Assembly (NCBI GenBank): GCA_016124895.1
Contig: WGMU01000170.1
Span: 1-56,362 of the forward strand
Origin: a bacterium
GTDB lineage: Bacteria > Planctomycetota > Planctomycetia > Planctomycetales > Planctomycetaceae
DNA: 56,362 bases
Direction of reading: 5' to 3'
The notes below the pieces were generated by a model. The model was not told the DNA's origin. It ran no database searches and worked only from the letters and a program-made list of their open reading frames with translations. The translations under genes and the position numbers were made by a program. Positions 1-56,362 of the stretch are shown here, one piece after another (the first letter of the stretch is position 1; each line of letters opens with the position of its first letter).

Positions 1-26
1 GCAACCGCCATGTTCGCCTCCGTGAG

Positions 27-1721
27 TCACTGCGACGGCAGCCTCATGCTGCCGCACCACTCACGAGCTTGTAACAGGCAAAACACAAATGCGCCAGCCA
101 TCCAGCCTGCCTCCCCTGCCCAAAGTGCGCGCTGGCCCTGAGCACCGCATGCGGCCAGGTACTCTTGAAACGTCCGATGCGGAAAATCCACCAACCCGCG
201 CGAGGGCTCCCGAAGGAGACCAGTCCGCAATATCAAATGCTCCAAGACAACACTCGCTGCAACACCTTGCGTTTTCGTTGACCTGCAAAGCGGAAGAGCC
301 TTCTGAATCCACCGCGACGCCTCTTCCTGCGAGATTTCAATTTGCTGGTCGCCACTTCCGTCCTTGTTTTGCACCATATGCCACGCGAGTCTCTGCAAGA
401 CAACTTCGCCATCACCAAGGGAGAACTCAGACATTTCTTCGGCAATCGGCCCGATATCTCGCTGCCTATTACGTTCCTCAAGTAGCATACGACAACAGCG
501 ATCATATAGATCGACACGCTCGGTCGGGAGATATCCTTTGTGCCGCCAGTGCAGCGTACAGACCATCGCACATAGCAACGGGTTTCGGCAAAGATCTCTA
601 ACCCTTTGATTCAACGGGTCACCCAGCTTATCTGGAAGTCCGGCTTGAGCTTCAGTCAATTCACGTCGAATTTCAGGATCACCCTCTATGGCAAGCAGAG
701 AGTCATGCCACTTCTCAATGAATAACGTGCGATCAGTAGTCGTCATATCGAGCAAGTGACTGGCTGCAAAGTGTGCGGGCGGATTCCAGTTTGCGGAGAT
801 TCCACCTCCTGCCTCCGACGGGATATGGCGGGACGTAATGTAGACTCTGCAGTTTGGGTAGCTGTCGCAGAATTGCCCCACCCACTCCCAAAATGCACGA
901 CGCTGCACGGTCGAAATCTCGTCAACGCCATCAATCAACACAACCGCTCTCCCCGCATCAAGCACATCGTACAACCACGATTCTGGTGGCGTCTTATCCC
1001 ATACCGCTGGATCAATGGTATGTCGCGTAAAAAGAGACACGCTAGGCGTAACGCCCTGCTCGACCAGACTTCGTAATCTGATGAAGAAAGGGATTCCGTT
1101 ACGCCACGGATTATTTAAGTCGCGCCGATCTGCACATTTCATCGCTAGCCAGCTCAGAAGTGTAGATTTGCCGGAACCTGCTGCGCCTTGGATCGTCATT
1201 CGTGGATTCTGACGAAGCGTAGGAGCGGCATCATATCGGCCACTACCGTCTGAAGTCGTAGACATGGCAAGACTGACGTAGGCAAGATCAAGCGGTTGCT
1301 TTACCTCGCGCAAATCAGCGGTCCCAAAGGTTCGCAGGCGCGAGTAGCGTGAGTACACTTGATCGAGGTACTCTTGCTCATATCGTGCGTCGTTCTCATT
1401 TAGTTGCTGATGAAGAGTGAATATGCCTACTTTTATAAGGGACAGCTCATCCAGCAAGCCTTTCGCCTGGCTGTCCGTCGCATCAGACAAGGCGCGAATA
1501 ATGGTCCCAACTTCTTGTAGTGCCTCTCGATTATCACGCAATTCACGGAGAAGTTGTGTTTGTTCCTTTCGGCGAAGCCAGTCAATGTACTCGCGAACGG
1601 TTGCATCGTTTTTCGCATGCCACCACGAGCGGAGAGACAATTGAAATTCAGCGAGTGTCGTGAGTGACGACACGAAGGAGAGCGGGGGAAGGAGCAACTC
1701 CAAGAGGCTTCGTGGGGTCAT
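27..1721 (-). CDS. NACHT-domain NTPase, C-terminally short (564 aa)
   Basis: A STAND-type NTPase. The N-terminal 120 residues are mostly helical and charged. Walker A is GAAGSGKST at residues 179-187 and Walker B VLIDGVDE at 261-268, followed by a typical sensor-1 region (YITSR). The HRTFQEYLAA motif, usual in the winged-helix end of NACHT proteins, sits about 40 residues from the stop. Family members normally continue past this motif into a repeat or effector region; here only about 34 residues follow, and they look compositionally odd, so truncation or frameshift is likely. The ATG is preceded by GGGAG about 7 nt upstream. Bacterial NACHT proteins include antiphage NLR-like sensors; that role is inference. 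No effector domain is recognisable at either end. No partner gene is visible on the right, and the left flank is outside the window. Confidence 0.85.
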   Translation of the reverse strand: MTPRSLLELLLPPLSFVSSLTTLAEFQLSLRSWWHAKNDATVREYIDWLRRKEQTQLLRELRDNREALQEVGTIIRALSDATDSQAKGLLDELSLIKVGIFTLHQQLNENDARYEQEYLDQVYSRYSRLRTFGTADLREVKQPLDLAYVSLAMSTTSDGSGRYDAAPTLRQNPRMTIQGAAGSGKSTLLSWLAMKCADRRDLNNPWRNGIPFFIRLRSLVEQGVTPSVSLFTRHTIDPAVWDKTPPESWLYDVLDAGRAVVLIDGVDEISTVQRRAFWEWVGQFCDSYPNCRVYITSRHIPSEAGGGISANWNPPAHFAASHLLDMTTTDRTLFIEKWHDSLLAIEGDPEIRRELTEAQAGLPDKLGDPLNQRVRDLCRNPLLCAMVCTLHWRHKGYLPTERVDLYDRCCRMLLEERNRQRDIGPIAEEMSEFSLGDGEVVLQRLAWHMVQNKDGSGDQQIEISQEEASRWIQKALPLCRSTKTQGVAASVVLEHLILRTGLLREPSRGLVDFPHRTFQEYLAACGAQGQRALWAGEAGWMAGAFVFCLLQAREWCGSMRLPSQ

Positions 1722-2015
1722 TATGTTCTCCCTGATGACACGTCAATAAAAGCGCACAGTCTGTACAGGGGGGGGCCGTGCCGGTCAAGCCAACTGCTCA
1801 CTTGCATTGAGATCGGTCCCCAGAAGAGGATCGCGGCGAGTCGATTGACTGAAAACCCTTCGAGATACTCCTAACGCGTGTTTGGATATGAGTGACTCCA
1901 TCCACAGAGCAGCCCCCTCTAAACTGACGGTCAACTCATCTTCCCGATCCTGAAGAAGTGGCTTGACGAGTACGCGGAGCCATTCGTCGGGAGAACGCTA
2001 CGGCAAGACCGGACG
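1722..2015. other. Intergenic gap, no gene recognised
   Basis: This gap of nearly 300 bp lies between the NACHT gene promoter side and the stop of tctA. It has a run of seven G around 1769. A plus-strand stretch at about 1951-2040 translates to a short readable peptide (KKWLDEYAEPFVGRTLR) that ends in a stop. It could be the tail of a decayed gene, but I do not recognise it. The NACHT promoter should be here; no clear -35/-10 pair is visible. Confidence 0.4.
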
Positions 2016-3578
2016 CTACGACGGCACGGCGGCGGTTGATCGTCGGTTCTTCCCGATCAGGCGTGAGATCAGCGGCCAAAGCCAGACAATGATGCAGAGT
2101 GCGCCGAGGCTGGCGGCGATGGGGCGGCTGAAGAAGGCGGTCAGGGAGTCAGATTTCGTGAGGCTTTGTACGAAGGTTTCTTCAAGTCGCGGACCGAGAA
2201 TAATCCCCAGGACGACCGGGCCAAGCGGCACACCGAAGCGTTCGAGCACGAAGCCGAGCAGGCCCATGCACAGCATCACGTAGACATCGAAGTAACTCGA
2301 ATTGATTGCGAACGAACCGACGATACACGCCATCAGAATCAGCGGAAGAATCACGTAGCGCGGCACGCGGACGATCTGGCTGCCGAGCCGGATCGCCAGA
2401 AATCCCAGCGGCAGCAGCAGCAGGTTCGCCAGCACGAAGGTCAGATAAATGCTGTAGACGATCGGCAGTTGAGCCGGGTTCTGAAAGATGTCCGGGCCGG
2501 GCGAGACGTTCTTCATCAGCAGCACACCGATCACAATTGCCGTCACCGAGTCGCCGGGAATGCCGAGCACCAGAGCCGGGATCCACGCTCCGGCCAGCGA
2601 CGCGTTGTTCGCCGTCGTCGCGTCTGCGATGCCCTGCAGCGAACCGCTGCCGTACTCCGCCTGCTCGGTCACCGTCGACCGCCGCTTCGAGACCGCGTAC
2701 GACACCCACGCCGCTATGTCTGCCCCGGCGCCCGGCAGCATCCCGATGAACGCGCCAATCGTGCTCGACGTCAGCACGCGGCCGATCGAACGTTTGAGCC
2801 GCTGGATTGCTGAGCTGAAGACGTCACGCATCGCCGCGCCGAGCCAGCCCCGCGATCCAAACCGGGCTTCCGCAGCCGCGGCCTGGAGAGCCGATTCCTG
2901 CACAGCCGGCTTCAGCACGTTACGCAGCACTTCAGAAAAGCCAAACAACCCGATCATCGCTGGAATGAAGTCGATGCCCGACGCGAGTTGCTCGATACCG
3001 AACGTCAGTCGCGGCACGCCATGCGTCGAACCGATCCCGACACAGGCAATCAGCAGACCGATCGCCAGAGAGAGCAGCCCCTTTGCGGCGGAACCGCGCG
3101 AGACGATCGCCGCGCAGCTCAGGCCAAGCACGCACAACCAGAAGTATTCGTAACTGGAGAACTCGAACGCGACGCGCGCGAGCTGCGGTGCGGCGACAAT
3201 CAAAAAGACCGCTCCGATCAGCCCGCCGACGACGCTGAAGACCAGCGACACTCCGAGCGTCTTCTGATGCTCATGCCGCTGCGTCAGCGCATACGCGTCA
3301 TCGACGTACGCGGCCGATGACGGCGTGCCGGGAATACGCATCAGCGTCGTCGGGATATCGCCGGAGAAAATGCAGCACGCTTCCATCGTCACGATGGCCG
3401 CAACGCCAGCGACCGGGTCGAGGAAAAACGTGAACGGCACCATCAGCGCGACCGCCATCGTCGCGGTCAGGCCGGGAATCGCTCCAACAAACAGACCGAA
3501 CATCGCCGCGAGCAGAATAACCAGCAGCGTCTCGGGACTGAACGTGTTCTGAAGGGCCGTCTGCAGCGCGTCGCTCAT
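2016..3578 (-). CDS. tctA: Tripartite tricarboxylate transporter permease, TctA family (520 aa)
   Basis: The large polytopic permease of a TTT (tripartite tricarboxylate) carrier, which imports carboxylates using the ion gradient and a periplasmic binding protein. The N-terminal GAIPGLTATMAVALMVPF segment (about residues 32-49) and the later GMLPGAGADIAAWVSYAVSK segment are the two Gly/Pro-rich signatures of the TctA family, and hydrophobic spans run through the whole length. Length matches the family (about 500 aa). The ATG at 3578 has GGA 6 nt upstream, a weak Shine-Dalgarno. It lies 140 bp downstream of the fused TctC-TctB gene on the same strand, with a palindrome in between. Substrate is not predictable from sequence. 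Confidence 0.93.
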   Translation of the reverse strand: MSDALQTALQNTFSPETLLVILLAAMFGLFVGAIPGLTATMAVALMVPFTFFLDPVAGVAAIVTMEACCIFSGDIPTTLMRIPGTPSSAAYVDDAYALTQRHEHQKTLGVSLVFSVVGGLIGAVFLIVAAPQLARVAFEFSSYEYFWLCVLGLSCAAIVSRGSAAKGLLSLAIGLLIACVGIGSTHGVPRLTFGIEQLASGIDFIPAMIGLFGFSEVLRNVLKPAVQESALQAAAAEARFGSRGWLGAAMRDVFSSAIQRLKRSIGRVLTSSTIGAFIGMLPGAGADIAAWVSYAVSKRRSTVTEQAEYGSGSLQGIADATTANNASLAGAWIPALVLGIPGDSVTAIVIGVLLMKNVSPGPDIFQNPAQLPIVYSIYLTFVLANLLLLPLGFLAIRLGSQIVRVPRYVILPLILMACIVGSFAINSSYFDVYVMLCMGLLGFVLERFGVPLGPVVLGIILGPRLEETFVQSLTKSDSLTAFFSRPIAASLGALCIIVWLWPLISRLIGKNRRSTAAVPS

Positions 3579-3635
3579 TGTTCGTCCAGAAGTTCATTCG
3601 GAATTCGTAAATGTCTTTGCTGCCCCCCGCTGCTT

Positions 3636-3688
3636 GTGTGCCACTGGCTCTGCCAGTGAATCGATTACTGGCAAAGTCAGTGGCACAC
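3636..3688. repeat. Palindromic element between tctCB and tctA
   Basis: The arms GTGTGCCACTG (3636-3646) and CAGTGGCACAC (3678-3688) are perfectly complementary, and an inner pair (GCCAGT / ACTGGC) extends the stem. It lies in the intercistronic gap of a minus-strand operon and could fold on either strand. It may attenuate tctA transcription or be an interspersed repeat; I cannot tell which. Confidence 0.75.
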
Positions 3689-3718
3689 TCTCAGCCAGAC
3701 CTGACCGCGGGCGGAGAC

Positions 3719-5134
3719 TCACCAGCCGATCAGCCCCCGCGGCAGCGGCACGCGGAGCAGGACAGTAAAAATCTGATAGATGATCGGACTCGCGACGATC
3801 GCCAGCAGGACGGCCGTTCTTACCGGAGCCCGCAGCAACAGCGAGATGCCGAGCAGCAGGATCGCTGACATCGGAATGAATCCGATCGAGTCGGTGGCCA
3901 GCGAGTACGTTCCCGTCGCAATGATCACGCATCCAAACGCGACCTTCTGAGTGAGCGCCGATTCGCCGGACTCGACTGATGACACGTCAGCGGAGTTTTC
4001 CTCAGCGGCCGGTTCATCAGCCGGCAGCGGCGCTCGCATCCGCCTCGCCGCGCCGACCCCGATCACTGTCAGACTTCCCAGAGCCAGACAGCCCGCGACG
4101 AGCGGAAACGCGTTCGGGCCGATCGGTCCGGAGCGAACCGTCTTGAACTCTTCTCGACCGAGCAGCTTGCCGAACGTTGCATCCTCGCCTGCGAGGAACG
4201 CCGCAAAGTCATCCGTCGCGCGCCACGTATGGTCAAAGCCTTCGCTCTCCATGTAAGCCGGGAACGTCTGACCGTTGACTTCAGCCTGCCCGCTCACGAT
4301 GCGCCGCAGCGCGGTCACCAGTCGCTCACGGATTTCCGGTGGAGTCCCCTGAGGGACTCCGATCCCGCGCCAGCCGGTCAGCGTCCAGTTGGAGCCCTGC
4401 TCTTTGAGCGTCGGGTACTTGTCGAGGCCCGGCAGCGCGAGTCGCTGGTCGGCCATGACTCCGAGACAGCGAATCTTTCCGGCGTCGAGCAGCGATCTCG
4501 CTTCGGGCACGCTGCAGCAGACCAGATCGATGCCACCACTCATCAGTTCCTGCAGGCTCGGCGCCGAGCCCTGCGACGGGATCCAGACGACGTCGGTTGG
4601 CAGCCGGTCGAACGACAGCAGCCAGCCGGCCAGCGCGAGATGCCACGCTCCGAGTGACGCTGTGCCTGACGCTTTCAGGTCGCCAGGCTTATCGCGGACA
4701 GCCGCTTCGAGTTCACTCATCGTGTTGAACGGCGAGTCATCACGGACGAACAGAGCGGCCGGGTCCTCATTCACCGACATCAGCGGTTCGCTGTTCTGCC
4801 AGGTGAGATGAGTCAGGCCCCGCCAGTGCAGCATGCTCAGCTCGAGCGTCATCATCGACAGTGTGTAACCGTCCGGTCGCGCCAGCAGTCCGCGCGCGTG
4901 CCCCGTAACGCCCTGCCCTCCGGTCGCGTTGATCACGTTGACCGGAACACCGAGTTCCTCTTCGAGATAGATTCCCATCTGCCGCGAGACGCGATCGGTC
5001 CCGCCACCCGCCGCCCACGGGCAGACCAGCGTGATCGGCCGGTTCGGGTACGAGTCTGTGCGCGAGCACCCCGCACTCAGCGCATACAACAGTAGACCCA
5101 GCCACTGAAACCGACTCCGCCATTCGCGTCGCAT
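3719..5134 (-). CDS. TctC-TctB fusion: lipoprotein solute-binding protein joined to small TTT membrane subunit (471 aa)
   Basis: Residues about 24-330 form a TctC/Bug-type periplasmic binding protein, with the family motif YPNRPITLVCPWAAGGGTD near the N-terminus and NATGGQGVTG soon after. From about 340 to the end come four or five hydrophobic spans that match the small membrane subunit TctB. In classical TTT systems these are separate proteins, so this is a natural fusion. The open frame reaches 5230, but I choose ATG 5134 because it gives MRREWRSR, a hydrophobic run and the lipobox LSAGC, with the lipidated Cys at residue 23. The binding domain would therefore be tethered by lipid and by the TctB helices. 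It precedes tctA in the same operon. Confidence 0.85.
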   Translation of the reverse strand: MRREWRSRFQWLGLLLYALSAGCSRTDSYPNRPITLVCPWAAGGGTDRVSRQMGIYLEEELGVPVNVINATGGQGVTGHARGLLARPDGYTLSMMTLELSMLHWRGLTHLTWQNSEPLMSVNEDPAALFVRDDSPFNTMSELEAAVRDKPGDLKASGTASLGAWHLALAGWLLSFDRLPTDVVWIPSQGSAPSLQELMSGGIDLVCCSVPEARSLLDAGKIRCLGVMADQRLALPGLDKYPTLKEQGSNWTLTGWRGIGVPQGTPPEIRERLVTALRRIVSGQAEVNGQTFPAYMESEGFDHTWRATDDFAAFLAGEDATFGKLLGREEFKTVRSGPIGPNAFPLVAGCLALGSLTVIGVGAARRMRAPLPADEPAAEENSADVSSVESGESALTQKVAFGCVIIATGTYSLATDSIGFIPMSAILLLGISLLLRAPVRTAVLLAIVASPIIYQIFTVLLRVPLPRGLIGW

Positions 5135-5231
5135 CAAACCGTCCCGGATCAGAAAGGAACTCGTCAGGCCATCCGGCCCTGGTCCGCCGTGCAAGTGCTC
5201 GCGGCGGATCTTCTGGATCCGGCTCAGCAAA

Positions 5232-6788
5232 TCAATAGCGACGAATCAGTGAAACCTGAACCTCGCCGTCAAAAAAGCGGTTCTGGTTCGACCGACGCAG
5301 CGGCAGAACGCCGGCAACGCGCAGAGCCGTGTGGTGATACCACTCGGTGTGGACACCGATCGTCGCGTTCAGCACGTCGAAGCGGTTGTACGGACTGGTT
5401 ACCGACAGAATGCCAGCCTGCCCGCTCGGTCCGTTGCTGACCGCCGACGTCCAGTGCAACTCGAACGTCGACGCCACTCCGGTCAGACCATCTGACTTCG
5501 GTTCGTCCGGGCGGTACCACCAGTAACCGGCCGACGCGTCAAGATACAGCAGCGTCTGATCCCTGAGCTTGGTCGACGAAGTGTCTCCAAAGGATGTGAA
5601 CTGGTAATCGTTGGACGACGCAGCGACGTCGACCTGCGAGTAAAAGTGAAAGAACCAGTTGTCGTCCGGCGTGAGCTGCAGCGCGAGGTACGGCAGCAGA
5701 TGCACGGTGCGGTTCAGAATCTGCAGTTGCGAGTCGGGTCCGAGTGACAGATCGACGTTGGCCGCGGTCGGTACGGTTGTGGCCAGTCCCATGGCCAGAG
5801 CATGGTTTTCGCCGCGCGACAGCAGCGTCTTCAGTGTGACCACCAGGTTGCCGACCGTATTTGCGCTGTAGCCCACTCCGTTCACATTGACGCCGGGCGT
5901 CGATGACAGTGGCAGACGAAGTTCAACCGACGAGCGACCTTCGTCGAACGTCTTCTCAACGCCCAGCGTGAACAGGTTGACGTTGTTGCTGACGGATCCG
6001 CCTGGTCCCGTCTGAAAGTTCAACGCATTCTGGAAATGGTTGTAGTACGCAAAGACGCGATCAGTCGGCAGTGCCCGGGCCTGTTCGTTCTTGAAACGCG
6101 CCATGCCGCCGCCGAGGGGCACGTCGAACTGTGCCGTATTGATTGGCTGGCCGGTGGTGAAGTTTCCGAAATTGAGCATCACGTGCTGCGGGACGATCGA
6201 ATCGCCGAACATGTCCGGCGCGCGGGACAATCTCGCCAGAAACGGCTGCGGCGGAGCCTGCAGCGCCGCGAACGGACTCAGCGGTGACGGCTCCGTCATC
6301 AAAGGCTCACTGATCAGCGGTGATTGCGCTGCCGGCGGCTGAGCCGTTGGTGGAGGCGGCGTCACAGCCGGTTTCGCTCCGCTCGGAGCCGGAGGCGGAC
6401 CTGGCTGCGGTGCCTGTCCCGCCGTCGGTCTCGCCGGCGTTGCTTCAGCCGCCGGTGCTGGCTGTTTCTGAGGGGCAGGAGTCGGCGTCGGCGGCTCGGT
6501 CTGAGTCTGAGCGACAAGCTGATCCACGACCGGCGTCGAACTGTAGCCAGGCAGAAATCTGACGGGTGGAGCTGAGTAGCGTCCGGAGTAGCGTTGCTGA
6601 TACGCGTCGCGGTCCGAGTTTCCCGGAGCCGCCCACCAGTCTTCGACCGGTTGCTGAGCACTGCGGTGACCCGTCGCTTCCCAGCCTGGCTGATCAGCAC
6701 GCGCGTGCTCGCAGAAAAGCCCGGCCCCCAGCAGGCTGATGCCGGTCGCTGCGACGAGAAGTCCGTTGAGAGTCTGTGCCGCTCGCAT
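5232..6788 (-). CDS. Secreted proline-rich protein, probable outer-membrane beta-barrel (518 aa)
   Basis: An N-terminal signal peptide (hydrophobic run, then ARADQ as likely cleavage site) is followed by a Tyr/Arg-rich stretch, a Pro/Ala/Gln-rich linker (about residues 85-165), and a long C-terminal half of alternating polar and hydrophobic residues that ends in the aromatic YRR-Y type tail (last residue Tyr). This is compatible with an outer-membrane barrel, but no named family is certain. I choose ATG 6788 rather than the frame's far end at 6836, because GGAG lies 6 nt upstream and a clean signal peptide results. It sits 97 bp upstream of the TctC-TctB fusion on the same strand, so it may be the outer-membrane pore of this uptake operon (inference). 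Confidence 0.6.
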   Translation of the reverse strand: MRAAQTLNGLLVAATGISLLGAGLFCEHARADQPGWEATGHRSAQQPVEDWWAAPGNSDRDAYQQRYSGRYSAPPVRFLPGYSSTPVVDQLVAQTQTEPPTPTPAPQKQPAPAAEATPARPTAGQAPQPGPPPAPSGAKPAVTPPPPTAQPPAAQSPLISEPLMTEPSPLSPFAALQAPPQPFLARLSRAPDMFGDSIVPQHVMLNFGNFTTGQPINTAQFDVPLGGGMARFKNEQARALPTDRVFAYYNHFQNALNFQTGPGGSVSNNVNLFTLGVEKTFDEGRSSVELRLPLSSTPGVNVNGVGYSANTVGNLVVTLKTLLSRGENHALAMGLATTVPTAANVDLSLGPDSQLQILNRTVHLLPYLALQLTPDDNWFFHFYSQVDVAASSNDYQFTSFGDTSSTKLRDQTLLYLDASAGYWWYRPDEPKSDGLTGVASTFELHWTSAVSNGPSGQAGILSVTSPYNRFDVLNATIGVHTEWYHHTALRVAGVLPLRRSNQNRFFDGEVQVSLIRRY

Positions 6789-7039
6789 TGCGTGCTCCGC
6801 CGTTTCTGTCCGGGTCAGGATTGCGCACAAGGTCACCTCGGGCGCAAACCGTTTCTGCAGATATCGGCGGAGTTTTACAGGCGCGCTCGAACCACTTCAG
6901 ACCGTGGAGAGGCTTTATCCCGAACGACTGTTGCAGCTTTCCTGACCGGCAAGGTTTAACGCCGGGTCAGGACACCGTCAGAATCCGATCGCTCTGCCTC
7001 CGCTGCCGGCCTCGATGAGGATCGGCGGGCGACAGAAAC

Positions 7040-9991
7040 TCACTGGCTCGACCGGGTGGCCTGGCTTGCGAGGCGTTCCAGTTCCTCGCGAATCCGATCG
7101 ATCAGCTCAATCTGCTGAGCGAACTCCGGACGGTCGGGCGCTTCACTGACCAGACGCTCGAAGAGGCGGCGGGCTTCTTCGAGCAAACCACGGGACGAGT
7201 CGTACTGCTGGCGCTGTGCCTCGAGCTGAGCCATGTTGAGCAGCAGTTCGCCGAGTTCCTGCCGGTACGACATCACCGCCGGACTGCGTTGCGACAGGTC
7301 CTGCATCTGCAGCCGCGCCTGCCCGTAAACGTCGATGGCCTCGCCGAGCGACTCGGGTTTCGTCGGTACCAGTGCGGCCAGCAGGTCCCCCTTCAGTCGC
7401 AGGCAGACGGCCAGCAGGTAGCGGTCGCGGAGATCGTCGGGATTCTCGGTCAGCAACTGCTCAAACAGTTCGATCGCCTTGTCAATATTCGTGGCGACGC
7501 GGTCCGGCAGGTTCTGGTCGACACCCAGGTTCGCGAGGTTGTACCAGCCCTTCGCGAGGTCGCGCCGCAGCCGCGTCTCCTGCGGAAACTGCTTCAGCGT
7601 CGCCAGCCGCAGGTCCTGCGCAGTATTGAACAATTCGAGCGCCCGCTCGAAATCCCGCTGCCGTTTCGCCAGCAGACCAAGATTCATATCCGCGTTCGCG
7701 AGCAGCCGATCAAACTCGACGCGATTCGCCGGATCGTCGGTTTCGTCGACGAGCTGCTGCCGCATCGTGCGCGTCTGCTCGAACAGTTGCGTCGCCGTGT
7801 CGAGGTCACCGTTAAGCGTTGCGACGCGTCCGAGCGCCGCCAGTGTTCGGCTCAGTGCCCGGCGGCGGGGCTTTGAGTCCGGAGTTTCGCCGAGCAGTTC
7901 TGACTGCTGCTTGCGGGCGGTTTCAAGCGACTCGACAGCGGCCTGCGGCGAATCGAGTTCCTCGGTGATCAATCCGAGCCGGAAATGCGTCGCCGCCAGT
8001 TCGTCGCGGACTGTCGGGTCGTTCGAGCGGCGATCGAGAAACCGCAAGTAGTAGTTGCGAGCCAGATCGAGCAGTTCGCGACGCAGTTCCTGACTGCCGG
8101 GCTCGTTGAGCAATCGGTCCTCGCTGACGTGTGTAAAGAACTGATTGACCGCTTCCAGCGCGTCCTGAAAGCTCGCCTCGGACAGTTCCTGAGCCTGCTT
8201 TGTTTCGCCGAGACTTTTCTCGACAGCGATGCGCGCATCCTCGGTTTTGACGTACGCGACGGCGAGACTCACGCCACCAAACAGCAGCCCGGTGGCAGTC
8301 ACAAAAATCGCTCCGGCGAGAATGCGGTTGCGGCGGCACCACTTCAGCAGCCGCGCGGTGCGCGAAATCGGTCGCGAGAGGATCGGCTTGCCGTCGAGGT
8401 AGCGCCGCAGTTCGTCGGCAAGCGCTGCCGCGGACTCGAACCGCCGCGCTGGATCCTTCTCCAGACACTTCATGCAGATCGTGCTGAGGTCGCGGTCGAC
8501 GGCCGTGTTGAGCTGCTGCAGCGCGACTGGTTCATGTTCGAGCACCTGACGCATGGTGGCGAACGTCGACGCCGCCTGAAATGGCGGCCGGCCACTCAGC
8601 GCGTGGTAGAGCGTCGCGCCGAGCGAGTAGACGTCGGACTGAGCGGTCGCGTCGGCAGCGCTGTTGAACTGCTCGGGCGGCATGTACGGCGGCGTGCCCA
8701 TCGCTTCGCCGGTCTTCGTCAGCGTCTGCTCGTCGGTCGCCAGCTTTGCGAGTCCGAAGTCAGCGATCCGCGGTCGCTGCGTCGCGTGCTCAATGAGAAT
8801 ATTCTGCGGCTTGATGTCGCGATGCAGAATTCCGAGCTGATGCGCCGCGTGAACAGCGCGGCAGATCGGTTCGAGAAATTCAGCCGCCTGTCGGTTTTCG
8901 AGCGGGCCGTCGCGGAGCTTTTCGGCCAGCGAGCCGCCTTCAATAAACGGCATCGAGAAGTAGTGGCAACCGTCGGCCTCGCCGACTTCAAACACCGTCA
9001 CCAGGTTGTCGTGCTGCAATCGCCCGGCGGCCTGAGCTTCGTTGCGGAACCGGTCGATCATCCGCGTCCGCGTCGATTCGCTCATGCCCGACAGACGGTC
9101 CGGGCGAATGACTTTGAGGGCGACGATTCGGTTCGCCTTGCGCTGCCGAGCCCGGTAGACGACGCCCATGCCGCCCTGGCCGAGTTCCCCGAGGATCTCA
9201 TAATCGCCGATGACCTTGTCCGGCGGACGGGCGGAGGACGACGTTGGTCGCGACCGCAATCGAGCAAGCCGTGACCGTATCTCCGGCGTCAGTTGCTGCT
9301 CATCGATCGTCGCAGCGCCGTAGCCGGAATCGCCTTCGGTCTCCGCCGAATCTCCTTCGGTTTCGACCACGAACTCATCCAGTGTCTCCAGCGGGTCGTT
9401 ACTGAGTTCGAGACTCGTTGCCTGCGAATCGAAGCCGTCAGCGTCAGTGTCGTTTGACGCAGCCTCGTTTGCCGCAGCCTGAGCGGGCGCACCACTGGCA
9501 GATACTGAGCCCTGCGAACTGCCGATCGCTGCCTGCTCACTCGGAGCCAGAGTCGCGGCGTCCCAGCCAGCGTCGTGATTCCTGGCTGGCTGCGTGTCGC
9601 CAATCCCCGGTCCGACGGTCCGTTCGGCGGCGGCCGGATGAGCCGCCTGCCTGCCCGGCGTACTGGCACCGGCCAGCGGTACTTCACTCGGAACCAGAGT
9701 TTCCAGTCGTTCCGCGAAGACGCTCTCGACGACGCTCCGCAGTTCGCCGGGCAGATCGGAGTAGTTGTCAGGATCCGGCACGACTCCCTGGTCGCTCTGC
9801 CACTCCAGCTCGATCGTCAGCAGTTCGCGCAGCAGCACCGAGCGTTCGTCACCAGACGAATCGTCAAGGAATGACGGCAGGTCTGCTCGCTGTCCTGCCT
9901 CAACCAGACCGCGGAACTCGCGGCATTTCCGTTCAACTCGCTGTTGTGCGGGGCCTGTCAGGGATGCGAATTTCGCTTGTGCTCCGTCCAT
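7040..9991 (-). CDS. Membrane serine/threonine protein kinase with C-terminal TPR region (983 aa)
   Basis: A Hanks-type kinase: Gly loop GQGGMGVVY at 271-279, catalytic Lys293, HRDIKPQN at 390-397 with Asp392, DFG at 411-413, and MPPE near 437-440 as the APE equivalent. A 260-residue cytosolic N-terminal part precedes it; it begins with a helical region seen in planctomycete kinases and includes an acidic tandem repeat (ETEGDS twice, about 211-222). One membrane span lies at about 557-581. The remaining 400 residues, presumably periplasmic, are tetratricopeptide-like helices. I choose ATG 9991 over the open frame start at 10210, since the extra 73 residues look non-coding. It is divergent from bioB. 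Substrates are unknown. Confidence 0.92.
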   Translation of the reverse strand: MDGAQAKFASLTGPAQQRVERKCREFRGLVEAGQRADLPSFLDDSSGDERSVLLRELLTIELEWQSDQGVVPDPDNYSDLPGELRSVVESVFAERLETLVPSEVPLAGASTPGRQAAHPAAAERTVGPGIGDTQPARNHDAGWDAATLAPSEQAAIGSSQGSVSASGAPAQAAANEAASNDTDADGFDSQATSLELSNDPLETLDEFVVETEGDSAETEGDSGYGAATIDEQQLTPEIRSRLARLRSRPTSSSARPPDKVIGDYEILGELGQGGMGVVYRARQRKANRIVALKVIRPDRLSGMSESTRTRMIDRFRNEAQAAGRLQHDNLVTVFEVGEADGCHYFSMPFIEGGSLAEKLRDGPLENRQAAEFLEPICRAVHAAHQLGILHRDIKPQNILIEHATQRPRIADFGLAKLATDEQTLTKTGEAMGTPPYMPPEQFNSAADATAQSDVYSLGATLYHALSGRPPFQAASTFATMRQVLEHEPVALQQLNTAVDRDLSTICMKCLEKDPARRFESAAALADELRRYLDGKPILSRPISRTARLLKWCRRNRILAGAIFVTATGLLFGGVSLAVAYVKTEDARIAVEKSLGETKQAQELSEASFQDALEAVNQFFTHVSEDRLLNEPGSQELRRELLDLARNYYLRFLDRRSNDPTVRDELAATHFRLGLITEELDSPQAAVESLETARKQQSELLGETPDSKPRRRALSRTLAALGRVATLNGDLDTATQLFEQTRTMRQQLVDETDDPANRVEFDRLLANADMNLGLLAKRQRDFERALELFNTAQDLRLATLKQFPQETRLRRDLAKGWYNLANLGVDQNLPDRVATNIDKAIELFEQLLTENPDDLRDRYLLAVCLRLKGDLLAALVPTKPESLGEAIDVYGQARLQMQDLSQRSPAVMSYRQELGELLLNMAQLEAQRQQYDSSRGLLEEARRLFERLVSEAPDRPEFAQQIELIDRIREELERLASQATRSSQ

Positions 9992-10350
9992 TGAATTCGT
10001 CTCTCGCGCTGCTGCCCGCCAGCTCTTCCACTCCGGAAGCGCATCATCGACCGAACAGAACCCTGCGTCTACCCGCTCGCGACAGTTCGGCCAGCAACCG
10101 GGGAGAACCCCAGCGATGTCAGACGCGTCCGGCCCAATTGGGTCGATTCGTTCAGGAACGTGTCGGAACAACTTCCGTGTTTGACTGCAAGCCGCTCTGA
10201 GGAGGCGCACACGGCGTCCCGGCGCTCCGTTCGCTGCAACGAGCGTCGCCGGGCGTTAGACTTCCCGCCGCCCGCAGACCGGTCAGCGCGTCGCAGCGCT
10301 GCAGAGTTCGACAGGTCTGCGTTCTGAAAACTTTGAATTCTGAGGCGGAA
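9992..10350. promoter_or_regulatory. Divergent intergenic region between kinase gene and bioB
   Basis: This 359 bp region must hold promoters for the minus-strand kinase and plus-strand bioB. No convincing sigma-70 pair or BirA-type operator is visible. The main structure is a GC-rich hairpin at 10218-10253, listed separately. A GAGG-containing Shine-Dalgarno (TGAGGCGGAA) ends directly before the bioB ATG. Confidence 0.45.
10218..10253. promoter_or_regulatory. GC-rich hairpin upstream of bioB
   Basis: CCCGGCG at 10218-10224 pairs with CGCCGGG at 10247-10253, and an inner CGTT/AACG pairing extends the stem over a six-base loop. No T-tract follows, so it is not a standard terminator. In the bioB leader it could act as an attenuator or an RNA-stability element. 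Confidence 0.4.
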
Positions 10351-11448
10351 ATGTCGACTGTGGATGTGCCGGCCCGTGTGGCGAGCTGGACCGAACTGGC
10401 TCAGCGGATTCTCGACGGGCACAAGCTGACGCGCGAGGAAGGACTCGCGGTTCTCGATTCGAGCGACGCCGAACTGCTGCAGTTGCTCGACGCCGCCTGG
10501 CAGATTCGCGAGCGGTACTTCGCGAACAAAGTTCACCTGTACTTCCTGAAGAACGCCAAAAGCGGCCTCTGCCCGGAAGACTGCGGCTACTGCTCGCAGA
10601 ACGTCAAATCGACGGCCGACATCGAGAAGTACAGCCTGCTCAACGAGCAGCAGATCCTCGCCGGCGCGAAGCAGGCGTACGACGCTCAGGCACGGACCTA
10701 CTGCATCGTCACCAGCGGTCGGGGTCCGACGAATTCGGAAGTCGACCGCGTCGCCGATGTCGTGCGGACGATCAAAGCGGACTACGGCCTGCATATCTGC
10801 TGCTGTCTGGGACTGCTGAAGCCCGAGCAGGCAGAAACGCTCGCTGCGGCTGGCGTCGACCGGATCAATCACAACCTGAATACCAGCCGCCGCTATTACG
10901 ACGAAATCTGCACGACGCACACCTACGAGGACCGGCTCGACACGCTGAAGGTCGTCCGCAATGCCGGCATGGAACTGTGCTGCGGCGTCATCACCGGCAT
11001 GGGCGAGGATCACGGCGACCTCGTCGACGTCGCTCTCGAACTGGCCGGGATGAAAGTCGAATCGATTCCGGTCAACTTCCTGAACCCGATCGACGGCACG
11101 CAGCTCGAAGGCAAACGCGACCTCGATCCGCGATTCTGTCTGAAGGCTCTGTGCCTGTTCCGCTTTGCGAATCCGGATACCGAAATCCGCGTCGCCGGCG
11201 GTCGCGAAGTCAACCTGCGATCGATGCAGGCGATGTCGCTGTACCCAGCGAACTCGCTGTTCGTCAGCGACTATCTGACAACGAAGGGCCAGGCAGCCTC
11301 GGCCGACTTCCAGATGATCGAGGACCTGGGCTTTGAAATCGTCACTGGTGACAGCCGCACGCGCGAACTGTTTGCCGCTCACCAGTCTCTACCACTGGCC
11401 GGCGGCTGTTCGTCAGGCAGCTCGTGCGGCGGTGGAAGCTGCGGCTGA
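10351..11448 (+). CDS. bioB: Biotin synthase (365 aa)
   Basis: A radical SAM enzyme that inserts sulfur into dethiobiotin, the last step of biotin synthesis. The CPEDCGYC motif provides the [4Fe-4S] ligands Cys74, Cys78 and Cys81. YCSQN, the SGRGPTN segment, GVITGMGE, NFLNPIDGT and the RVAGGRE arginine motif are all as in BioB. The frame is open from a TTG at 10333, but ATG 10351 has a proper Shine-Dalgarno (GAGGCGG) and fits the family length. An unusual Gly/Ser/Cys-rich tail of about 17 residues (GGCSSGSSCGGGSCG) ends the protein. No other bio gene is certain nearby; the aminotransferase downstream is not clearly BioA. Confidence 0.97.
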   Translation: MSTVDVPARVASWTELAQRILDGHKLTREEGLAVLDSSDAELLQLLDAAWQIRERYFANKVHLYFLKNAKSGLCPEDCGYCSQNVKSTADIEKYSLLNEQQILAGAKQAYDAQARTYCIVTSGRGPTNSEVDRVADVVRTIKADYGLHICCCLGLLKPEQAETLAAAGVDRINHNLNTSRRYYDEICTTHTYEDRLDTLKVVRNAGMELCCGVITGMGEDHGDLVDVALELAGMKVESIPVNFLNPIDGTQLEGKRDLDPRFCLKALCLFRFANPDTEIRVAGGREVNLRSMQAMSLYPANSLFVSDYLTTKGQAASADFQMIEDLGFEIVTGDSRTRELFAAHQSLPLAGGCSSGSSCGGGSCG

Positions 11449-11461
11449 TCAGTGAGTATTT

Positions 11462-11618
11462 TCTGACGCAAAGGCGCGAAGCCGCAAAGGATCGCAAAGT
11501 TCAGTCAGTGATTCTGGATGTTCTGAAGCATCACGGCCCGACGTACCCGTCCGCCGGCACCAGTGTCTGAAGCAGGTTTCTTTGCGAATCCTCTGCGTCT
11601 TCGCGACTTTGCGTCAGA
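11462..11618. repeat. Long inverted repeat, GCAAAG family, copy 1
   Basis: TCTGACGCAAAG at 11462-11473 is complementary to CTTTGCGTCAGA at 11607-11618, and further matches (CGCGAAG / CTTCGCG) extend the stem. It lies in the 266 bp gap between bioB and the aminotransferase. A shorter, related element is at 37846-37920 and shares the GCAAAG / CTTTGCG and CTTCGCG words. It may fold in RNA as a terminator or processing site. Confidence 0.8.
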
Positions 11619-11714
11619 GCCGATCACCGTACTGCTCACGTCGGATTCTGTAGAAATCCGGGACTTGGTGCCCAGCAAAGCTCGCTCTCAACTCTCAACT
11701 CTGGACTCACACCC

Positions 11715-13103
11715 ATGACTGACTCCATCACCTTCCCCGGCGAAGACCGCTCCAACGCCGCCCGCGACGTCGTCGCTCATCAGGAGCCCGTTGCACTGCG
11801 GACATTCACGCCGAGTCAGGCCGTGCTGGCGAAGTCGGCCGGCTGCTTCCACTGGACCGCCGACGGACGCCGCCTTTACGACTACAGCTCGGGCGTGCTC
11901 GTCGCGAATCTCGGCCACAATCCAAAGAGCTGGCTGAAACGCTTCGTCGAAAACTTCGGCTGGACGCCGGAGATTTTTAAAGGTGGCGACGGCTACGCGG
12001 AACTCGTCCCGCTGACGGCTTACAACGCAATCACTGAGGTCGAAACGCTGGCCGTGCAGAAACTGCTGCAGAGTGTCCAGGCGACTCACTTCGGCAAGCG
12101 GCTCGACACCGTCATGTGGTCGGCGTCCGGTTCGGAAGCCGTCATCAAAGCGCTCTGGGCCTGCCTGCACCGCGACGCATCGCGCGACATCATTCTCGCG
12201 ACGCGCGGCGGCTTTCACGGCAAGAAGGGCCTGGCCGGAGCAGTCACCGGTTCTGAAACCGATGCGAACCGCGACCCGCGCGTCCGCTTCATCAGCTTCC
12301 CGAAGGACGAGATCGCTGATCACAGTCAGTACGGCCAGCCGCTCGATCTGTCGAAGTACGAGGCCGAGTTGCGGGCATTGCACGACGAATTCGGCAGCCG
12401 CATCAACTGCCTGATCACTGAGCCGTACCTCGGCGGCGGCGGCAGCTACCATCCACCGAAAGAGTATCTGCAGATGCTGCAGCGCTTTTGCCGCGAGCAC
12501 GACATCCTGTTCATCCTCGACGAAGTCCAATCGAACTTCGGCCGCACCGGCAAGATGTACGCGTTCGAGAAGAACGAAATCGAGCCCGATTTTGTGACGC
12601 TCGGCAAGGGGCTCGGCAACGGCGTCGCGGTCAGTGGAGTTGTCGGCCGCGGCGACATCATGGCCACACTGAAGTACGGCGAAGCTTCTGACACCTGGAG
12701 TGCCAACCCGATCGCCTCCGCCGCCGTCGTGGCGACGCTCGACGAGTTCGAAGCGACCGGAGTGATCAAGCACGCCGAGCAGCTTACACCGATCTTCTTC
12801 GACGGCCTGAACGCTCTGAAGGAAACCGGTTTGATTGCAAAGGTCCGCGGCGAAGGCATGGTCTTCGGCATCGAGTGCGCCGACGTCAACGGCACCCCAG
12901 CGGCCGACGTCGCGAACGCGATTGTCAAAGCGTGCTACCTCGGCCAGGGAGATCGCGGCGGCATCCATTTCCTGGGCGCTCTCGCCGGCAAGGTTCTGCG
13001 CGTCAGCCCGCCGATGACGATGACGCTCGACGAAGCAAAAGACTCGCTCGACCTGCTGCAGGCGATCTGTCGCGATCTGGCCGCGTCGGGTCTGCAGAGC
13101 TGA
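11715..13103 (+). CDS. Class-III PLP-dependent aminotransferase (462 aa)
   Basis: A fold-type I aminotransferase of the omega-amino group (GabT/ArgD/RocD-like). FILDEVQSNFGRTGK contains the PLP-pyridine Asp269, and FVTLGKGLGNG contains the Schiff-base Lys298. SASGSEAVIKAL (phosphate-binding) and GGFHGKKG are also present. It could in principle act on an amino acid or diamine; there is no sequence evidence for the BioA reaction despite bioB lying upstream. ATG 11715 follows an AT-rich stretch without a strong Shine-Dalgarno. The gene is flanked by palindromic elements on both sides, so it is probably its own transcription unit. Confidence 0.92.
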   Translation: MTDSITFPGEDRSNAARDVVAHQEPVALRTFTPSQAVLAKSAGCFHWTADGRRLYDYSSGVLVANLGHNPKSWLKRFVENFGWTPEIFKGGDGYAELVPLTAYNAITEVETLAVQKLLQSVQATHFGKRLDTVMWSASGSEAVIKALWACLHRDASRDIILATRGGFHGKKGLAGAVTGSETDANRDPRVRFISFPKDEIADHSQYGQPLDLSKYEAELRALHDEFGSRINCLITEPYLGGGGSYHPPKEYLQMLQRFCREHDILFILDEVQSNFGRTGKMYAFEKNEIEPDFVTLGKGLGNGVAVSGVVGRGDIMATLKYGEASDTWSANPIASAAVVATLDEFEATGVIKHAEQLTPIFFDGLNALKETGLIAKVRGEGMVFGIECADVNGTPAADVANAIVKACYLGQGDRGGIHFLGALAGKVLRVSPPMTMTLDEAKDSLDLLQAICRDLAASGLQS

Positions 13104-13112
13104 CGGAAACCT

Positions 13113-13309
13113 GTAGAAGGCTGGACCAGGCGGAACGCCGTTCCGGCACCGTCAGATTCACTCGTTCCTGCGCTCTGCGCAGGAACGGCAAATCTCGACG
13201 CTCTGTGTCGCTTCAATGGGGCAGAGCGTCGTCAGTTGCGTTCCGACGCGGAGCATCGGAACGAGAAAAAGATTGCCGGAGCGGCACTGGGCTCGATCCG
13301 GCCTTCTAC
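13113..13309. repeat. Composite palindromic element of nested hairpins
   Basis: The outer arms GTAGAAGGC-TGGA (13113-13125) and TCC-GGCCTTCTAC (13297-13309) are complementary with few mismatches. Inside are a perfect 11-bp hairpin with a TCT loop (13163-13187), a GACGCTCTG/CAGAGCGTC stem (about 13197-13230) and a CGTTCCGA/TCGGAACG stem (13240-13264). This architecture suits a MITE-like non-autonomous element or a complex terminator. It occupies nearly the whole aminotransferase-ABC gap and ends 12 bp before the chosen ABC start. Confidence 0.75.
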
Positions 13310-13321
13310 GCTAACCACAGC

Positions 13322-14002
13322 GTGAGCAGACCCGCCGTGATCGAAATTCAGAACGTCACCAAAACGCACCGGCTCGGTGAGACCGAAGTTCATGCGCTGC
13401 GTGGAGTGACCTGCTCGATCGAACGTGGCTCGTTCAACTTCGTCGTCGGTCCGTCGGGCAGCGGCAAGAGCAGTCTGCTGTACCTGATCGGAGCGCTCGA
13501 TCAGCCGACGTCCGGGGATATCCGCGTCGATGGCCACTCGCTGGCAGCTCAGTCGACTGCCGAACGAGACGCGTACCGCCGCGACGACGTCGGCTTCATC
13601 TTTCAAAGCTTCAATCTGCTGAGCAATCTGGACGCCGTCGACAACGTGCTCGTCCCGTTTCTCCCACAGGGCGTTTCGGCGGAACTTCGCAACCGTGCCG
13701 AGCAACTGCTCCGCGACGTCGGCCTCGGCAGCCGCCTGCATCATCAGCCACGACAACTGTCCGGCGGCGAGCAGCAGCGGATTGCGATCGCGCGGGCACT
13801 GCTTAAGTCGCCGAAGCTGATCCTGGCCGACGAGCCGACCGGCGAACTCGACAGCCAGACCGGCGCCGAAGTCTTCCGCCTGTTGCGTGAACTCAGCAGC
13901 CAGACCGAAGCCACCGTTCTCGTCGTGACTCACGATTCCAGCTTCGTCACCGCCAGCGACCGTATCATCAGAATGAAAGACGGCCGTCTCGCCGAGACAT
14001 GA
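13322..14002 (+). CDS. ABC transporter ATP-binding protein, LolD/MacB type (226 aa)
   Basis: A complete ABC ATPase: Walker [10 protein letters not shown] at 43-51, Q-loop Gln95, signature LSGGEQQR at 146-153, Walker B ILADEP ending near 172 followed by TGELD, and switch His204. Length and motifs fit the LolD/MacB/FtsE group, which works with FtsX-like permeases in lipoprotein release, efflux or cell-wall hydrolase control. No such permease gene is in this window, so the partner must be elsewhere. The start is uncertain: the frame is open far upstream, but homology begins only at the GTG at 13322 (or GTG 13337), and neither has a good Shine-Dalgarno. Confidence 0.9.
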
Positions 14003-14023
14003 CACTGAGCCGGATCTGGAATT

Positions 14024-14103
14024 GAACAGAAGTCGAGAAGGCAACGAAGCTAACGTCACACGCCGACTCGAAAAGTCTTCGTTACCTTCGTTTCCTTCTG
14101 TTC
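14024..14103. repeat. Imperfect inverted repeat downstream of ABC gene
   Basis: GAACAGAAG...AAGGCAACGAAGCTAACG (from 14024) is complementary to CGTTACCTTCG...CCTTCTGTTC (ending 14103), apart from two mismatches and an 8-nt bulge in the left arm. It starts 21 bp after the ABC stop codon and may terminate that gene. It also looks like an interspersed repeat. Confidence 0.65.
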
Positions 14104-14313
14104 TGAATCCCTGCTGTTCTGTGTCTATCCCGTCTCCGCAGTCGCTGTTTCAGCTGGGGTCGCAGCGAGTGATCGATGTCAGGTCGCGCAGGTCCTGCTT
14201 CATCACGTTCAGGTTCTGGTCGATGCGACGCTTGCGGAGGCAAGGCGGTCGCTGCATAGTCGTCGTCTCGCCGAATTCCGCCCGAGTCCCGCCACGACGC
14301 GATCCCGCCCCGA
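14104..14313. other. Leader region of the exbD operon
   Basis: With the preceding palindrome, this makes a 311 bp gap between the ABC gene and exbD. It should hold the promoter of the 14.3-17.4 kb genes. I see no clear promoter or gene in it. Confidence 0.35.
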
Positions 14314-14739
14314 ATGAGACTGCGACGCAACTCCAACCTGCTCGTCGAACCGCCGTCCAGCGCGACGGGCGATATTGCGTTTAATCTGATCGTCTTCTTC
14401 CTCGTCTGCGCCTCGATTCAGCCGGACAGTGGCCGCAAGCAGACGTTGCCGAAAGCGGATCAGGTCGAGCAGGAAGAACAGCAGACGGAAAACATCCAGG
14501 TCGAGATTGCGCGCCAAGCGGTCTTTCTGAACGGCGACCTGATCGCGATGAAGGACTTTCAGCCGCGGTTGAAGGCAAAGCTCGATGTCAAACCGCGGCC
14601 TGAGGACAAGGTTGTCGTCGTCAAGAGTCGCAAGGACACGCCGTACTCGCAGTGGATCGCCGTGACGTCGCGGATCGAAGACGCGGGCGGCATCGTCACG
14701 CTGCAACTCGAAGAAGAGCAGACGGTGGCGGTGCCATGA
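14314..14739 (+). CDS. ExbD/TolR-family protein, first copy (141 aa)
   Basis: ExbD proteins span the inner membrane once and form the proton pathway with ExbB. Here a short basic N-terminus leads to GDIAFNLIVFFLVCASI, one membrane helix with the expected acidic residue Asp20, followed by a periplasmic domain of about 100 residues. Length matches the family. The stop overlaps the start of the second exbD (ATGA), so the two are translationally coupled. No exbB is adjacent; the only ExbB-type gene in the window begins at 33311. Confidence 0.85.
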   Translation: MRLRRNSNLLVEPPSSATGDIAFNLIVFFLVCASIQPDSGRKQTLPKADQVEQEEQQTENIQVEIARQAVFLNGDLIAMKDFQPRLKAKLDVKPRPEDKVVVVKSRKDTPYSQWIAVTSRIEDAGGIVTLQLEEEQTVAVP

Positions 14740-15143
14740 AGATCAAACGCAAAACGTCGCGAGCCGAAGTGCCCAGCATGGCGATGGGTGATATCGCCTT
14801 TAACCTGCTGATCTTCTTCGTAATCCTCGCGCGAGCCCAGGACGACAGCCATCTGCAGTGGACACCGGCCAAAGCCGCGAACATTGAAAGTGCGGGCAAC
14901 TCGCGAGTCAGCATCGTCGTCGATAAAGACAACAAACTGTATCTCAACGGCGGTGAGATCGGCGTCGGCCAGTTGGCCGCCGCGATTCAGGAAGAACTCG
15001 GCAACGCGCCCGCCGGTGAGCGAGTCGTCCTGCTGAAAGTTCATCAGGAGATTCTCGCTCAGCGGTTCGAGCCAGTCATCGAAGCCATCAGCGAGGCCGG
15101 CGGCGACCTCGTGCATATCGTCGAAGACGAAAACAAGAAGTAG
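14736..15143 (+). CDS. ExbD/TolR-family protein, second copy (135 aa)
   Basis: A paralogue of the preceding protein. The basic start MKIKRK is followed by MGDIAFNLLIFFVILA with Asp19 in the membrane helix, then a periplasmic domain that ends with a charged EDENKK tail. I choose ATG 14736, which overlaps the upstream stop by 4 nt, over the longer open frame from 14652, because the motif order fits only the shorter form. Paired non-identical ExbD subunits suggest a heteromeric stator unit (inference). Confidence 0.85.
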   Translation: MKIKRKTSRAEVPSMAMGDIAFNLLIFFVILARAQDDSHLQWTPAKAANIESAGNSRVSIVVDKDNKLYLNGGEIGVGQLAAAIQEELGNAPAGERVVLLKVHQEILAQRFEPVIEAISEAGGDLVHIVEDENKK

Positions 15144-15149
15144 ATCGAG

Positions 15150-15662
15150 ATGGAACAGACACGCAAACAACTCGAAGACCAGCCGAAACCGTCAACGGGC
15201 ATTGCTGGTGACATGAAACGTCTGCACGGCGACGCGTCGGCAACGGCTGCCGAACTCCGCGAGTTCGTCGCGACGCTCAAAGGCCGCAGCCCGGCCGAAG
15301 TGCTGGGCGCGATCGGCGAAAGCAGCCTGTTCCAGGGCATCGTGCAGGCGACGATCGGCTGCGTCGTCCTGCTCGTTGTGTTCACCGTCGGCCCGTATCT
15401 GTTGCACGGCCCGGCAGAAGCCTCAACGCCGGACGCGAAAGCCGCCGTGGCCGACACGGCCGCCGAACCTGTGGCGACCACTGCCGACAATGCCGCTCCG
15501 GCGAACGGCTTGGCAACCGCGAAGACAGAAGCGTCTGCCGAAACAGGCGCGGACGTCGAAAAAGCCGCGAAGGCAATGGGCATCGACGAAACCCGGCAGG
15601 CCGACCCGAAGACCAACCCGCTCGACAAGAACCTCGACAGCCTGCTTGACGGAGTGAATTAA
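15150..15662 (+). CDS. Single-pass membrane protein of unknown function (170 aa)
   Basis: Not recognised as a named family. A soluble N-terminal part of about 65 residues is followed by one membrane helix (IVQATIGCVVLLVVFTVGPYLL, about residues 64-85) and an Ala/Thr/Asp-rich, probably disordered, periplasmic tail that ends in a short Asp/Leu-rich segment (LDKNLDSLLDG). It begins 7 bp after the second exbD and is clearly in the same operon, so it may be an accessory or linker (TonB-like in topology only) of the ExbBD motor. It has no TonB C-terminal domain. Confidence 0.75.
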   Translation: MEQTRKQLEDQPKPSTGIAGDMKRLHGDASATAAELREFVATLKGRSPAEVLGAIGESSLFQGIVQATIGCVVLLVVFTVGPYLLHGPAEASTPDAKAAVADTAAEPVATTADNAAPANGLATAKTEASAETGADVEKAAKAMGIDETRQADPKTNPLDKNLDSLLDGVN

Positions 15663-15673
15663 CGAACTCAATT

Positions 15674-15802
15674 GGGTGGCCGGGGCTGGAGCGAGGTACG
15701 AGCGAAGCCCCGGTTGCGAATTTCCCTTTTCAAAGAATATCTAAACTCTGCGATCTCTCGTTCCGGGGCTTCCTTCGCAGGCTCAGTCCAGCCCCGGCCA
15801 CC
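15674..15802. repeat. Long inverted repeat, CCGGGGCTGGA family, copy 1
   Basis: A perfect 17-bp pair forms the outer stem: GGGTGGCCGGGGCTGGA (15674-15690) with its complement at 15786-15802. An inner GAAGCCCCGG/CCGGGGCTTC pair extends it. It lies between the one-pass membrane protein and the DUF4159 gene. A second copy with the same internal words is at 44247-44360. Likely roles are an RNA hairpin or a dispersed element. Confidence 0.85.
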
Positions 15803-15910
15803 CAGTCCTGAATATCGTCACTCGGACGAGACTAACTGCTGCCGGAACGGCGCGGAGCTTGTTTCGGCCTACTCACTACTGCCCATTCCCGACTGCCCCG
15901 CTTCGCATTG

Positions 15911-17398
15911 ATGTTCCAACGTCTCACATCATCTCCAACCTTCAAACGTACCGCCGCTGCAGCGGCGGCGTGGCTGCTGTGCGCGATGGACTGGATGTGG
16001 TGGCAGAAGGCTCCGGCTTGGGCATCGGGGATCGTGTTTCTCGCGGTTGCGAGTTTCGCAGCCGGTGCAATGGTGAAAGCATCGAAGAGCCGCCGCGAGA
16101 ATCCGGTCCGCTTCGCGGCAGTGATCAGTGTTGCGTTTTTCCCGATGTGGACGCTGGTCGTGTTCGGTCTCGACTGTCTGGAACTTGCCGGGGCGCGTGT
16201 CTGGTGTGCCCGGATGGGAACCGCGACGGCGTACTTTGGCGGGCTGGCCTGGGTGATCTGGCTGATCGAGAAGGCGGCTCGCGAGTTCGACCTCAAACGC
16301 TTTGAGCAGCAGCACAAGGCAGACGGTGAGTCGATCCTCGCCGCGGTACTGCATGGCAAGGAACTTGATCACTCGCCGATTGAGCGGACCGCTAACCCGC
16401 TCGACCCAGAAGCCTGGTACTACGGGAAGAAGTCGAAGCGGCTGAATCAGTCGCTGGCGGCGTTCATGAGTTACTCGCTGGTCTTCTTCGTCGCCTTCCT
16501 GGTCATCACGCAGATGGGCGGCTGCCAGGAGATCTACGAGATGCCGGCGGGCGGGGGCGAGCAGCAGCAGATCGCTCAGCAGGTCAAAGTGCAGAAGATC
16601 ATCCGCAAGAAGTTCGTCGTGAATCCATTCGCGGCAATCAGCTTCAAAGTGCCGCCGATCGACGAGATCAAGCTGCAGCTCAACGAGATTACCAAGCACG
16701 CCTACACGGTCGGTTACGGCCAGGGAACAGGGGCTGGTTTCGCGGGCGGCACAAAGCTGGGCAAAGTGCGGTTCATCCGACTGGAATATCAGGGCGGTGA
16801 CTGGGATCAGGACTTCGGCATCGGCGCCGACGTCAACATGCTCATCGAATACGGCATCCGAACTCAGCAGAAGGTGGAGAAGGTCACGGAGTCACGTACG
16901 ATCGGGGAACTCAACAACTTCCCGATCGGCAAGAGTCCACCGTTTGTGTACATGACCGGCCAGCGGAGCATTCAGCTCTCGAAGTCAGAAGTAAAGACCC
17001 TGCGCGAATTCCTGCTCGATAAGCACGGAATGCTGTTTGGCGATAACGGCGGCAGCCGCGGCTGGCACAGCCAGTTTCTGGCCGTGATGAACCAGGTGCT
17101 GCCGAACGTACGCCCAACTCCGATCCCGCTCGACGACCAGATTCACCGCATTCCGTATCAGATCCCGTTTCTGCCGTATGTCGCTCCGCACGGTGGCAAA
17201 GAAGCACTCGGTTGGCGCGTCGACGGTCGGCTGGTCTGTTATTACCACCCTGGTGATATTGGAGACGCCTGGACCGACGACCATTCAGGCGTCTCGCCGG
17301 AGATCTGGGAAGCCTGCTACCAGCTCGGGACCAACGTGATTTTCTACGCTCACACGGAGTACGCGAAATGGCTCGCCGCACGACAGCAAACGGACTGA
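15911..17398 (+). CDS. Polytopic membrane protein with C-terminal DUF4159 domain (495 aa)
   Basis: The N-terminal 115 residues hold about four membrane helices, and a fifth lies near 185-205 (LVFFVAFLVITQMGG). A Gln/Lys-rich stretch follows, then a domain matching DUF4159 to the end (contains RFIRLEYQGGDWDQDF and, near the C-terminus, the NVIFYAHTEYAKW motif). DUF4159 proteins often accompany regulatory or motor ATPase and ExbBD clusters, but their biochemical role is unknown. ATG 15911 is used; a TTG just before it is also in frame. The last 31 bp overlap the next gene, so the two are coupled. Confidence 0.8.
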   Translation: MFQRLTSSPTFKRTAAAAAAWLLCAMDWMWWQKAPAWASGIVFLAVASFAAGAMVKASKSRRENPVRFAAVISVAFFPMWTLVVFGLDCLELAGARVWCARMGTATAYFGGLAWVIWLIEKAAREFDLKRFEQQHKADGESILAAVLHGKELDHSPIERTANPLDPEAWYYGKKSKRLNQSLAAFMSYSLVFFVAFLVITQMGGCQEIYEMPAGGGEQQQIAQQVKVQKIIRKKFVVNPFAAISFKVPPIDEIKLQLNEITKHAYTVGYGQGTGAGFAGGTKLGKVRFIRLEYQGGDWDQDFGIGADVNMLIEYGIRTQQKVEKVTESRTIGELNNFPIGKSPPFVYMTGQRSIQLSKSEVKTLREFLLDKHGMLFGDNGGSRGWHSQFLAVMNQVLPNVRPTPIPLDDQIHRIPYQIPFLPYVAPHGGKEALGWRVDGRLVCYYHPGDIGDAWTDDHSGVSPEIWEACYQLGTNVIFYAHTEYAKWLAARQQTD

Positions 17399-19008
17399 CC
17401 TGCCTTCTCGCCGGCCTGATCGCGAGCGTCGTCGTGCTGACAGGGCTCGATGCCCACGCCGCTCAGCTCGACGAAATGTCGCTCGAACGCTGGGCGAAAC
17501 TGCGCGAGGTCGAGCGGTACCAGCTCAACATTGCCGAAAAGTATTACCGCGAGAAGAACTACAAGGTCGCGGCCAGTGAGTACGAAAAATTTCTCTCGCT
17601 GTATGAGACCAGCGAAGGAGCTCCGTATTCGCTGCTGAAGTGGAGCCTCTGCATGATGCAGCAGAAGAAAGTCAACACGGCCGTCAAGGAAGGCTTTCAA
17701 TCGGTCATCGACTACTGGCCGGATTCGCCCGAAGCCGTTTCGTCAGCGTACTTCATCGGGCAGGCCTACAAGGACATGGGCGAAACACGGAAGGCAAAGA
17801 AAGCGTATGAAGCCGTCGTTGAGGAACATCCGAAAGAACTCGTCACTGTGTACGCGCTCGTCGACCTCGCTGATCTGGCATCGATCGATGGCGACGTTGA
17901 CTCGCAGGTCGCCGCCTGGAAGAAGCTGACGTTCGATGTCGAGCGGAACCGGGAATCGCAGAATCACTGTGTGCGAGCCTCGCAATCGCTCGCCGCTCAC
18001 TGCTTTGCGAACTCGCGATTCACCGACGGCGTGCAGGCACTCGCAACGACCTACGAGAAGGACCAGCTTCCCGGTCAGGTGCTGGCCTACGCGCGGCGAC
18101 CGATCAGCGATCTCACCGGAGATTCGGCGACGAGAAGTCAGGGCGAAAAACTTGCCGATCAGGGGATTGCCTGGGCAAAGCAGCAGATCCCGGGCGGTTC
18201 GACGGAAGAGGAGACGAAGCTCGCGAAAAGCTGCTGGTACGTCGTCGCAGATTTGTACGCGGCCTCGCGGCGACCGGACAAAGTCGTCGAGACCTACGAC
18301 GCAATCGGGAAGAAGTTCGGCACAGATGACGAGACGCGCGGTCGGCTGGCCGGCTGGCTGAAGAGTGAGAAAGAGTACGACAAGGCGCGCATCGAGTACG
18401 CGAAGTTTGAGAACCAGATCGAGGGCAACAACCAGATTGCGTACAGCTTTCGCGAAGAACGCAAGTGGGACCAGGCCGTCGCCGCTTATCAGCGGAACCT
18501 GACGCTCGATCAGGAAAACCAGGTCAAGTGGAACGAGCAGATCGCAGCGACCTACCGCGACGGTGGCAAGCCGCAGGAAGCAATTGCGGTCTACGACGGA
18601 TTGCGGACCAGCGACGTCGAGAACGCCGAACGCTGGATGTGGCAGATCGCTTACACGTACCACCACTACGCCGGGAAATATAAAGTGGCCATCGGCTGGT
18701 ACCGCCAGTGCAGCAACTTCCCCAGCAACTACCAGCAGATGGCGGATTGCCATCGCCGGATGAAGGAATACAAGGAAGCGATCATTCTGTATGGTCAGAT
18801 TATCGGTGGCTCGGAAGGGACGGCGCCCTGGGCGTTGCTGCAGATCGGCCTGACGCATGAAGACGCCGGCGAAAAAGAAAAAGCCATTCAGGCCTTTCAG
18901 CAGGTCTGCAAACGCTTCCCGAAAGACGGCCACGCGAGCCAGGCTCACGCCCGTCTGCAGGATAAGTACGGCATCACCGTGACTCTGGGCGGCGCAAAGG
19001 ACGAGTAG
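17368..19008 (+). CDS. Secreted tetratricopeptide-repeat protein (546 aa)
   Basis: An N-terminal signal peptide (MARRTTANG, a hydrophobic run, cleavage near AHAAQ) is followed by tandem helical repeats of the TPR type: A-x-xY-x8-Y/F-x-x-A patterns recur from about residue 45 to the end. No catalytic motif is visible. TPR arrays bind proteins or peptides, so a scaffold role in the periplasm is likely. Its start lies inside the DUF4159 gene (31-bp overlap), tying it to the ExbD operon. Confidence 0.85.
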   Translation: MARRTTANGLTCLLAGLIASVVVLTGLDAHAAQLDEMSLERWAKLREVERYQLNIAEKYYREKNYKVAASEYEKFLSLYETSEGAPYSLLKWSLCMMQQKKVNTAVKEGFQSVIDYWPDSPEAVSSAYFIGQAYKDMGETRKAKKAYEAVVEEHPKELVTVYALVDLADLASIDGDVDSQVAAWKKLTFDVERNRESQNHCVRASQSLAAHCFANSRFTDGVQALATTYEKDQLPGQVLAYARRPISDLTGDSATRSQGEKLADQGIAWAKQQIPGGSTEEETKLAKSCWYVVADLYAASRRPDKVVETYDAIGKKFGTDDETRGRLAGWLKSEKEYDKARIEYAKFENQIEGNNQIAYSFREERKWDQAVAAYQRNLTLDQENQVKWNEQIAATYRDGGKPQEAIAVYDGLRTSDVENAERWMWQIAYTYHHYAGKYKVAIGWYRQCSNFPSNYQQMADCHRRMKEYKEAIILYGQIIGGSEGTAPWALLQIGLTHEDAGEKEKAIQAFQQVCKRFPKDGHASQAHARLQDKYGITVTLGGAKDE

Positions 19009-19046
19009 CCCATCGCCGATTCCTCCGATCTCCGTTCACCATAACT

Positions 19047-19075
19047 TTGCGGAATCTCGAATCAGAGATTGATAA
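19047..19075 (+). promoter_or_regulatory. Possible promoter with dyad in the spacer
   Basis: TTGCGG (19047-19052) and TGATAA (19070-19075) are separated by 17 bp, inside an AT-rich island in otherwise GC-rich DNA. The spacer contains a perfect dyad AATCTC-N6-GAGATT (19053-19070), a possible operator. This would drive the DUF1549 gene starting at 19230. Weak evidence. Confidence 0.3.
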
Positions 19076-19229
19076 ATCAGCGAACGAAAATACGATCACG
19101 CCGGTTACCCGCAAGCGGCTGGTGCGTCCGGGTGAGCTGGAAAGCTCGACGATTGCCGATCTCGTGACACCGGACGGGCACTCTGCTGACAAAGGCCGCG
19201 TTTTCTTCCGACAGTGGGAGTTCAGGACT

Positions 19230-21416
19230 GTGAAGACTCGTTGGATGCGACTGTTTGTGGGAGCCCTTCTGACGGCTGGGCTGACCAACGGAGTACAGGC
19301 AGCGGAGCTGGCGGCGTCCGAAGCCACTGGAACTGCTCTGAGTCAGACGCTGAATCAGGAAAATGCGGAGCTGAAGATCGAACTGAGGCCGGCCGACCTC
19401 GTCGATGACATGGCTTACCTCCGCAGGGTTTCGGTTGACCTGATTGGAAGGATCCCGACACACGACGAGATTCAGGAATACATGGCCTGGCCTCCGGTCG
19501 AGCGTCGCTCGAAAATCGTCGACAAGCTGATGGCCGATCCTCGCTTCGTCGACCGCTGGACAACCTTCTTTGCTGACATGCTGCGGCTGCGGTCGAACTC
19601 GCCCGGTGGAGCGGCTGCCCTGGCCTTCGTCCACCAGGCTCTGCAGGACGACATGCCCTACGACGAGCTGGCAAAGCGGTTCATTTCGGCAAACGGCAAG
19701 GCCGGTGCTGTTCCGGAAGTCGCCTACGTGCTCGGTGACAACGCCGACCCGATGGCCCTCGCCGGAGCGACGGCTCAGGTGTTTATGGGACTGCGCATCT
19801 CCTGTGCTCAGTGCCACGACCATCCGTTCGACAAGTGGACACGTCGGGATTTCTACGGATTCGCGGCCTACTTCGGAAAAACACGGCGTTACGAAAACGA
19901 CTTCACGAACACCGTCTACACGCAGGAAGTCAACGCGTCATCCGTGCTGTGGCCGCCACAGGGTGACGCTCCGGACAGCGAACGGAAGCCAGTCGATCCG
20001 AAGTTTCTGGTCGGCCTGATCGAAGCCAGCGCGAAGCCACGGTTCATCGCCCGCCTTGATGAGAAGCGACAGAGCGAAGCAGAATTCGCCGAAGCCGCGC
20101 TGGCTGCAACCGAGAAAGCAGATTCGATCGACGACCTGCTGCTCGACGCCGCTGACAAAGCCGTCAAGGCGTCAAAGGGCCGCGGCAAATCATCATTTGA
20201 CATCGCCACCGAAGCAAAGAAAGAACGAGAAGCGATCGACCTGACCGCCGCGATGAACAAGGCCAGCGAACTGCGGACGGAGCTTGGCGACCTGATCGCC
20301 AGCCCGCGAAACCGCTACTTCGCCCGCTGCTTCGTCAACCGCGTCTGGGCCGATCTGGTCGGCCGAGGCTTTGTCGAACCGATCGACGATTTCTCAGACA
20401 GCAACACGCCGACACACCCGCAGACGCTCGACTTCCTGGCGAACGAATTTGTTGCCAGCGGTTTTCAGTTCAAACCCCTGATCAAGATGGTCGTGACCAG
20501 CGAGCCTTACCAGCGGGGGCAGGCGGTTGGCGTCTCGGAACTGGATCAGGAAGAGCTGCAGGCGGCGTTTCTGGCGGCTCCCGCTCGCCGGATGCTCAGC
20601 GAAGTGATGTACGATTCGATCATCACGGCCGGGCACCTGTTCGAGTACAAGCACCCGCAGGGCGCGAACATGAAGACCGTCACCGACCGCATTCGAGTCG
20701 CCGTGCCACGTGAAGGTGAAGATCTGGCTGCCGTGCCTCAGGACCTGGCAGCGGCTGCTGGACAGGGCGGTGCCATGAAACGGCAGATGGGTGCTCAGCC
20801 TGAAATGCGCCGACCGGGCTACAACCTTGAGTCCGGCATCGAACTCGATTTCGACGCCGTGCTGAAGAAAGCAAAGGAAGAAGCCACTGAGGCCGTCCAG
20901 GTCGAAAAGATGGCTGTCAAATCGGCCGAGGAACTCGAAGCCGAGCGGATGCTGACGGACACCAGCAACCGTCGCCGATTCCGTTACGTTTACCAGACCG
21001 TTGAGCGGACCTTCGACGACAACCCCATGTTTGGATCGTCATTCCGGATGGCATCGCCTGCGAATCCCGAGCACTTCATTCGCATCTTCGGCCAGACTGA
21101 CCGCTCTCAGGTCGGCGTCACCCGCGATCATGCTCCCAGCATGAGGCAGGCTCTGATGATGCTGAACGGGAGGATGACTCACGAAGCCTCGCGCGTCGGA
21201 CCCTTCGAGCCGATGTACGCACTGCTGAGCGGTGAGAAGGCGGACCTCGACAAGGCAGTCGAACTGGCTTACCTCGAAATCCTCACGCGGAAGCCTCAGG
21301 CGGACGAAGTCGGACTTGCAAAGTCGATCGTCACCGAGGGTGAAACGCCACTGGAGGGCATGGCCGATCTCCGCTGGGTGCTGCTGAACTCAAACGAGTT
21401 CCGTTACCTGCCATAA
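19230..21416 (+). CDS. DUF1549/DUF1553 secreted protein (728 aa)
   Basis: A planctomycete-type PSCyt2/PSD1 protein. A signal peptide (VKTRWMRLFVGALL.., cleavage near VQAAE) precedes the DUF1549 domain with VSVDLIGRIPTHDEI and the CAQCH motif (Cys192, Cys195, His196) in RISCAQCHDHPFDKW, then the DUF1553 domain with the NRVWADLVGRGFVEP motif. No separate N-terminal cytochrome domain is present, unlike the relative at 47965-50424. A charged insertion of about 70 residues lies between the two domains. GTG 19230 is chosen because GGGAG lies 9 nt upstream and gives a signal peptide; the frame is open from 19047. It pairs with the DUF1501 gene downstream. Confidence 0.88.
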   Translation: MKTRWMRLFVGALLTAGLTNGVQAAELAASEATGTALSQTLNQENAELKIELRPADLVDDMAYLRRVSVDLIGRIPTHDEIQEYMAWPPVERRSKIVDKLMADPRFVDRWTTFFADMLRLRSNSPGGAAALAFVHQALQDDMPYDELAKRFISANGKAGAVPEVAYVLGDNADPMALAGATAQVFMGLRISCAQCHDHPFDKWTRRDFYGFAAYFGKTRRYENDFTNTVYTQEVNASSVLWPPQGDAPDSERKPVDPKFLVGLIEASAKPRFIARLDEKRQSEAEFAEAALAATEKADSIDDLLLDAADKAVKASKGRGKSSFDIATEAKKEREAIDLTAAMNKASELRTELGDLIASPRNRYFARCFVNRVWADLVGRGFVEPIDDFSDSNTPTHPQTLDFLANEFVASGFQFKPLIKMVVTSEPYQRGQAVGVSELDQEELQAAFLAAPARRMLSEVMYDSIITAGHLFEYKHPQGANMKTVTDRIRVAVPREGEDLAAVPQDLAAAAGQGGAMKRQMGAQPEMRRPGYNLESGIELDFDAVLKKAKEEATEAVQVEKMAVKSAEELEAERMLTDTSNRRRFRYVYQTVERTFDDNPMFGSSFRMASPANPEHFIRIFGQTDRSQVGVTRDHAPSMRQALMMLNGRMTHEASRVGPFEPMYALLSGEKADLDKAVELAYLEILTRKPQADEVGLAKSIVTEGETPLEGMADLRWVLLNSNEFRYLP

Positions 21417-21507
21417 GAACCTGCTCGTCTCGCTGTTCGAGGATTGCTCGGGCCGCGAGGTTTACGCTCACGAAACTCTTCCTTACCCCTTTCCAAAGGA
21501 CGCACTC

Positions 21508-22764
21508 ATGAAGGGTTGCTTCGACTACCAGTGTACTCGCCGTGCGATGCTCGGCTCGACCGCCGCCACGCTGATGGGGTTCTCGATTCGCGACCTGCTG
21601 GCCGCCACGGGACGGGATCATGTTCCGACCGCGGAGCACGTGATCTTCTTCTGGAATGGCGGAGGCATGACGCATTTGGATACGTGGGATCCAAAGCCCG
21701 GTCGACCGACGCAGGGCGAATTCGAGCCGATCGACACGTCGGTTGCCGGAATGCGGATCAGCGAGATCTTCCCGGAATTCGCCAAAGAGATGCACAACGT
21801 TGCCCTGGTTCGCTCGATTGCTGGAACGCAGGGCGCTCACGAACGAGCGACCTATCAAGTGCAGACGAGCTACAGCCAGACGCCGAATGTCGTCCATCCT
21901 GGATTTGGCTCAGTCGTCGTTCACGAAAAAGAACAGCTCGGCGATCTGCCGGCGTACGTGACGATCAGCGGGCAGGCTCCGCGCGCCTCTTACCTCGGCC
22001 AGAAATGTGCTGCGTACTTCGTCGGCAGCCCTGGCGACAAAGACCCGTACCTCGCCTTCCCGGAAGGAATTACCAGTGTCCGCGGTAACAAGCGGCTCGA
22101 AACGCTCGCCCGCTTCAACTCAAAGTTTGCCAGTAAGACGACGAGTGAAGAACTCGGAGCAACGCGGACGTCGATCGACGAAGCCGTGCGTCTGATGCGC
22201 AGCCCGGCACTGAAAGCCTTCGAGCTGGATCACGTGCCGCTGTCCGAATTCGAACGTTATGGCGACACGCCGTTCGGTCGCGGCTGCATGGTTGCGAAAC
22301 AGCTTGTCGAGACCGGCGTCCGCTTCGTGCAGATCAACCGTGGCGGTTTCGACACGCACACCAGCAACTTTGAAGCCATGCGAAATCACGGCGAGATCAT
22401 GGACCCGGCGCTTGCGTCGCTGATTCACGATCTCGCGCAGTCCGGCCTGCTTGAGAAAACGCTCGTCGTCATGCTCAGCGAGTTCGGTCGCACGCCGAAG
22501 ATCAACAAGGACGCTGGCCGCGATCACTACCCGGCTGTCTTCAGTTGCTTCATGGCCGGTGGCGGTATCAAAGGCGGTCAGGTCATCGGTTCCTCGGATG
22601 AGGACGGTTACCAGCCGAAGGATCGGCCGGTGAAGATCCCCGACCTGCACGCGACGCTGGCTCACGCTCTGGGCATCGATCCCGATAAGGAAGTGATGAC
22701 CCCCCTGCAGCGGCCGATGAAGCTGGTCGACAACGGCAAACCCGTGCTCGAACTGTTCGGCTGA
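21508..22764 (+). CDS. DUF1501 protein, Tat-type export signal (418 aa)
   Basis: DUF1501 proteins have a sulfatase/alkaline-phosphatase-like fold and are almost always encoded next to DUF1549/DUF1553 genes. The N-terminus has CTRRAMLGSTAATLMG, a twin-arginine-like signal. Typical motifs follow: FFWNGGGMTHLDTWDPKP, then the C-terminal LSEFGRTPKIN and GRDHYPAVF. AAAGGA precedes the ATG by 6-9 nt. It is followed by a rho-independent terminator, so the 19.2-22.8 kb pair closes one transcription unit. Confidence 0.92.
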   Translation: MKGCFDYQCTRRAMLGSTAATLMGFSIRDLLAATGRDHVPTAEHVIFFWNGGGMTHLDTWDPKPGRPTQGEFEPIDTSVAGMRISEIFPEFAKEMHNVALVRSIAGTQGAHERATYQVQTSYSQTPNVVHPGFGSVVVHEKEQLGDLPAYVTISGQAPRASYLGQKCAAYFVGSPGDKDPYLAFPEGITSVRGNKRLETLARFNSKFASKTTSEELGATRTSIDEAVRLMRSPALKAFELDHVPLSEFERYGDTPFGRGCMVAKQLVETGVRFVQINRGGFDTHTSNFEAMRNHGEIMDPALASLIHDLAQSGLLEKTLVVMLSEFGRTPKINKDAGRDHYPAVFSCFMAGGGIKGGQVIGSSDEDGYQPKDRPVKIPDLHATLAHALGIDPDKEVMTPLQRPMKLVDNGKPVLELFG

Positions 22765-22787
22765 GCGGGATTTTGACTGACTAATCG

Positions 22788-22821
22788 GAAGCCCGGTTTC
22801 ACGCGAAGCCGGGCTTCTTTT
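22788..22821 (+). terminator. Rho-independent terminator after DUF1501 gene
   Basis: GAAGCCCGG (22788-22796) pairs with CCGGGCTTC (22809-22817), with a 12-base loop, and TTTT follows directly (22818-22821). It is placed 24 bp after the stop codon. Confidence 0.85.
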
Positions 22822-22926
22822 CACGTTATCCCCCGTTGATTGACGCCCCTCTGACGCCTGCGTACCGTGGCTTTTCGCCAGTATCTGCCTGCCGCGTTTT
22901 CCTCTGAACAGTCGTGGTTTTGCTTT

Positions 22927-25290
22927 ATGAGTCGGATCGCGATCCCTGCGCTGAGTACCCTTCTCGTTTCGCTGACTCTTCTCGGATCATCCCCAGCGGT
23001 TGCTCAAGGGCCGCTGCGCGGGTCGATCATCGAGGACCGTGCCGCCCGCAAACTGATGGAAGCCGGCGACGCGCGGTATGAGGCTGACGAGGCCAGCAAG
23101 GCTGTCGAAATCTGGCAGTCGGTGCTGGAACGTTATCCGACCAGCCGCGTCCGGTACGAAGCGCACATGCGGCTGGGCAATTACTTCCTCGATCGAGATC
23201 GCGCTTACGACAAGGCGCGCGTGCAGTTTGAAGAGGTCGCTTCGGAGGAAAACCGTGACGAGGAGCAGCGAGCGGAAGCGACGCTCAAAATGGGCATCTG
23301 CTTTTACGAAGCTCGCAACTTCGGCAAGTGCTTCTCGGTGATGCGCGACGTCATCGAGCACTTTCCGGTCAGCAAACAGGTCAATCAGGCTTATTACTAC
23401 ATCGGACTCGGACATTTTCAGCTCGGCCATTACAGCCGCGCGATCGACGCTCTGGAAAAGGTCGGGACCTCGATGGGCTCCGACGACGAGCAACTATTGA
23501 AGGTCGAAGCGGGTAAGCGGCTGTTCGTCAAGATTGAAGACGCGGACCTCGCCGCGCTGGAACCGGGAACTCCCGTCACCGTGCAGTGTGAAGCGACCAG
23601 CGGCGACGTTGAACCACTGAAGTGTTTCTCGGTCGGACGCAATGTGCGGATTGTGCTGGGCAGTATTCCAACGGCTCTGGGTTCACCACAGAAGGGCAAT
23701 GGTCGCCTGGAAGTCAAAGGCGACGACAAAGTGAAGGTGGTCTACATTGATCAGCACACCGCTGATAAGCAGTTTGACCGCAAGGTGCTGCACGAAGTCA
23801 CGGTCGTTGGCAACGGTATTGTTTCGGTGACCGATGGAGCCTTTGCTGAAACACTGCAGGGAGTTGTGCTCGGCAAGCCGGTCAATCTGCAGACGATCGA
23901 TGCTGACCGCGATCTCACTGACGCCGCTGATCAGGTCGGCGTCGTCGTTGAACTGCTGCGAGCGAAGACCGACGAAGAGATCGAACAGGAAACGATCGCT
24001 CTGCTCGGCGGCAAGGAAGGCGACCGAGCGGCCGACGATGAAGAACTGAAGATTGACCGCTTCAAGAAGATCGACAGCGTCGAGCTGACTCTGACGGAAG
24101 CCGTTGTTGAGACGATCCGTCCGGCGGACGAAGTCGCTCCGGCAGGTGATGCGGTGGCGACAACTGCAGAAACCGCGGCGTCAGACGCAGGCAGCACCGC
24201 GTCAGGATCTGCAGAATCTGGTGCAACAGTGACTCCGGCCGTGGCTTCGACTCCTGCCAATCCGGACGCCGTTCACTCGGGCGTGTTCCGGACGATCTTC
24301 CCGCTCGCGCGCGCGGAAGAGGTAACTGCCGATGATGACACGCTGCAGGCTCTGCCGGGTGACGTCATCCGGATCGTCTATCAGGATGATCGCAACACCA
24401 GTGAAGAAGCCCGCGTCGTTCGCACCGAGGTGAAGTGTATTGAGGGCAACCTCGGTGGTGTGCGCGTCACACGAACGCAGATTTCTGATCGTGAGCTGCG
24501 AGTTCGCACGAAGCTGAAGACGGCGCACGCTCTGACGAACATCGCCAATCGGTACAAGGAATTCGGCCTGAAGAAGAACGCCGATGCGAAGTACGAATCA
24601 GCCCTCACACTGTGCGAAGAGATCATGACTGAGGCGCGTCAGCTCGGCGGCCGGCTGCTCGAAGAGACCTACGTGCAGCTCTGGAAGATCTACTTCGAGA
24701 TGGATCGTCTGGAACTCGCGGCCGCGATGGCTCAGCGGCTGCAGCGGGACTTCCCGAACAGCGGTTTTGTCGACGATGCGCTGCTGCAGCTTGCTGACGT
24801 CGCAGTTGAGCAGGGCAATCTCAACCGGGCGATCGGCATCTACAACAGGCTGGTCAATATGCAGACCAGTCAGCTTCGCGGTGAGGCTCAGTTCGGGGTT
24901 GCCGAGTGCTACGAAAAAATGGCCGACGCTGCTCAGGAAGCTCAGGCCACACAGCTCTACGACCGGGCGTTCCAGGAATACAAGAAGGTCTTCGACCAGT
25001 TCCCGGACAGTGGCCGAGTGGGTGAAGCCGTCGCTCGCATGGCTAACCACTATTACCGTCAGAAGGACTATGCCAGGGCGATCGACACCTTTGAAACGGT
25101 GCTGGCGAATCATCCAGATGCGAAGTTCCTCGACGTCATTCTGTTTAATTACGGCCGGTGTCTTTACCGCATGAACAAGCGAGCGGACGCTCGTCGACGT
25201 TTCGACCAGTTGATCGGTGATTACCCGGAAAGCGCACTCGCTGCCGACGCGCGGAAAATCAGCGAAGCGCTCGCGAAGGCCGGGTTCTAA
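22927..25290 (+). CDS. Secreted TPR protein with central beta module (787 aa)
   Basis: A signal peptide (MSRIAIPALSTLLVSLTLLG, cleavage after AVAQ) is followed by TPR-like helices to about residue 190. A central non-helical region (about 200-530) includes the sequence DADRDLTDAADQV and, after an Ala/Thr/acidic low-complexity insert of roughly 100 residues, the words VHSGVF and PGDVIRIVYQDDRN. Those are the two halves of a module that recurs in the giant protein downstream. A second TPR block fills the C-terminus (about 535-787). ATG 22927 is chosen for its signal peptide; the frame is open from 22867. It is probably a structural partner of the 2573-residue protein. Confidence 0.82.
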   Translation: MSRIAIPALSTLLVSLTLLGSSPAVAQGPLRGSIIEDRAARKLMEAGDARYEADEASKAVEIWQSVLERYPTSRVRYEAHMRLGNYFLDRDRAYDKARVQFEEVASEENRDEEQRAEATLKMGICFYEARNFGKCFSVMRDVIEHFPVSKQVNQAYYYIGLGHFQLGHYSRAIDALEKVGTSMGSDDEQLLKVEAGKRLFVKIEDADLAALEPGTPVTVQCEATSGDVEPLKCFSVGRNVRIVLGSIPTALGSPQKGNGRLEVKGDDKVKVVYIDQHTADKQFDRKVLHEVTVVGNGIVSVTDGAFAETLQGVVLGKPVNLQTIDADRDLTDAADQVGVVVELLRAKTDEEIEQETIALLGGKEGDRAADDEELKIDRFKKIDSVELTLTEAVVETIRPADEVAPAGDAVATTAETAASDAGSTASGSAESGATVTPAVASTPANPDAVHSGVFRTIFPLARAEEVTADDDTLQALPGDVIRIVYQDDRNTSEEARVVRTEVKCIEGNLGGVRVTRTQISDRELRVRTKLKTAHALTNIANRYKEFGLKKNADAKYESALTLCEEIMTEARQLGGRLLEETYVQLWKIYFEMDRLELAAAMAQRLQRDFPNSGFVDDALLQLADVAVEQGNLNRAIGIYNRLVNMQTSQLRGEAQFGVAECYEKMADAAQEAQATQLYDRAFQEYKKVFDQFPDSGRVGEAVARMANHYYRQKDYARAIDTFETVLANHPDAKFLDVILFNYGRCLYRMNKRADARRRFDQLIGDYPESALAADARKISEALAKAGF

Positions 25291-25321
25291 AACCCGACAG
25301 GTGTCGCCACGTATTCATGTC

Positions 25322-25387
25322 ATCGGCCGCTGAGCGATAGCCCGTGGTCATACCGGAAACCTTGCAAACCGCGGGCTAGCGGCTGAT
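25322..25387. repeat. Inverted repeat between the two TPR/beta-module genes
   Basis: ATCGGCCGCT (from 25322) with GCCCGTGG pairs with CCGCGGGCT and AGCGGCTGAT (ending 25387), leaving an interior bulge (GAGCGAT) in the left arm. It lies in the 143 bp gap. No T-run follows, so it is more likely a dispersed palindrome or RNA-processing stem than a terminator. Confidence 0.65.
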
Positions 25388-25433
25388 TCAAAAGCAGTCT
25401 TCTGCCACACCTCGCAGACTGGTGGTAAGTGAT

Positions 25434-28400
25434 ATGAAACTGATCCTGAACGCTGCCTTGCTGACAGTCCTGTTTGGAACGACGGCTCCTCTCTTGGCGC
25501 AGGATGCTCCGCCGATTGATGACGTCAGCAAAGAAGCAACGCGTCTGGAAGGCGAACTCGGTAAGTACAAGGACTCCGCTCCGGAAGCCGGCGAGGCGCT
25601 GGTGAAGCTCACAGAGCTTTACCACTCGAATGGGAGAGTCTTCGGACTGGTCCGGGCGGCGCAGCGGTTTGTGGCGGCTCACCCGTCCGACCCGCGGCAC
25701 CCGGCGGTGATGCTGAAGCTGCTGGACGGTCTGGAAGCGCTGACGCGGCACAAGGAATTCACCGTGATCGCGCGGCAGTTCCTGACGCGTTATCCGCAGG
25801 CTGCCGAGTGTCCCGACGTTGAGGAACGCCTCGCCTACACGCTCGAAAAGATGGGCGAGAAGCTGCCGTCGGCCGAGGTCTATCGTGCCCGCTGGTCACG
25901 TGAGGCGAATCCGAATGGGCGGTCGTTCGGAGTGAAGGCGTGCGAGTTATTCTCGCAGTCCGGCAATCCTGGCATTCTTGCCGGTGCGGAGCTTGCCGAA
26001 GAGATGTTCGACAAGCTGCCCAAGGACGACTTCGCGCGGTACATCGGGCAGCGGTCGTACTACGAATGGCGGCGCGTCGGTCAGTGGGCCAAAGCCAACG
26101 TGATGGGCAACAAACTGGCGAAGTCCGGGCTGCTGAAGGACGCGGAAGAGAAACGCGAAGTGTTGCGCACGATGGCCGAAAACTACGGCTACCTTGGACA
26201 GCACTCGAATGCGGTCGAGATGCTCAAACAGGTGCGTCAGATCCGCGACGATCAGTGGGCACTCTACTACCACATTCAGCGGTTGTACGACTCAGCGGCT
26301 CCGGCAGCGGAAATGGAGCCGCTGGTCAAGCAGTATCTCAACACTTATCCGGACCGCGACGACCGGCACGACCGCATGGGGCTGCTGGCGATCGCGTGGA
26401 ATCGAGAGAAGAACACCGAACAGGCTCAGAAGCTGTTCCGCTCGCTGCTGCCGCTGGCTCCACAGACGCACAGCGTGGCCTCGTACTTCTACCAGTTGAA
26501 CGGGTACGAGGAAGCTCAACTGAAGGACACGGAAAAGGCTCTGCTGCAAGCCATTCCGCAGTGCGAAAAGAACAATCCGCAGCAGGTCTGGTATCTGCGC
26601 TACATTCTCGGCTTCTCGGTCTATCGCGATCAGATGAAGGATCCGGCAAAGGCCAAGGCCGTCCTGCGCGAGCTGGTTGAGAAGTCACCGACAAACGACG
26701 GCAACATCTGGAACGTCATCTCATGGCTGCTGTCGAACGCCGAATCCGATCAGGAGTTTCAGGCCGACGTCGCTCGCATTCTGAAGACGCGACGCGAGTA
26801 CGCTCACTGGCGGAATCTGGCGCAGTACCCGCCGAACTGGGTCAAGAGCGTCCGACGCGACAAGGATCTCGAGCCGCGGATTGAGTTCCTGCGGACAGCC
26901 ATCGAAAAGGCCGATCAGGATCCAGTCTTCCGTCTCTTCAGCGAAATGGACGGGCGGGTTAACGGCGAAAACGACGTACGGCTGCGCGAGCAACTGCTGA
27001 AGCCACAGGTCTTCAACACGCTGAATGCCGACCTGAAGCAGTTCGTGCTGTGGGGACAGGGTTACTTCTACCAGCACTACTCACGCGGTGAAGAACGATC
27101 GAACGCGGCGATGTACTACGCGCGGCTGGTTGAGATGTTTCCGGAGAACTTCGAGTACCGGTACCGCTATCTGCAGGTCGCGACGGACTACTCTCAGCCG
27201 GAAGTCGCCAAAGAGGCGGCGCTGACGATGCTGGCTGTTGTACCGACGTCGAACAACGCCGACATCTGGCGGCGTCTCATCGTCGCGGCGGAAATGAACA
27301 TGGATGCGGAACTCGCCCGCCGTGCGCTCGCCTGGCGCAAGACGTCGATGGATCAGTTCGGCCCGGATTACGGAAATGCTGCCGGCATCGGCGACGCGCT
27401 GCAGCGGCTGGAACTGGCTGCTGAGGCCGTCGCTGTGTGGACGGATGCAGCGAAACCAGGCCTCAACAATTACGAGGGGCGGGAGTGCTCGTGGCGGCTC
27501 TTCCAGAAGATCGAAGACCCGCAGCAGAAGATCGCGTTTGCCAGGGAGCGGTTTGCTCCTGAGACCGATTTTCATGGTCGCTACGCGCAATGGCTGGCTG
27601 ATACGCAGTTGCGAACAGGCGATCTCAACGGGTTTGAGAAGACGCTGGCCGAGACCCGAACGCGGGCTCAGAACCGCCCGTTCAAAGGCTGGGATCTCGA
27701 TGCCTGGGGCCTGCACTACATGCTCCATAACTACCGGTCGAGCCAGGCGGATTATCGAGCGGATAAGGAGCAGGAAAACACGCCTGAAAACATCCTTCGC
27801 GTGGCTCGCGTGATTCGCGACATGGAGTTCGACTGGCCATCGGCTCAGGCTGCGCTGATGCTGCTGGAAGCCGAAGCTCCCGACGCAAGGAAGCCGATCG
27901 AGCGGCTGCTGGCCTGGGAACGAGTGACTCGCCCGCTGTATCCAGATTCGCATCGCTGGGATCAGTTGATGCCGTTTGCCCAGGCTGCCGTCACGCGGCA
28001 GGACTACAGTGTCGCCGCGACACTGCTCACCGGGATGCTCGAAAACCTGACGAACATCACAGACAACCGGAAAGAAGCCGGACGGGCCATGATTGGGCAG
28101 TGTTATACGCGGCTCGGCACGGTCGGCCTGACGATTGACGAAAACAGCCCGATCGCTCCCCTGCTGCAGGCGGCGCTGTATCTGCGGCTGGGTGATGAAC
28201 GGCTCGCGCTCGACACGTATCTCGCCAATCAGAAACTGTTCGACGAGCACCGTGACGAAGTGCCGGTCGATCTGCTGGTCTTCGCCTGCGAAAACATGAT
28301 GGCGGCTGGCGGTGATGAAAATCACAACCACGTCGAAGACATCCTGCGAAGCTGGATCATCAAAAACAGTGAGCAGACGACAGTCACCGACGAAACGAAA

Positions 28401-31400
28401 GCCCAGATTCAGTTTCTGCTGGCGAAGAACTTCTTCTCGGCTCAGCGTTACGACGTCGCCCGGTCCGAGTATCAGACGGTGATTAACCGTTATTCGGCAA
28501 CGCACTTCGCAACCGAAGCAGAGTTCGGAATCGGTGAGACGTTTATGGCTCAGAAGGTCTACGACCAGGCGGAGCAGGTTTTTGAGAAGCTTGCCAACAG
28601 TCGCGAAGCGGACATCGTCGTCCGCGCCGAGTTTCTCCGCGGTGTACTCGCTCATCGTCGTGGTGATAACGATGAGGCTCGCGACATCTTCCGCGTCGTC
28701 CTGGAACGCGTGCCGAACATCGAACTGGCGAATCAGGCACTGTTCAACCTCGCCGAAGTTTACGGCGACGAAGAACGCTACATGGACCAGCTTCAACTGC
28801 TGATGACCGTCGGCCGGCTGGGACGCGTCAGTAAACGGCAGCACGCTCCGGGAATGCCGCTTTCGATCGTCGTGCAGGACAGCGACCTGGGGATCAGCCG
28901 CGGGCACAACCGGATTCCGGTCATCGTGACAACCGTGCCCGGCGGCGATGAGGAACTTGTTTACCTCACCAGTGGTGGAGCCGGTAAGGGGCTGTTCCGC
29001 GCGGATGTTGATACGGAACTCGGACCAGTCACGAAGGGCGACAAGGTGCTGCAGCTTTCTGGCAACGATGTCATCAAATCGGACTATCCGCAGGAATTCA
29101 AATCCGAGTTCAAAAGCGTGCCGCTGTCCGACGTTGAGATCCGCATTGCGTCAGACGCTCTGTTTGAAGTGGCGAGCAGCAAGATCCGAGACGAGGAAGA
29201 GGAGACGTTCAGCGAACGACTGGAACGCGAAGCTCGCGAACGGGAACTGGCGGACGAACGGCAGTCGCAGCAGCGACCGAAAAATCAGATCAAGCCTGGC
29301 AACCCGATTTATCTGCGGGTCAAGGACGGCGACCGTGACCTGACCGATTCGACGGACGAGATCGTTGCGAAGCTCGTTGCCGATTCGGGCGATCAGGTGC
29401 AGGTCAAGCTGGTCGAAACAGAACCGCACTCCGGCGTGTTTGAAGGTCTGGCGAAAACAGGCGAGCTTCCCGCCGGCGCTCTGGCGACGGACACGGCGAT
29501 TGATCACAGCCCGCTGATGGCGATTGACAACTCAACCGAAACGTTCTGGCTGAGCGAGCCGGATGGAGCGACGCCGAAGCAGCTCACGGTCGACATGAAA
29601 GATCTGCACACGATCGCGCGGGCGAAGTTCTTCACTCCAAAAGTGGATGAGAACCGCCCGGTGCGCGGCGAACTGCAGGCCAGCTATGACGGCGAGTTCT
29701 GGTATCGTGTGGCCGCTCACCCGGCGATTCCGGATGCGGCACCGGTTTCCGGCGAAATCGGCGCGATGCAGTATCGCGTCTATTCAGGGAACTCGACGAA
29801 TTACACGAGCTGGCAGCAGGTCGTGAATCTCTCGAATGGCGAGCCGATCGAACAGGGCGTCGTCGCTGATGGTCAGCTCCGCTGGACGCGACCGGATGAA
29901 GAAGAGAGATCGCGTCCAGCATCGGTGATCTGGTCCGGCTACTTCGTGCAGCCACGTGACGGAGCAGTCCGCTTTCAGGTGCGAGGTTTCCGTTCGGCCT
30001 TGGCGATCAACGGCATCCTGCAGATCGAAGTCGGCCCGGGAACGCAGACTGTCGACGTGTGGCTGAAGAAGGGCGTGCATGCGCTGACGGCGTTCGCGTC
30101 GCTGCAGCAGAACATGGCCGAAGCGTCCGTCGTGCGGGCTCGGTCAGACCTGAATCGTCAGCAGGTTGTACTCAGCCCGTTCCTGTCGAGCGACTTTGAC
30201 CTGGCGAACCTGCCTGACGGAATCACCGTGCCGCAGTCGGTTGAAACGGCGGCAGCTTCGCCGGACGAAATACCAGGCGTGATCACGCTTGGCCTTGAGA
30301 CCGCTCAGTTCAATAAGAAGACCGAGCAGTTCGGGATCAACGAGCAGAATGGTCAGAAGCGCATTGGCTACTGGCAGGATCTGGAAGACTCGGTCTATTG
30401 GGAATTCGACGCTCCAGTCGGCATGTACGACGTCTGGCTGGAGTTCGCGCATCAGGGCGGCGGCTCACAGTACATGGTCAAGTTCGGCGACCAGAGCATC
30501 AGCTCTACGGTGCCGAACACCGGCAACTGGAGCACGTTCCGCACCGACCAGATCGGCACGCTGGTTGTCGATGCAGGCGGCAAGGCGAAGCTGTCCATTC
30601 ACCCGGTGGCAATCAACGGCGGCGGGACGATGGACCTTAAGAAAGTGGAACTGCGACCGGCAAGTGGCTCGCGCGTGATCCTGTCCGACGCAGCCTGGGA
30701 GTTCCGCTTCGACCCGATCGATGTGCGTTTCACCCGGTTCGTGATCAATGAATATCTCGGGGAAGCCGTCGCGCTGAACCACGTCGAGATTTCTGGCAGC
30801 GACCGGACGAACCCGATTATTCCGACGGAAGCTGACGTGCTGGCACTGTCGGAAAACGACACGCTGGAAATCGCCGGTGGCGACGTCGTGACCGCCAGCT
30901 ACACCGATGAAGTCACTCAGGCGAATTCAGGTGGCAGCCGGTTGTTGTCCGGCAAGCTGCAGGCAACCTACTTCAACGGCGCAGTTGCTCCCATTGCGTA
31001 TGCCTTCGTGCGGCAGAACAACGGAGCCGTGCAGGAGATTCGCAAGCGTCTGATGCGCGTTGATCCCGGCGAGCGGGTCGTTGTCGAGATCGTCGATTAC
31101 GACCGCGATCAGACGGTGACGCGCGACAAGTTGCAGTTTGAGGTCAGCGTCAACGACGGCGAACCCGTCACGCTGACCGCGACCGAAACTGAAGAGAACT
31201 CGGGTATCTTCACGAAAGAAGTCGACACCGCCGCAAAAGCTGATGGCGACAAGCTGGTCGTAAAAAGCGGCGACCGGATCAACATCCGATACCTCGACGA
31301 GCAGAACACGTTCCCTGGTCACTCAGTGCCGCGCGAATCGGTCGTCTATGTGAACCGTCCGACCGAAGCACGAATCCGAATTCTGGAATCCCGGCTGCTG

Positions 31401-33155
31401 ACTCCACGCCGGGGATCAACTGCTCCACCGCGTTTCAGCTATCAGCCACCGGAGGAAGGCAGCGAACTGGCGACCGTCGCGTTTGAAGCGCCACTGACGA
31501 TCGAAGTGATCGATCCTGACTCGGCGAAAGACAGCCGCAGTGAAGTGACTGTCAATCTGGAAACGACCGACGGCGCGAAGGTCGACGTCCGCTGTCTTGT
31601 CTCGGCGGCGTTTACCAACGTGCCGAATCAGGATGCCGAGAGTTACGCCCTGGAAGAAGGCCGCTTTATCGGCCAGATCGTGATGCAGCTTGGCTCGAAA
31701 GCCAGTCCGACGATCGTACCCGTCACTTCCGAAATGCCGCGTAACCTGATCGGCGGCGGCAAGACCGGTGACGAAGAAGAAGGCGGCATGTCGAGCATGG
31801 ACGAAGGGCTCGTCGTCGCTGTGCTGAATCTGACTGGTAAGGATCGGATCGCTGCCAACTACAAAGACGAGCGGCATCCGAAAGAGTCAGCAGCGGTGAT
31901 CAGCAGCAACGGCCGGCTGATCTCGAACGGCGAACTGGCTTCGCTGGACCGCGACTACAACAAGCCGGTCGATCGTCTGCACGTCGGCGAAAAGCTGTAC
32001 CTGATGGTCACGGACGCCGACCAGGATTCCTCAGACGAGCGCGATGTCGTGACTGTTGAAGTGGCGTCTGAGTTCGGTGAAAAGGAAAGCGTGCAGCTTG
32101 TCGAGACACTGGCTCACAGCGGCGTCTTCACCGGGTCACTGGTGCTTAAGTCGAACGACAAACCGCAGCCCGGCAACATCGACATGAACGATCCGCAGGT
32201 TGAGTCCTACTTTGGGGACACACTAACAGTAACTTATGTGGATACTGCCGCAAGCACCGAGGAAGGCACGCTGGAACTGAATACTCAGCTTCCGGTCGTC
32301 ATTGGCACCGACGGGCTCGTCTCGGCGTTCAGCAAGACGTTCAACAATGAAACACTGGCGGTCGAAACGAAGTTCCATGTGGCCGAAAGCTACTTCGAAC
32401 TCTTCAAGAGCCACAAAAATCTCGGCCGTTCAGAAGAGGAGAAAGCCGACCTTGCCGCTGGTCGTCGCGTACTGCGTGAGGTGATGGAGGATTATCCGGA
32501 CCCGAAATATCAGCCGCGAATTCTGTACCTGCTGGGGCAGTTCGCACAGGAACTGCAGAACGTGGATGAGGCTGTCGCTGCTTACGAGCAGATCGTGACG
32601 CAGTTCCCTGATCACCCGTTGGCAGCGGACGCTCAGTACAAGCTGGCTCAGACGCACGAAGAGAGCGGCGACTTTGACGACGCTCTGGAAGCTTACGTCA
32701 CGCTGGCGGCGACGTATCCGAAGAGTCCGCTGATCGCGAACGTGATGATCCGCATCAGCGACCATTTCTACAAAAACGAGGAGTACCCGATCGCGGCCGA
32801 AGTCGGCAGGAAATTCCTCGAAAAGTTCGAGGGCCATGAGTTCGCGTCACGCATCGCGTTCCGCATCGGGCAGTGCTACTACAAGGCCGAGCAGTTCCCG
32901 GTTGCCGGCAGTTCGTTCGACGAGTTTGCGAAGCGGTTTCCGGACGATGAATTGTCGGCCGACTCGCTGTTCTGGGCGGGTGAGAGTTTCCGCATGGCGA
33001 ACAACAACCGCGAAGCCTTCCGGCGTTACAACCGCTGCCGCTGGGACTTTCCGGCGAGTGACGCAGCCAAGTACGCCCGCGGCCGACTGGCTCTGCCGGA
33101 AATGCTGCAGCAGTTCGAGGCGGAAGCAAACGCGGTGGAGAATGACACGAACTGA
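25434..33155 (+). CDS. Giant secreted protein: TPR arrays flanking beta modules, discoidin-like and PA14-like regions (2573 aa)
   Basis: The signal peptide MKLILNAALLTVLFG leads to cleavage after LLAQ. Residues about 40-1150 are TPR/helical repeats. Near 1295 comes the first beta module (VKDGDRDLTDSTDEIV ... HSGVFEG). About 1356-1440 resembles a discoidin (F5/8 C) fold, and 1440-1575 a PA14-like region (SGYFVQPRDGAVRFQVRGF). About 1615-1742 resembles a carbohydrate-binding beta sandwich. Further modules follow, with DYDRDQTVTRD...NSGIF, DPDSAKDSRSEV and DADQDSSDERDVV...HSGVFTG. A second TPR array fills about the last 280 residues. Domain names other than TPR are by resemblance only. ATG 25434 is used. 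An adhesive or scaffolding cell-surface role is inferred. Confidence 0.85.
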   Translation: MKLILNAALLTVLFGTTAPLLAQDAPPIDDVSKEATRLEGELGKYKDSAPEAGEALVKLTELYHSNGRVFGLVRAAQRFVAAHPSDPRHPAVMLKLLDGLEALTRHKEFTVIARQFLTRYPQAAECPDVEERLAYTLEKMGEKLPSAEVYRARWSREANPNGRSFGVKACELFSQSGNPGILAGAELAEEMFDKLPKDDFARYIGQRSYYEWRRVGQWAKANVMGNKLAKSGLLKDAEEKREVLRTMAENYGYLGQHSNAVEMLKQVRQIRDDQWALYYHIQRLYDSAAPAAEMEPLVKQYLNTYPDRDDRHDRMGLLAIAWNREKNTEQAQKLFRSLLPLAPQTHSVASYFYQLNGYEEAQLKDTEKALLQAIPQCEKNNPQQVWYLRYILGFSVYRDQMKDPAKAKAVLRELVEKSPTNDGNIWNVISWLLSNAESDQEFQADVARILKTRREYAHWRNLAQYPPNWVKSVRRDKDLEPRIEFLRTAIEKADQDPVFRLFSEMDGRVNGENDVRLREQLLKPQVFNTLNADLKQFVLWGQGYFYQHYSRGEERSNAAMYYARLVEMFPENFEYRYRYLQVATDYSQPEVAKEAALTMLAVVPTSNNADIWRRLIVAAEMNMDAELARRALAWRKTSMDQFGPDYGNAAGIGDALQRLELAAEAVAVWTDAAKPGLNNYEGRECSWRLFQKIEDPQQKIAFARERFAPETDFHGRYAQWLADTQLRTGDLNGFEKTLAETRTRAQNRPFKGWDLDAWGLHYMLHNYRSSQADYRADKEQENTPENILRVARVIRDMEFDWPSAQAALMLLEAEAPDARKPIERLLAWERVTRPLYPDSHRWDQLMPFAQAAVTRQDYSVAATLLTGMLENLTNITDNRKEAGRAMIGQCYTRLGTVGLTIDENSPIAPLLQAALYLRLGDERLALDTYLANQKLFDEHRDEVPVDLLVFACENMMAAGGDENHNHVEDILRSWIIKNSEQTTVTDETKAQIQFLLAKNFFSAQRYDVARSEYQTVINRYSATHFATEAEFGIGETFMAQKVYDQAEQVFEKLANSREADIVVRAEFLRGVLAHRRGDNDEARDIFRVVLERVPNIELANQALFNLAEVYGDEERYMDQLQLLMTVGRLGRVSKRQHAPGMPLSIVVQDSDLGISRGHNRIPVIVTTVPGGDEELVYLTSGGAGKGLFRADVDTELGPVTKGDKVLQLSGNDVIKSDYPQEFKSEFKSVPLSDVEIRIASDALFEVASSKIRDEEEETFSERLEREARERELADERQSQQRPKNQIKPGNPIYLRVKDGDRDLTDSTDEIVAKLVADSGDQVQVKLVETEPHSGVFEGLAKTGELPAGALATDTAIDHSPLMAIDNSTETFWLSEPDGATPKQLTVDMKDLHTIARAKFFTPKVDENRPVRGELQASYDGEFWYRVAAHPAIPDAAPVSGEIGAMQYRVYSGNSTNYTSWQQVVNLSNGEPIEQGVVADGQLRWTRPDEEERSRPASVIWSGYFVQPRDGAVRFQVRGFRSALAINGILQIEVGPGTQTVDVWLKKGVHALTAFASLQQNMAEASVVRARSDLNRQQVVLSPFLSSDFDLANLPDGITVPQSVETAAASPDEIPGVITLGLETAQFNKKTEQFGINEQNGQKRIGYWQDLEDSVYWEFDAPVGMYDVWLEFAHQGGGSQYMVKFGDQSISSTVPNTGNWSTFRTDQIGTLVVDAGGKAKLSIHPVAINGGGTMDLKKVELRPASGSRVILSDAAWEFRFDPIDVRFTRFVINEYLGEAVALNHVEISGSDRTNPIIPTEADVLALSENDTLEIAGGDVVTASYTDEVTQANSGGSRLLSGKLQATYFNGAVAPIAYAFVRQNNGAVQEIRKRLMRVDPGERVVVEIVDYDRDQTVTRDKLQFEVSVNDGEPVTLTATETEENSGIFTKEVDTAAKADGDKLVVKSGDRINIRYLDEQNTFPGHSVPRESVVYVNRPTEARIRILESRLLTPRRGSTAPPRFSYQPPEEGSELATVAFEAPLTIEVIDPDSAKDSRSEVTVNLETTDGAKVDVRCLVSAAFTNVPNQDAESYALEEGRFIGQIVMQLGSKASPTIVPVTSEMPRNLIGGGKTGDEEEGGMSSMDEGLVVAVLNLTGKDRIAANYKDERHPKESAAVISSNGRLISNGELASLDRDYNKPVDRLHVGEKLYLMVTDADQDSSDERDVVTVEVASEFGEKESVQLVETLAHSGVFTGSLVLKSNDKPQPGNIDMNDPQVESYFGDTLTVTYVDTAASTEEGTLELNTQLPVVIGTDGLVSAFSKTFNNETLAVETKFHVAESYFELFKSHKNLGRSEEEKADLAAGRRVLREVMEDYPDPKYQPRILYLLGQFAQELQNVDEAVAAYEQIVTQFPDHPLAADAQYKLAQTHEESGDFDDALEAYVTLAATYPKSPLIANVMIRISDHFYKNEEYPIAAEVGRKFLEKFEGHEFASRIAFRIGQCYYKAEQFPVAGSSFDEFAKRFPDDELSADSLFWAGESFRMANNNREAFRRYNRCRWDFPASDAAKYARGRLALPEMLQQFEAEANAVENDTN

Positions 33156-33158
33156 ACT

Positions 33159-33271
33159 GTAGCCGGGTTTCTTCGAAACCTGGTCGATCGCGGAGTGAGG
33201 TTGCACCCGCGAAGCTACCTTCAACTCAGTCAACGTGAAATCTCACGTTCTTCGAGTTTCGGAGAAACTCG
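33159..33271. repeat. Cluster of hairpins upstream of exbB
   Basis: The outer pentamers GTAGC (33159-33163) and GCTAC (33214-33218) enclose a CCGGGTTTC-TTC-GAAACCTGG hairpin and a CGCGG/CCGCG stem. Further on are ACGTGA/TCACGT (33233-33249) and CGAGTTTC-GGA-GAAACTCG (33253-33271). They fill the gap between the giant gene and exbB, starting 3 bp after the giant gene's stop. They may terminate the first and regulate the second. Confidence 0.6.
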
Positions 33272-33310
33272 CCGACAGTTGGCAACTTTGAATCTGCACC
33301 TGGAAGTCGC

Positions 33311-34234
33311 ATGTTTTCGATTCTGTATCTGGCACTGTTACTCGGTCAGGCTCCAACTGCAGCAACGCCTGCGGAATCGCCTGCGGCTGTCACGACCGAA
33401 GCTCCTGGCAGCGAGGCTGCCGCTGCACCAACCGACAACGCAACGACTGAGCAAGAGGCGTCGGAGGATACTGCCACAGGCGAAGCTGCTGTTGACGAAG
33501 AGGACTCTGAAAGCGACGACGGATCGACGGGCCTGATGGACAAACTGGCGGAGATCTCGGAGTCCGGGGCGATCGGCTTTCTCAACCGCGGCGGCATCTT
33601 CATGTGGCCGATCCTGTTCCTCGGCGTGCTCGCGGCCGGCGTCATCATTGAACGGTATCGCAGCCTGAAGCTTCTCACGGCCGATTCGGGCACGGTCCGG
33701 GACGACGTTCTGCTGATGCTGCGTGAGGACCATATCGAAGAAGCCATGCAGCTTTGCGATCGTGAACAGGGACCGGTCCCTGCGATACTTTCTGCCGGCC
33801 TGCGGAAGTTTCTGATTCTGCGGCGACTGAATTACGACGCCGCGAAGATCGAGGAGCAGGTGCTCAAGGCGATGGACGATTACGGAGTCCATGTGGTCGC
33901 GGCTCTGGAGAAACACCTGCCGGTCCTGGCGACGATTTCGAGTGTCGCTCCCATGCTTGGGTTCCTCGGAACGGTCGCCGGGATGATCACGTCGTTTGAC
34001 GAAATCGTGCTCAAAATGGGTGAGACGAACATCGTCGAAGCGGCGGCCGGCGGAATCAGCGTCGCGCTGCTGACGACGGCGTTCGGGCTGATCATCGGCA
34101 TCCCGGCGTTCATGGCGTTTAACTATTTCTCCAGCATCATCAATCGCTTTGTGCTCGAGATCGAAGAATCGGCGACTCATCTGATCGAAGCGGTAACGCT
34201 GCAGCTTGCGCTGGAGCAGCAGGCGCAGCAGTAA
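33311..34234 (+). CDS. MotA/TolQ/ExbB-family proton channel protein (307 aa)
   Basis: Three membrane helices fit ExbB/TolQ: about 95-115 (IFMWPILFLGVLAAGVII), 204-228 (LATISSVAPMLGFLGTVAGM, with the conserved Pro and Gly) and 250-275. A cytoplasmic domain lies between the first two. An N-terminal hydrophobic segment is followed by an acidic Thr/Ala/Glu-rich stretch (about 15-72), an addition not seen in the short E. coli ExbB. ExbB pentamers with ExbD couple proton flow to work in the envelope. The two exbD genes of this window lie 19 kb upstream on the same strand; whether they pair is inference. Confidence 0.9.
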   Translation: MFSILYLALLLGQAPTAATPAESPAAVTTEAPGSEAAAAPTDNATTEQEASEDTATGEAAVDEEDSESDDGSTGLMDKLAEISESGAIGFLNRGGIFMWPILFLGVLAAGVIIERYRSLKLLTADSGTVRDDVLLMLREDHIEEAMQLCDREQGPVPAILSAGLRKFLILRRLNYDAAKIEEQVLKAMDDYGVHVVAALEKHLPVLATISSVAPMLGFLGTVAGMITSFDEIVLKMGETNIVEAAAGGISVALLTTAFGLIIGIPAFMAFNYFSSIINRFVLEIEESATHLIEAVTLQLALEQQAQQ

Positions 34235-34366
34235 CATATTCGAGGAGCCAGAAACGCGCAATCCGATGTGGGACAACCCCTCTGCCTGCGGATCCTGTTT
34301 CGAGCAACGCGGCGTCTGCCAGCCGAGGCGGAAGGTTGCTCGCTTTAAAACCCCGGAGGGCGTCCG

Positions 34367-35563
34367 ATGAAGCCAGTTGCTGGATTACTTGCGTCGCTGC
34401 TGCTTGTCTTCCTGACGGGATTGCTTGCCCCGTCGCCGGCATCGGCTCAAAAGACCGCTGAGTCTGGCACTGACCAGAAGGCCGACTCCCGCGAGTCGAT
34501 CGACTTCAATCGAGCCCGGCAGTTGCTGCAGCGCAAGAACAAGGGCGAGAAGCTCTCGGCCGACGACGAGGCGTACCTGCAGCGGGCGATCGAAGCACGG
34601 CGGCGGGTGCAAGGCCGCGGCGGCGAAGGTCGTGGACGCGACAGCCGGACGCTGCCGGCTGCCGAGAAGAGCGGACTCAAGCCGCTCAGCGAGATGACCG
34701 CCGACGATCGTTATCTCGGCGAGGATGGCGGGCTCTACGGTCAGGGGCGAAATGAGCCGAACATCGAGCTTCGTCGAGTTGCGAACGCGGCGCTGGCAAA
34801 GATTCAGCCGCTGGGCACGTCAGGCAATCCGTCGGCCGATGGGCGAATCGTGCTCGTTTCCATCAGCATGTCGAACGCGACTCAGGAGTTTTCCCGGTTC
34901 AAGCAGATTGCCGATACTGATCCCGACAAGGCAAAGAATCTGACAATCGTCGATTGTGCTCAAGGCGGGCAGGCGATGGCCGAATGGGTTGATCCGGACG
35001 CGCGGCCCTGGGTGGAAGCGGAACGCCGCCTGGAGCGCGCCGGTGTGACGCCGGAACAGGTTCAGGTCGCCTGGATCAAACTTGCCAATAAGTCACCGCG
35101 GGGCGATCTGCAGGCGCACGGGCGGAAACTGCAGAAGGACACCGCGGCGGTCATCCGAAATGCTCGGGCGAAGTTTCCGAATCTGCGCATTGTGTATCTG
35201 TCGAGTCGGATTTATGGCGGGTATTCGGCCGGACCGCTGAACCCCGAGCCGTTCGCGTATGAGTCTGCCTTTGCGGTTCGCTGGCTGATTCAGGATCAGT
35301 TTCAAGGTAACAGTTCGGACGCGCAGCCGGCGGCTCCTGCGTCAGGTGCAGACAACGAACCGGTTCTGCTGTGGGGGCCGTACCTGTGGAGTGACGGCGT
35401 CACGCCACGCAAGGCGGACGGGCTCGTCTGGAAACGCGAGGATCTCGGTGGAGACGGAACGCATCCGTCGCAGTCCGGACGCGACAAGGTCGCTCACCTG
35501 CTGCTGGACTTCTTCAAAGCCGATCCGCTCACCCGGAGCTGGTTTACGGGACGCCGCGAGTGA
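34367..35563 (+). CDS. Secreted SGNH-hydrolase-like protein (398 aa)
   Basis: A signal peptide (MKPVAGLLASLLLVFLTGLL, cleavage after SASAQ) is followed by a charged Arg/Gly/Gln-rich segment to about residue 110, then an alpha/beta domain. The C-terminal GGDGTHPSQSGRDKVA (Asp363, His366) looks like SGNH block V. A Ser-rich SMSN at 167-170 stands where the GDS block would be, and DCAQGGQAM could be block II. The classic GDSL motif is absent, so activity is unproven. GGAGG lies 7 nt before the ATG. Substrate is unknown; planctomycete relatives may be esterases. Confidence 0.6.
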   Translation: MKPVAGLLASLLLVFLTGLLAPSPASAQKTAESGTDQKADSRESIDFNRARQLLQRKNKGEKLSADDEAYLQRAIEARRRVQGRGGEGRGRDSRTLPAAEKSGLKPLSEMTADDRYLGEDGGLYGQGRNEPNIELRRVANAALAKIQPLGTSGNPSADGRIVLVSISMSNATQEFSRFKQIADTDPDKAKNLTIVDCAQGGQAMAEWVDPDARPWVEAERRLERAGVTPEQVQVAWIKLANKSPRGDLQAHGRKLQKDTAAVIRNARAKFPNLRIVYLSSRIYGGYSAGPLNPEPFAYESAFAVRWLIQDQFQGNSSDAQPAAPASGADNEPVLLWGPYLWSDGVTPRKADGLVWKREDLGGDGTHPSQSGRDKVAHLLLDFFKADPLTRSWFTGRRE

Positions 35564-35655
35564 TGGACAATCGCGCGAACCCGTCGAGCCTGCTTCTGAT
35601 TTCGACTTCGATTTGCTGAAGTGACCACGGAGCAGCCGACTGGCAGGAGAACGGG

Positions 35656-37806
35656 ATGGCCTCAAGTCACCGCATGATCCCGAGATGGCCGCTGCTCCTC
35701 GCGGTCCTGTTGACTGTGGGTCCTTGTCTGGCCGCATCAGCCGACGACGGACGCGTCGTCATGCGGCGACTCAACCGCGTCGAGTACGAGAACACCGTCC
35801 GTGACCTGCTGGGTGTGCATGTCGAACTGCAGGAACTGCTGCCACTGGACAGCTCGCGGGACGGCTTCGACAACGTCGGCGAAGCGCTGCATGTCTCGTC
35901 GTTTCTGATGGAAAAGTACCTTGAAGCCGCCAGCACAGCGCTCGATGTCGCGATCGCCAACGGGTCGCAACCGCAGCTCATCAAACGGCGATACAGCCTC
36001 AAGACGACGCACCAGGTTCGCACGACCACCGAAGACGTCTTTTGGAAATCCGACGACCACGACCGAGTGGTTATGTTCAGCTCGTCGGCCTGGCAGTCAG
36101 TCAGCCTGACTCCGTTCTATCCGAAGGACCGTGGCGACTACCGATTTCGCATCTGCACGTCGGCGGTCAACAGCGATGGCAAGCCCATGACCTATCGGGT
36201 TGATGCCGGGCTGATGCTGATGACCGGACGGCCGCATCTGGTTGGCTATTTCGATGCCCCGGCGGGCGAACCGGCTGTCGTTGAATTCGTCGACAGTCTC
36301 GAACCCCGGAACACGATTCGGCTGCTGCCGTACGGGCTGGCGTCGGCCCAGGAAGTGAAGAAGGTCGGCGCGGCTGAGTGGGCCGGGCCGGGGCTCGCTG
36401 TTGAATGGATCGAAGTCGAAGGACCGTTGCACGATCGGTGGCCTCCAGAGAGTCATCGCCGCATCTTCGGCGATCTGCCGCAGAAACCCGCTCCGATCTA
36501 CAACCAGCGGGACCGCGTCGAAGTGGTCTCGGACGATCCGGTTAGCGACGCGACGACGATCGTTCGCCGGTTCGCCAGTCGGGCGTTCCGACGGCCCGCG
36601 ACTGATGAGGAAGTCGCATCGTTCGTCGCAGTTATCGCCGATCGGCTCGACGAGGGACAGTCGTTCGAGCAGGCGGTGCGCGTCGGATTGCTGGCAGTGC
36701 TGGTCTCGCCCGAGTTTCTGTTTCTACACGAAACTCCAGGGCGGCTTGACGACTACGCCATCGCCAGCCGGCTGTCGTACTTTCTCTGGAGCACGATGCC
36801 AGACGACGAACTGCTCGACCTGGCGCAGCGTCAGCAACTCACTCAGCAGGAAGTGCTGCGGGTTCAGGTCGACCGGATGCTGGACGATCCGCGAGCGGCT
36901 GCGTTTCACCACAACTTCGTGGGGCAGTGGCTCAGTCTGCGCGACATCGACTTCACGCGGCCGAGCGGGCTGCTGTATCCGGAATTCGACGACATGCTGA
37001 AAGCGTCGATGGTCCGCGAGGCAGAACTGTTCTTCGCCGAGTTGCTGAAAGAGGATCTCAGCGTGACGAACATTGTCGCGTCGGACTTCTCGATGCTCAA
37101 CGGCCGGCTGGCGCAGCACTACGGAATCGACGGCGTCGACGGCTGGGAATTCCACCGGACGCCGCTGCCGCCAGGCAGTCACCGCGGCGGCGTGATCACG
37201 ATGGCCGGCGTGCTGAAAGTCACCGCCAATGGAACTTACACATCCCCGGTGACTCGCGGAGCCTGGGTGCTCGATCGCATCCTGGGAACTCCGCCATCGC
37301 TCCCGCCGGAAAGTGTTGACGGGCTGGTTCCTGATACGAGAGGAACGACGACAATCCGCGAACAACTGGCAAAGCATCGCGCGATCGAATCCTGTGCAGG
37401 TTGCCACGAAGAGATCGACCCGCCGGGCTTTGCCCTGGAGAGCTTCGACGTCATTGGCGGCTGGCGTGATCTCTACCGGCTCTCAGGCTGGAGGCGGGAC
37501 TCTGAGCAGATCACCGTGAACGGTCGTAAGATTTATCTCGGCGACGAGGTCGATTCGGCAGACGTTCTTCCAGATGGCCGCTCGTTTCGCGGCATCGACG
37601 AGTTCCGGCAACTGCTGCTGGAAGACAAAGACCAGCTCGCCCGGGCAATCACCGAACGGTTGCTGACTTACGGAACCGGTGCCGCGTCGGCATCGTCAGA
37701 CTTTGCAGAGATCAACGCCATCGTCGACCGCGTCCGCGCGAAGGACTACGGCCTGAGATCACTAATTCACGAGATCGTCACCAGTGATCTGTTCCTGATG
37801 AAGTAA
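35656..37806 (+). CDS. DUF1592-type secreted protein (716 aa)
   Basis: A multi-domain planctomycete protein in the order DUF1587, DUF1595, DUF1592, DUF1588, DUF1585. VVMRRLNRVEYENTVRDLLG near residue 34 marks DUF1587, and ESCAGCHEEIDPPGFALE (Cys580, Cys583, His584) marks DUF1588. A signal peptide ends near LAASADD. No N-terminal cytochrome domain with its own CxxCH precedes DUF1587, unlike many relatives. AGGAG lies 6 nt before the ATG. It is followed by a palindrome and the DUF1552 gene, the usual partner, suggesting a redox or polysaccharide-degradation role (family-level inference). Confidence 0.9.
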   Translation: MASSHRMIPRWPLLLAVLLTVGPCLAASADDGRVVMRRLNRVEYENTVRDLLGVHVELQELLPLDSSRDGFDNVGEALHVSSFLMEKYLEAASTALDVAIANGSQPQLIKRRYSLKTTHQVRTTTEDVFWKSDDHDRVVMFSSSAWQSVSLTPFYPKDRGDYRFRICTSAVNSDGKPMTYRVDAGLMLMTGRPHLVGYFDAPAGEPAVVEFVDSLEPRNTIRLLPYGLASAQEVKKVGAAEWAGPGLAVEWIEVEGPLHDRWPPESHRRIFGDLPQKPAPIYNQRDRVEVVSDDPVSDATTIVRRFASRAFRRPATDEEVASFVAVIADRLDEGQSFEQAVRVGLLAVLVSPEFLFLHETPGRLDDYAIASRLSYFLWSTMPDDELLDLAQRQQLTQQEVLRVQVDRMLDDPRAAAFHHNFVGQWLSLRDIDFTRPSGLLYPEFDDMLKASMVREAELFFAELLKEDLSVTNIVASDFSMLNGRLAQHYGIDGVDGWEFHRTPLPPGSHRGGVITMAGVLKVTANGTYTSPVTRGAWVLDRILGTPPSLPPESVDGLVPDTRGTTTIREQLAKHRAIESCAGCHEEIDPPGFALESFDVIGGWRDLYRLSGWRRDSEQITVNGRKIYLGDEVDSADVLPDGRSFRGIDEFRQLLLEDKDQLARAITERLLTYGTGAASASSDFAEINAIVDRVRAKDYGLRSLIHEIVTSDLFLMK

Positions 37807-37845
37807 GGACGATGCCTGAAACAGTTCCTCTCTCTCTATCTGACA

Positions 37846-37920
37846 GCAGCGCAAAGACGCAGAGGCTCAAAGGAACGCAAAGTCTTCGCGCAACTTTGTG
37901 CCTTCGCGCCTTTGCGCTGC
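37846..37920. repeat. Inverted repeat, GCAAAG family, copy 2
   Basis: GCAGCGCAAAG (37846-37856) is perfectly complementary to CTTTGCGCTGC (37910-37920), with further partial pairing inside. It shares the GCAAAG, CTTCGCG and CTTTGCG words with 11462-11618. It lies in the 199 bp gap between the DUF1592 and DUF1552 genes. Confidence 0.8.
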
Positions 37921-38005
37921 AGGGACACGCTGATTGTTTTGAGGATTCGGGGAAGTTGTTCTGGACACATCCCACAGTTGTTTTCTTCCGCTGGAGTCAT
38001 GTTCC

Positions 38006-39298
38006 ATGACGAAGAGTCCCAATCGAATCAGCGTGGAAAGGTGCTCGACGCGGCGGCGTTTTCTGAAGGCCGCCGGTGTGACGCTGGGGCTGCCGGTGCT
38101 GGATGCGTTTCTCCCGCGGGCCGGCGCCAAGGAAAACGATACCGACGTGCCGCAACGGATGGTTTGTGTGTGTGCGCCGCTGGGGCTGCATCCGGAGTTC
38201 TTCTTCCCGGAGCAGGCCGGGCGGGAATATTCGCCGTCGCTGTATCTGGCCGAACTGCAGGAATTCCGCGACCAGTTCACCGTGATCTCCGGGCTGGCTC
38301 ATCCGGAGGTCGGGTCGAGTCACGATTCGATCTTCAGCTTTCTGACCGCGGCACCGCATCCGGAGATTCGTGCTGGATTTCATAACAGCATTTCGGTCGA
38401 TCAGTTCGCGGCCGAACATCTCGGTGAGCGGACTCGGTTTCCGAGTCTGTCGCTGTCGGCCGAAGGCTTCGGGCTGTCGTGGACGCACAGCGGAGCACTC
38501 GTGCCGCCGGACCTGTATCCGGCAAATGTGTTCGCGCGGCTGTTTCTCGATGGCCGTCCCGACGAGGTTGCCGCTCAAAAACAGCGGCTGCGCGACGGGC
38601 GCAGCATTCTGGATGCGGTCAGCGATCGAGCCCGCCGGATGCAGTCGTCGGTCGGCAAACGCGATCGTGAGAAACTCGACGAATACTTCACCAGTGTGCG
38701 TGAACTCGAACGCCGCATGACAACTGCCGAGGAGTGGTCGAAGAAACCGAAGCCGCAGGTCGACGTGAAGCCGCCGCAGAACAACCTGGTTCCCGGAGAT
38801 CTGATCGGCAAAACACGACTGATGTTTGATCTCATTCACCTCGCCCTGCAGACGGATTCAACCCGGCTGGTCACAATGCTGCTGCTGGGGACGAGTCTAG
38901 TGCCGCCAATTCAGGGCGTTTCGCAGGGGCACCACGATCTGTCGCATCACGGCCAGGATCCGCAGAAGATCGCGCAACTGCGGACGATCGAACTGGAGTT
39001 GATGAAGTGTGTGCGCGAACTGCTGAAGAAGCTCAGCCAGACGGAAGAGCAGGGCGAGAGTCTCCTCGACCGGACGATGCTGTACGTCAGCAGCAACCTG
39101 GGCGACGCGAGCAACCACTCGACGCGGAACCTGCCCGTTATTCTGGCGGGCGGCGACTTCAAACACGGGCAGCATCTGAAGTTTGATGCGGCAAATCCGA
39201 CGCCACTCAGTAATCTCTATGTGTCGATGCTCCAGCGTCTGGGCATCGAGGCGGATCAGTTTGGTTCGAGCACGGGAACACTCACCGGACTCGTCTGA
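38006..39298 (+). CDS. DUF1552 protein, Tat-exported (430 aa)
   Basis: DUF1552 proteins are the usual partners of DUF1592 proteins and are distantly related to DUF1501 (alkaline-phosphatase-like). A twin-arginine signal (STRRRFLKAAGVTLGLPVL, about residues 14-32) is followed by VCVCAPLGLHPEFFFP and, near the C-terminus, MLYVSSNLGDASNHSTRNLP and LAGGDFKHGQHL. GGAG lies 9 nt before the ATG. It is separated by only 20 bp from the next gene, so the two are co-transcribed. Confidence 0.9.
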   Translation: MTKSPNRISVERCSTRRRFLKAAGVTLGLPVLDAFLPRAGAKENDTDVPQRMVCVCAPLGLHPEFFFPEQAGREYSPSLYLAELQEFRDQFTVISGLAHPEVGSSHDSIFSFLTAAPHPEIRAGFHNSISVDQFAAEHLGERTRFPSLSLSAEGFGLSWTHSGALVPPDLYPANVFARLFLDGRPDEVAAQKQRLRDGRSILDAVSDRARRMQSSVGKRDREKLDEYFTSVRELERRMTTAEEWSKKPKPQVDVKPPQNNLVPGDLIGKTRLMFDLIHLALQTDSTRLVTMLLLGTSLVPPIQGVSQGHHDLSHHGQDPQKIAQLRTIELELMKCVRELLKKLSQTEEQGESLLDRTMLYVSSNLGDASNHSTRNLPVILAGGDFKHGQHLKFDAANPTPLSNLYVSMLQRLGIEADQFGSSTGTLTGLV

Positions 39299-39318
39299 GT
39301 CCAGCGAAGGAGACGGTC

Positions 39319-40872
39319 ATGAGTCATCGCAGTCGTCGTGAGTTTCTGGCGGATGTCGGGCGTGGAATGCTGGTGGCCAGCCTCGGCTCGGTCACAGCGA
39401 GTGATCTCGGACTTTCTCGCGCGGTGGCCGGAGTCGAGAATGAACGTGTGACCTTTGGCTCGCTGGAGCCGCTGGTTTCGCTGATGCAGGAAACAGCACC
39501 GGAAAAACTGCAGCCTCAGTTGATCGAAAAGTTGAAAGGCGGCACGAGCCTGCAGACGCTGATCTCTGCCGGAGCACTCGCGAATGTGCGAGCCTTTGCG
39601 GGCCAGGATTACACGGGCTACCACACGTTTATGGCGTTGATTCCGGCGCTGCGAATGTCCACCGAGTTGCCGTCCGAGCGGCAGGCGCTGCCGGTGCTCA
39701 AAGTGCTGTACCGCAACAGCAGCCGCATCCAGAACCAGGAAGCGAATCTGAAGGACGCGCTGCATCCGGTCACGGTGGCTGACGTGTCGGACTTCTCGGA
39801 TGGCGGAGCAACCCTGCAGAAGCAAGTGCGTGGCGTCGACTGGGCCGCGGCTGAGTCGCGGTTTGCGGCGCTCGCGAACGGGCCATCGGGCGAGGCATTC
39901 AATCATCTGCAGTTCGCGGTGCAGGACGAGGTCGACGTTCATCGTGTGGTGCTGTCCTGGCGAGCCTGGTCGATGCTCGACGTCGCCGGCGCCGAGTACG
40001 CACACACGCTGCTGCGTCAGTCTGTGCGTTACTGCCTGGACGTCGAACAGCGAATGCACGAGCGTAGTTACAAGTCGTCTTCGATTCGCGACCTGCTGCC
40101 GAAACTACTCGACCAGCACAAGCTGCTGAGCAAGCCGCCGGGCAATCGACAGGGCGACGATGCGTGGGTCGAGCAACTCGCGATGACGATCTTTTCCGGC
40201 ACGCGCGAGCAGGCGGCCGAAGCCGTTGCGACAGCGCTGACAGAAGGCTTTTCGACGGAAGTCGTCGGCGAAGCGATCTCGCTCGCAGCCAACATGCTGG
40301 TGCTGCGTGATCCCGGCCGGCTGGAACAGTACAGCTCGAAAGAGAAGCCGCCGGGTTGCGTGCATGGCGACTCGGTCGGCGTCCACGCATCCGATGCGGC
40401 CAACGCCTGGCGGAACATTTCCCGAGTCGGCAACGCTCGCAACCGGGTTTCAGCACTGATCGTCGGTGCGTTTCACACGGCGGGCCAGAGCAATCGCGCG
40501 ACCAGCGATCCGTATCCGTTCGCAGCTCAGCTCGAAGAAGTTCGGGCGACCGACTCGCCGACACTGCTCGCTCAGGCGGAAGAAGCCATTCTCGCGAACG
40601 AGCAGGCGCGAGCGTCCGCCATCGCGCAGCGTTACGGTGAGTTGCAGCTTCCGACGCGTCCGCTGCTCGACCTGCTGCTGCGCTTTGCCGTCAGCGAAGA
40701 CGGCGCACTGCACGCCGAGAAGTATTACTACACCGTCACGGAAGAGTACGCGGCGATGCGCCCGGTCTTCCGCTGGCGGCAGATCGTGGCTCTCGCCCGC
40801 GTGACAGCCAGCGAGTGCGGATTCCCAGCGCCGGGTTATCGCGAAGCGTGCGAGCAGCTTCGGCTGATCTAA
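39319..40872 (+). CDS. Tat-exported protein of unknown function (517 aa)
   Basis: Not recognised. A twin-arginine signal SRREFLADVGRGMLVASLG (about residues 5-23) directs export in folded form, which suggests a cofactor. The mature part is largely alpha-helical, with scattered histidines in conserved-looking contexts: GYHTFM, FNHLQF, EVDVHRVVL, and CVHGDSVGVHASDAANAW (about 350-367), then GAFHTAGQ. These could bind metal or heme. GGAG precedes the ATG by 6 nt. It is the third gene of the DUF1592-DUF1552 cluster, so a shared substrate is likely. No domain name is offered. Confidence 0.75.
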   Translation: MSHRSRREFLADVGRGMLVASLGSVTASDLGLSRAVAGVENERVTFGSLEPLVSLMQETAPEKLQPQLIEKLKGGTSLQTLISAGALANVRAFAGQDYTGYHTFMALIPALRMSTELPSERQALPVLKVLYRNSSRIQNQEANLKDALHPVTVADVSDFSDGGATLQKQVRGVDWAAAESRFAALANGPSGEAFNHLQFAVQDEVDVHRVVLSWRAWSMLDVAGAEYAHTLLRQSVRYCLDVEQRMHERSYKSSSIRDLLPKLLDQHKLLSKPPGNRQGDDAWVEQLAMTIFSGTREQAAEAVATALTEGFSTEVVGEAISLAANMLVLRDPGRLEQYSSKEKPPGCVHGDSVGVHASDAANAWRNISRVGNARNRVSALIVGAFHTAGQSNRATSDPYPFAAQLEEVRATDSPTLLAQAEEAILANEQARASAIAQRYGELQLPTRPLLDLLLRFAVSEDGALHAEKYYYTVTEEYAAMRPVFRWRQIVALARVTASECGFPAPGYREACEQLRLI

Positions 40873-40979
40873 CGCGGTCAGCTCAAATCACGTCACCGCC
40901 ATCCGGTCGGTACTCGCCGAACCGGATTGCTTCACCAGTTCTGCAGCGGTAACGCTTCCGTCACTGCGATTACGTTGTG

Positions 40980-42500
40980 TCAGCGACGGTGCTGGAAGAA
41001 CGCGTCGCCGTACGTGGCACGCATCTGCGATTCGATCTCACGGCGGTCGTCTGTGATCATCTTCCAGATATCGGTGCGCTGCTTCGTCCCTTTCAGCACC
41101 GCCGCCGCCTGATGTTCTCGCACCTCCTGCAGATTGCTGGTGACAGCCAGCGACGAGGCGCCGTAGCCGACCACACCCCACCAACTGTTTGTCGCCCAGT
41201 TGGGACGGTAATCGACGTTGTAAACCAGGGTCTGTTGTTCGACGTTCACCTCGACGCCCTGGCCACGCAGTGAGGCCGCCAGTGCCCGGAACCGTTCGCT
41301 GACGCGGGTGCCGAATGCGAGCAGAACCGGGTCAACTCCCGCTGTAGGAAGCTGGTCGATCCGGCGAGCAAAATTGTCGTGCCAGGTTGCCGTGCGGTTG
41401 TAGTCCTTCGCTTTAAGGTTGACTCGGGCAAGGTCATCGATCGACTGCGACACTGCGCGGCAGTACCGCTTCGAGGCTTCAGGTTCGATGGCAACTCTGG
41501 GCCTGATACCGGAGGGCGGCGGTGGCTCGCTCGCGACCCTGTCCTCACCGGCGACGCGCGGACCAGGCGACGGCGATGAAATCAGTGACACCACTCGCCT
41601 CAGACTTGCGTCCGAGAGTGACATCGTCAGCGTAACCGATCTGCCGTCCGTTGCTGCTTTTGCCGACGCGAACTCGTCCAGTGACAGATGCTGATCATCG
41701 ACAAGCTGACGAAATACGGCGGCGACCGGTTCTGCCAGTCCAGTCGCATCACCGTCAAACCGAATGACGACACGGGCCGTCGTGGCCTGATCGATGGTCA
41801 CATACAGGGAGAGACTCTGCTGCGTCGGCAACAGTTTCAAAAGATTCAGTCTCTGCACGGGGTCCTGAGGCAGCAGGTCTGACTGCTCGAGGTATTCACG
41901 AATGCGATCCGGTCCGACCATCTGCCGCAGGTCGAGAGACAGAACGATATGGGCAGGATTAGCGGCAGCCTCCTGCAGGCCCGGCGCCAGCGGCCCTGCT
42001 GTTCCATCAGCGGCAGCCTGCGCCCAGCGAGCTGTCTCCTGACGCATGGCAGGCGATCGAATTCCGAGCAGTCCGCGTCGAATCTCGACCAGCAGTGCAT
42101 CGCGGCGCGCCTCGACCGCTCGCATCCCGGCCAGTTGTTCGACATGTGTTTCTTCACGGCGAGCGAGACGTTCCATCGTGACGCCAGGAGGCAGTTCAAG
42201 GATGGCCGTCGACCAGACTTCCTGCTGCATCGCCGGCCGGACCAGCGAACCAATGACGAGCGTGTCGACCCATGTCGGGATCCGCGATGCGCCGGTCAGG
42301 AAGTCCTGTTCCGCCGTTTCGGCCCAGCCTTCGCGCTGGGCTCGGTCGGTCTGGAGAATCTGAGCGACGCGAACCACCGTGACGGCGTTAGTTTGAGCAG
42401 GCAGGTATCTCGCCAGTTCAGCGGCCGATTCAGCGGCGTTCAGCCGGCGGCCGAAGACAAACAGTGCGATCAGAATCAGCATGCATCGGAGTGAGTTCAT
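40980..42500 (-). CDS. Secreted protein of unknown function (506 aa)
   Basis: A signal peptide (MNSLRCMLILIALFVFG, cleavage near LNAAES) precedes a soluble protein with no named domain that I recognise. It contains repeated alpha/beta-looking segments (TVVRVAQILQ, ILELPPGVTMERLARRE, HIVLSLDLRQM, VVIRFDGDATG) and resembles planctomycete proteins with no assigned function. ATG 42500 is chosen over the frame's upstream limit at 42536, as it gives a proper signal peptide. It is divergent from the diheme cytochrome gene and shares a 239 bp promoter region with it. Confidence 0.7.
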   Translation of the reverse strand: MNSLRCMLILIALFVFGRRLNAAESAAELARYLPAQTNAVTVVRVAQILQTDRAQREGWAETAEQDFLTGASRIPTWVDTLVIGSLVRPAMQQEVWSTAILELPPGVTMERLARREETHVEQLAGMRAVEARRDALLVEIRRGLLGIRSPAMRQETARWAQAAADGTAGPLAPGLQEAAANPAHIVLSLDLRQMVGPDRIREYLEQSDLLPQDPVQRLNLLKLLPTQQSLSLYVTIDQATTARVVIRFDGDATGLAEPVAAVFRQLVDDQHLSLDEFASAKAATDGRSVTLTMSLSDASLRRVVSLISSPSPGPRVAGEDRVASEPPPPSGIRPRVAIEPEASKRYCRAVSQSIDDLARVNLKAKDYNRTATWHDNFARRIDQLPTAGVDPVLLAFGTRVSERFRALAASLRGQGVEVNVEQQTLVYNVDYRPNWATNSWWGVVGYGASSLAVTSNLQEVREHQAAAVLKGTKQRTDIWKMITDDRREIESQMRATYGDAFFQHRR

Positions 42501-42739
42501 CAGATTCGGTCTCCCGTAAGGTCGTCGGGGCGGCAAAGCTCACTGAAGCAGGTGCCCTCGTCCGGAGAGGGCCGCAGCGGAATTGCAACTGGCATTCCAG
42601 ACGAGGCTTGCCGACAGGCCCGTTCTCGTTGAAATTTGCTGTGACGCAGAAGCTGTTCGTTCACGCCGGCCGTTAATGCGGCAGATTTTTCGCAGATTGC
42701 TCTCCGTAAGTCACGCATCAGATAACAGACTCGCCTTCG

Positions 42740-44242
42740 ATGAATCAGCCAGTCATCTCAGACGAACAATCCCTGCATCGTTCGGTCTCGTCATCATCGC
42801 GCGCTCTGCCGCTCGACGGCGTGCGGAGATGGTCCGCTTTTGGCCAATACCGAGTGCCTCTCATCTGGCTGATGGCCTGTTTCGTCGTGTCCCGACCAGC
42901 CTGCGGGGCGGATGGCCTGCCTTCGGCTGCAGACGGATCACAATCTGCCGCCGGACAGCAACTGGCCGCCAAAGGCTGGGAACTCCTGCGTACGAAACCG
43001 TATCTGCCGCCGGACTTTGACGCCGCCGTCTTCAGTGAACTCTGGAAAGTCTGGGAACCTGAAGCGCGCAACCGCGCCGCCGCGGCCAGTCCGGAAGAGC
43101 GTCGACGAATGACGTTCTCGCGTTACGGCCTGATGCCGGTTCCGGACGAGCCCGATGCAAAAACGGCCCTCGGATACGTCGCGACGGAAAACAGTGGCTG
43201 GACGATGAACTGCCTGGCATGTCACGCCGGGAAGGTCGCCGGGCGAGTCATTCCGGGGCTGGGAAACAGCCACACCGCGCTTCAGTCGCTGACGGAGGAC
43301 GTGCGTCTGACGAAGCTGTCGCAGTTCAAGTCGCTGAGTCATCTGGATCTGGCAACGCTGAAGCTACCTCTGGGCACGACACACGGCACGACGAACTCGG
43401 TCATCTTCGGCGTCGTCCTCGGCAACCTGCGAGACCGCGACATGAATGTGGACCGCTCGCGCCCGTCGCAGACGCTCACGCATCACGACATGGATGCGCC
43501 GCCGCTGTGGAACGTTCGGTTCAAAACACATCTCTATGCGGACGGCTTCGCACCGAAAAACAGCCGCGTGCTGATGCAGTTCATGCTGTTGCCGGAGAAC
43601 GGCCCCGACAAACTGCGCGAATGGGAGCCGGACTTCGATGCCATCCTCGCGTGGATCGAATCACTGGAACCGCCCCACTGGCCATTTGACGTCGACCAGT
43701 CGCTGGCAGATGCGGGGCGGATCGTCTTTGACGAGCACTGTGCCCGCTGTCACGGTTCGTACGGTCCGGACAGTGAGTATCCCGAGCGAGTTGTTCCGCT
43801 CGAAGAGATTGGCACGGATCCGGTGCGGCTGCGAGCACTGACGATCGTGCATCGCCAGTGGATGCGCGACGGCTGGATGAGCCACTACGGCGGTGATCCG
43901 GTCGACGTCGACCCGGTCGGTTACGTCGCTCCGCCGCTGCACGGCATCTGGGCGTCCGCGCCGTACTTCCACAACGGTTCGGTGCCGACACTCTGGCACG
44001 TACTGCATCCCGGCGATCGGCCGACCGTCTGGCAGCGATTGGAAAACGGCTACGATCAGCAGCGAGTCGGGCTCGAAGTGCAGACGTTCGAAGCCGTCCC
44101 AGATGCTGCTCGCACGCCGTGGCAGAAACGCGGTTACTTCGACACAACGAAACCCGCGAAGAGCAACGCCGGCCACACGTTTCCAGACGATCTGACCGAG
44201 CCGCAGAAGATGGCCGTGCTCGAGTACCTGAAGACGCTGTAG
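42740..44242 (+). CDS. Diheme c-type cytochrome, possibly RoxA/peroxidase-like (500 aa)
   Basis: Two CxxCH heme sites: CLACH at 158-162 and CARCH at 334-338, about 175 residues apart, which resembles diheme cytochromes such as the rubber oxygenase RoxA and MauG/CcpA peroxidases. A hydrophobic segment (about 38-52) ending in CGADG acts as signal peptide; the 35 residues before it make an unusually long n-region, so the true start may be further in. The sequence YFHNGSVPTLWHVLHPGDRP near 425 is a typical distal motif of this cytochrome class. The second half has the large loops expected of RoxA, but the reaction is uncertain. Confidence 0.75.
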   Translation: MNQPVISDEQSLHRSVSSSSRALPLDGVRRWSAFGQYRVPLIWLMACFVVSRPACGADGLPSAADGSQSAAGQQLAAKGWELLRTKPYLPPDFDAAVFSELWKVWEPEARNRAAAASPEERRRMTFSRYGLMPVPDEPDAKTALGYVATENSGWTMNCLACHAGKVAGRVIPGLGNSHTALQSLTEDVRLTKLSQFKSLSHLDLATLKLPLGTTHGTTNSVIFGVVLGNLRDRDMNVDRSRPSQTLTHHDMDAPPLWNVRFKTHLYADGFAPKNSRVLMQFMLLPENGPDKLREWEPDFDAILAWIESLEPPHWPFDVDQSLADAGRIVFDEHCARCHGSYGPDSEYPERVVPLEEIGTDPVRLRALTIVHRQWMRDGWMSHYGGDPVDVDPVGYVAPPLHGIWASAPYFHNGSVPTLWHVLHPGDRPTVWQRLENGYDQQRVGLEVQTFEAVPDAARTPWQKRGYFDTTKPAKSNAGHTFPDDLTEPQKMAVLEYLKTL

Positions 44243-44246
44243 CACA

Positions 44247-44360
44247 GCCGGGGATGGAGCGAGGCACGAGCGAAACCCCGGTCCTGGAGTTGTCGGAAAT
44301 CGCCCTTTTTGTGTCCGAGCTTTCGGGGCTTCCTTCGCGGGCTCAGTCCAGCCCCGGCCA
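44247..44360. repeat. Long inverted repeat, CCGGGGCTGGA family, copy 2
   Basis: GCCGGGGATGGAGCGAGGC (from 44247) pairs with the GCTCAGTCCAGCCCCGGC side ending near 44360, and ACCCCGG/TCGGGGCT forms the inner stem. It shares long words with 15674-15802 (GAGCGAGG, CACGAGCGAA, GGGGCTTCCTTCGC, CTCAGTCCAGCCCCGGCCACC), so the two are copies of one element. Here it sits in the convergent gap between the cytochrome stop and the PHP-type gene stop and may be a bidirectional terminator. Confidence 0.85.
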
Positions 44361-44385
44361 CCGACGACAATTCCCTGTGCCGCTC

Positions 44386-45963
44386 CTACTCGGGGAGGCG
44401 GTTACTCAGCAGTTCGCGAGCCTCGTCGTAGACATCGAGCACGCGGGCCTTTGCCTGAGCGTCGTCGAAAACGCCGTTGGTACTGATCTCCGCGCGAGCG
44501 GTTTTCATCTTTTCCAGCAGTGCCCGAGCGACACGCACATCGAGCGATTTTCGTCCGGCAATCTCGACATAAATCGGGCTCGTGTGACCGTAGAGCTTGC
44601 GGCCGAATTCGTTGAGGGGTGTCTGAGGCCCTTCGTCGCTCAGGTTCGGCGACGGGATGCGGAGCGCGAGCCAGCTGGGCTGGTTGATCGGCACCCTCAG
44701 GTTCAGCTCGGCGAGGAAGTGATTGCCGACCGGACGGGCATCGACAGCAGCGATCACTTCGCCGTTGTGAACCAGCTCAGCCCGTTGGAAATCGATGCGG
44801 CCTTCGACCTGTCCCGAGACCGTGACACTGCCCGGCTTTTCGAGCTTCAGCGTGTCGCCGATTTCTGCCGTGTCGACTCGAAAGCGGAACAGCGCGCTAT
44901 TCGTGATGAAGCTGCGCCCTGATGACAGTGCGTCAAGCCAGTTGTCGACGGTCGTCTGTTTCTGCATCTGCACATAGACGCGAGACAGGTCGTACAGGAA
45001 CCAGTCCGTGCCGGTAGAGAACGGCACCTTCAGGCCAACATTCAGCAGCGGGTAGAAGCGTTCCTTGAAACCCGCGCGTGCGCCGCCGTCGTAGATGTTC
45101 ATCGCGTCCAGGCGGCCGAGCAGCCAGTTGGGATCGGCTTCGTGTCCGAAAACGTTGTGGCACCAGATAGCGGTGGCCCCGTCACGACGAGCCTGCTGGA
45201 TACCGCGTGTTAACGGAATGCCGTCGGACCCGGTTTTCATAATGCCCGGCCCGATACTCACCGGCTGAATCAGCTCGCGGATATTGAGCAGCATGACGTG
45301 GCCGTAGCCCTGTCCGAAACCCGTGAAGTTGTGCCGGTGCTCCTCGCCGTTGCCGAAGACGACTCCGGATGCTGCCGTCAGCTTCGCCAGATCCTCGCGC
45401 GAGTAACCGTTCGAAATGTAGTCACGGTCCGCGTCCGCTCGTTCCAGGTAGGAGAGAAACAGAACGTCCAGATCGTCGCTGCGAGGAATGTCGGTCAGGT
45501 AGCGGTCACACTCCTGCCGCGACAGCTTCATGATGTGCAGGTGAGTGTTTCCCGAGACAAGGTCTGCGTGCTCGCGCCGGAAGAAACGCGTCAGGGGCAG
45601 ACGCACCTCGGTTTCCGTCGAGTTACTCAGATCGACCGTCTGCGTCAGCCGTTCGGTTTCGAGGCCGGAGAACGCTTCAAACGTCAGCTTCGCCCGAGGC
45701 AGATCGACACTCGTTGCTTGCGGCAGAACCGACCAGTCATGAATCGACAGTTCGTCATCGAGTCCCTGCCCGCGCGACAACAGTCCCGGCAGTTCGATGT
45801 GACGTCCGTCGGCATCGCGCACCTGAACGACTCCGGCGAGTGCTTCACCGGATTCGGCATCGATCAGCCGGAGCGTCACACGGCATGTTTCCGGAGCCCG
45901 GTTCGCTCCGACGACGAGGACCGCGATCATCAGTACGGCGGTCAACAGTGCGGTTCGACGCAT
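44386..45963 (-). CDS. Secreted CehA-like / PHP-type metal-dependent hydrolase (525 aa)
   Basis: A signal peptide (MRRTALLTAVLMIAVLVVG) is followed by an N-terminal beta domain (about 25-135, carboxypeptidase-regulatory-like, with LIDAESGEALAGVVQVRDADG) and a PHP-like hydrolase domain starting at SGNTHLHIMKLS, with later His motifs (EEHRHNF, IWCHNVFGHEAD). These residues could ligate a di- or trinuclear metal centre as in CehA/McbA. ATG 45963 with GGAG 6 nt upstream is preferred over the frame's start at 45993. The physiological substrate cannot be read from the sequence. Confidence 0.75.
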   Translation of the reverse strand: MRRTALLTAVLMIAVLVVGANRAPETCRVTLRLIDAESGEALAGVVQVRDADGRHIELPGLLSRGQGLDDELSIHDWSVLPQATSVDLPRAKLTFEAFSGLETERLTQTVDLSNSTETEVRLPLTRFFRREHADLVSGNTHLHIMKLSRQECDRYLTDIPRSDDLDVLFLSYLERADADRDYISNGYSREDLAKLTAASGVVFGNGEEHRHNFTGFGQGYGHVMLLNIRELIQPVSIGPGIMKTGSDGIPLTRGIQQARRDGATAIWCHNVFGHEADPNWLLGRLDAMNIYDGGARAGFKERFYPLLNVGLKVPFSTGTDWFLYDLSRVYVQMQKQTTVDNWLDALSSGRSFITNSALFRFRVDTAEIGDTLKLEKPGSVTVSGQVEGRIDFQRAELVHNGEVIAAVDARPVGNHFLAELNLRVPINQPSWLALRIPSPNLSDEGPQTPLNEFGRKLYGHTSPIYVEIAGRKSLDVRVARALLEKMKTARAEISTNGVFDDAQAKARVLDVYDEARELLSNRLPE

Positions 45964-45995
45964 GATGGTCTCCGGTGCGAATGAGGATTTCATTG

Positions 45996-46071
45996 GTTTA
46001 ACCCGAAGCCGCAGGCGACGGCGTTTCTAAATGCGCTACGGCACGCCGTTGCCTGCGGCTTCGGGTTAAAC
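45996..46071. repeat. Long perfect palindrome between DUF1501 and PHP-type genes
   Basis: The outer arms are 21 bp and perfectly complementary: 45996-46016 (begins GTTTAACCCGAAGCC) with 46051-46071 (ends CGGGTTAAAC). ACGGCG/CGCCGT pairs further inside, with a loop of about 20 nt. It lies downstream of the minus-strand DUF1501 gene and upstream of the next minus-strand gene. It may end the first transcript. Confidence 0.85.
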
Positions 46072-46086
46072 GACGAACATTGAGCC

Positions 46087-47592
46087 TCACACAATCAAAT
46101 CGTGCAGCACGTGGCCATTGACGTCGGTCAAGCGGAAGTCCCGCCCCTGATAGCGGTACGTCAGCCGTTTATGGTCGATGCCCATCAGATGCAGGATCGT
46201 CGCGTTGAGATCGTGAATGTGCATTGTGCCGGGTGTCCAGGACTCTTTGTCCGGCTGAGGGCTCAGCGGGTCGCCGTGCTCGTCCGCGATGTTGTAGCCG
46301 TAGTCGTCCGTGCGGCCGTAAGTGATCCCCGGCTTGATGCCGCCGCCGGCCATCCAGGTGGTGAAACAGCGCGGGTGATGATCGCGACCGTAGTTCTCGC
46401 GAGTCAGATTGCCCTGGCAGTAGACCGTGCGTCCAAACTCGCCGCCCCAGATGACCAACGTTTCGTCGAGCATCCCGCGCTGTTTGAGATCCCTGATCAG
46501 CGCCGCGCAGCCCTGGTCGATGTCTTTGCACTGTGATTCGTGCTCAGTCGGCAGGCCGCCGTGAGCATCCCAGCCGCGGTGGAAGATCTGAATGTTGCGG
46601 ACGCCTCGTTCCGCGAGACGTCGCGCGTTGAGGCAGCATGCCGCGAACGTGCCGGGAGTCTTCGCATCGTCGCCGTACAGTTCGAACGTCTCTTTGGTTT
46701 CGTCTGAGAGGTCCATCAGCTCGGGCACGGAGGTCTGCATCCGGTAAGCCATCTCGTGCTGCCGGATACGGGCGAGAATCTCCGGGTCGAGCGAGCGTTC
46801 GTACTGCGCCTGGTTGAGTGCCGCCAGGGCGTCGAGCTGCTTGCGTCGATCACCGCCCGTCACGCCGGTCGGGTTGCTGAGGTACAGAACCGGGTCGCCC
46901 TGGCTCCGCAGCAGCATTCCCTGATGATCGGACGAGAGAAAGCCAGGGCCCCACAACCGGTTGAACAGACTCTGTTCGGCGAAGTTTGTCCGCGCGTGCA
47001 TGACGACGTAATGCGGCAGGTCCTCGTTCGCGCTGCCGAGCCCGTAACTGAGCCACGCACCGAGACTCGGCCGACCAGGGATCTGGCTGCCCGTCTGGAT
47101 GTACGTGATCGCCGGGTCGTGATTAATCGCCTCTGTGAACGTGCTGTAGACGACGCACAGCTCTTTCGCGACGGTCGCGGTGTGAGGCAGCAGTGAGCTG
47201 GTCCACAGGCCGTCGGCGTTGTTGTCCTGCTTCGTGAATTTGTACTTGCTGGGACACAGCGGGAAGCCGTTCTTCTGATTGGCCGTCATCCCGGTCACTC
47301 GCTGGCCATTGCGGATGTGATCGGGCAACTGCTGATCGAACAGGTCGTTGAGCTTTGGCTTGTAATCCCACAGGTCCAAATGGGAAGGTCCGCCGCTCAT
47401 GAAGAGGTAAATCACGCGCTTGGCTTTGGGCGTGTGATGCGGCTCCTTGAGCACCCCAGGCCGGCCTTCCGCCGCCATCGCGCCGCGATCCAGCAGCCCA
47501 GCCAGAGCCGCCGTTCCCAGCCCCAGCGCCGACCGCCCAAACAACTGCCGGCGAGTCATCATCAGTTCGTGTTCGCGGATTGACACGCTCAT
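46087..47592 (-). CDS. DUF1501 protein, Tat-exported (501 aa)
   Basis: The second DUF1501 member of the window. A twin-arginine signal TRRQLFGRSALGLGTAALAG (about residues 13-32) is followed by the family motifs FMSGGPSHLDLWDYKPKLN, IWGGEFGRTVYCQGN and GRDHHPRCFTTWMAGGG. The ATG overlaps the stop of the small upstream gene (TAATG), and its Shine-Dalgarno GAGG lies inside that gene, so the two are translationally coupled. It is the last gene of a DUF1549-small membrane protein-DUF1501 operon on the minus strand. Confidence 0.93.
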   Translation of the reverse strand: MSVSIREHELMMTRRQLFGRSALGLGTAALAGLLDRGAMAAEGRPGVLKEPHHTPKAKRVIYLFMSGGPSHLDLWDYKPKLNDLFDQQLPDHIRNGQRVTGMTANQKNGFPLCPSKYKFTKQDNNADGLWTSSLLPHTATVAKELCVVYSTFTEAINHDPAITYIQTGSQIPGRPSLGAWLSYGLGSANEDLPHYVVMHARTNFAEQSLFNRLWGPGFLSSDHQGMLLRSQGDPVLYLSNPTGVTGGDRRKQLDALAALNQAQYERSLDPEILARIRQHEMAYRMQTSVPELMDLSDETKETFELYGDDAKTPGTFAACCLNARRLAERGVRNIQIFHRGWDAHGGLPTEHESQCKDIDQGCAALIRDLKQRGMLDETLVIWGGEFGRTVYCQGNLTRENYGRDHHPRCFTTWMAGGGIKPGITYGRTDDYGYNIADEHGDPLSPQPDKESWTPGTMHIHDLNATILHLMGIDHKRLTYRYQGRDFRLTDVNGHVLHDLIV

Positions 47593-47933
47593 TAGATTGC
47601 CTCGTCTTTTGGCTTCGAGTCTTCGGAAGCTTCAGGCGTCGTACCGTCCTCTCCAGACAGAAAATCGACCACTTTAAGGAGCAAAACGACCTGTGGATTT
47701 CCGTGCCAATTGACCAGCGTAGAATTGATCGTAAGTACTCCAAACATCAAATAGATCGGAGCGATCAATGTACAAGCGACGTCTTCCTTTACGAATGAAA
47801 CCCAGATCGCCAAGAGAGCGGTGATTACAAACAGAGCGCTAAATGAGAGGCCGACCAGACGCTCTTTCCGGATCGTCAGGTTTTGTTTCCGCAGCAACTC
47901 ACGCAGTTGTTGCTCAGTCTCAGAAAAGTGCAT
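47592..47933 (-). CDS. Small two-helix membrane protein (113 aa)
   Basis: Not a recognised family. An N-terminal charged helix (MHFSETEQQLRELLRKQN) is followed by two predicted membrane helices (about 28-48 and 55-78) and an acidic, disordered C-terminus. ATG 47933 has AGAGG 8 nt upstream; the frame is also open to a TTG at 47957. It is inserted between a DUF1549/DUF1553 gene and its usual DUF1501 partner, and its stop codon overlaps the DUF1501 start. An assembly or export helper for that pair is possible (inference). Confidence 0.7.
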   Translation of the reverse strand: MHFSETEQQLRELLRKQNLTIRKERLVGLSFSALFVITALLAIWVSFVKEDVACTLIAPIYLMFGVLTINSTLVNWHGNPQVVLLLKVVDFLSGEDGTTPEASEDSKPKDEAI

Positions 47934-47964
47934 TGCCTGTACCTCTGCTAGAGTCAATGAGCTG

Positions 47965-50424
47965 TCAGTAGAGGAGAATTACCAGATCACTTGCCAGAAT
48001 CGTCACGGCGACTTGAGTCCAGGCGGCGACGTCTTTTGCCGGGATTGATTCGTCGCGTGGGGCCTCGCCGATCTTCAGCAGTTCGAGGGCGTCGGGTTCG
48101 GCGTCGACATAGCGCTGCAGCATGGATTCGATGAGAGTTCGACAGACCTCGCGTTCGGATTTCGTCGGCGTCCGGCTGGCGAGCAGGCGGAACAGCAGGT
48201 CGAGTCGTGAGTCGGTCGTGTCGGCTTCGCGAATCAGGCGTTCGGCCAGCTTGCGAGCCATCTCGATCCGCTGAGTTTCATTGAACAGGCCCAGTGACTG
48301 CTGAGCGGTGCTGGTTCGCGAGCGGCGGACGCAGCTTGATTCCCGGTCGGGAGCGTCGAACAGGATCATCATGGGATGCGGGCTGGTCCGCTTCCAGTAG
48401 ACGTACAGACTGCGGCGATACAGCAGCTTGCCGCTGTCCTGCTGGTACTGCTTCGTGTTACTGGCCGGATGGGCGAGAGCCAGCCACATCCCGGCGGGCT
48501 GGTACGGCTTGACGCCTTCGCCGCCCATGTGCGGGTCGAGCAGGCCGCTCGCCCACAGACCGATGTCGCGGATGACTTCGGCATCGAGCCGGTACTCCGG
48601 GCCGCGGGAAAACAGTCGGTTCTCGGGATCGTCGATTTCGGTGCGGAATCGCGAGTTCTGTTTGAACGTCCGGCTCGTCACCAGCAGTCGCAGAAGGTGC
48701 TTGAAGTCCCAGCCGGAGTCCTGCAGTTCGACGGCCAGCCAGTCGAGCAGTTCCGGATGCGTTGGCTGCTGACCCTGCAGACCAAAATCTTCCGGCGTAT
48801 GCACGAGGCCCACTCCGAAGACATTCTGCCAGAATCGATTGACGAGGACGCGCGACACCAGCGGCTGCTCGCGCGACGTCAACCACTTTGCCAGAGCGAT
48901 CCGGTTACGCGGCACGTCGTCCGGCAGGCCGCTGAGCACGACCGGTACGTTGGGTGAGATCGGATCGCCGACGGGCAGGTCATACTCGCCACGGCGCAGC
49001 ACGCGAGTGTCTCGCGGCGTTGCGATGTCCTGCGCGATGAGGCTCGTTGTGAACCCGACTTCCAGTTCTGTCAGTTGCTTCTGAAGTTCCGCCGCCTGGT
49101 CGGTCAGCTTGAGTCCCGCGGCCGGACTCTGCGGATCGGCCAGCAGCTTCAAACGCTCGTCGGGCGAACTGTCCCGCCACTGATTGCGGAACGCCTGAGG
49201 CAGTGATTCGTCGACGGCGATCCGCCCGGTCGCTTCGGCAATCAGCTCATTGCGACGCTGTCGTAGCTGCTGCCAGCGATCCCAGCCGACCTGATCGGTC
49301 GGGACTTTGACCGTCGGGCCGTAGTCGTACTTGTTGCCATCGAGCGGTGGTTCGGCGGTGCTGTTGAAAAAGGCCAGCAGTCCGTAATAGTCGCGCTGCG
49401 TGAACGGGTCGTATTTGTGGTTGTGGCACCGGGCACAGACCATCGAGAGGCCCAGGAAGACCGTGCCGAGTGTCTCGACGCGGTCGAAGTTGTTCTTCAT
49501 CTGAAACTCGTCCGGGATCGCACCGCCTTCGCCGGTCGATGGGTTCAGCCGGACGTACCCAGTGGCGACCAGTTGCTCGGGCGTTGGCGAGGGCAGCAGG
49601 TCGCCGGCGATCTGCCATTCGATGAACTGGTCGAGCGGCAGGTTGCGGTTGAACGCTCGCACGACCCAGTCGCGATACGGATAAATGCCGCGGCGATTGT
49701 CGAGATGCAGCCCGTGCGTGTCTCCATAGCGAACCGCGTCGAGCCAGTACCGCGCCTGATGCTCGCCGAATCGGGGGCTGTCGAGGAGCTGATCAACGAA
49801 CCGCTCGTAAGCATCGGGCCGCTGGTCATCAAGGAACACCTGCAGTTGATCCAACTCCGGCGGCAGCCCCGTCAGCACGAGCGCCGCGCGTCGAGCCAGC
49901 GTGGCGCGATCCGCTTCCGGAGCGAAGTCAACCCCGCGCCGCTGCAGCCGCTCGCGAACAAACGCGTCGATCGCCGCCGCGCCGGTGGCGTTCTCGTTTT
50001 CCGGCGGAGCCGCCTTGCGCGGCGCGACAAACGCCCAGTGCTGCCCGTACTCGCCTCCCTGCAGCACCCAGCGACCCAGGATCTCCCGCTCGGCCTCCGT
50101 GAGCTGCTTCTCAGCATCTGCCGGCGGCATTGGATCGTCTTTTGAGCGGATCCGCCGGAGCAGCTCGCTCTTCTCAGGCTTCGCCGGATCAATCGCCCGC
50201 GACCCATCCCGATTCGCCGTCGCCGCCTCAAACGAATCCAGCCGCAGCGCGTCTTCGTCCTGAGCATCCGGCCCATGACAGACAAAGCACTTGTCGGACA
50301 GGATCGGCAGCACCTCACGAGCAAAGTCGACTTTGTCCGAGTCACTCTCCGCCGCAGGGCAGCACGTTGCCGTCAGCCCACTGATGGTCAGCCCAAAGAT
50401 CAGGTACCAGACAGAACGCCTCAT
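47965..50424 (-). CDS. DUF1549/DUF1553 protein with N-terminal cytochrome domain (819 aa)
   Basis: A signal peptide (MRRSVWYLIFGLTISGLT) is followed by a PSCyt1-type domain with CFVCH (Cys46, Cys49, His50). The DUF1549 domain contains RAALVLTGLPPELDQLQVFL and CARCHNHKYDPFTQRDYY, and the DUF1553 domain has VNRFWQNVFGVGLVHTPEDFG. ATG 50424 with GGGAG 10 nt upstream is preferred over the frame's far start at 50520. This is the full-length planctomycete layout, in contrast to the cytochrome-less relative at 19230-21416. It heads the minus-strand operon with the small membrane protein and DUF1501. Confidence 0.93.
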   Translation of the reverse strand: MRRSVWYLIFGLTISGLTATCCPAAESDSDKVDFAREVLPILSDKCFVCHGPDAQDEDALRLDSFEAATANRDGSRAIDPAKPEKSELLRRIRSKDDPMPPADAEKQLTEAEREILGRWVLQGGEYGQHWAFVAPRKAAPPENENATGAAAIDAFVRERLQRRGVDFAPEADRATLARRAALVLTGLPPELDQLQVFLDDQRPDAYERFVDQLLDSPRFGEHQARYWLDAVRYGDTHGLHLDNRRGIYPYRDWVVRAFNRNLPLDQFIEWQIAGDLLPSPTPEQLVATGYVRLNPSTGEGGAIPDEFQMKNNFDRVETLGTVFLGLSMVCARCHNHKYDPFTQRDYYGLLAFFNSTAEPPLDGNKYDYGPTVKVPTDQVGWDRWQQLRQRRNELIAEATGRIAVDESLPQAFRNQWRDSSPDERLKLLADPQSPAAGLKLTDQAAELQKQLTELEVGFTTSLIAQDIATPRDTRVLRRGEYDLPVGDPISPNVPVVLSGLPDDVPRNRIALAKWLTSREQPLVSRVLVNRFWQNVFGVGLVHTPEDFGLQGQQPTHPELLDWLAVELQDSGWDFKHLLRLLVTSRTFKQNSRFRTEIDDPENRLFSRGPEYRLDAEVIRDIGLWASGLLDPHMGGEGVKPYQPAGMWLALAHPASNTKQYQQDSGKLLYRRSLYVYWKRTSPHPMMILFDAPDRESSCVRRSRTSTAQQSLGLFNETQRIEMARKLAERLIREADTTDSRLDLLFRLLASRTPTKSEREVCRTLIESMLQRYVDAEPDALELLKIGEAPRDESIPAKDVAAWTQVAVTILASDLVILLY

Positions 50425-50583
50425 CGATCGCCAGCTCCCGGAAGTTTCAAATTCACCACAAGCCAAAAGGTTCCCAGCTTCGTCAAAGAACTTCCAGAGT
50501 CTGAAGCCGATTGCATCCACCTTCTACGTGAGATGACGCTGCTCGAACTGTTGACGACTCTGACGTTGACAGATGATTGATGC

Positions 50584-50958
50584 ATGCGGATAAACATCAG
50601 TGTTTCCTGCATAAACGCCATGCCTACCGTCAAGGATTTCGTCGTGCACTTCGGTTCCTTGAGTCTCCGACGCCCAAAACCCAATCGCACATATTGGTTT
50701 GTCCGCCAGAATGGCGAGGGCATCGACTGGTGCGCGTTCCAGTGCTATTCCGACGGCTCCGCAATGACTGCAGACTTGGAGTACAACACAGTTTTCGAGA
50801 ATGCCCCAAACGTCTGGGAACAGGCGCTGCAGAAGCTTGCTGACGATGGCTACTCATTGCACGCAGACTTGCTCGCTGCTGAAGCCATTGACTCTGAGGC
50901 CAAGCCACCACCCGAACTTGCAGACTTCTTCGGATGGGCCGATTCAGGCGGAACGTGA
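50584..50958 (+). CDS. Hypothetical small protein (124 aa)
   Basis: Not recognised. The product is soluble, rich in aromatic residues (YWFVRQNGEG, FFGWADSGG), and has no signal peptide or membrane helix. The real start could be the ATG at 50620 (MPTVKDFVVHF), because neither start has a good Shine-Dalgarno. It stands alone between a minus-strand operon and the remnant hydrolase. Confidence 0.5.
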   Translation: MRINISVSCINAMPTVKDFVVHFGSLSLRRPKPNRTYWFVRQNGEGIDWCAFQCYSDGSAMTADLEYNTVFENAPNVWEQALQKLADDGYSLHADLLAAEAIDSEAKPPPELADFFGWADSGGT

Positions 50959-51087
50959 TTACGCAGCAGGGTAGATCGGACAACAAGTTGTCTGTGCCAC
51001 CCGTCAGGTTGTGCAAAGTACTGTCATTCGCGAATGATGCTGCCATCGACTCGCCCGATAAGTGATTGCTTTAGGAGTCCGGTCGTG

Positions 51088-51645
51088 ATGCGCTGGCTGT
51101 GTCTGATCGCCATGTTGTTCGTCACGCAGGTTGCCTTTGCGGATGATGCTCTTCCTCGAAGGCCGGAGGTGTTTGAGGTTGGGGGGCAGCGGGGGATGGT
51201 TTATGTGGCTCCGCAGCCGGCCGAGGGCAAACCGTGGGTGTGGTTTGCTCCGACGATCAAGGGGATCTCGCTGGCGCTGCGGAAAGTGTACTTCGAGGGC
51301 TTTCTGCGCGAGGGGATCAGCATCGCGGGGTTTGATCTCGGCGAGGTTCGCGGGGCTCCGGCGAGCACGGCGAAGTTCACGGCGTTCTATGACGAGATGG
51401 TCCGCCGGGGCTGGTCATCCCGGCCGACCCCGCTTGGGCAGAGTCATGGCGGACTGATGCTGCTTGCCTGGGCGGTGTGGCATCCGAAAAAGACGCGGGC
51501 AGTTGTGGACATCTATCTGGTGTGCAATCCGGTCTGTAATTGTGTCATTCCAGACGAGCTGTCCGTTGACAGCGACAGCCAGACGATCCCCGGCCACGGC
51601 TACCGACAGCCTGTTGAACCGCGGCGGTCCGGTATAACGACTTGA
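51088..51645 (+). pseudogene. Truncated secreted alpha/beta hydrolase
   Basis: The signal peptide MRWLCLIAMLFVTQVAFADD and the nucleophile-elbow motif GQSHGG (near residue 130) identify an alpha/beta hydrolase. Homology-like sequence ends near VDIYLVCNP (about 51530). After this the frame continues only by chance to 51645 through antisense DUF1583-like DNA. The catalytic Asp and His of the C-terminal half are missing, so the enzyme should be inactive. The AGGAG Shine-Dalgarno lies 10 nt before ATG 51088; an earlier in-frame ATG at 51034 is unlikely to be used. Confidence 0.7.
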
Positions 51646-51915
51646 CGTGCGGTAAGTGCGGATGGAGTCAACTGGCCAGACACCTGCACTCCGGTCGTCG
51701 GCGTCGGTGACTCTCAGTGTTCGATCGCCCCCGTCGAGCAGAAACCTCGGCCCGACGTACGAAATACCGCCATCAGTTGCGGGACGTCCGCCCGCCTGGA
51801 CATCGCACGAGAACTCAAACTCTCCTGCCAGCGGATACTTCAGCAGCAGTACATCGTTACCCGGTCCCCCCAGGTGCAGAATGTGGTCGCCACTCGCCAG
51901 CCATGTCTGGTCCAC
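51535..51915 (-). pseudogene. Reversed fragment of a DUF1583-like gene
   Basis: Reading minus from 51915, the peptide LHLGGPGNDVLLLKYPLAGE, then the FEFSCDVQAGG segment, and RLSVAVAGDRLAVAVNGQLV resembles the jelly-roll middle of DUF1583-type planctomycete proteins. Both ends are cut: no start region and no normal C-terminus are present. It abuts the broken end of the hydrolase, which runs the other way. Confidence 0.5.
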
Positions 51916-51923
51916 ATACCCAC

Positions 51924-52073
51924 GCGGCGAAGTTTGGCTTCGATCTCAGTGAAATCTTCCGCGACATTCAGGAACAGCAGCGGGCATCCGGTCAGAAATA
52001 TGTCCGGTATCCGGCACGTCCTGCTGAGGCCGCGTCAGCGTTAGCGGCTGGTGAAACTCGCAAGAAAGTCTGA
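51924..52073 (+). pseudogene. Stranded C-terminal gene fragment
   Basis: A short plus-strand frame reads AKFGFDLSEIFRDIQEQQRA and continues to a stop at 52073. It looks like the last 50 residues of a real protein, with helical, charged sequence and consistent codon use, but there is no start or upstream body. I do not know the parent family. Confidence 0.4.
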
Positions 52074-52630
52074 GCGGAACCGAATGCGGGGGCTTTCGAC
52101 GCGACTGGCTGACAGGAGAAAGACAGCGTTCAGAAGCGAGTTGGCTGCGCGACGTGGGTGGTCCGGCCACGTGTGGCCGGTTTGCGCAGCGGCGTTGCTC
52201 CGGCAGGGGACGGGGTACTGCTGACTCTGCTGCCACCCGCCTGCCCGAAAAGTCGATGCTGCTTACGCAGACTACTGCTGGGTGCTCGATTTCCGACGAT
52301 CAAACCGCCACAACTGTCGCCAGCGATGACGCGGCCAGCTCAGCGCATGCCGATGTGATTTCGGTCTCGGAATCTCAGAATACCTGCAAAAACAGCAGTG
52401 TTTGGGCGAGTCAATCGGTCTTGGATCAACCCTGTCGACACGATGCGAATTGCCGAAGTCCCCCAGCTACAGTTGTCAGCCTAAACCTGGAGAGACAAAA
52501 TCGCCGATCTTCAAGCAGACACTGGAGAAGACGCTGAGGGTTCCAGTGTTGGTTTCCATGATTTGTTCTGGTTCTTCAGATGCGGACGGGTTTCGTCCGT
52601 CTGTGGCTCGGCAATCGATAGAAAACCCGA
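52074..52630. other. Gap without recognised gene
   Basis: About 550 bp before the GH3 gene. It contains a short hairpin (GGCCACGTGTGGCC near 52170) but no plausible coding frame that I can defend. It should contain the GH3 promoter. Confidence 0.4.
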
Positions 52631-54382
52631 ATGTCTGTTTCCGGAAAACTGCGAGCACTGGCGGGATGGCCGATCCGGGTGCGTGTGCGCCGACAGCTCG
52701 ACCGGTTTCTCGCCGACTGCCAAGACTGTCGCGCGACGCAGCAGCGGACACTCGCCGGACTGCTTGATCTGAATCGCGACTCACGGTTCGCCGCTGACCA
52801 CGGTCTGTCAACCGCATCCAGCAGCAGCGACATGCGGTCGGCACTGCCCGTGACGCAGTACCGCGACTATCGCGAGTATGTTGAGCCGCTCAAGCACGGT
52901 GACTTCCAGTCGCTGCTGGGGTCGAATAACCGGCTGCTGATGTTCTCACTGAGCAGCGGCACAACGTCGGATTCGAAGTTCATCCCAGTGACCGAACGCT
53001 TCTATCAGGACTATCGTCGCGGCTGGCAGCTCTGGGGGATTGCGGCATTCGATGCCTATCCGAAAATGAAACAGTTGAAGCTGGTGCAGCTTGCCAGCGA
53101 TTTCTGTCGCGGACACACGGAAGTCGGGACGCCGTGCGGAAATATCTCCGGACTGGCCGCGGCGATGCAGAGCCGTGCCGTGCAGATGATTTATTCGCTG
53201 CCGTACGAGGTCGTGAAAATTGGCTGCCCGGAAGCGAAATACTACACAGCGCTGCGACTGGCCATTGCAGATCCTGCCGTCGGGCAGATGACGACAGCCA
53301 ACCCCAGCACACTGGTCCATCTGGCGCAGATTGCCGACGAGCGGAAAACAGACCTGATCCGTGACATCTTTGACGGATCTCTGGCGACCTGGAGCGAACT
53401 TCCGGAGGCGATTCGCCCGGCGCTTGCTGCTCGACTTCGACCACGGCGGCAGCGGGCACGCGAACTCGATCGGATCGTCCAGGCGACGGGTCAGCTTTAT
53501 CCGCGCGACTTCTGGCAGGATCTGCAGTTTCTGGCTGTCTGGACGGGAGGCAGTTGCGCGGCCTATCTGCCCGCGGTCAAGGAGTACTTTGGCGAGGTTC
53601 CAATCCGGGATCACGGCCTGTCGGCCAGCGAAGGCCGCATGTCGATTCCATTTGGCAACGACTCGCCCGACGGCGTGCTCGATATCCAGTCGCACTATTA
53701 CGAGTTCATCCCGGAGAACGAGTACGACAGCAGTTCGCCGACGGTCCTCGAAGCTCACGAACTCGAAGTCAATCGTGACTACTACATTCTGCTGACGACG
53801 GCGTCCGGCTTTTATCGTTACGACATCTGTGATGTTGTGCGTTGTACCGGCTATGAAGGGACGACGCCGATCGTGCGGTTTCTCCACAAGGGAGCCCACA
53901 TCTCCAGCATTACCGGCGAGAAGCTGGCCGAATCGCAGGTCGTCGAGGGCGTCCGTACGGTGCTTGACGAGTTTAATCATCGCGTTCGGTACTACACCCT
54001 GATTCCCGCGTGGGGCGACCCACCGGGATACCGGCTGCTGCTCGAAGAGCGTGACGTTCCAGGACACGAAACCATCCGCCGTATCGAGCGGCGGCTGGAC
54101 GATCGGCTGCGCGAACTCAACTGTGAGTACGACGAGAAGCGAGGCACCGGGCGTCTTGCTTGCCTGTCGGTTCTGCCGTTGAAGAACGGAAGCTGGGTCG
54201 AGTTTGCTGCGATGCGTCAGCAGCGGCTGGGCGGCAGCATCGAGCAATACAAGCATCCGTGCCTGCTGCCAAACATGCGGGCCGCTGCGGAATATGTGCG
54301 ACGACTCCAGCTCCATTCGCAGACCATGCTTCAAATACCGGATGCGGACGACGCAGCGTCGCGCACCCGGGCATCCGCATGA
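52631..54382 (+). CDS. GH3-family acyl-amido synthetase-like protein (583 aa)
   Basis: GH3 proteins, first known from plants, are ANL-superfamily adenylating enzymes that join acyl acids to amino acids; bacterial ones are less studied. The phosphate-loop motif SSGTTS is at 108-113 (LSSGTTSDSKFIPVT), and FYRYDICDVVRCTGY near 390-405 and FLHKGAHISSITGEKLAE near 415-432 are family motifs. Length is as in plant GH3 (about 580-600). ATG 52631 has no strong Shine-Dalgarno. The 3' end overlaps, on the other strand, the last 52 bp of the response-regulator exon. Substrates are unknown. Confidence 0.88.
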   Translation: MSVSGKLRALAGWPIRVRVRRQLDRFLADCQDCRATQQRTLAGLLDLNRDSRFAADHGLSTASSSSDMRSALPVTQYRDYREYVEPLKHGDFQSLLGSNNRLLMFSLSSGTTSDSKFIPVTERFYQDYRRGWQLWGIAAFDAYPKMKQLKLVQLASDFCRGHTEVGTPCGNISGLAAAMQSRAVQMIYSLPYEVVKIGCPEAKYYTALRLAIADPAVGQMTTANPSTLVHLAQIADERKTDLIRDIFDGSLATWSELPEAIRPALAARLRPRRQRARELDRIVQATGQLYPRDFWQDLQFLAVWTGGSCAAYLPAVKEYFGEVPIRDHGLSASEGRMSIPFGNDSPDGVLDIQSHYYEFIPENEYDSSSPTVLEAHELEVNRDYYILLTTASGFYRYDICDVVRCTGYEGTTPIVRFLHKGAHISSITGEKLAESQVVEGVRTVLDEFNHRVRYYTLIPAWGDPPGYRLLLEERDVPGHETIRRIERRLDDRLRELNCEYDEKRGTGRLACLSVLPLKNGSWVEFAAMRQQRLGGSIEQYKHPCLLPNMRAAAEYVRRLQLHSQTMLQIPDADDAASRTRASA

Positions 54383-54465
54383 TCGACCGTCGTGTGGTCG
54401 CTCCGGTCGTTGATGCGGTAACCAACGCCGCGCACTGTCTCGATCAGCCAGGCATGACTGCCAAG
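54331..54465 (-). pseudogene. 3' exon of an OmpR-type response regulator interrupted by the group II intron
   Basis: Reading minus from 54465, LGSHAWLIETVRGVGYRIND is the end of the winged-helix DNA-binding domain of OmpR/PhoB response regulators (IETVRGVGYR is diagnostic). About 24 further residues follow before the stop at 54331, overlapping the end of the GH3 gene. The 5' part of the gene must lie beyond the right edge, across the intron. Unless the intron splices out, the regulator is disrupted. Confidence 0.8.
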
Positions 54466-54543
<78 letters not shown>

Positions 54544-54556
54544 CCGGTTGATGGTG

Positions 54557-55903
54557 TTACCTCCGTGAGGATTGACAGGCCTTCGCGTGGGCCGTTGCCA
54601 GACTGAACAGCCCGCGTTTGGCGAAGTAAGTGTTCGGCCAGGTGAAGCTGGCTCGCTGGTCGCGGGCAACGCCGCGACCTCCGGAGCGACGGCGCAGAAG
54701 ACTCCGCAGTCGCATCCGTAACCAGCTGTCGAGATCACGATAAACCGAACTCCGCGTGCTGTGCTGGAAATAGTGAAACCAGCCACGCAGTGTTTGATTC
54801 ACGTCGGCGATGATCCACAGCAGGGAATCACCACTCGTCCGACGGGTCTTTCTCCGCAGCGTGTCCTTCAGCGCTGTGAGACTCTTCTTCCGCGGCCAGT
54901 GTTGTGTGCCACGGAATTCGTATCCCAGAAACGCGAAGCTGCCGGTTCGCGAGTCGACGATCTGTGTCTTCGTCGGGTGCAGAGTCAGGCCATGGTCGCC
55001 CACCCACGCCCGAACGATCTCCAGCGCCCGTTCGGCATCTTCGGCCGAGCGGCACAGGATCACAAAATCATCGGCGTAACGGACCATCTCGAAGCCGGAC
55101 TGGGCCAGCAGATGGTCCAGTGGATCGAGATAGATGTTGCTCAGCAGCGGACTGAGAACTGCCCCCTGCGGAGCACCGGAGCCCGGCGTCCACGCTTCTG
55201 TGCCGTCCATGATGCGCGCCTGCAGAAACGACTCGATCAGCGACAGCACGCGGCCATCGGCGATCTTCGTCCGCAGGCAGTCCATCAGAGCGGCGTGGGG
55301 AATCGAGTCGAAGTAACCCTTCAGGTCGGCATCCACAACGTGGACATAGCCGGCCTTCAACAGGGCATCGACCCGGCGCAGAGCATCTCTGCAGCTGCGA
55401 CCCGGACGAAATCCATAACTGTGTTCCGCAAAGTCACGTTCGAAGATCGGCTCGATCACGTTCACAAGCGCGGCCTGCACCACGCGATCACGCACCGTCG
55501 GAATCCCCAACGGACGTGTCTCGTTCGTGCCGGGCTTGGGAATGTGAACGCGACGGATGGCCTGCGGGCGAAACGTGCCGGACTTCAGAGCGGACGATAA
55601 CTGCCGGAGATTCTCCGGAAGACGCCGGCCAAACTCGTCCACCGAAACGTGATCAACTCCCGCGGCCCCGTTCTTCGACGCCACCTGCTGATACGCAGCC
55701 AGAAGATTCCGCTCAGAGAAGACTTTATCGATCAGCCTGAACCATACGCCTCCTCCCACTCCCTCAATGAGAGCCGTCAACATGCGCAACGTCCAGACAC
55801 ACGGTTTGGCACACTTCCACAGGGAAGCGGCTGCTCCGGCTTGCTGAGCCAAAGGCACTGACGCCGGTCGTTGTTCCGTGGTCCTGTCCATGAACGCATC
55901 CAT
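54557..55903 (-). CDS. ltrA: Group II intron reverse transcriptase/maturase (448 aa)
   Basis: A retron-type reverse transcriptase with YADD at 276-279, the GFRPGRSCRDAL and DADLKGYFDSIPH motifs of fingers and palm, GAPQGAVLSPLLSNIYLDPL, and a maturase (domain X) segment LRGWFHYFQHSTRSS. No C-terminal HNH endonuclease is present, so retrohoming may rely on other DNA-end sources. ATG 55903 follows AGGAAG closely; the frame is open to a GTG at 55927 and the ATG at 55891 is another option. It should splice its host intron and promote its insertion. Confidence 0.92.
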   Translation of the reverse strand: MDAFMDRTTEQRPASVPLAQQAGAAASLWKCAKPCVWTLRMLTALIEGVGGGVWFRLIDKVFSERNLLAAYQQVASKNGAAGVDHVSVDEFGRRLPENLRQLSSALKSGTFRPQAIRRVHIPKPGTNETRPLGIPTVRDRVVQAALVNVIEPIFERDFAEHSYGFRPGRSCRDALRRVDALLKAGYVHVVDADLKGYFDSIPHAALMDCLRTKIADGRVLSLIESFLQARIMDGTEAWTPGSGAPQGAVLSPLLSNIYLDPLDHLLAQSGFEMVRYADDFVILCRSAEDAERALEIVRAWVGDHGLTLHPTKTQIVDSRTGSFAFLGYEFRGTQHWPRKKSLTALKDTLRRKTRRTSGDSLLWIIADVNQTLRGWFHYFQHSTRSSVYRDLDSWLRMRLRSLLRRRSGGRGVARDQRASFTWPNTYFAKRGLFSLATAHAKACQSSRR

Positions 55904-56356
55904 CTTCCTGCCCGGCCTTCGCTCCACCGGAGTTACCCGGTTTCAACACTACTATGCGGGCTCTGACTCCTGAGCAACCGGCTCTTCGTACCGGTCGGTT
56001 CCGCAACGGAATCCGGCACATGAACACCGATCTGTCTGTCGCTCAGGTCTCTTTGCTTCATGTGTCTGACCTTCCGACCATTCCGTCTCCAACCACCTGA
56101 CTGCTCTCATGATCGCTTTGACACGCTACCCCTCAGCGCCATGAGCGTTCGACAATGTCGAATTCGGGCTTCACCACAAGAAGGCAGGCTCGCCAGACAG
56201 ACCGGCCGAATCGAGTTCACACAAAGTTACGGACTGGTCATTCTCCTCCGGTTGCTTCCCACCCCGCCTCACGACGACGCAGTGACCTTCAGATACAGGC
56301 CGGAGAGCGTCTACCTGAAGAGGACTCACACCTCTCTGACCAAACACACTCACAAA
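55904..56356 (-). ncRNA. Group II intron 5' domains (I-III region)
   Basis: Between the GTGCG start and the RT gene, this 450-nt stretch has no coding frame of its own that is convincing. It is rich in short complementary segments, and contains GGTGGGAAGCAACCGG and GACCAGTCCGTAAC, words typical of the domain I core of bacterial group II introns. Exon-binding sites could not be identified without the 5' exon. Confidence 0.6.
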
Positions 56357-56362
56357 CGCACC

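Follow-up and report, generated by a model that had tools for sequence, protein, structure and literature searches.

A conserved gene cluster joining an ExbB/ExbD-type motor to giant TPR proteins in Planctomycetota and Verrucomicrobiota: a candidate glycan-handling envelope machine

Introduction

In a planctomycete contig, two exbD genes and one exbB gene lie among genes for repeat proteins, one of them a giant, which raises the question of what a motor of this type would drive in such company. Motors of the family to which ExbB and ExbD belong power flagella, among others. Motors of the ExbB/ExbD type are also known to drive TonB import, the Tol-Pal system and gliding, according to the accounts cited here (PMC12204202, PMC3169522). 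The Agl-Glt machinery of Myxococcus, as described in PMC3169522, combines one ExbB (AglR), two ExbDs (AglQ, AglS), TPR proteins with signal peptides and a TPR protein of 4132 residues with GltG, an inner-membrane output protein that carries a TonB-like motif and interacts with AglR in the two-hybrid system. In the account of PMC3858216, the Agl-Nfs machinery of Myxococcus xanthus makes a carbohydrate polymer rotate on the surface of the spore.

Planctomycetes take up large molecules. In the cited passages, CCCP abolished the uptake of dextran and GFP, by a mechanism there called unclear (PMC5394234), and an unknown mechanism was invoked for the entry of chondroitin sulphate (PMC5520146). Among the mucin utilisation loci of Akkermansia, MUL1 is described as similar to the Sus system and MUL2 as pilus-related (PMC13174399). 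We found no published description of the present gene set in the open-access papers searched. A further ordered set, found in two phyla and combining a scaffold of about 2400-2900 residues with a pair of candidate output proteins and a glycan-binding module (by fold) confined to one site, it widens what such motors may do; it is also a specific candidate for the active handling of polymers, and one ready to be knocked out.

Organization of the cluster

The stretch of DNA analysed here, referred to as the window, is 56,362 nucleotides long. The original prediction, made from the sequence alone, described two exbD genes, a one-pass membrane protein, a DUF4159 protein, three TPR proteins, a DUF1549/DUF1501 pair and an exbB gene on one strand; all of these open reading frames do lie on the forward strand, and the Pfam matches agree (Table 1). 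TPR families scored above the Pfam cut-off in three window proteins. The overlaps it reported are present at exbD1/exbD2 (ATGA, 4 bp) and between the DUF4159 and TPRa genes (31 bp), and the giant has the 2573 residues claimed when read from the ATG at 25434, or 2577 from an upstream GTG. TPRa, TPRb and the giant each begin with a hydrophobic, signal-peptide-like stretch, as expected of the secreted proteins they are predicted to be. Scans for terminators (22 sites against 18.7 expected) and promoters (1 site against 3.6 expected) were uninformative.

Table 1. Features of the cluster; Pfam scores and cut-offs are from the scan of the window
Feature	Position	Strand	Evidence and remarks
exbD1, ExbD/TolR subunit, helix motif TGDIAFN	14314..14739	+	Pfam PF02472 61 bits (cut-off 25.4); precedes exbD2 in relatives
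exbD2, second, distinct ExbD, motif MGDIAFN	14736..15143	+	Pfam PF02472 53.5 bits (cut-off 25.4); ATGA overlap with exbD1
p3, candidate tether/transducer: conserved segment in the cytoplasm, single membrane helix, linker of low complexity, conserved tail at the C-terminus	15150..15662	+	no Pfam match
Polytopic inner-membrane protein (predicted) with DUF4159 domain	15911..17398	+	Pfam PF13709 103 bits (cut-off 25.9); AF2 model, glutamine-amidotransferase-like fold
TPRa, secreted TPR protein (predicted), 546 aa	17368..19008	+	Pfam TPR_6 82.6 bits; 3' of DUF4159 gene in relatives
PSCyt2-PSD1 (DUF1549/DUF1553) protein, a lineage-specific companion outside the core	19047..21416	+	Pfam PSCyt2 (DUF1549) 128.4 bits and PSD1 (DUF1553) 153.7 bits in one protein, above cut-off; orthologues adjoin system in five genomes
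DUF1501 protein, lineage-specific companion, not core	21508..22764	+	Pfam PF07394 344.7 bits; partner of PSCyt2 in those five genomes
TPRb, secreted TPR protein (predicted), 807 aa	22867..25290	+	Pfam TPR_6 114.4 bits; NCBIfam tol_pal_ybgF 107.9 bits (cut-off 90.1)
Giant secreted TPR/beta-module scaffold (predicted), 2573 aa, YbgF-like TPRs near C-terminus	25434..33155	+	homologues in both phyla
CBM6/CBM35-fold module of giant, optional, P0008 residues 1618-1747	30273..30662	+	AF2 and VIA-align
exbB, ExbB/TolQ proton-channel subunit	33311..34234	+	Pfam PF01618 (MotA_ExbB) 95.1 bits (cut-off 22.9); between giant and exbD1 in relatives

Conservation and distribution

Related loci were compared among the best 80 of 222, with counts confined to those whose flank reaches far enough. 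By the labels in their records, 24 of the 80 are Verrucomicrobiota and the other 56 are Planctomycetota or unlabelled; nearly all related contigs come from MAGs, and the sequence sets include near-identical species. In relatives from both phyla the genes run TPRb-giant-exbB-exbD1-exbD2-p3-DUF4159-TPRa, of which the window holds a permuted copy. The exbB gene lies 5' of the DUF4159 gene in 54/60 loci, and so does the giant gene in 48/58. Linkage in the Planctomycetota-or-unlabelled and the Verrucomicrobiota loci, respectively, was 52/52 and 19/20 for p3, 44/46 and 15/18 for two exbD genes, 39/43 and 15/17 for exbB, and 37/42 and 11/16 for the giant, while TPRa follows DUF4159 on the 3' side in 41/52 and 19/20. 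The expectation that the set stays together in relatives was thus borne out among these loci, and most relatives do not carry the giant and exbB without the exbD and DUF4159 genes. Exceptions include loci at which no giant was found beside the motor genes (L138, L141, L144, L192, L197, L182, L190, L212, L214 and L201, the last from Verrucomicrobiaceae bacterium E54) and copies that are split or have no giant beside the motor (G084, G109 and contig C233 of G185).

Families that neighbour at least 8 of the best 80 of 222 loci are PSCyt2 (18), DUF1501 (11) and a frame mostly on the reverse strand (9), in a search that covered mostly the downstream flank, up to 10 kb, with names given by cross-match. 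No barrel, secretin, polysaccharide-degrading enzyme or sugar transporter was recurrent in these flanks.

Among 59 relatives, the giant and a window-type DUF4159 protein occur together in 9, neither occurs in 48, and two draft genomes hold giant fragments only. Five of the genomes without a giant, when searched with PF13709, had DUF4159 frames of other lengths only. Across the phylum the system was found in 13/392 genomes, and in 0/22 genomes of the same class from other families; because it is this rare and patchy, it is not a general planctomycetal uptake route.

The motor

To judge by their sequences, the window ExbB and ExbDs belong to the ExbB/TolQ-ExbD/TolR proton-channel motor family. 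With patterns searched anywhere in the ORF, the D[IVL]A motif, which holds the helix Asp, is kept in 122/133 ExbD ORFs, and ExbB ORFs have the GTV motif in 58/59 cases and the second Thr motif in 54/59. Of the 11 ExbD ORFs that lack the motif, four were inspected: one has an unread residue at this position, one seems to be in the wrong frame, and two have an altered motif. The curated NCBIfam models place the subunits at a distance, since ExbB reaches 105.4 bits with TolQ (cut-off 221) and 69 bits with ExbB (cut-off 206.2), both far below, and the cluster proteins reach 19.9 bits with ExbD_2 (cut-off 123.45) and 30.2 bits with TolR (cut-off 127.3). As regards Zorya-type defence motors, none of exbD1, exbD2, DUF4159, exbB and TPRa matched a PADLOC defence model at E <= 0.001.

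In the window exbB lies far from the exbDs only as a result of the permuted gene order of the operon in this genus. The host genome has nine PF01618 matches. The original prediction held that an exbB beside an exbD elsewhere in this genome would count against it, and such pairs literally exist on contigs C112, C69 and C168; they say little, because the exbBs there have exbDs of their own and the window-type exbB of relatives directly precedes exbD1. On the same grounds, another exbB of the genome is unlikely to complete the system. No exbD was detected near the PF01618 genes on contigs C154, C179, C97, C153 and C183.

Candidate output proteins

No TonB C-terminal domain (PF03544) is among the Pfam matches listed for the cluster at E <= 1, as had been noted, the list for TPRb covering all but the weakest three of its 28 families; the host genome's only TonB_C match is a separate protein on contig C123, in addition to two receptor barrels. 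A different kind of transducer, which the original prediction thought possible, is plausible, and the candidates are p3 and the polytopic DUF4159 protein.

In 72 window-clade p3 proteins, counted after rows with X were left out, the mean top-residue frequency is 0.60 in the cytoplasmic segment, 0.45 in the helix, 0.24 in the linker and 0.56 in the tail, so that a variable linker is followed by a conserved tail. As modelled by AF2 (mean pLDDT 79.4), the DUF4159 protein has five long N-terminal helices, predicted to be membrane helices, of which simple hydropathy analysis picks out only three. The charges are consistent with a DUF4159 domain on the outer, periplasmic side. The best listed fold match of the protein is 4i66 (Z 23.6, 186 aligned, 1.7 A), followed by glutamine amidotransferases (Z up to 9.6); the vWA fold is missing from this list, which excludes nothing, and no vWA family was found in the DUF4159 protein or p3 by Pfam scan at E <= 1.

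A sister clade, clade II, has a TonB/TolA-like Ser-x3-His motif in the helix of both proteins, as S-x3-H in 31/32 DUF4159 proteins and as [S/A/T]-x3-H-x7-S in the 10/10 p3 proteins examined. It resembles the S-H part of the motor-docking motif SHLS of TonB and TolA given in PMC12204202. In the window clade the His is found in 0/94 DUF4159 and 0/73 p3 proteins, so TonB/TolA-like docking is unsupported for the window copy. Clade assignments follow a midpoint-rooted FastTree tree in which clade II has support 1.0 and the opposite side 0.55; the p3 motif counts leave aside the polytopic proteins in the p3 slot of G185 C222 and G061 C50, G061 C110, which has no clear p3 frame, and the p3 of the Akkermansiaceae clade II loci. 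Other DUF4159 genes of the host served as an internal control: in the 20 and 18 kb surrounding those on contigs C138 and C190, neither exbB nor exbD nor a giant was detected.

The secreted scaffold

Complete window-clade homologues of the giant, present in both phyla, have about 2390-2600 residues, within a scaffold size range of about 2390-2900. From an AF2 model, VIA-align matched one module of the giant to the agarase CBM6 2cdp (Z 16.5, 123 aligned, 1.9 A). This CBM6/CBM35-fold module occupies one fixed site, where it is present in 37/53 and cleanly missing from 16/53 window-clade giants; a CBM-like module was found in 1/11 verrucomicrobial giants. The count leaves out five giants under two names, one without both flanks, and those scoring under 1000 bits, among them every clade II giant. 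The sequences indicate that the module is gained or lost at a single site. F5/8 type C and PA14 matches in the giant fell below the Pfam cut-off. For the modules neighbouring the CBM, the VIA-align rows were filled by CBM6/35 matches. Searched by sequence, the PDB yielded a single noteworthy match, 8zvk_A (E 2.4e-6), a weak lead.

Proposed mechanism and alternatives

The core genes very probably encode one motor-driven machine. The original prediction of a single system stands for the motor, the one-pass protein, the DUF4159 protein and the TPR proteins, which form a conserved unit, and not for the DUF1549/DUF1501 pair. ExbB and two different ExbDs would form a proton-driven motor in the inner membrane, with p3 and the polytopic DUF4159 protein as its membrane-anchored output parts. 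On its flexible linker p3 would reach into the periplasm, where its conserved tail is expected to be held by a TPR groove, and the DUF4159 domain, predicted to lie on the periplasmic side, may serve as a clamp or receptor. Force would in this way reach the secreted scaffold of TPRa, TPRb and the giant, to be pulled on or cycled by the motor. The beta modules of the giant, often including one of CBM6/35 type, could engage polysaccharide at or across the outer membrane; proton-motive force would thereby be spent on capturing large glycans, importing them or moving them in a given direction. That the cargo is glycan we hold tentatively, at a little under even odds, and polymer uptake may be a function for which the CBM6/35-fold module of the giant speaks indirectly. 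We put at about 0.5 the probability of the overall reading, a machine of the envelope driven by proton-motive force, similar in plan to Agl-Glt and Tol/Exb, that binds or moves glycans. Weighing against it are the missing His of the window clade, the optional nature of the CBM-like module and its scarcity in verrucomicrobial giants, the rarity of the system, the copies that are split or have no giant beside the motor, and the lack of a recurrent barrel, polysaccharide-degrading enzyme or sugar transporter in the flanks searched. More doubtful is its specific form, a TonB-independent, proton-driven glycan importer in which the motor tugs at a p3 tail seated in a TPR superhelix and the giant has one fixed socket for an interchangeable glycan-binding module. 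If true, it would be one answer to how large polysaccharides enter the periplasm in some Planctomycetota and Verrucomicrobiota.

Known systems share parts of this plan. Like ExbB-ExbD-TonB, the cluster draws on the ExbB and ExbD families and keeps their channel motifs, but it has two ExbDs, no TonB C-terminal domain found and no TonB-dependent receptor family listed, and its ExbB and ExbD score below the curated equivalog cut-offs. The TPR-tolQ-tolR-tolR-vWA operons of the PVC group, as described in PMC12204202, likewise have a TPR gene, one TolQ-like gene and two different TolR-like genes, followed by an output protein that is anchored in the inner membrane, has a periplasmic domain of alpha/beta type and bears an S-x3-H helix motif, found here in clade II. 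In the cluster, however, DUF4159 takes the place of this domain, its fold being glutamine-amidotransferase-like and its carrier polytopic, and the giant scaffold and p3 are added.

The likeness to Agl-Glt and Agl-Nfs, a matter of the parts list, with the Glt proteins compared through NCBIfam models alone, extends to one ExbB/TolQ, two ExbD/TolR, secreted TPR proteins, a giant TPR protein and an inner-membrane output protein, by the account of PMC3169522. On our analysis it could point to a surface-motility or focal-adhesion machine in which the motor drags a TPR scaffold along the envelope while the giant holds on to the outer membrane or the substratum. GltE is the sole Glt model to score, with 30 bits for part of the giant, but this is far below the cut-off of 225 and looks like generic TPR similarity, and the Pfam matches of the scanned window genes include no barrel family. 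The polytopic DUF4159 protein, the one-pass p3 with its conserved tail, the optional CBM6/35-fold module and the occurrence in Planctomycetota and Verrucomicrobiota also set the cluster apart from the Myxococcus machines, and we consider motility unlikely.

Somewhat less credit is due to an export or surface-assembly machine, in which the motor would serve to secrete giant beta/TPR proteins or to assemble them into a surface layer, a holdfast or a matrix. The giant matches an anammox S-layer glycoprotein model (24.5 bits, cut-off 1400), TPRb and the giant match PorW/SprE, a TPR protein of type IX secretion (40 and 51.9 bits, cut-off 250), and one genome (G061) has further giants with no motor genes detected beside them. 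These model matches are weak, all below cut-off, and the flanks searched in the best 80 of 222 loci hold no recurrent secretin or barrel family.

A Tol-Pal-like system for envelope maintenance or division, with CpoB/YbgF, is improbable. The motor subunit is nearer to TolQ than to ExbB, and TPRb and the C-terminal TPRs of the giant (142.4 bits) exceed the YbgF cut-off, possibly by generic TPR similarity; the CpoB model (cut-off 383) gave only 40.5 bits for TPRb and 66.8 for the giant. Against these likenesses, the TolQ and TolR scores fall below their curated cut-offs, TolA, TolB and Pal have no listed Pfam match in the scanned genes, and the patchy distribution is unlike that of a housekeeping system.

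Chance proximity of common exbB, exbD, TPR and DUF1501 families, which the numbers of PF01618 and PSCyt2 matches in the genome and the probably only local DUF1549/DUF1501 pair might suggest, is ruled out for the core by its ordered recurrence on dozens of contigs from two phyla and by the co-occurrence of its components across the 59 genomes.

The DUF1549/DUF1501 pair

The pair was rejected as a core part, as it was not found beside four distant versions of the system (G061c, G056, G009 and G109b) and belonging to families that abound in the host genome, where PSCyt2 alone has 98 matches, 96 of them over the cut-off. Orthologues of PSCyt2 and DUF1501 adjoin the system in five genomes (G079, G084, G109, G094 and G092), and the pair is probably a local, lineage-specific companion.

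Gene order and distribution

On a single strand, the window carries exbD1, exbD2, p3 (a one-pass membrane protein), the DUF4159 membrane protein, TPRa, a PSCyt2-PSD1 (DUF1549/DUF1553) and DUF1501 pair, TPRb, the 2573-residue giant and exbB. Pfam agrees with each originally predicted gene assignment but that of p3, which is without any match in the Pfam scan, and the 4-bp and 31-bp overlaps first noted are both real. An initial question was whether the gene set stays together across planctomycete genomes; at 80 loci an ordered core recurs, in verrucomicrobia as well. These loci are the best 80 of 222 relatives from a genome-wide scan; by title they come from planctomycetes or verrucomicrobia or bear no such label, and nearly all are MAGs, Verrucomicrobiaceae bacterium E54 being one exception.

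The order giant-exbB-exbD1-exbD2-p3-DUF4159 is found in relatives G104, G094, G108, G110 and G088, with TPRb preceding the giant where the contig extends (those of G108 and G088 end inside the giant). TPRa follows DUF4159 in G094, G110 and G088 and was not found there in G104 or G108. The complete gene set was seen in G271 and G316. In the window copy the second half of this order is placed ahead of the first, and contigs of a genus mate (G079) are compatible with the permuted order; the two halves lie on separate contigs in G084 and G109. Distant G061 (contig C110), G056, G009, G240, G224, G312, G238 and a second G109 copy keep giant-exbB-exbD-exbD-DUF4159, the p3-slot protein mostly sitting between exbD and DUF4159, with no clear p3 frame seen in G061 C110. 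Contig C233 of G185 has exbB-exbD-exbD-p3-DUF4159 without an adjoining giant. Among loci of the best 80 of 222 with enough flank, linkage at planctomycete-or-unlabelled and verrucomicrobial loci, respectively, was 52/52 and 19/20 for p3, 44/46 and 15/18 for two exbD genes, 39/43 and 15/17 for exbB, 37/42 and 11/16 for the giant, and 41/52 and 19/20 for TPRa.

With the giant as query, 11 of 59 relatives matched at E <= 1e-25, all from the window's own family. A 26-member profile of the system's DUF4159 type, which differs in length from other DUF4159 proteins in these genomes, matched nine of the 59 at E <= 1e-60, all within those 11; the giant-only exceptions (G090, G092) come from fragmented drafts, and there the matches to the giant run out at contig edges. 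In 22 genomes of the same class but outside the family, the system was absent. Strong giant matches in a 79-genome phylum sample, which may not fall wholly inside the 392-genome set, numbered four (G000, G009, G056, G061), and these are among the 13 of 392 phylum genomes with this DUF4159 type. Of 145 genomes from the family to which one Akkermansiaceae MAG belongs, 36 matched at E <= 1e-40. Gene order, linkage counts and co-occurrence thus show a real system, conserved across two phyla and with a patchy distribution.

A third version occurs in G185 and G061 (loci L134 and L135). Its p3 slot holds a polytopic protein of 365-380 residues, its DUF4159 protein has 640-690 residues, and TPRa lies downstream; no giant was found upstream, although the L135 sequence ends about 1.2 kb past exbB. 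Against the window, the G084 giant is 72% identical and its DUF4159 protein just 53% (L060/L103), as if the split halves differed in history.

Coordinates of modelled segments and additional features
Sequence	Position	Strand	Feature
Window	35656-39298	+	DUF1592/1588/1587/1585/1595 protein and HXXSHH pair, downstream of exbB
Window	46090-50520	-	Further DUF1501/PSCyt2 pair, opposite strand
Own-genome contig C112 (L094)	4769-19999		Open frame spanning 5077 or more codons, close to exbB/exbD genes
G009 (L084)	8390-11622		Tandem DUF4159 genes after p3, Ser-x3-His helix motif in both
Giant (P0008)	1186-1770		Modelled segment, mean pLDDT 72.4, low across much of first 200 residues
Giant (P0008)	1618-1747		CBM6/CBM35 fold; agarase CBM6 2cdp, Z 16.5, 123 aligned, 1.9 A

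Motor and docking

At the best 80 of 222 loci, the D[IVL]A motif is present in 122 of 133 ExbD ORFs, and two ExbB motifs in 58/59 and 54/59 ExbB ORFs. The window's exbD1 and exbD2 are clearly distinct sequences. Because its scores against the curated TolQ, TolR, ExbB and ExbD models fall well below cut-off, the motor is, judged by sequence, an ExbB/ExbD family member yet outside the named TolQ/TolR and ExbB/ExbD systems.

A tree of 126 DUF4159 proteins separates a clade of 32 (clade II) from a group of 94 that includes the window copy. A Ser-x3-His motif lies in the last membrane helix of 31/32 clade II proteins, and its His in 0/94 of the window-side group. Likewise, [S/A/T]-x3-H-x7-S occurs in all ten single-helix clade II p3 proteins examined, whereas in 0 of 73 window-clade p3 proteins does a His fall within the best helix window. 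According to PMC12204202, TonB, TolA and new vWA transducers carry a conserved SHLS motif, with a His where they bind the motor; its exact spacing in TonB is general background. Read most simply, clade II uses TonB/TolA-like docking through one or both proteins, and in the window clade the interface has changed. Each clade includes planctomycetes as well as verrucomicrobia; G109 carries both clades, and several genomes in the Akkermansiaceae MAG's family have two copies which, by length and score, fit one per clade.

Output proteins

In 72 window-clade p3 sequences, mean top-residue frequency is 0.60 in the cytoplasmic segment, 0.45 in the membrane helix, 0.24 in the linker and 0.56 in the C-terminal tail (typically MGIxET..ADPxxNPLDxxLDxLLDG); the linker is variable and of low complexity, the cytoplasmic segment and tail conserved. 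Since the conserved tail lies beyond a flexible linker, its sequence suggests a docking peptide, for which the TPR proteins would be the obvious partners.

As modelled by AF2, the DUF4159 protein has five long helices ahead of the domain, which we read as membrane helices; only three of them are picked up by a plain hydropathy scan. The pattern of charges fits a DUF4159 domain lying on the outside. In fold, the domain closely matches the solved structure 4i66 (Z 23.6, 186 residues, 1.7 A) and, at a greater distance, glutamine amidotransferases (Z up to 9.6). In the alignment, an invariant Asp is followed, about residue 379 of the window protein, by Asn-Gly in the window clade versus Cys-Gly in several clade II proteins; along with HGG and HPGD..DAW, both nearly invariant, this may point to a ligand site.

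Relation to known systems

In its parts list, the system comes nearest to Agl-Glt of Myxococcus and to the TPR-tolQ-tolR-tolR-vWA operons (PMC12204202). As described in PMC3169522, Agl-Glt comprises one ExbB with two ExbDs, several secreted TPR proteins and a 4132-residue TPR protein, and its output protein has a TonB-like motif and interacts with AglR. The Pfam scan found no vWA family by sequence in the window's output proteins, and of the NCBIfam Glt models only GltE scored, at 30 bits against a cut-off of 225, so the system is filed as neither; the Agl-Glt likeness is one of parts list. We found no open-access full-text paper on DUF4159 and, apart from the topically related PMC12204202, recognised none on this gene set among the open-access papers listed. 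Elsewhere in the window's own genome, contigs C69 (L098) and C112 (L094) carry TPR(about 380 aa)-exbB-exbD-exbD sets resembling published PVC TPR-tolQ-tolR-tolR operons; on C69 no long same-strand frame follows.

PMC5394234 reports that CCCP abolishes planctomycete uptake of GFP and dextran, and describes the mechanisms by which macromolecules build up in the periplasm as unclear; PMC5520146 puts chondroitin sulphate uptake down to an analogous but unknown one. Being rare and absent from the 22 same-class genomes, the system is no general answer to macromolecule uptake; for organisms carrying it, it is a testable one.

Giant scaffold

Within the window clade, conservation of the giant extends along almost the full protein; in clade II it covers roughly window-protein residues 900-1400 and 1750-2570. 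The giant's C-terminal TPRs score as YbgF. Of 53 window-clade giants in which both flanks could be aligned, 37 have the CBM6/CBM35 module (1/11 verrucomicrobial, 36/42 other) and 16 lack it; in those 16 the flanks meet to within -40 to +37 residues. Mainly because a glycan-binding-type module occupies one site of a motor-linked scaffold, there is reason to think of glycans as possible cargo; a shared fold alone is no proof of binding.

G061 has three more giant-type genes on contigs C43, C36 and C13 (L074-L077, L080), with no motor genes detected beside them in the fetched stretches. Against the window giant, those on C43 and C36 outscore the giant beside G061's own motor genes, and the extra giants may be interchangeable scaffolds.
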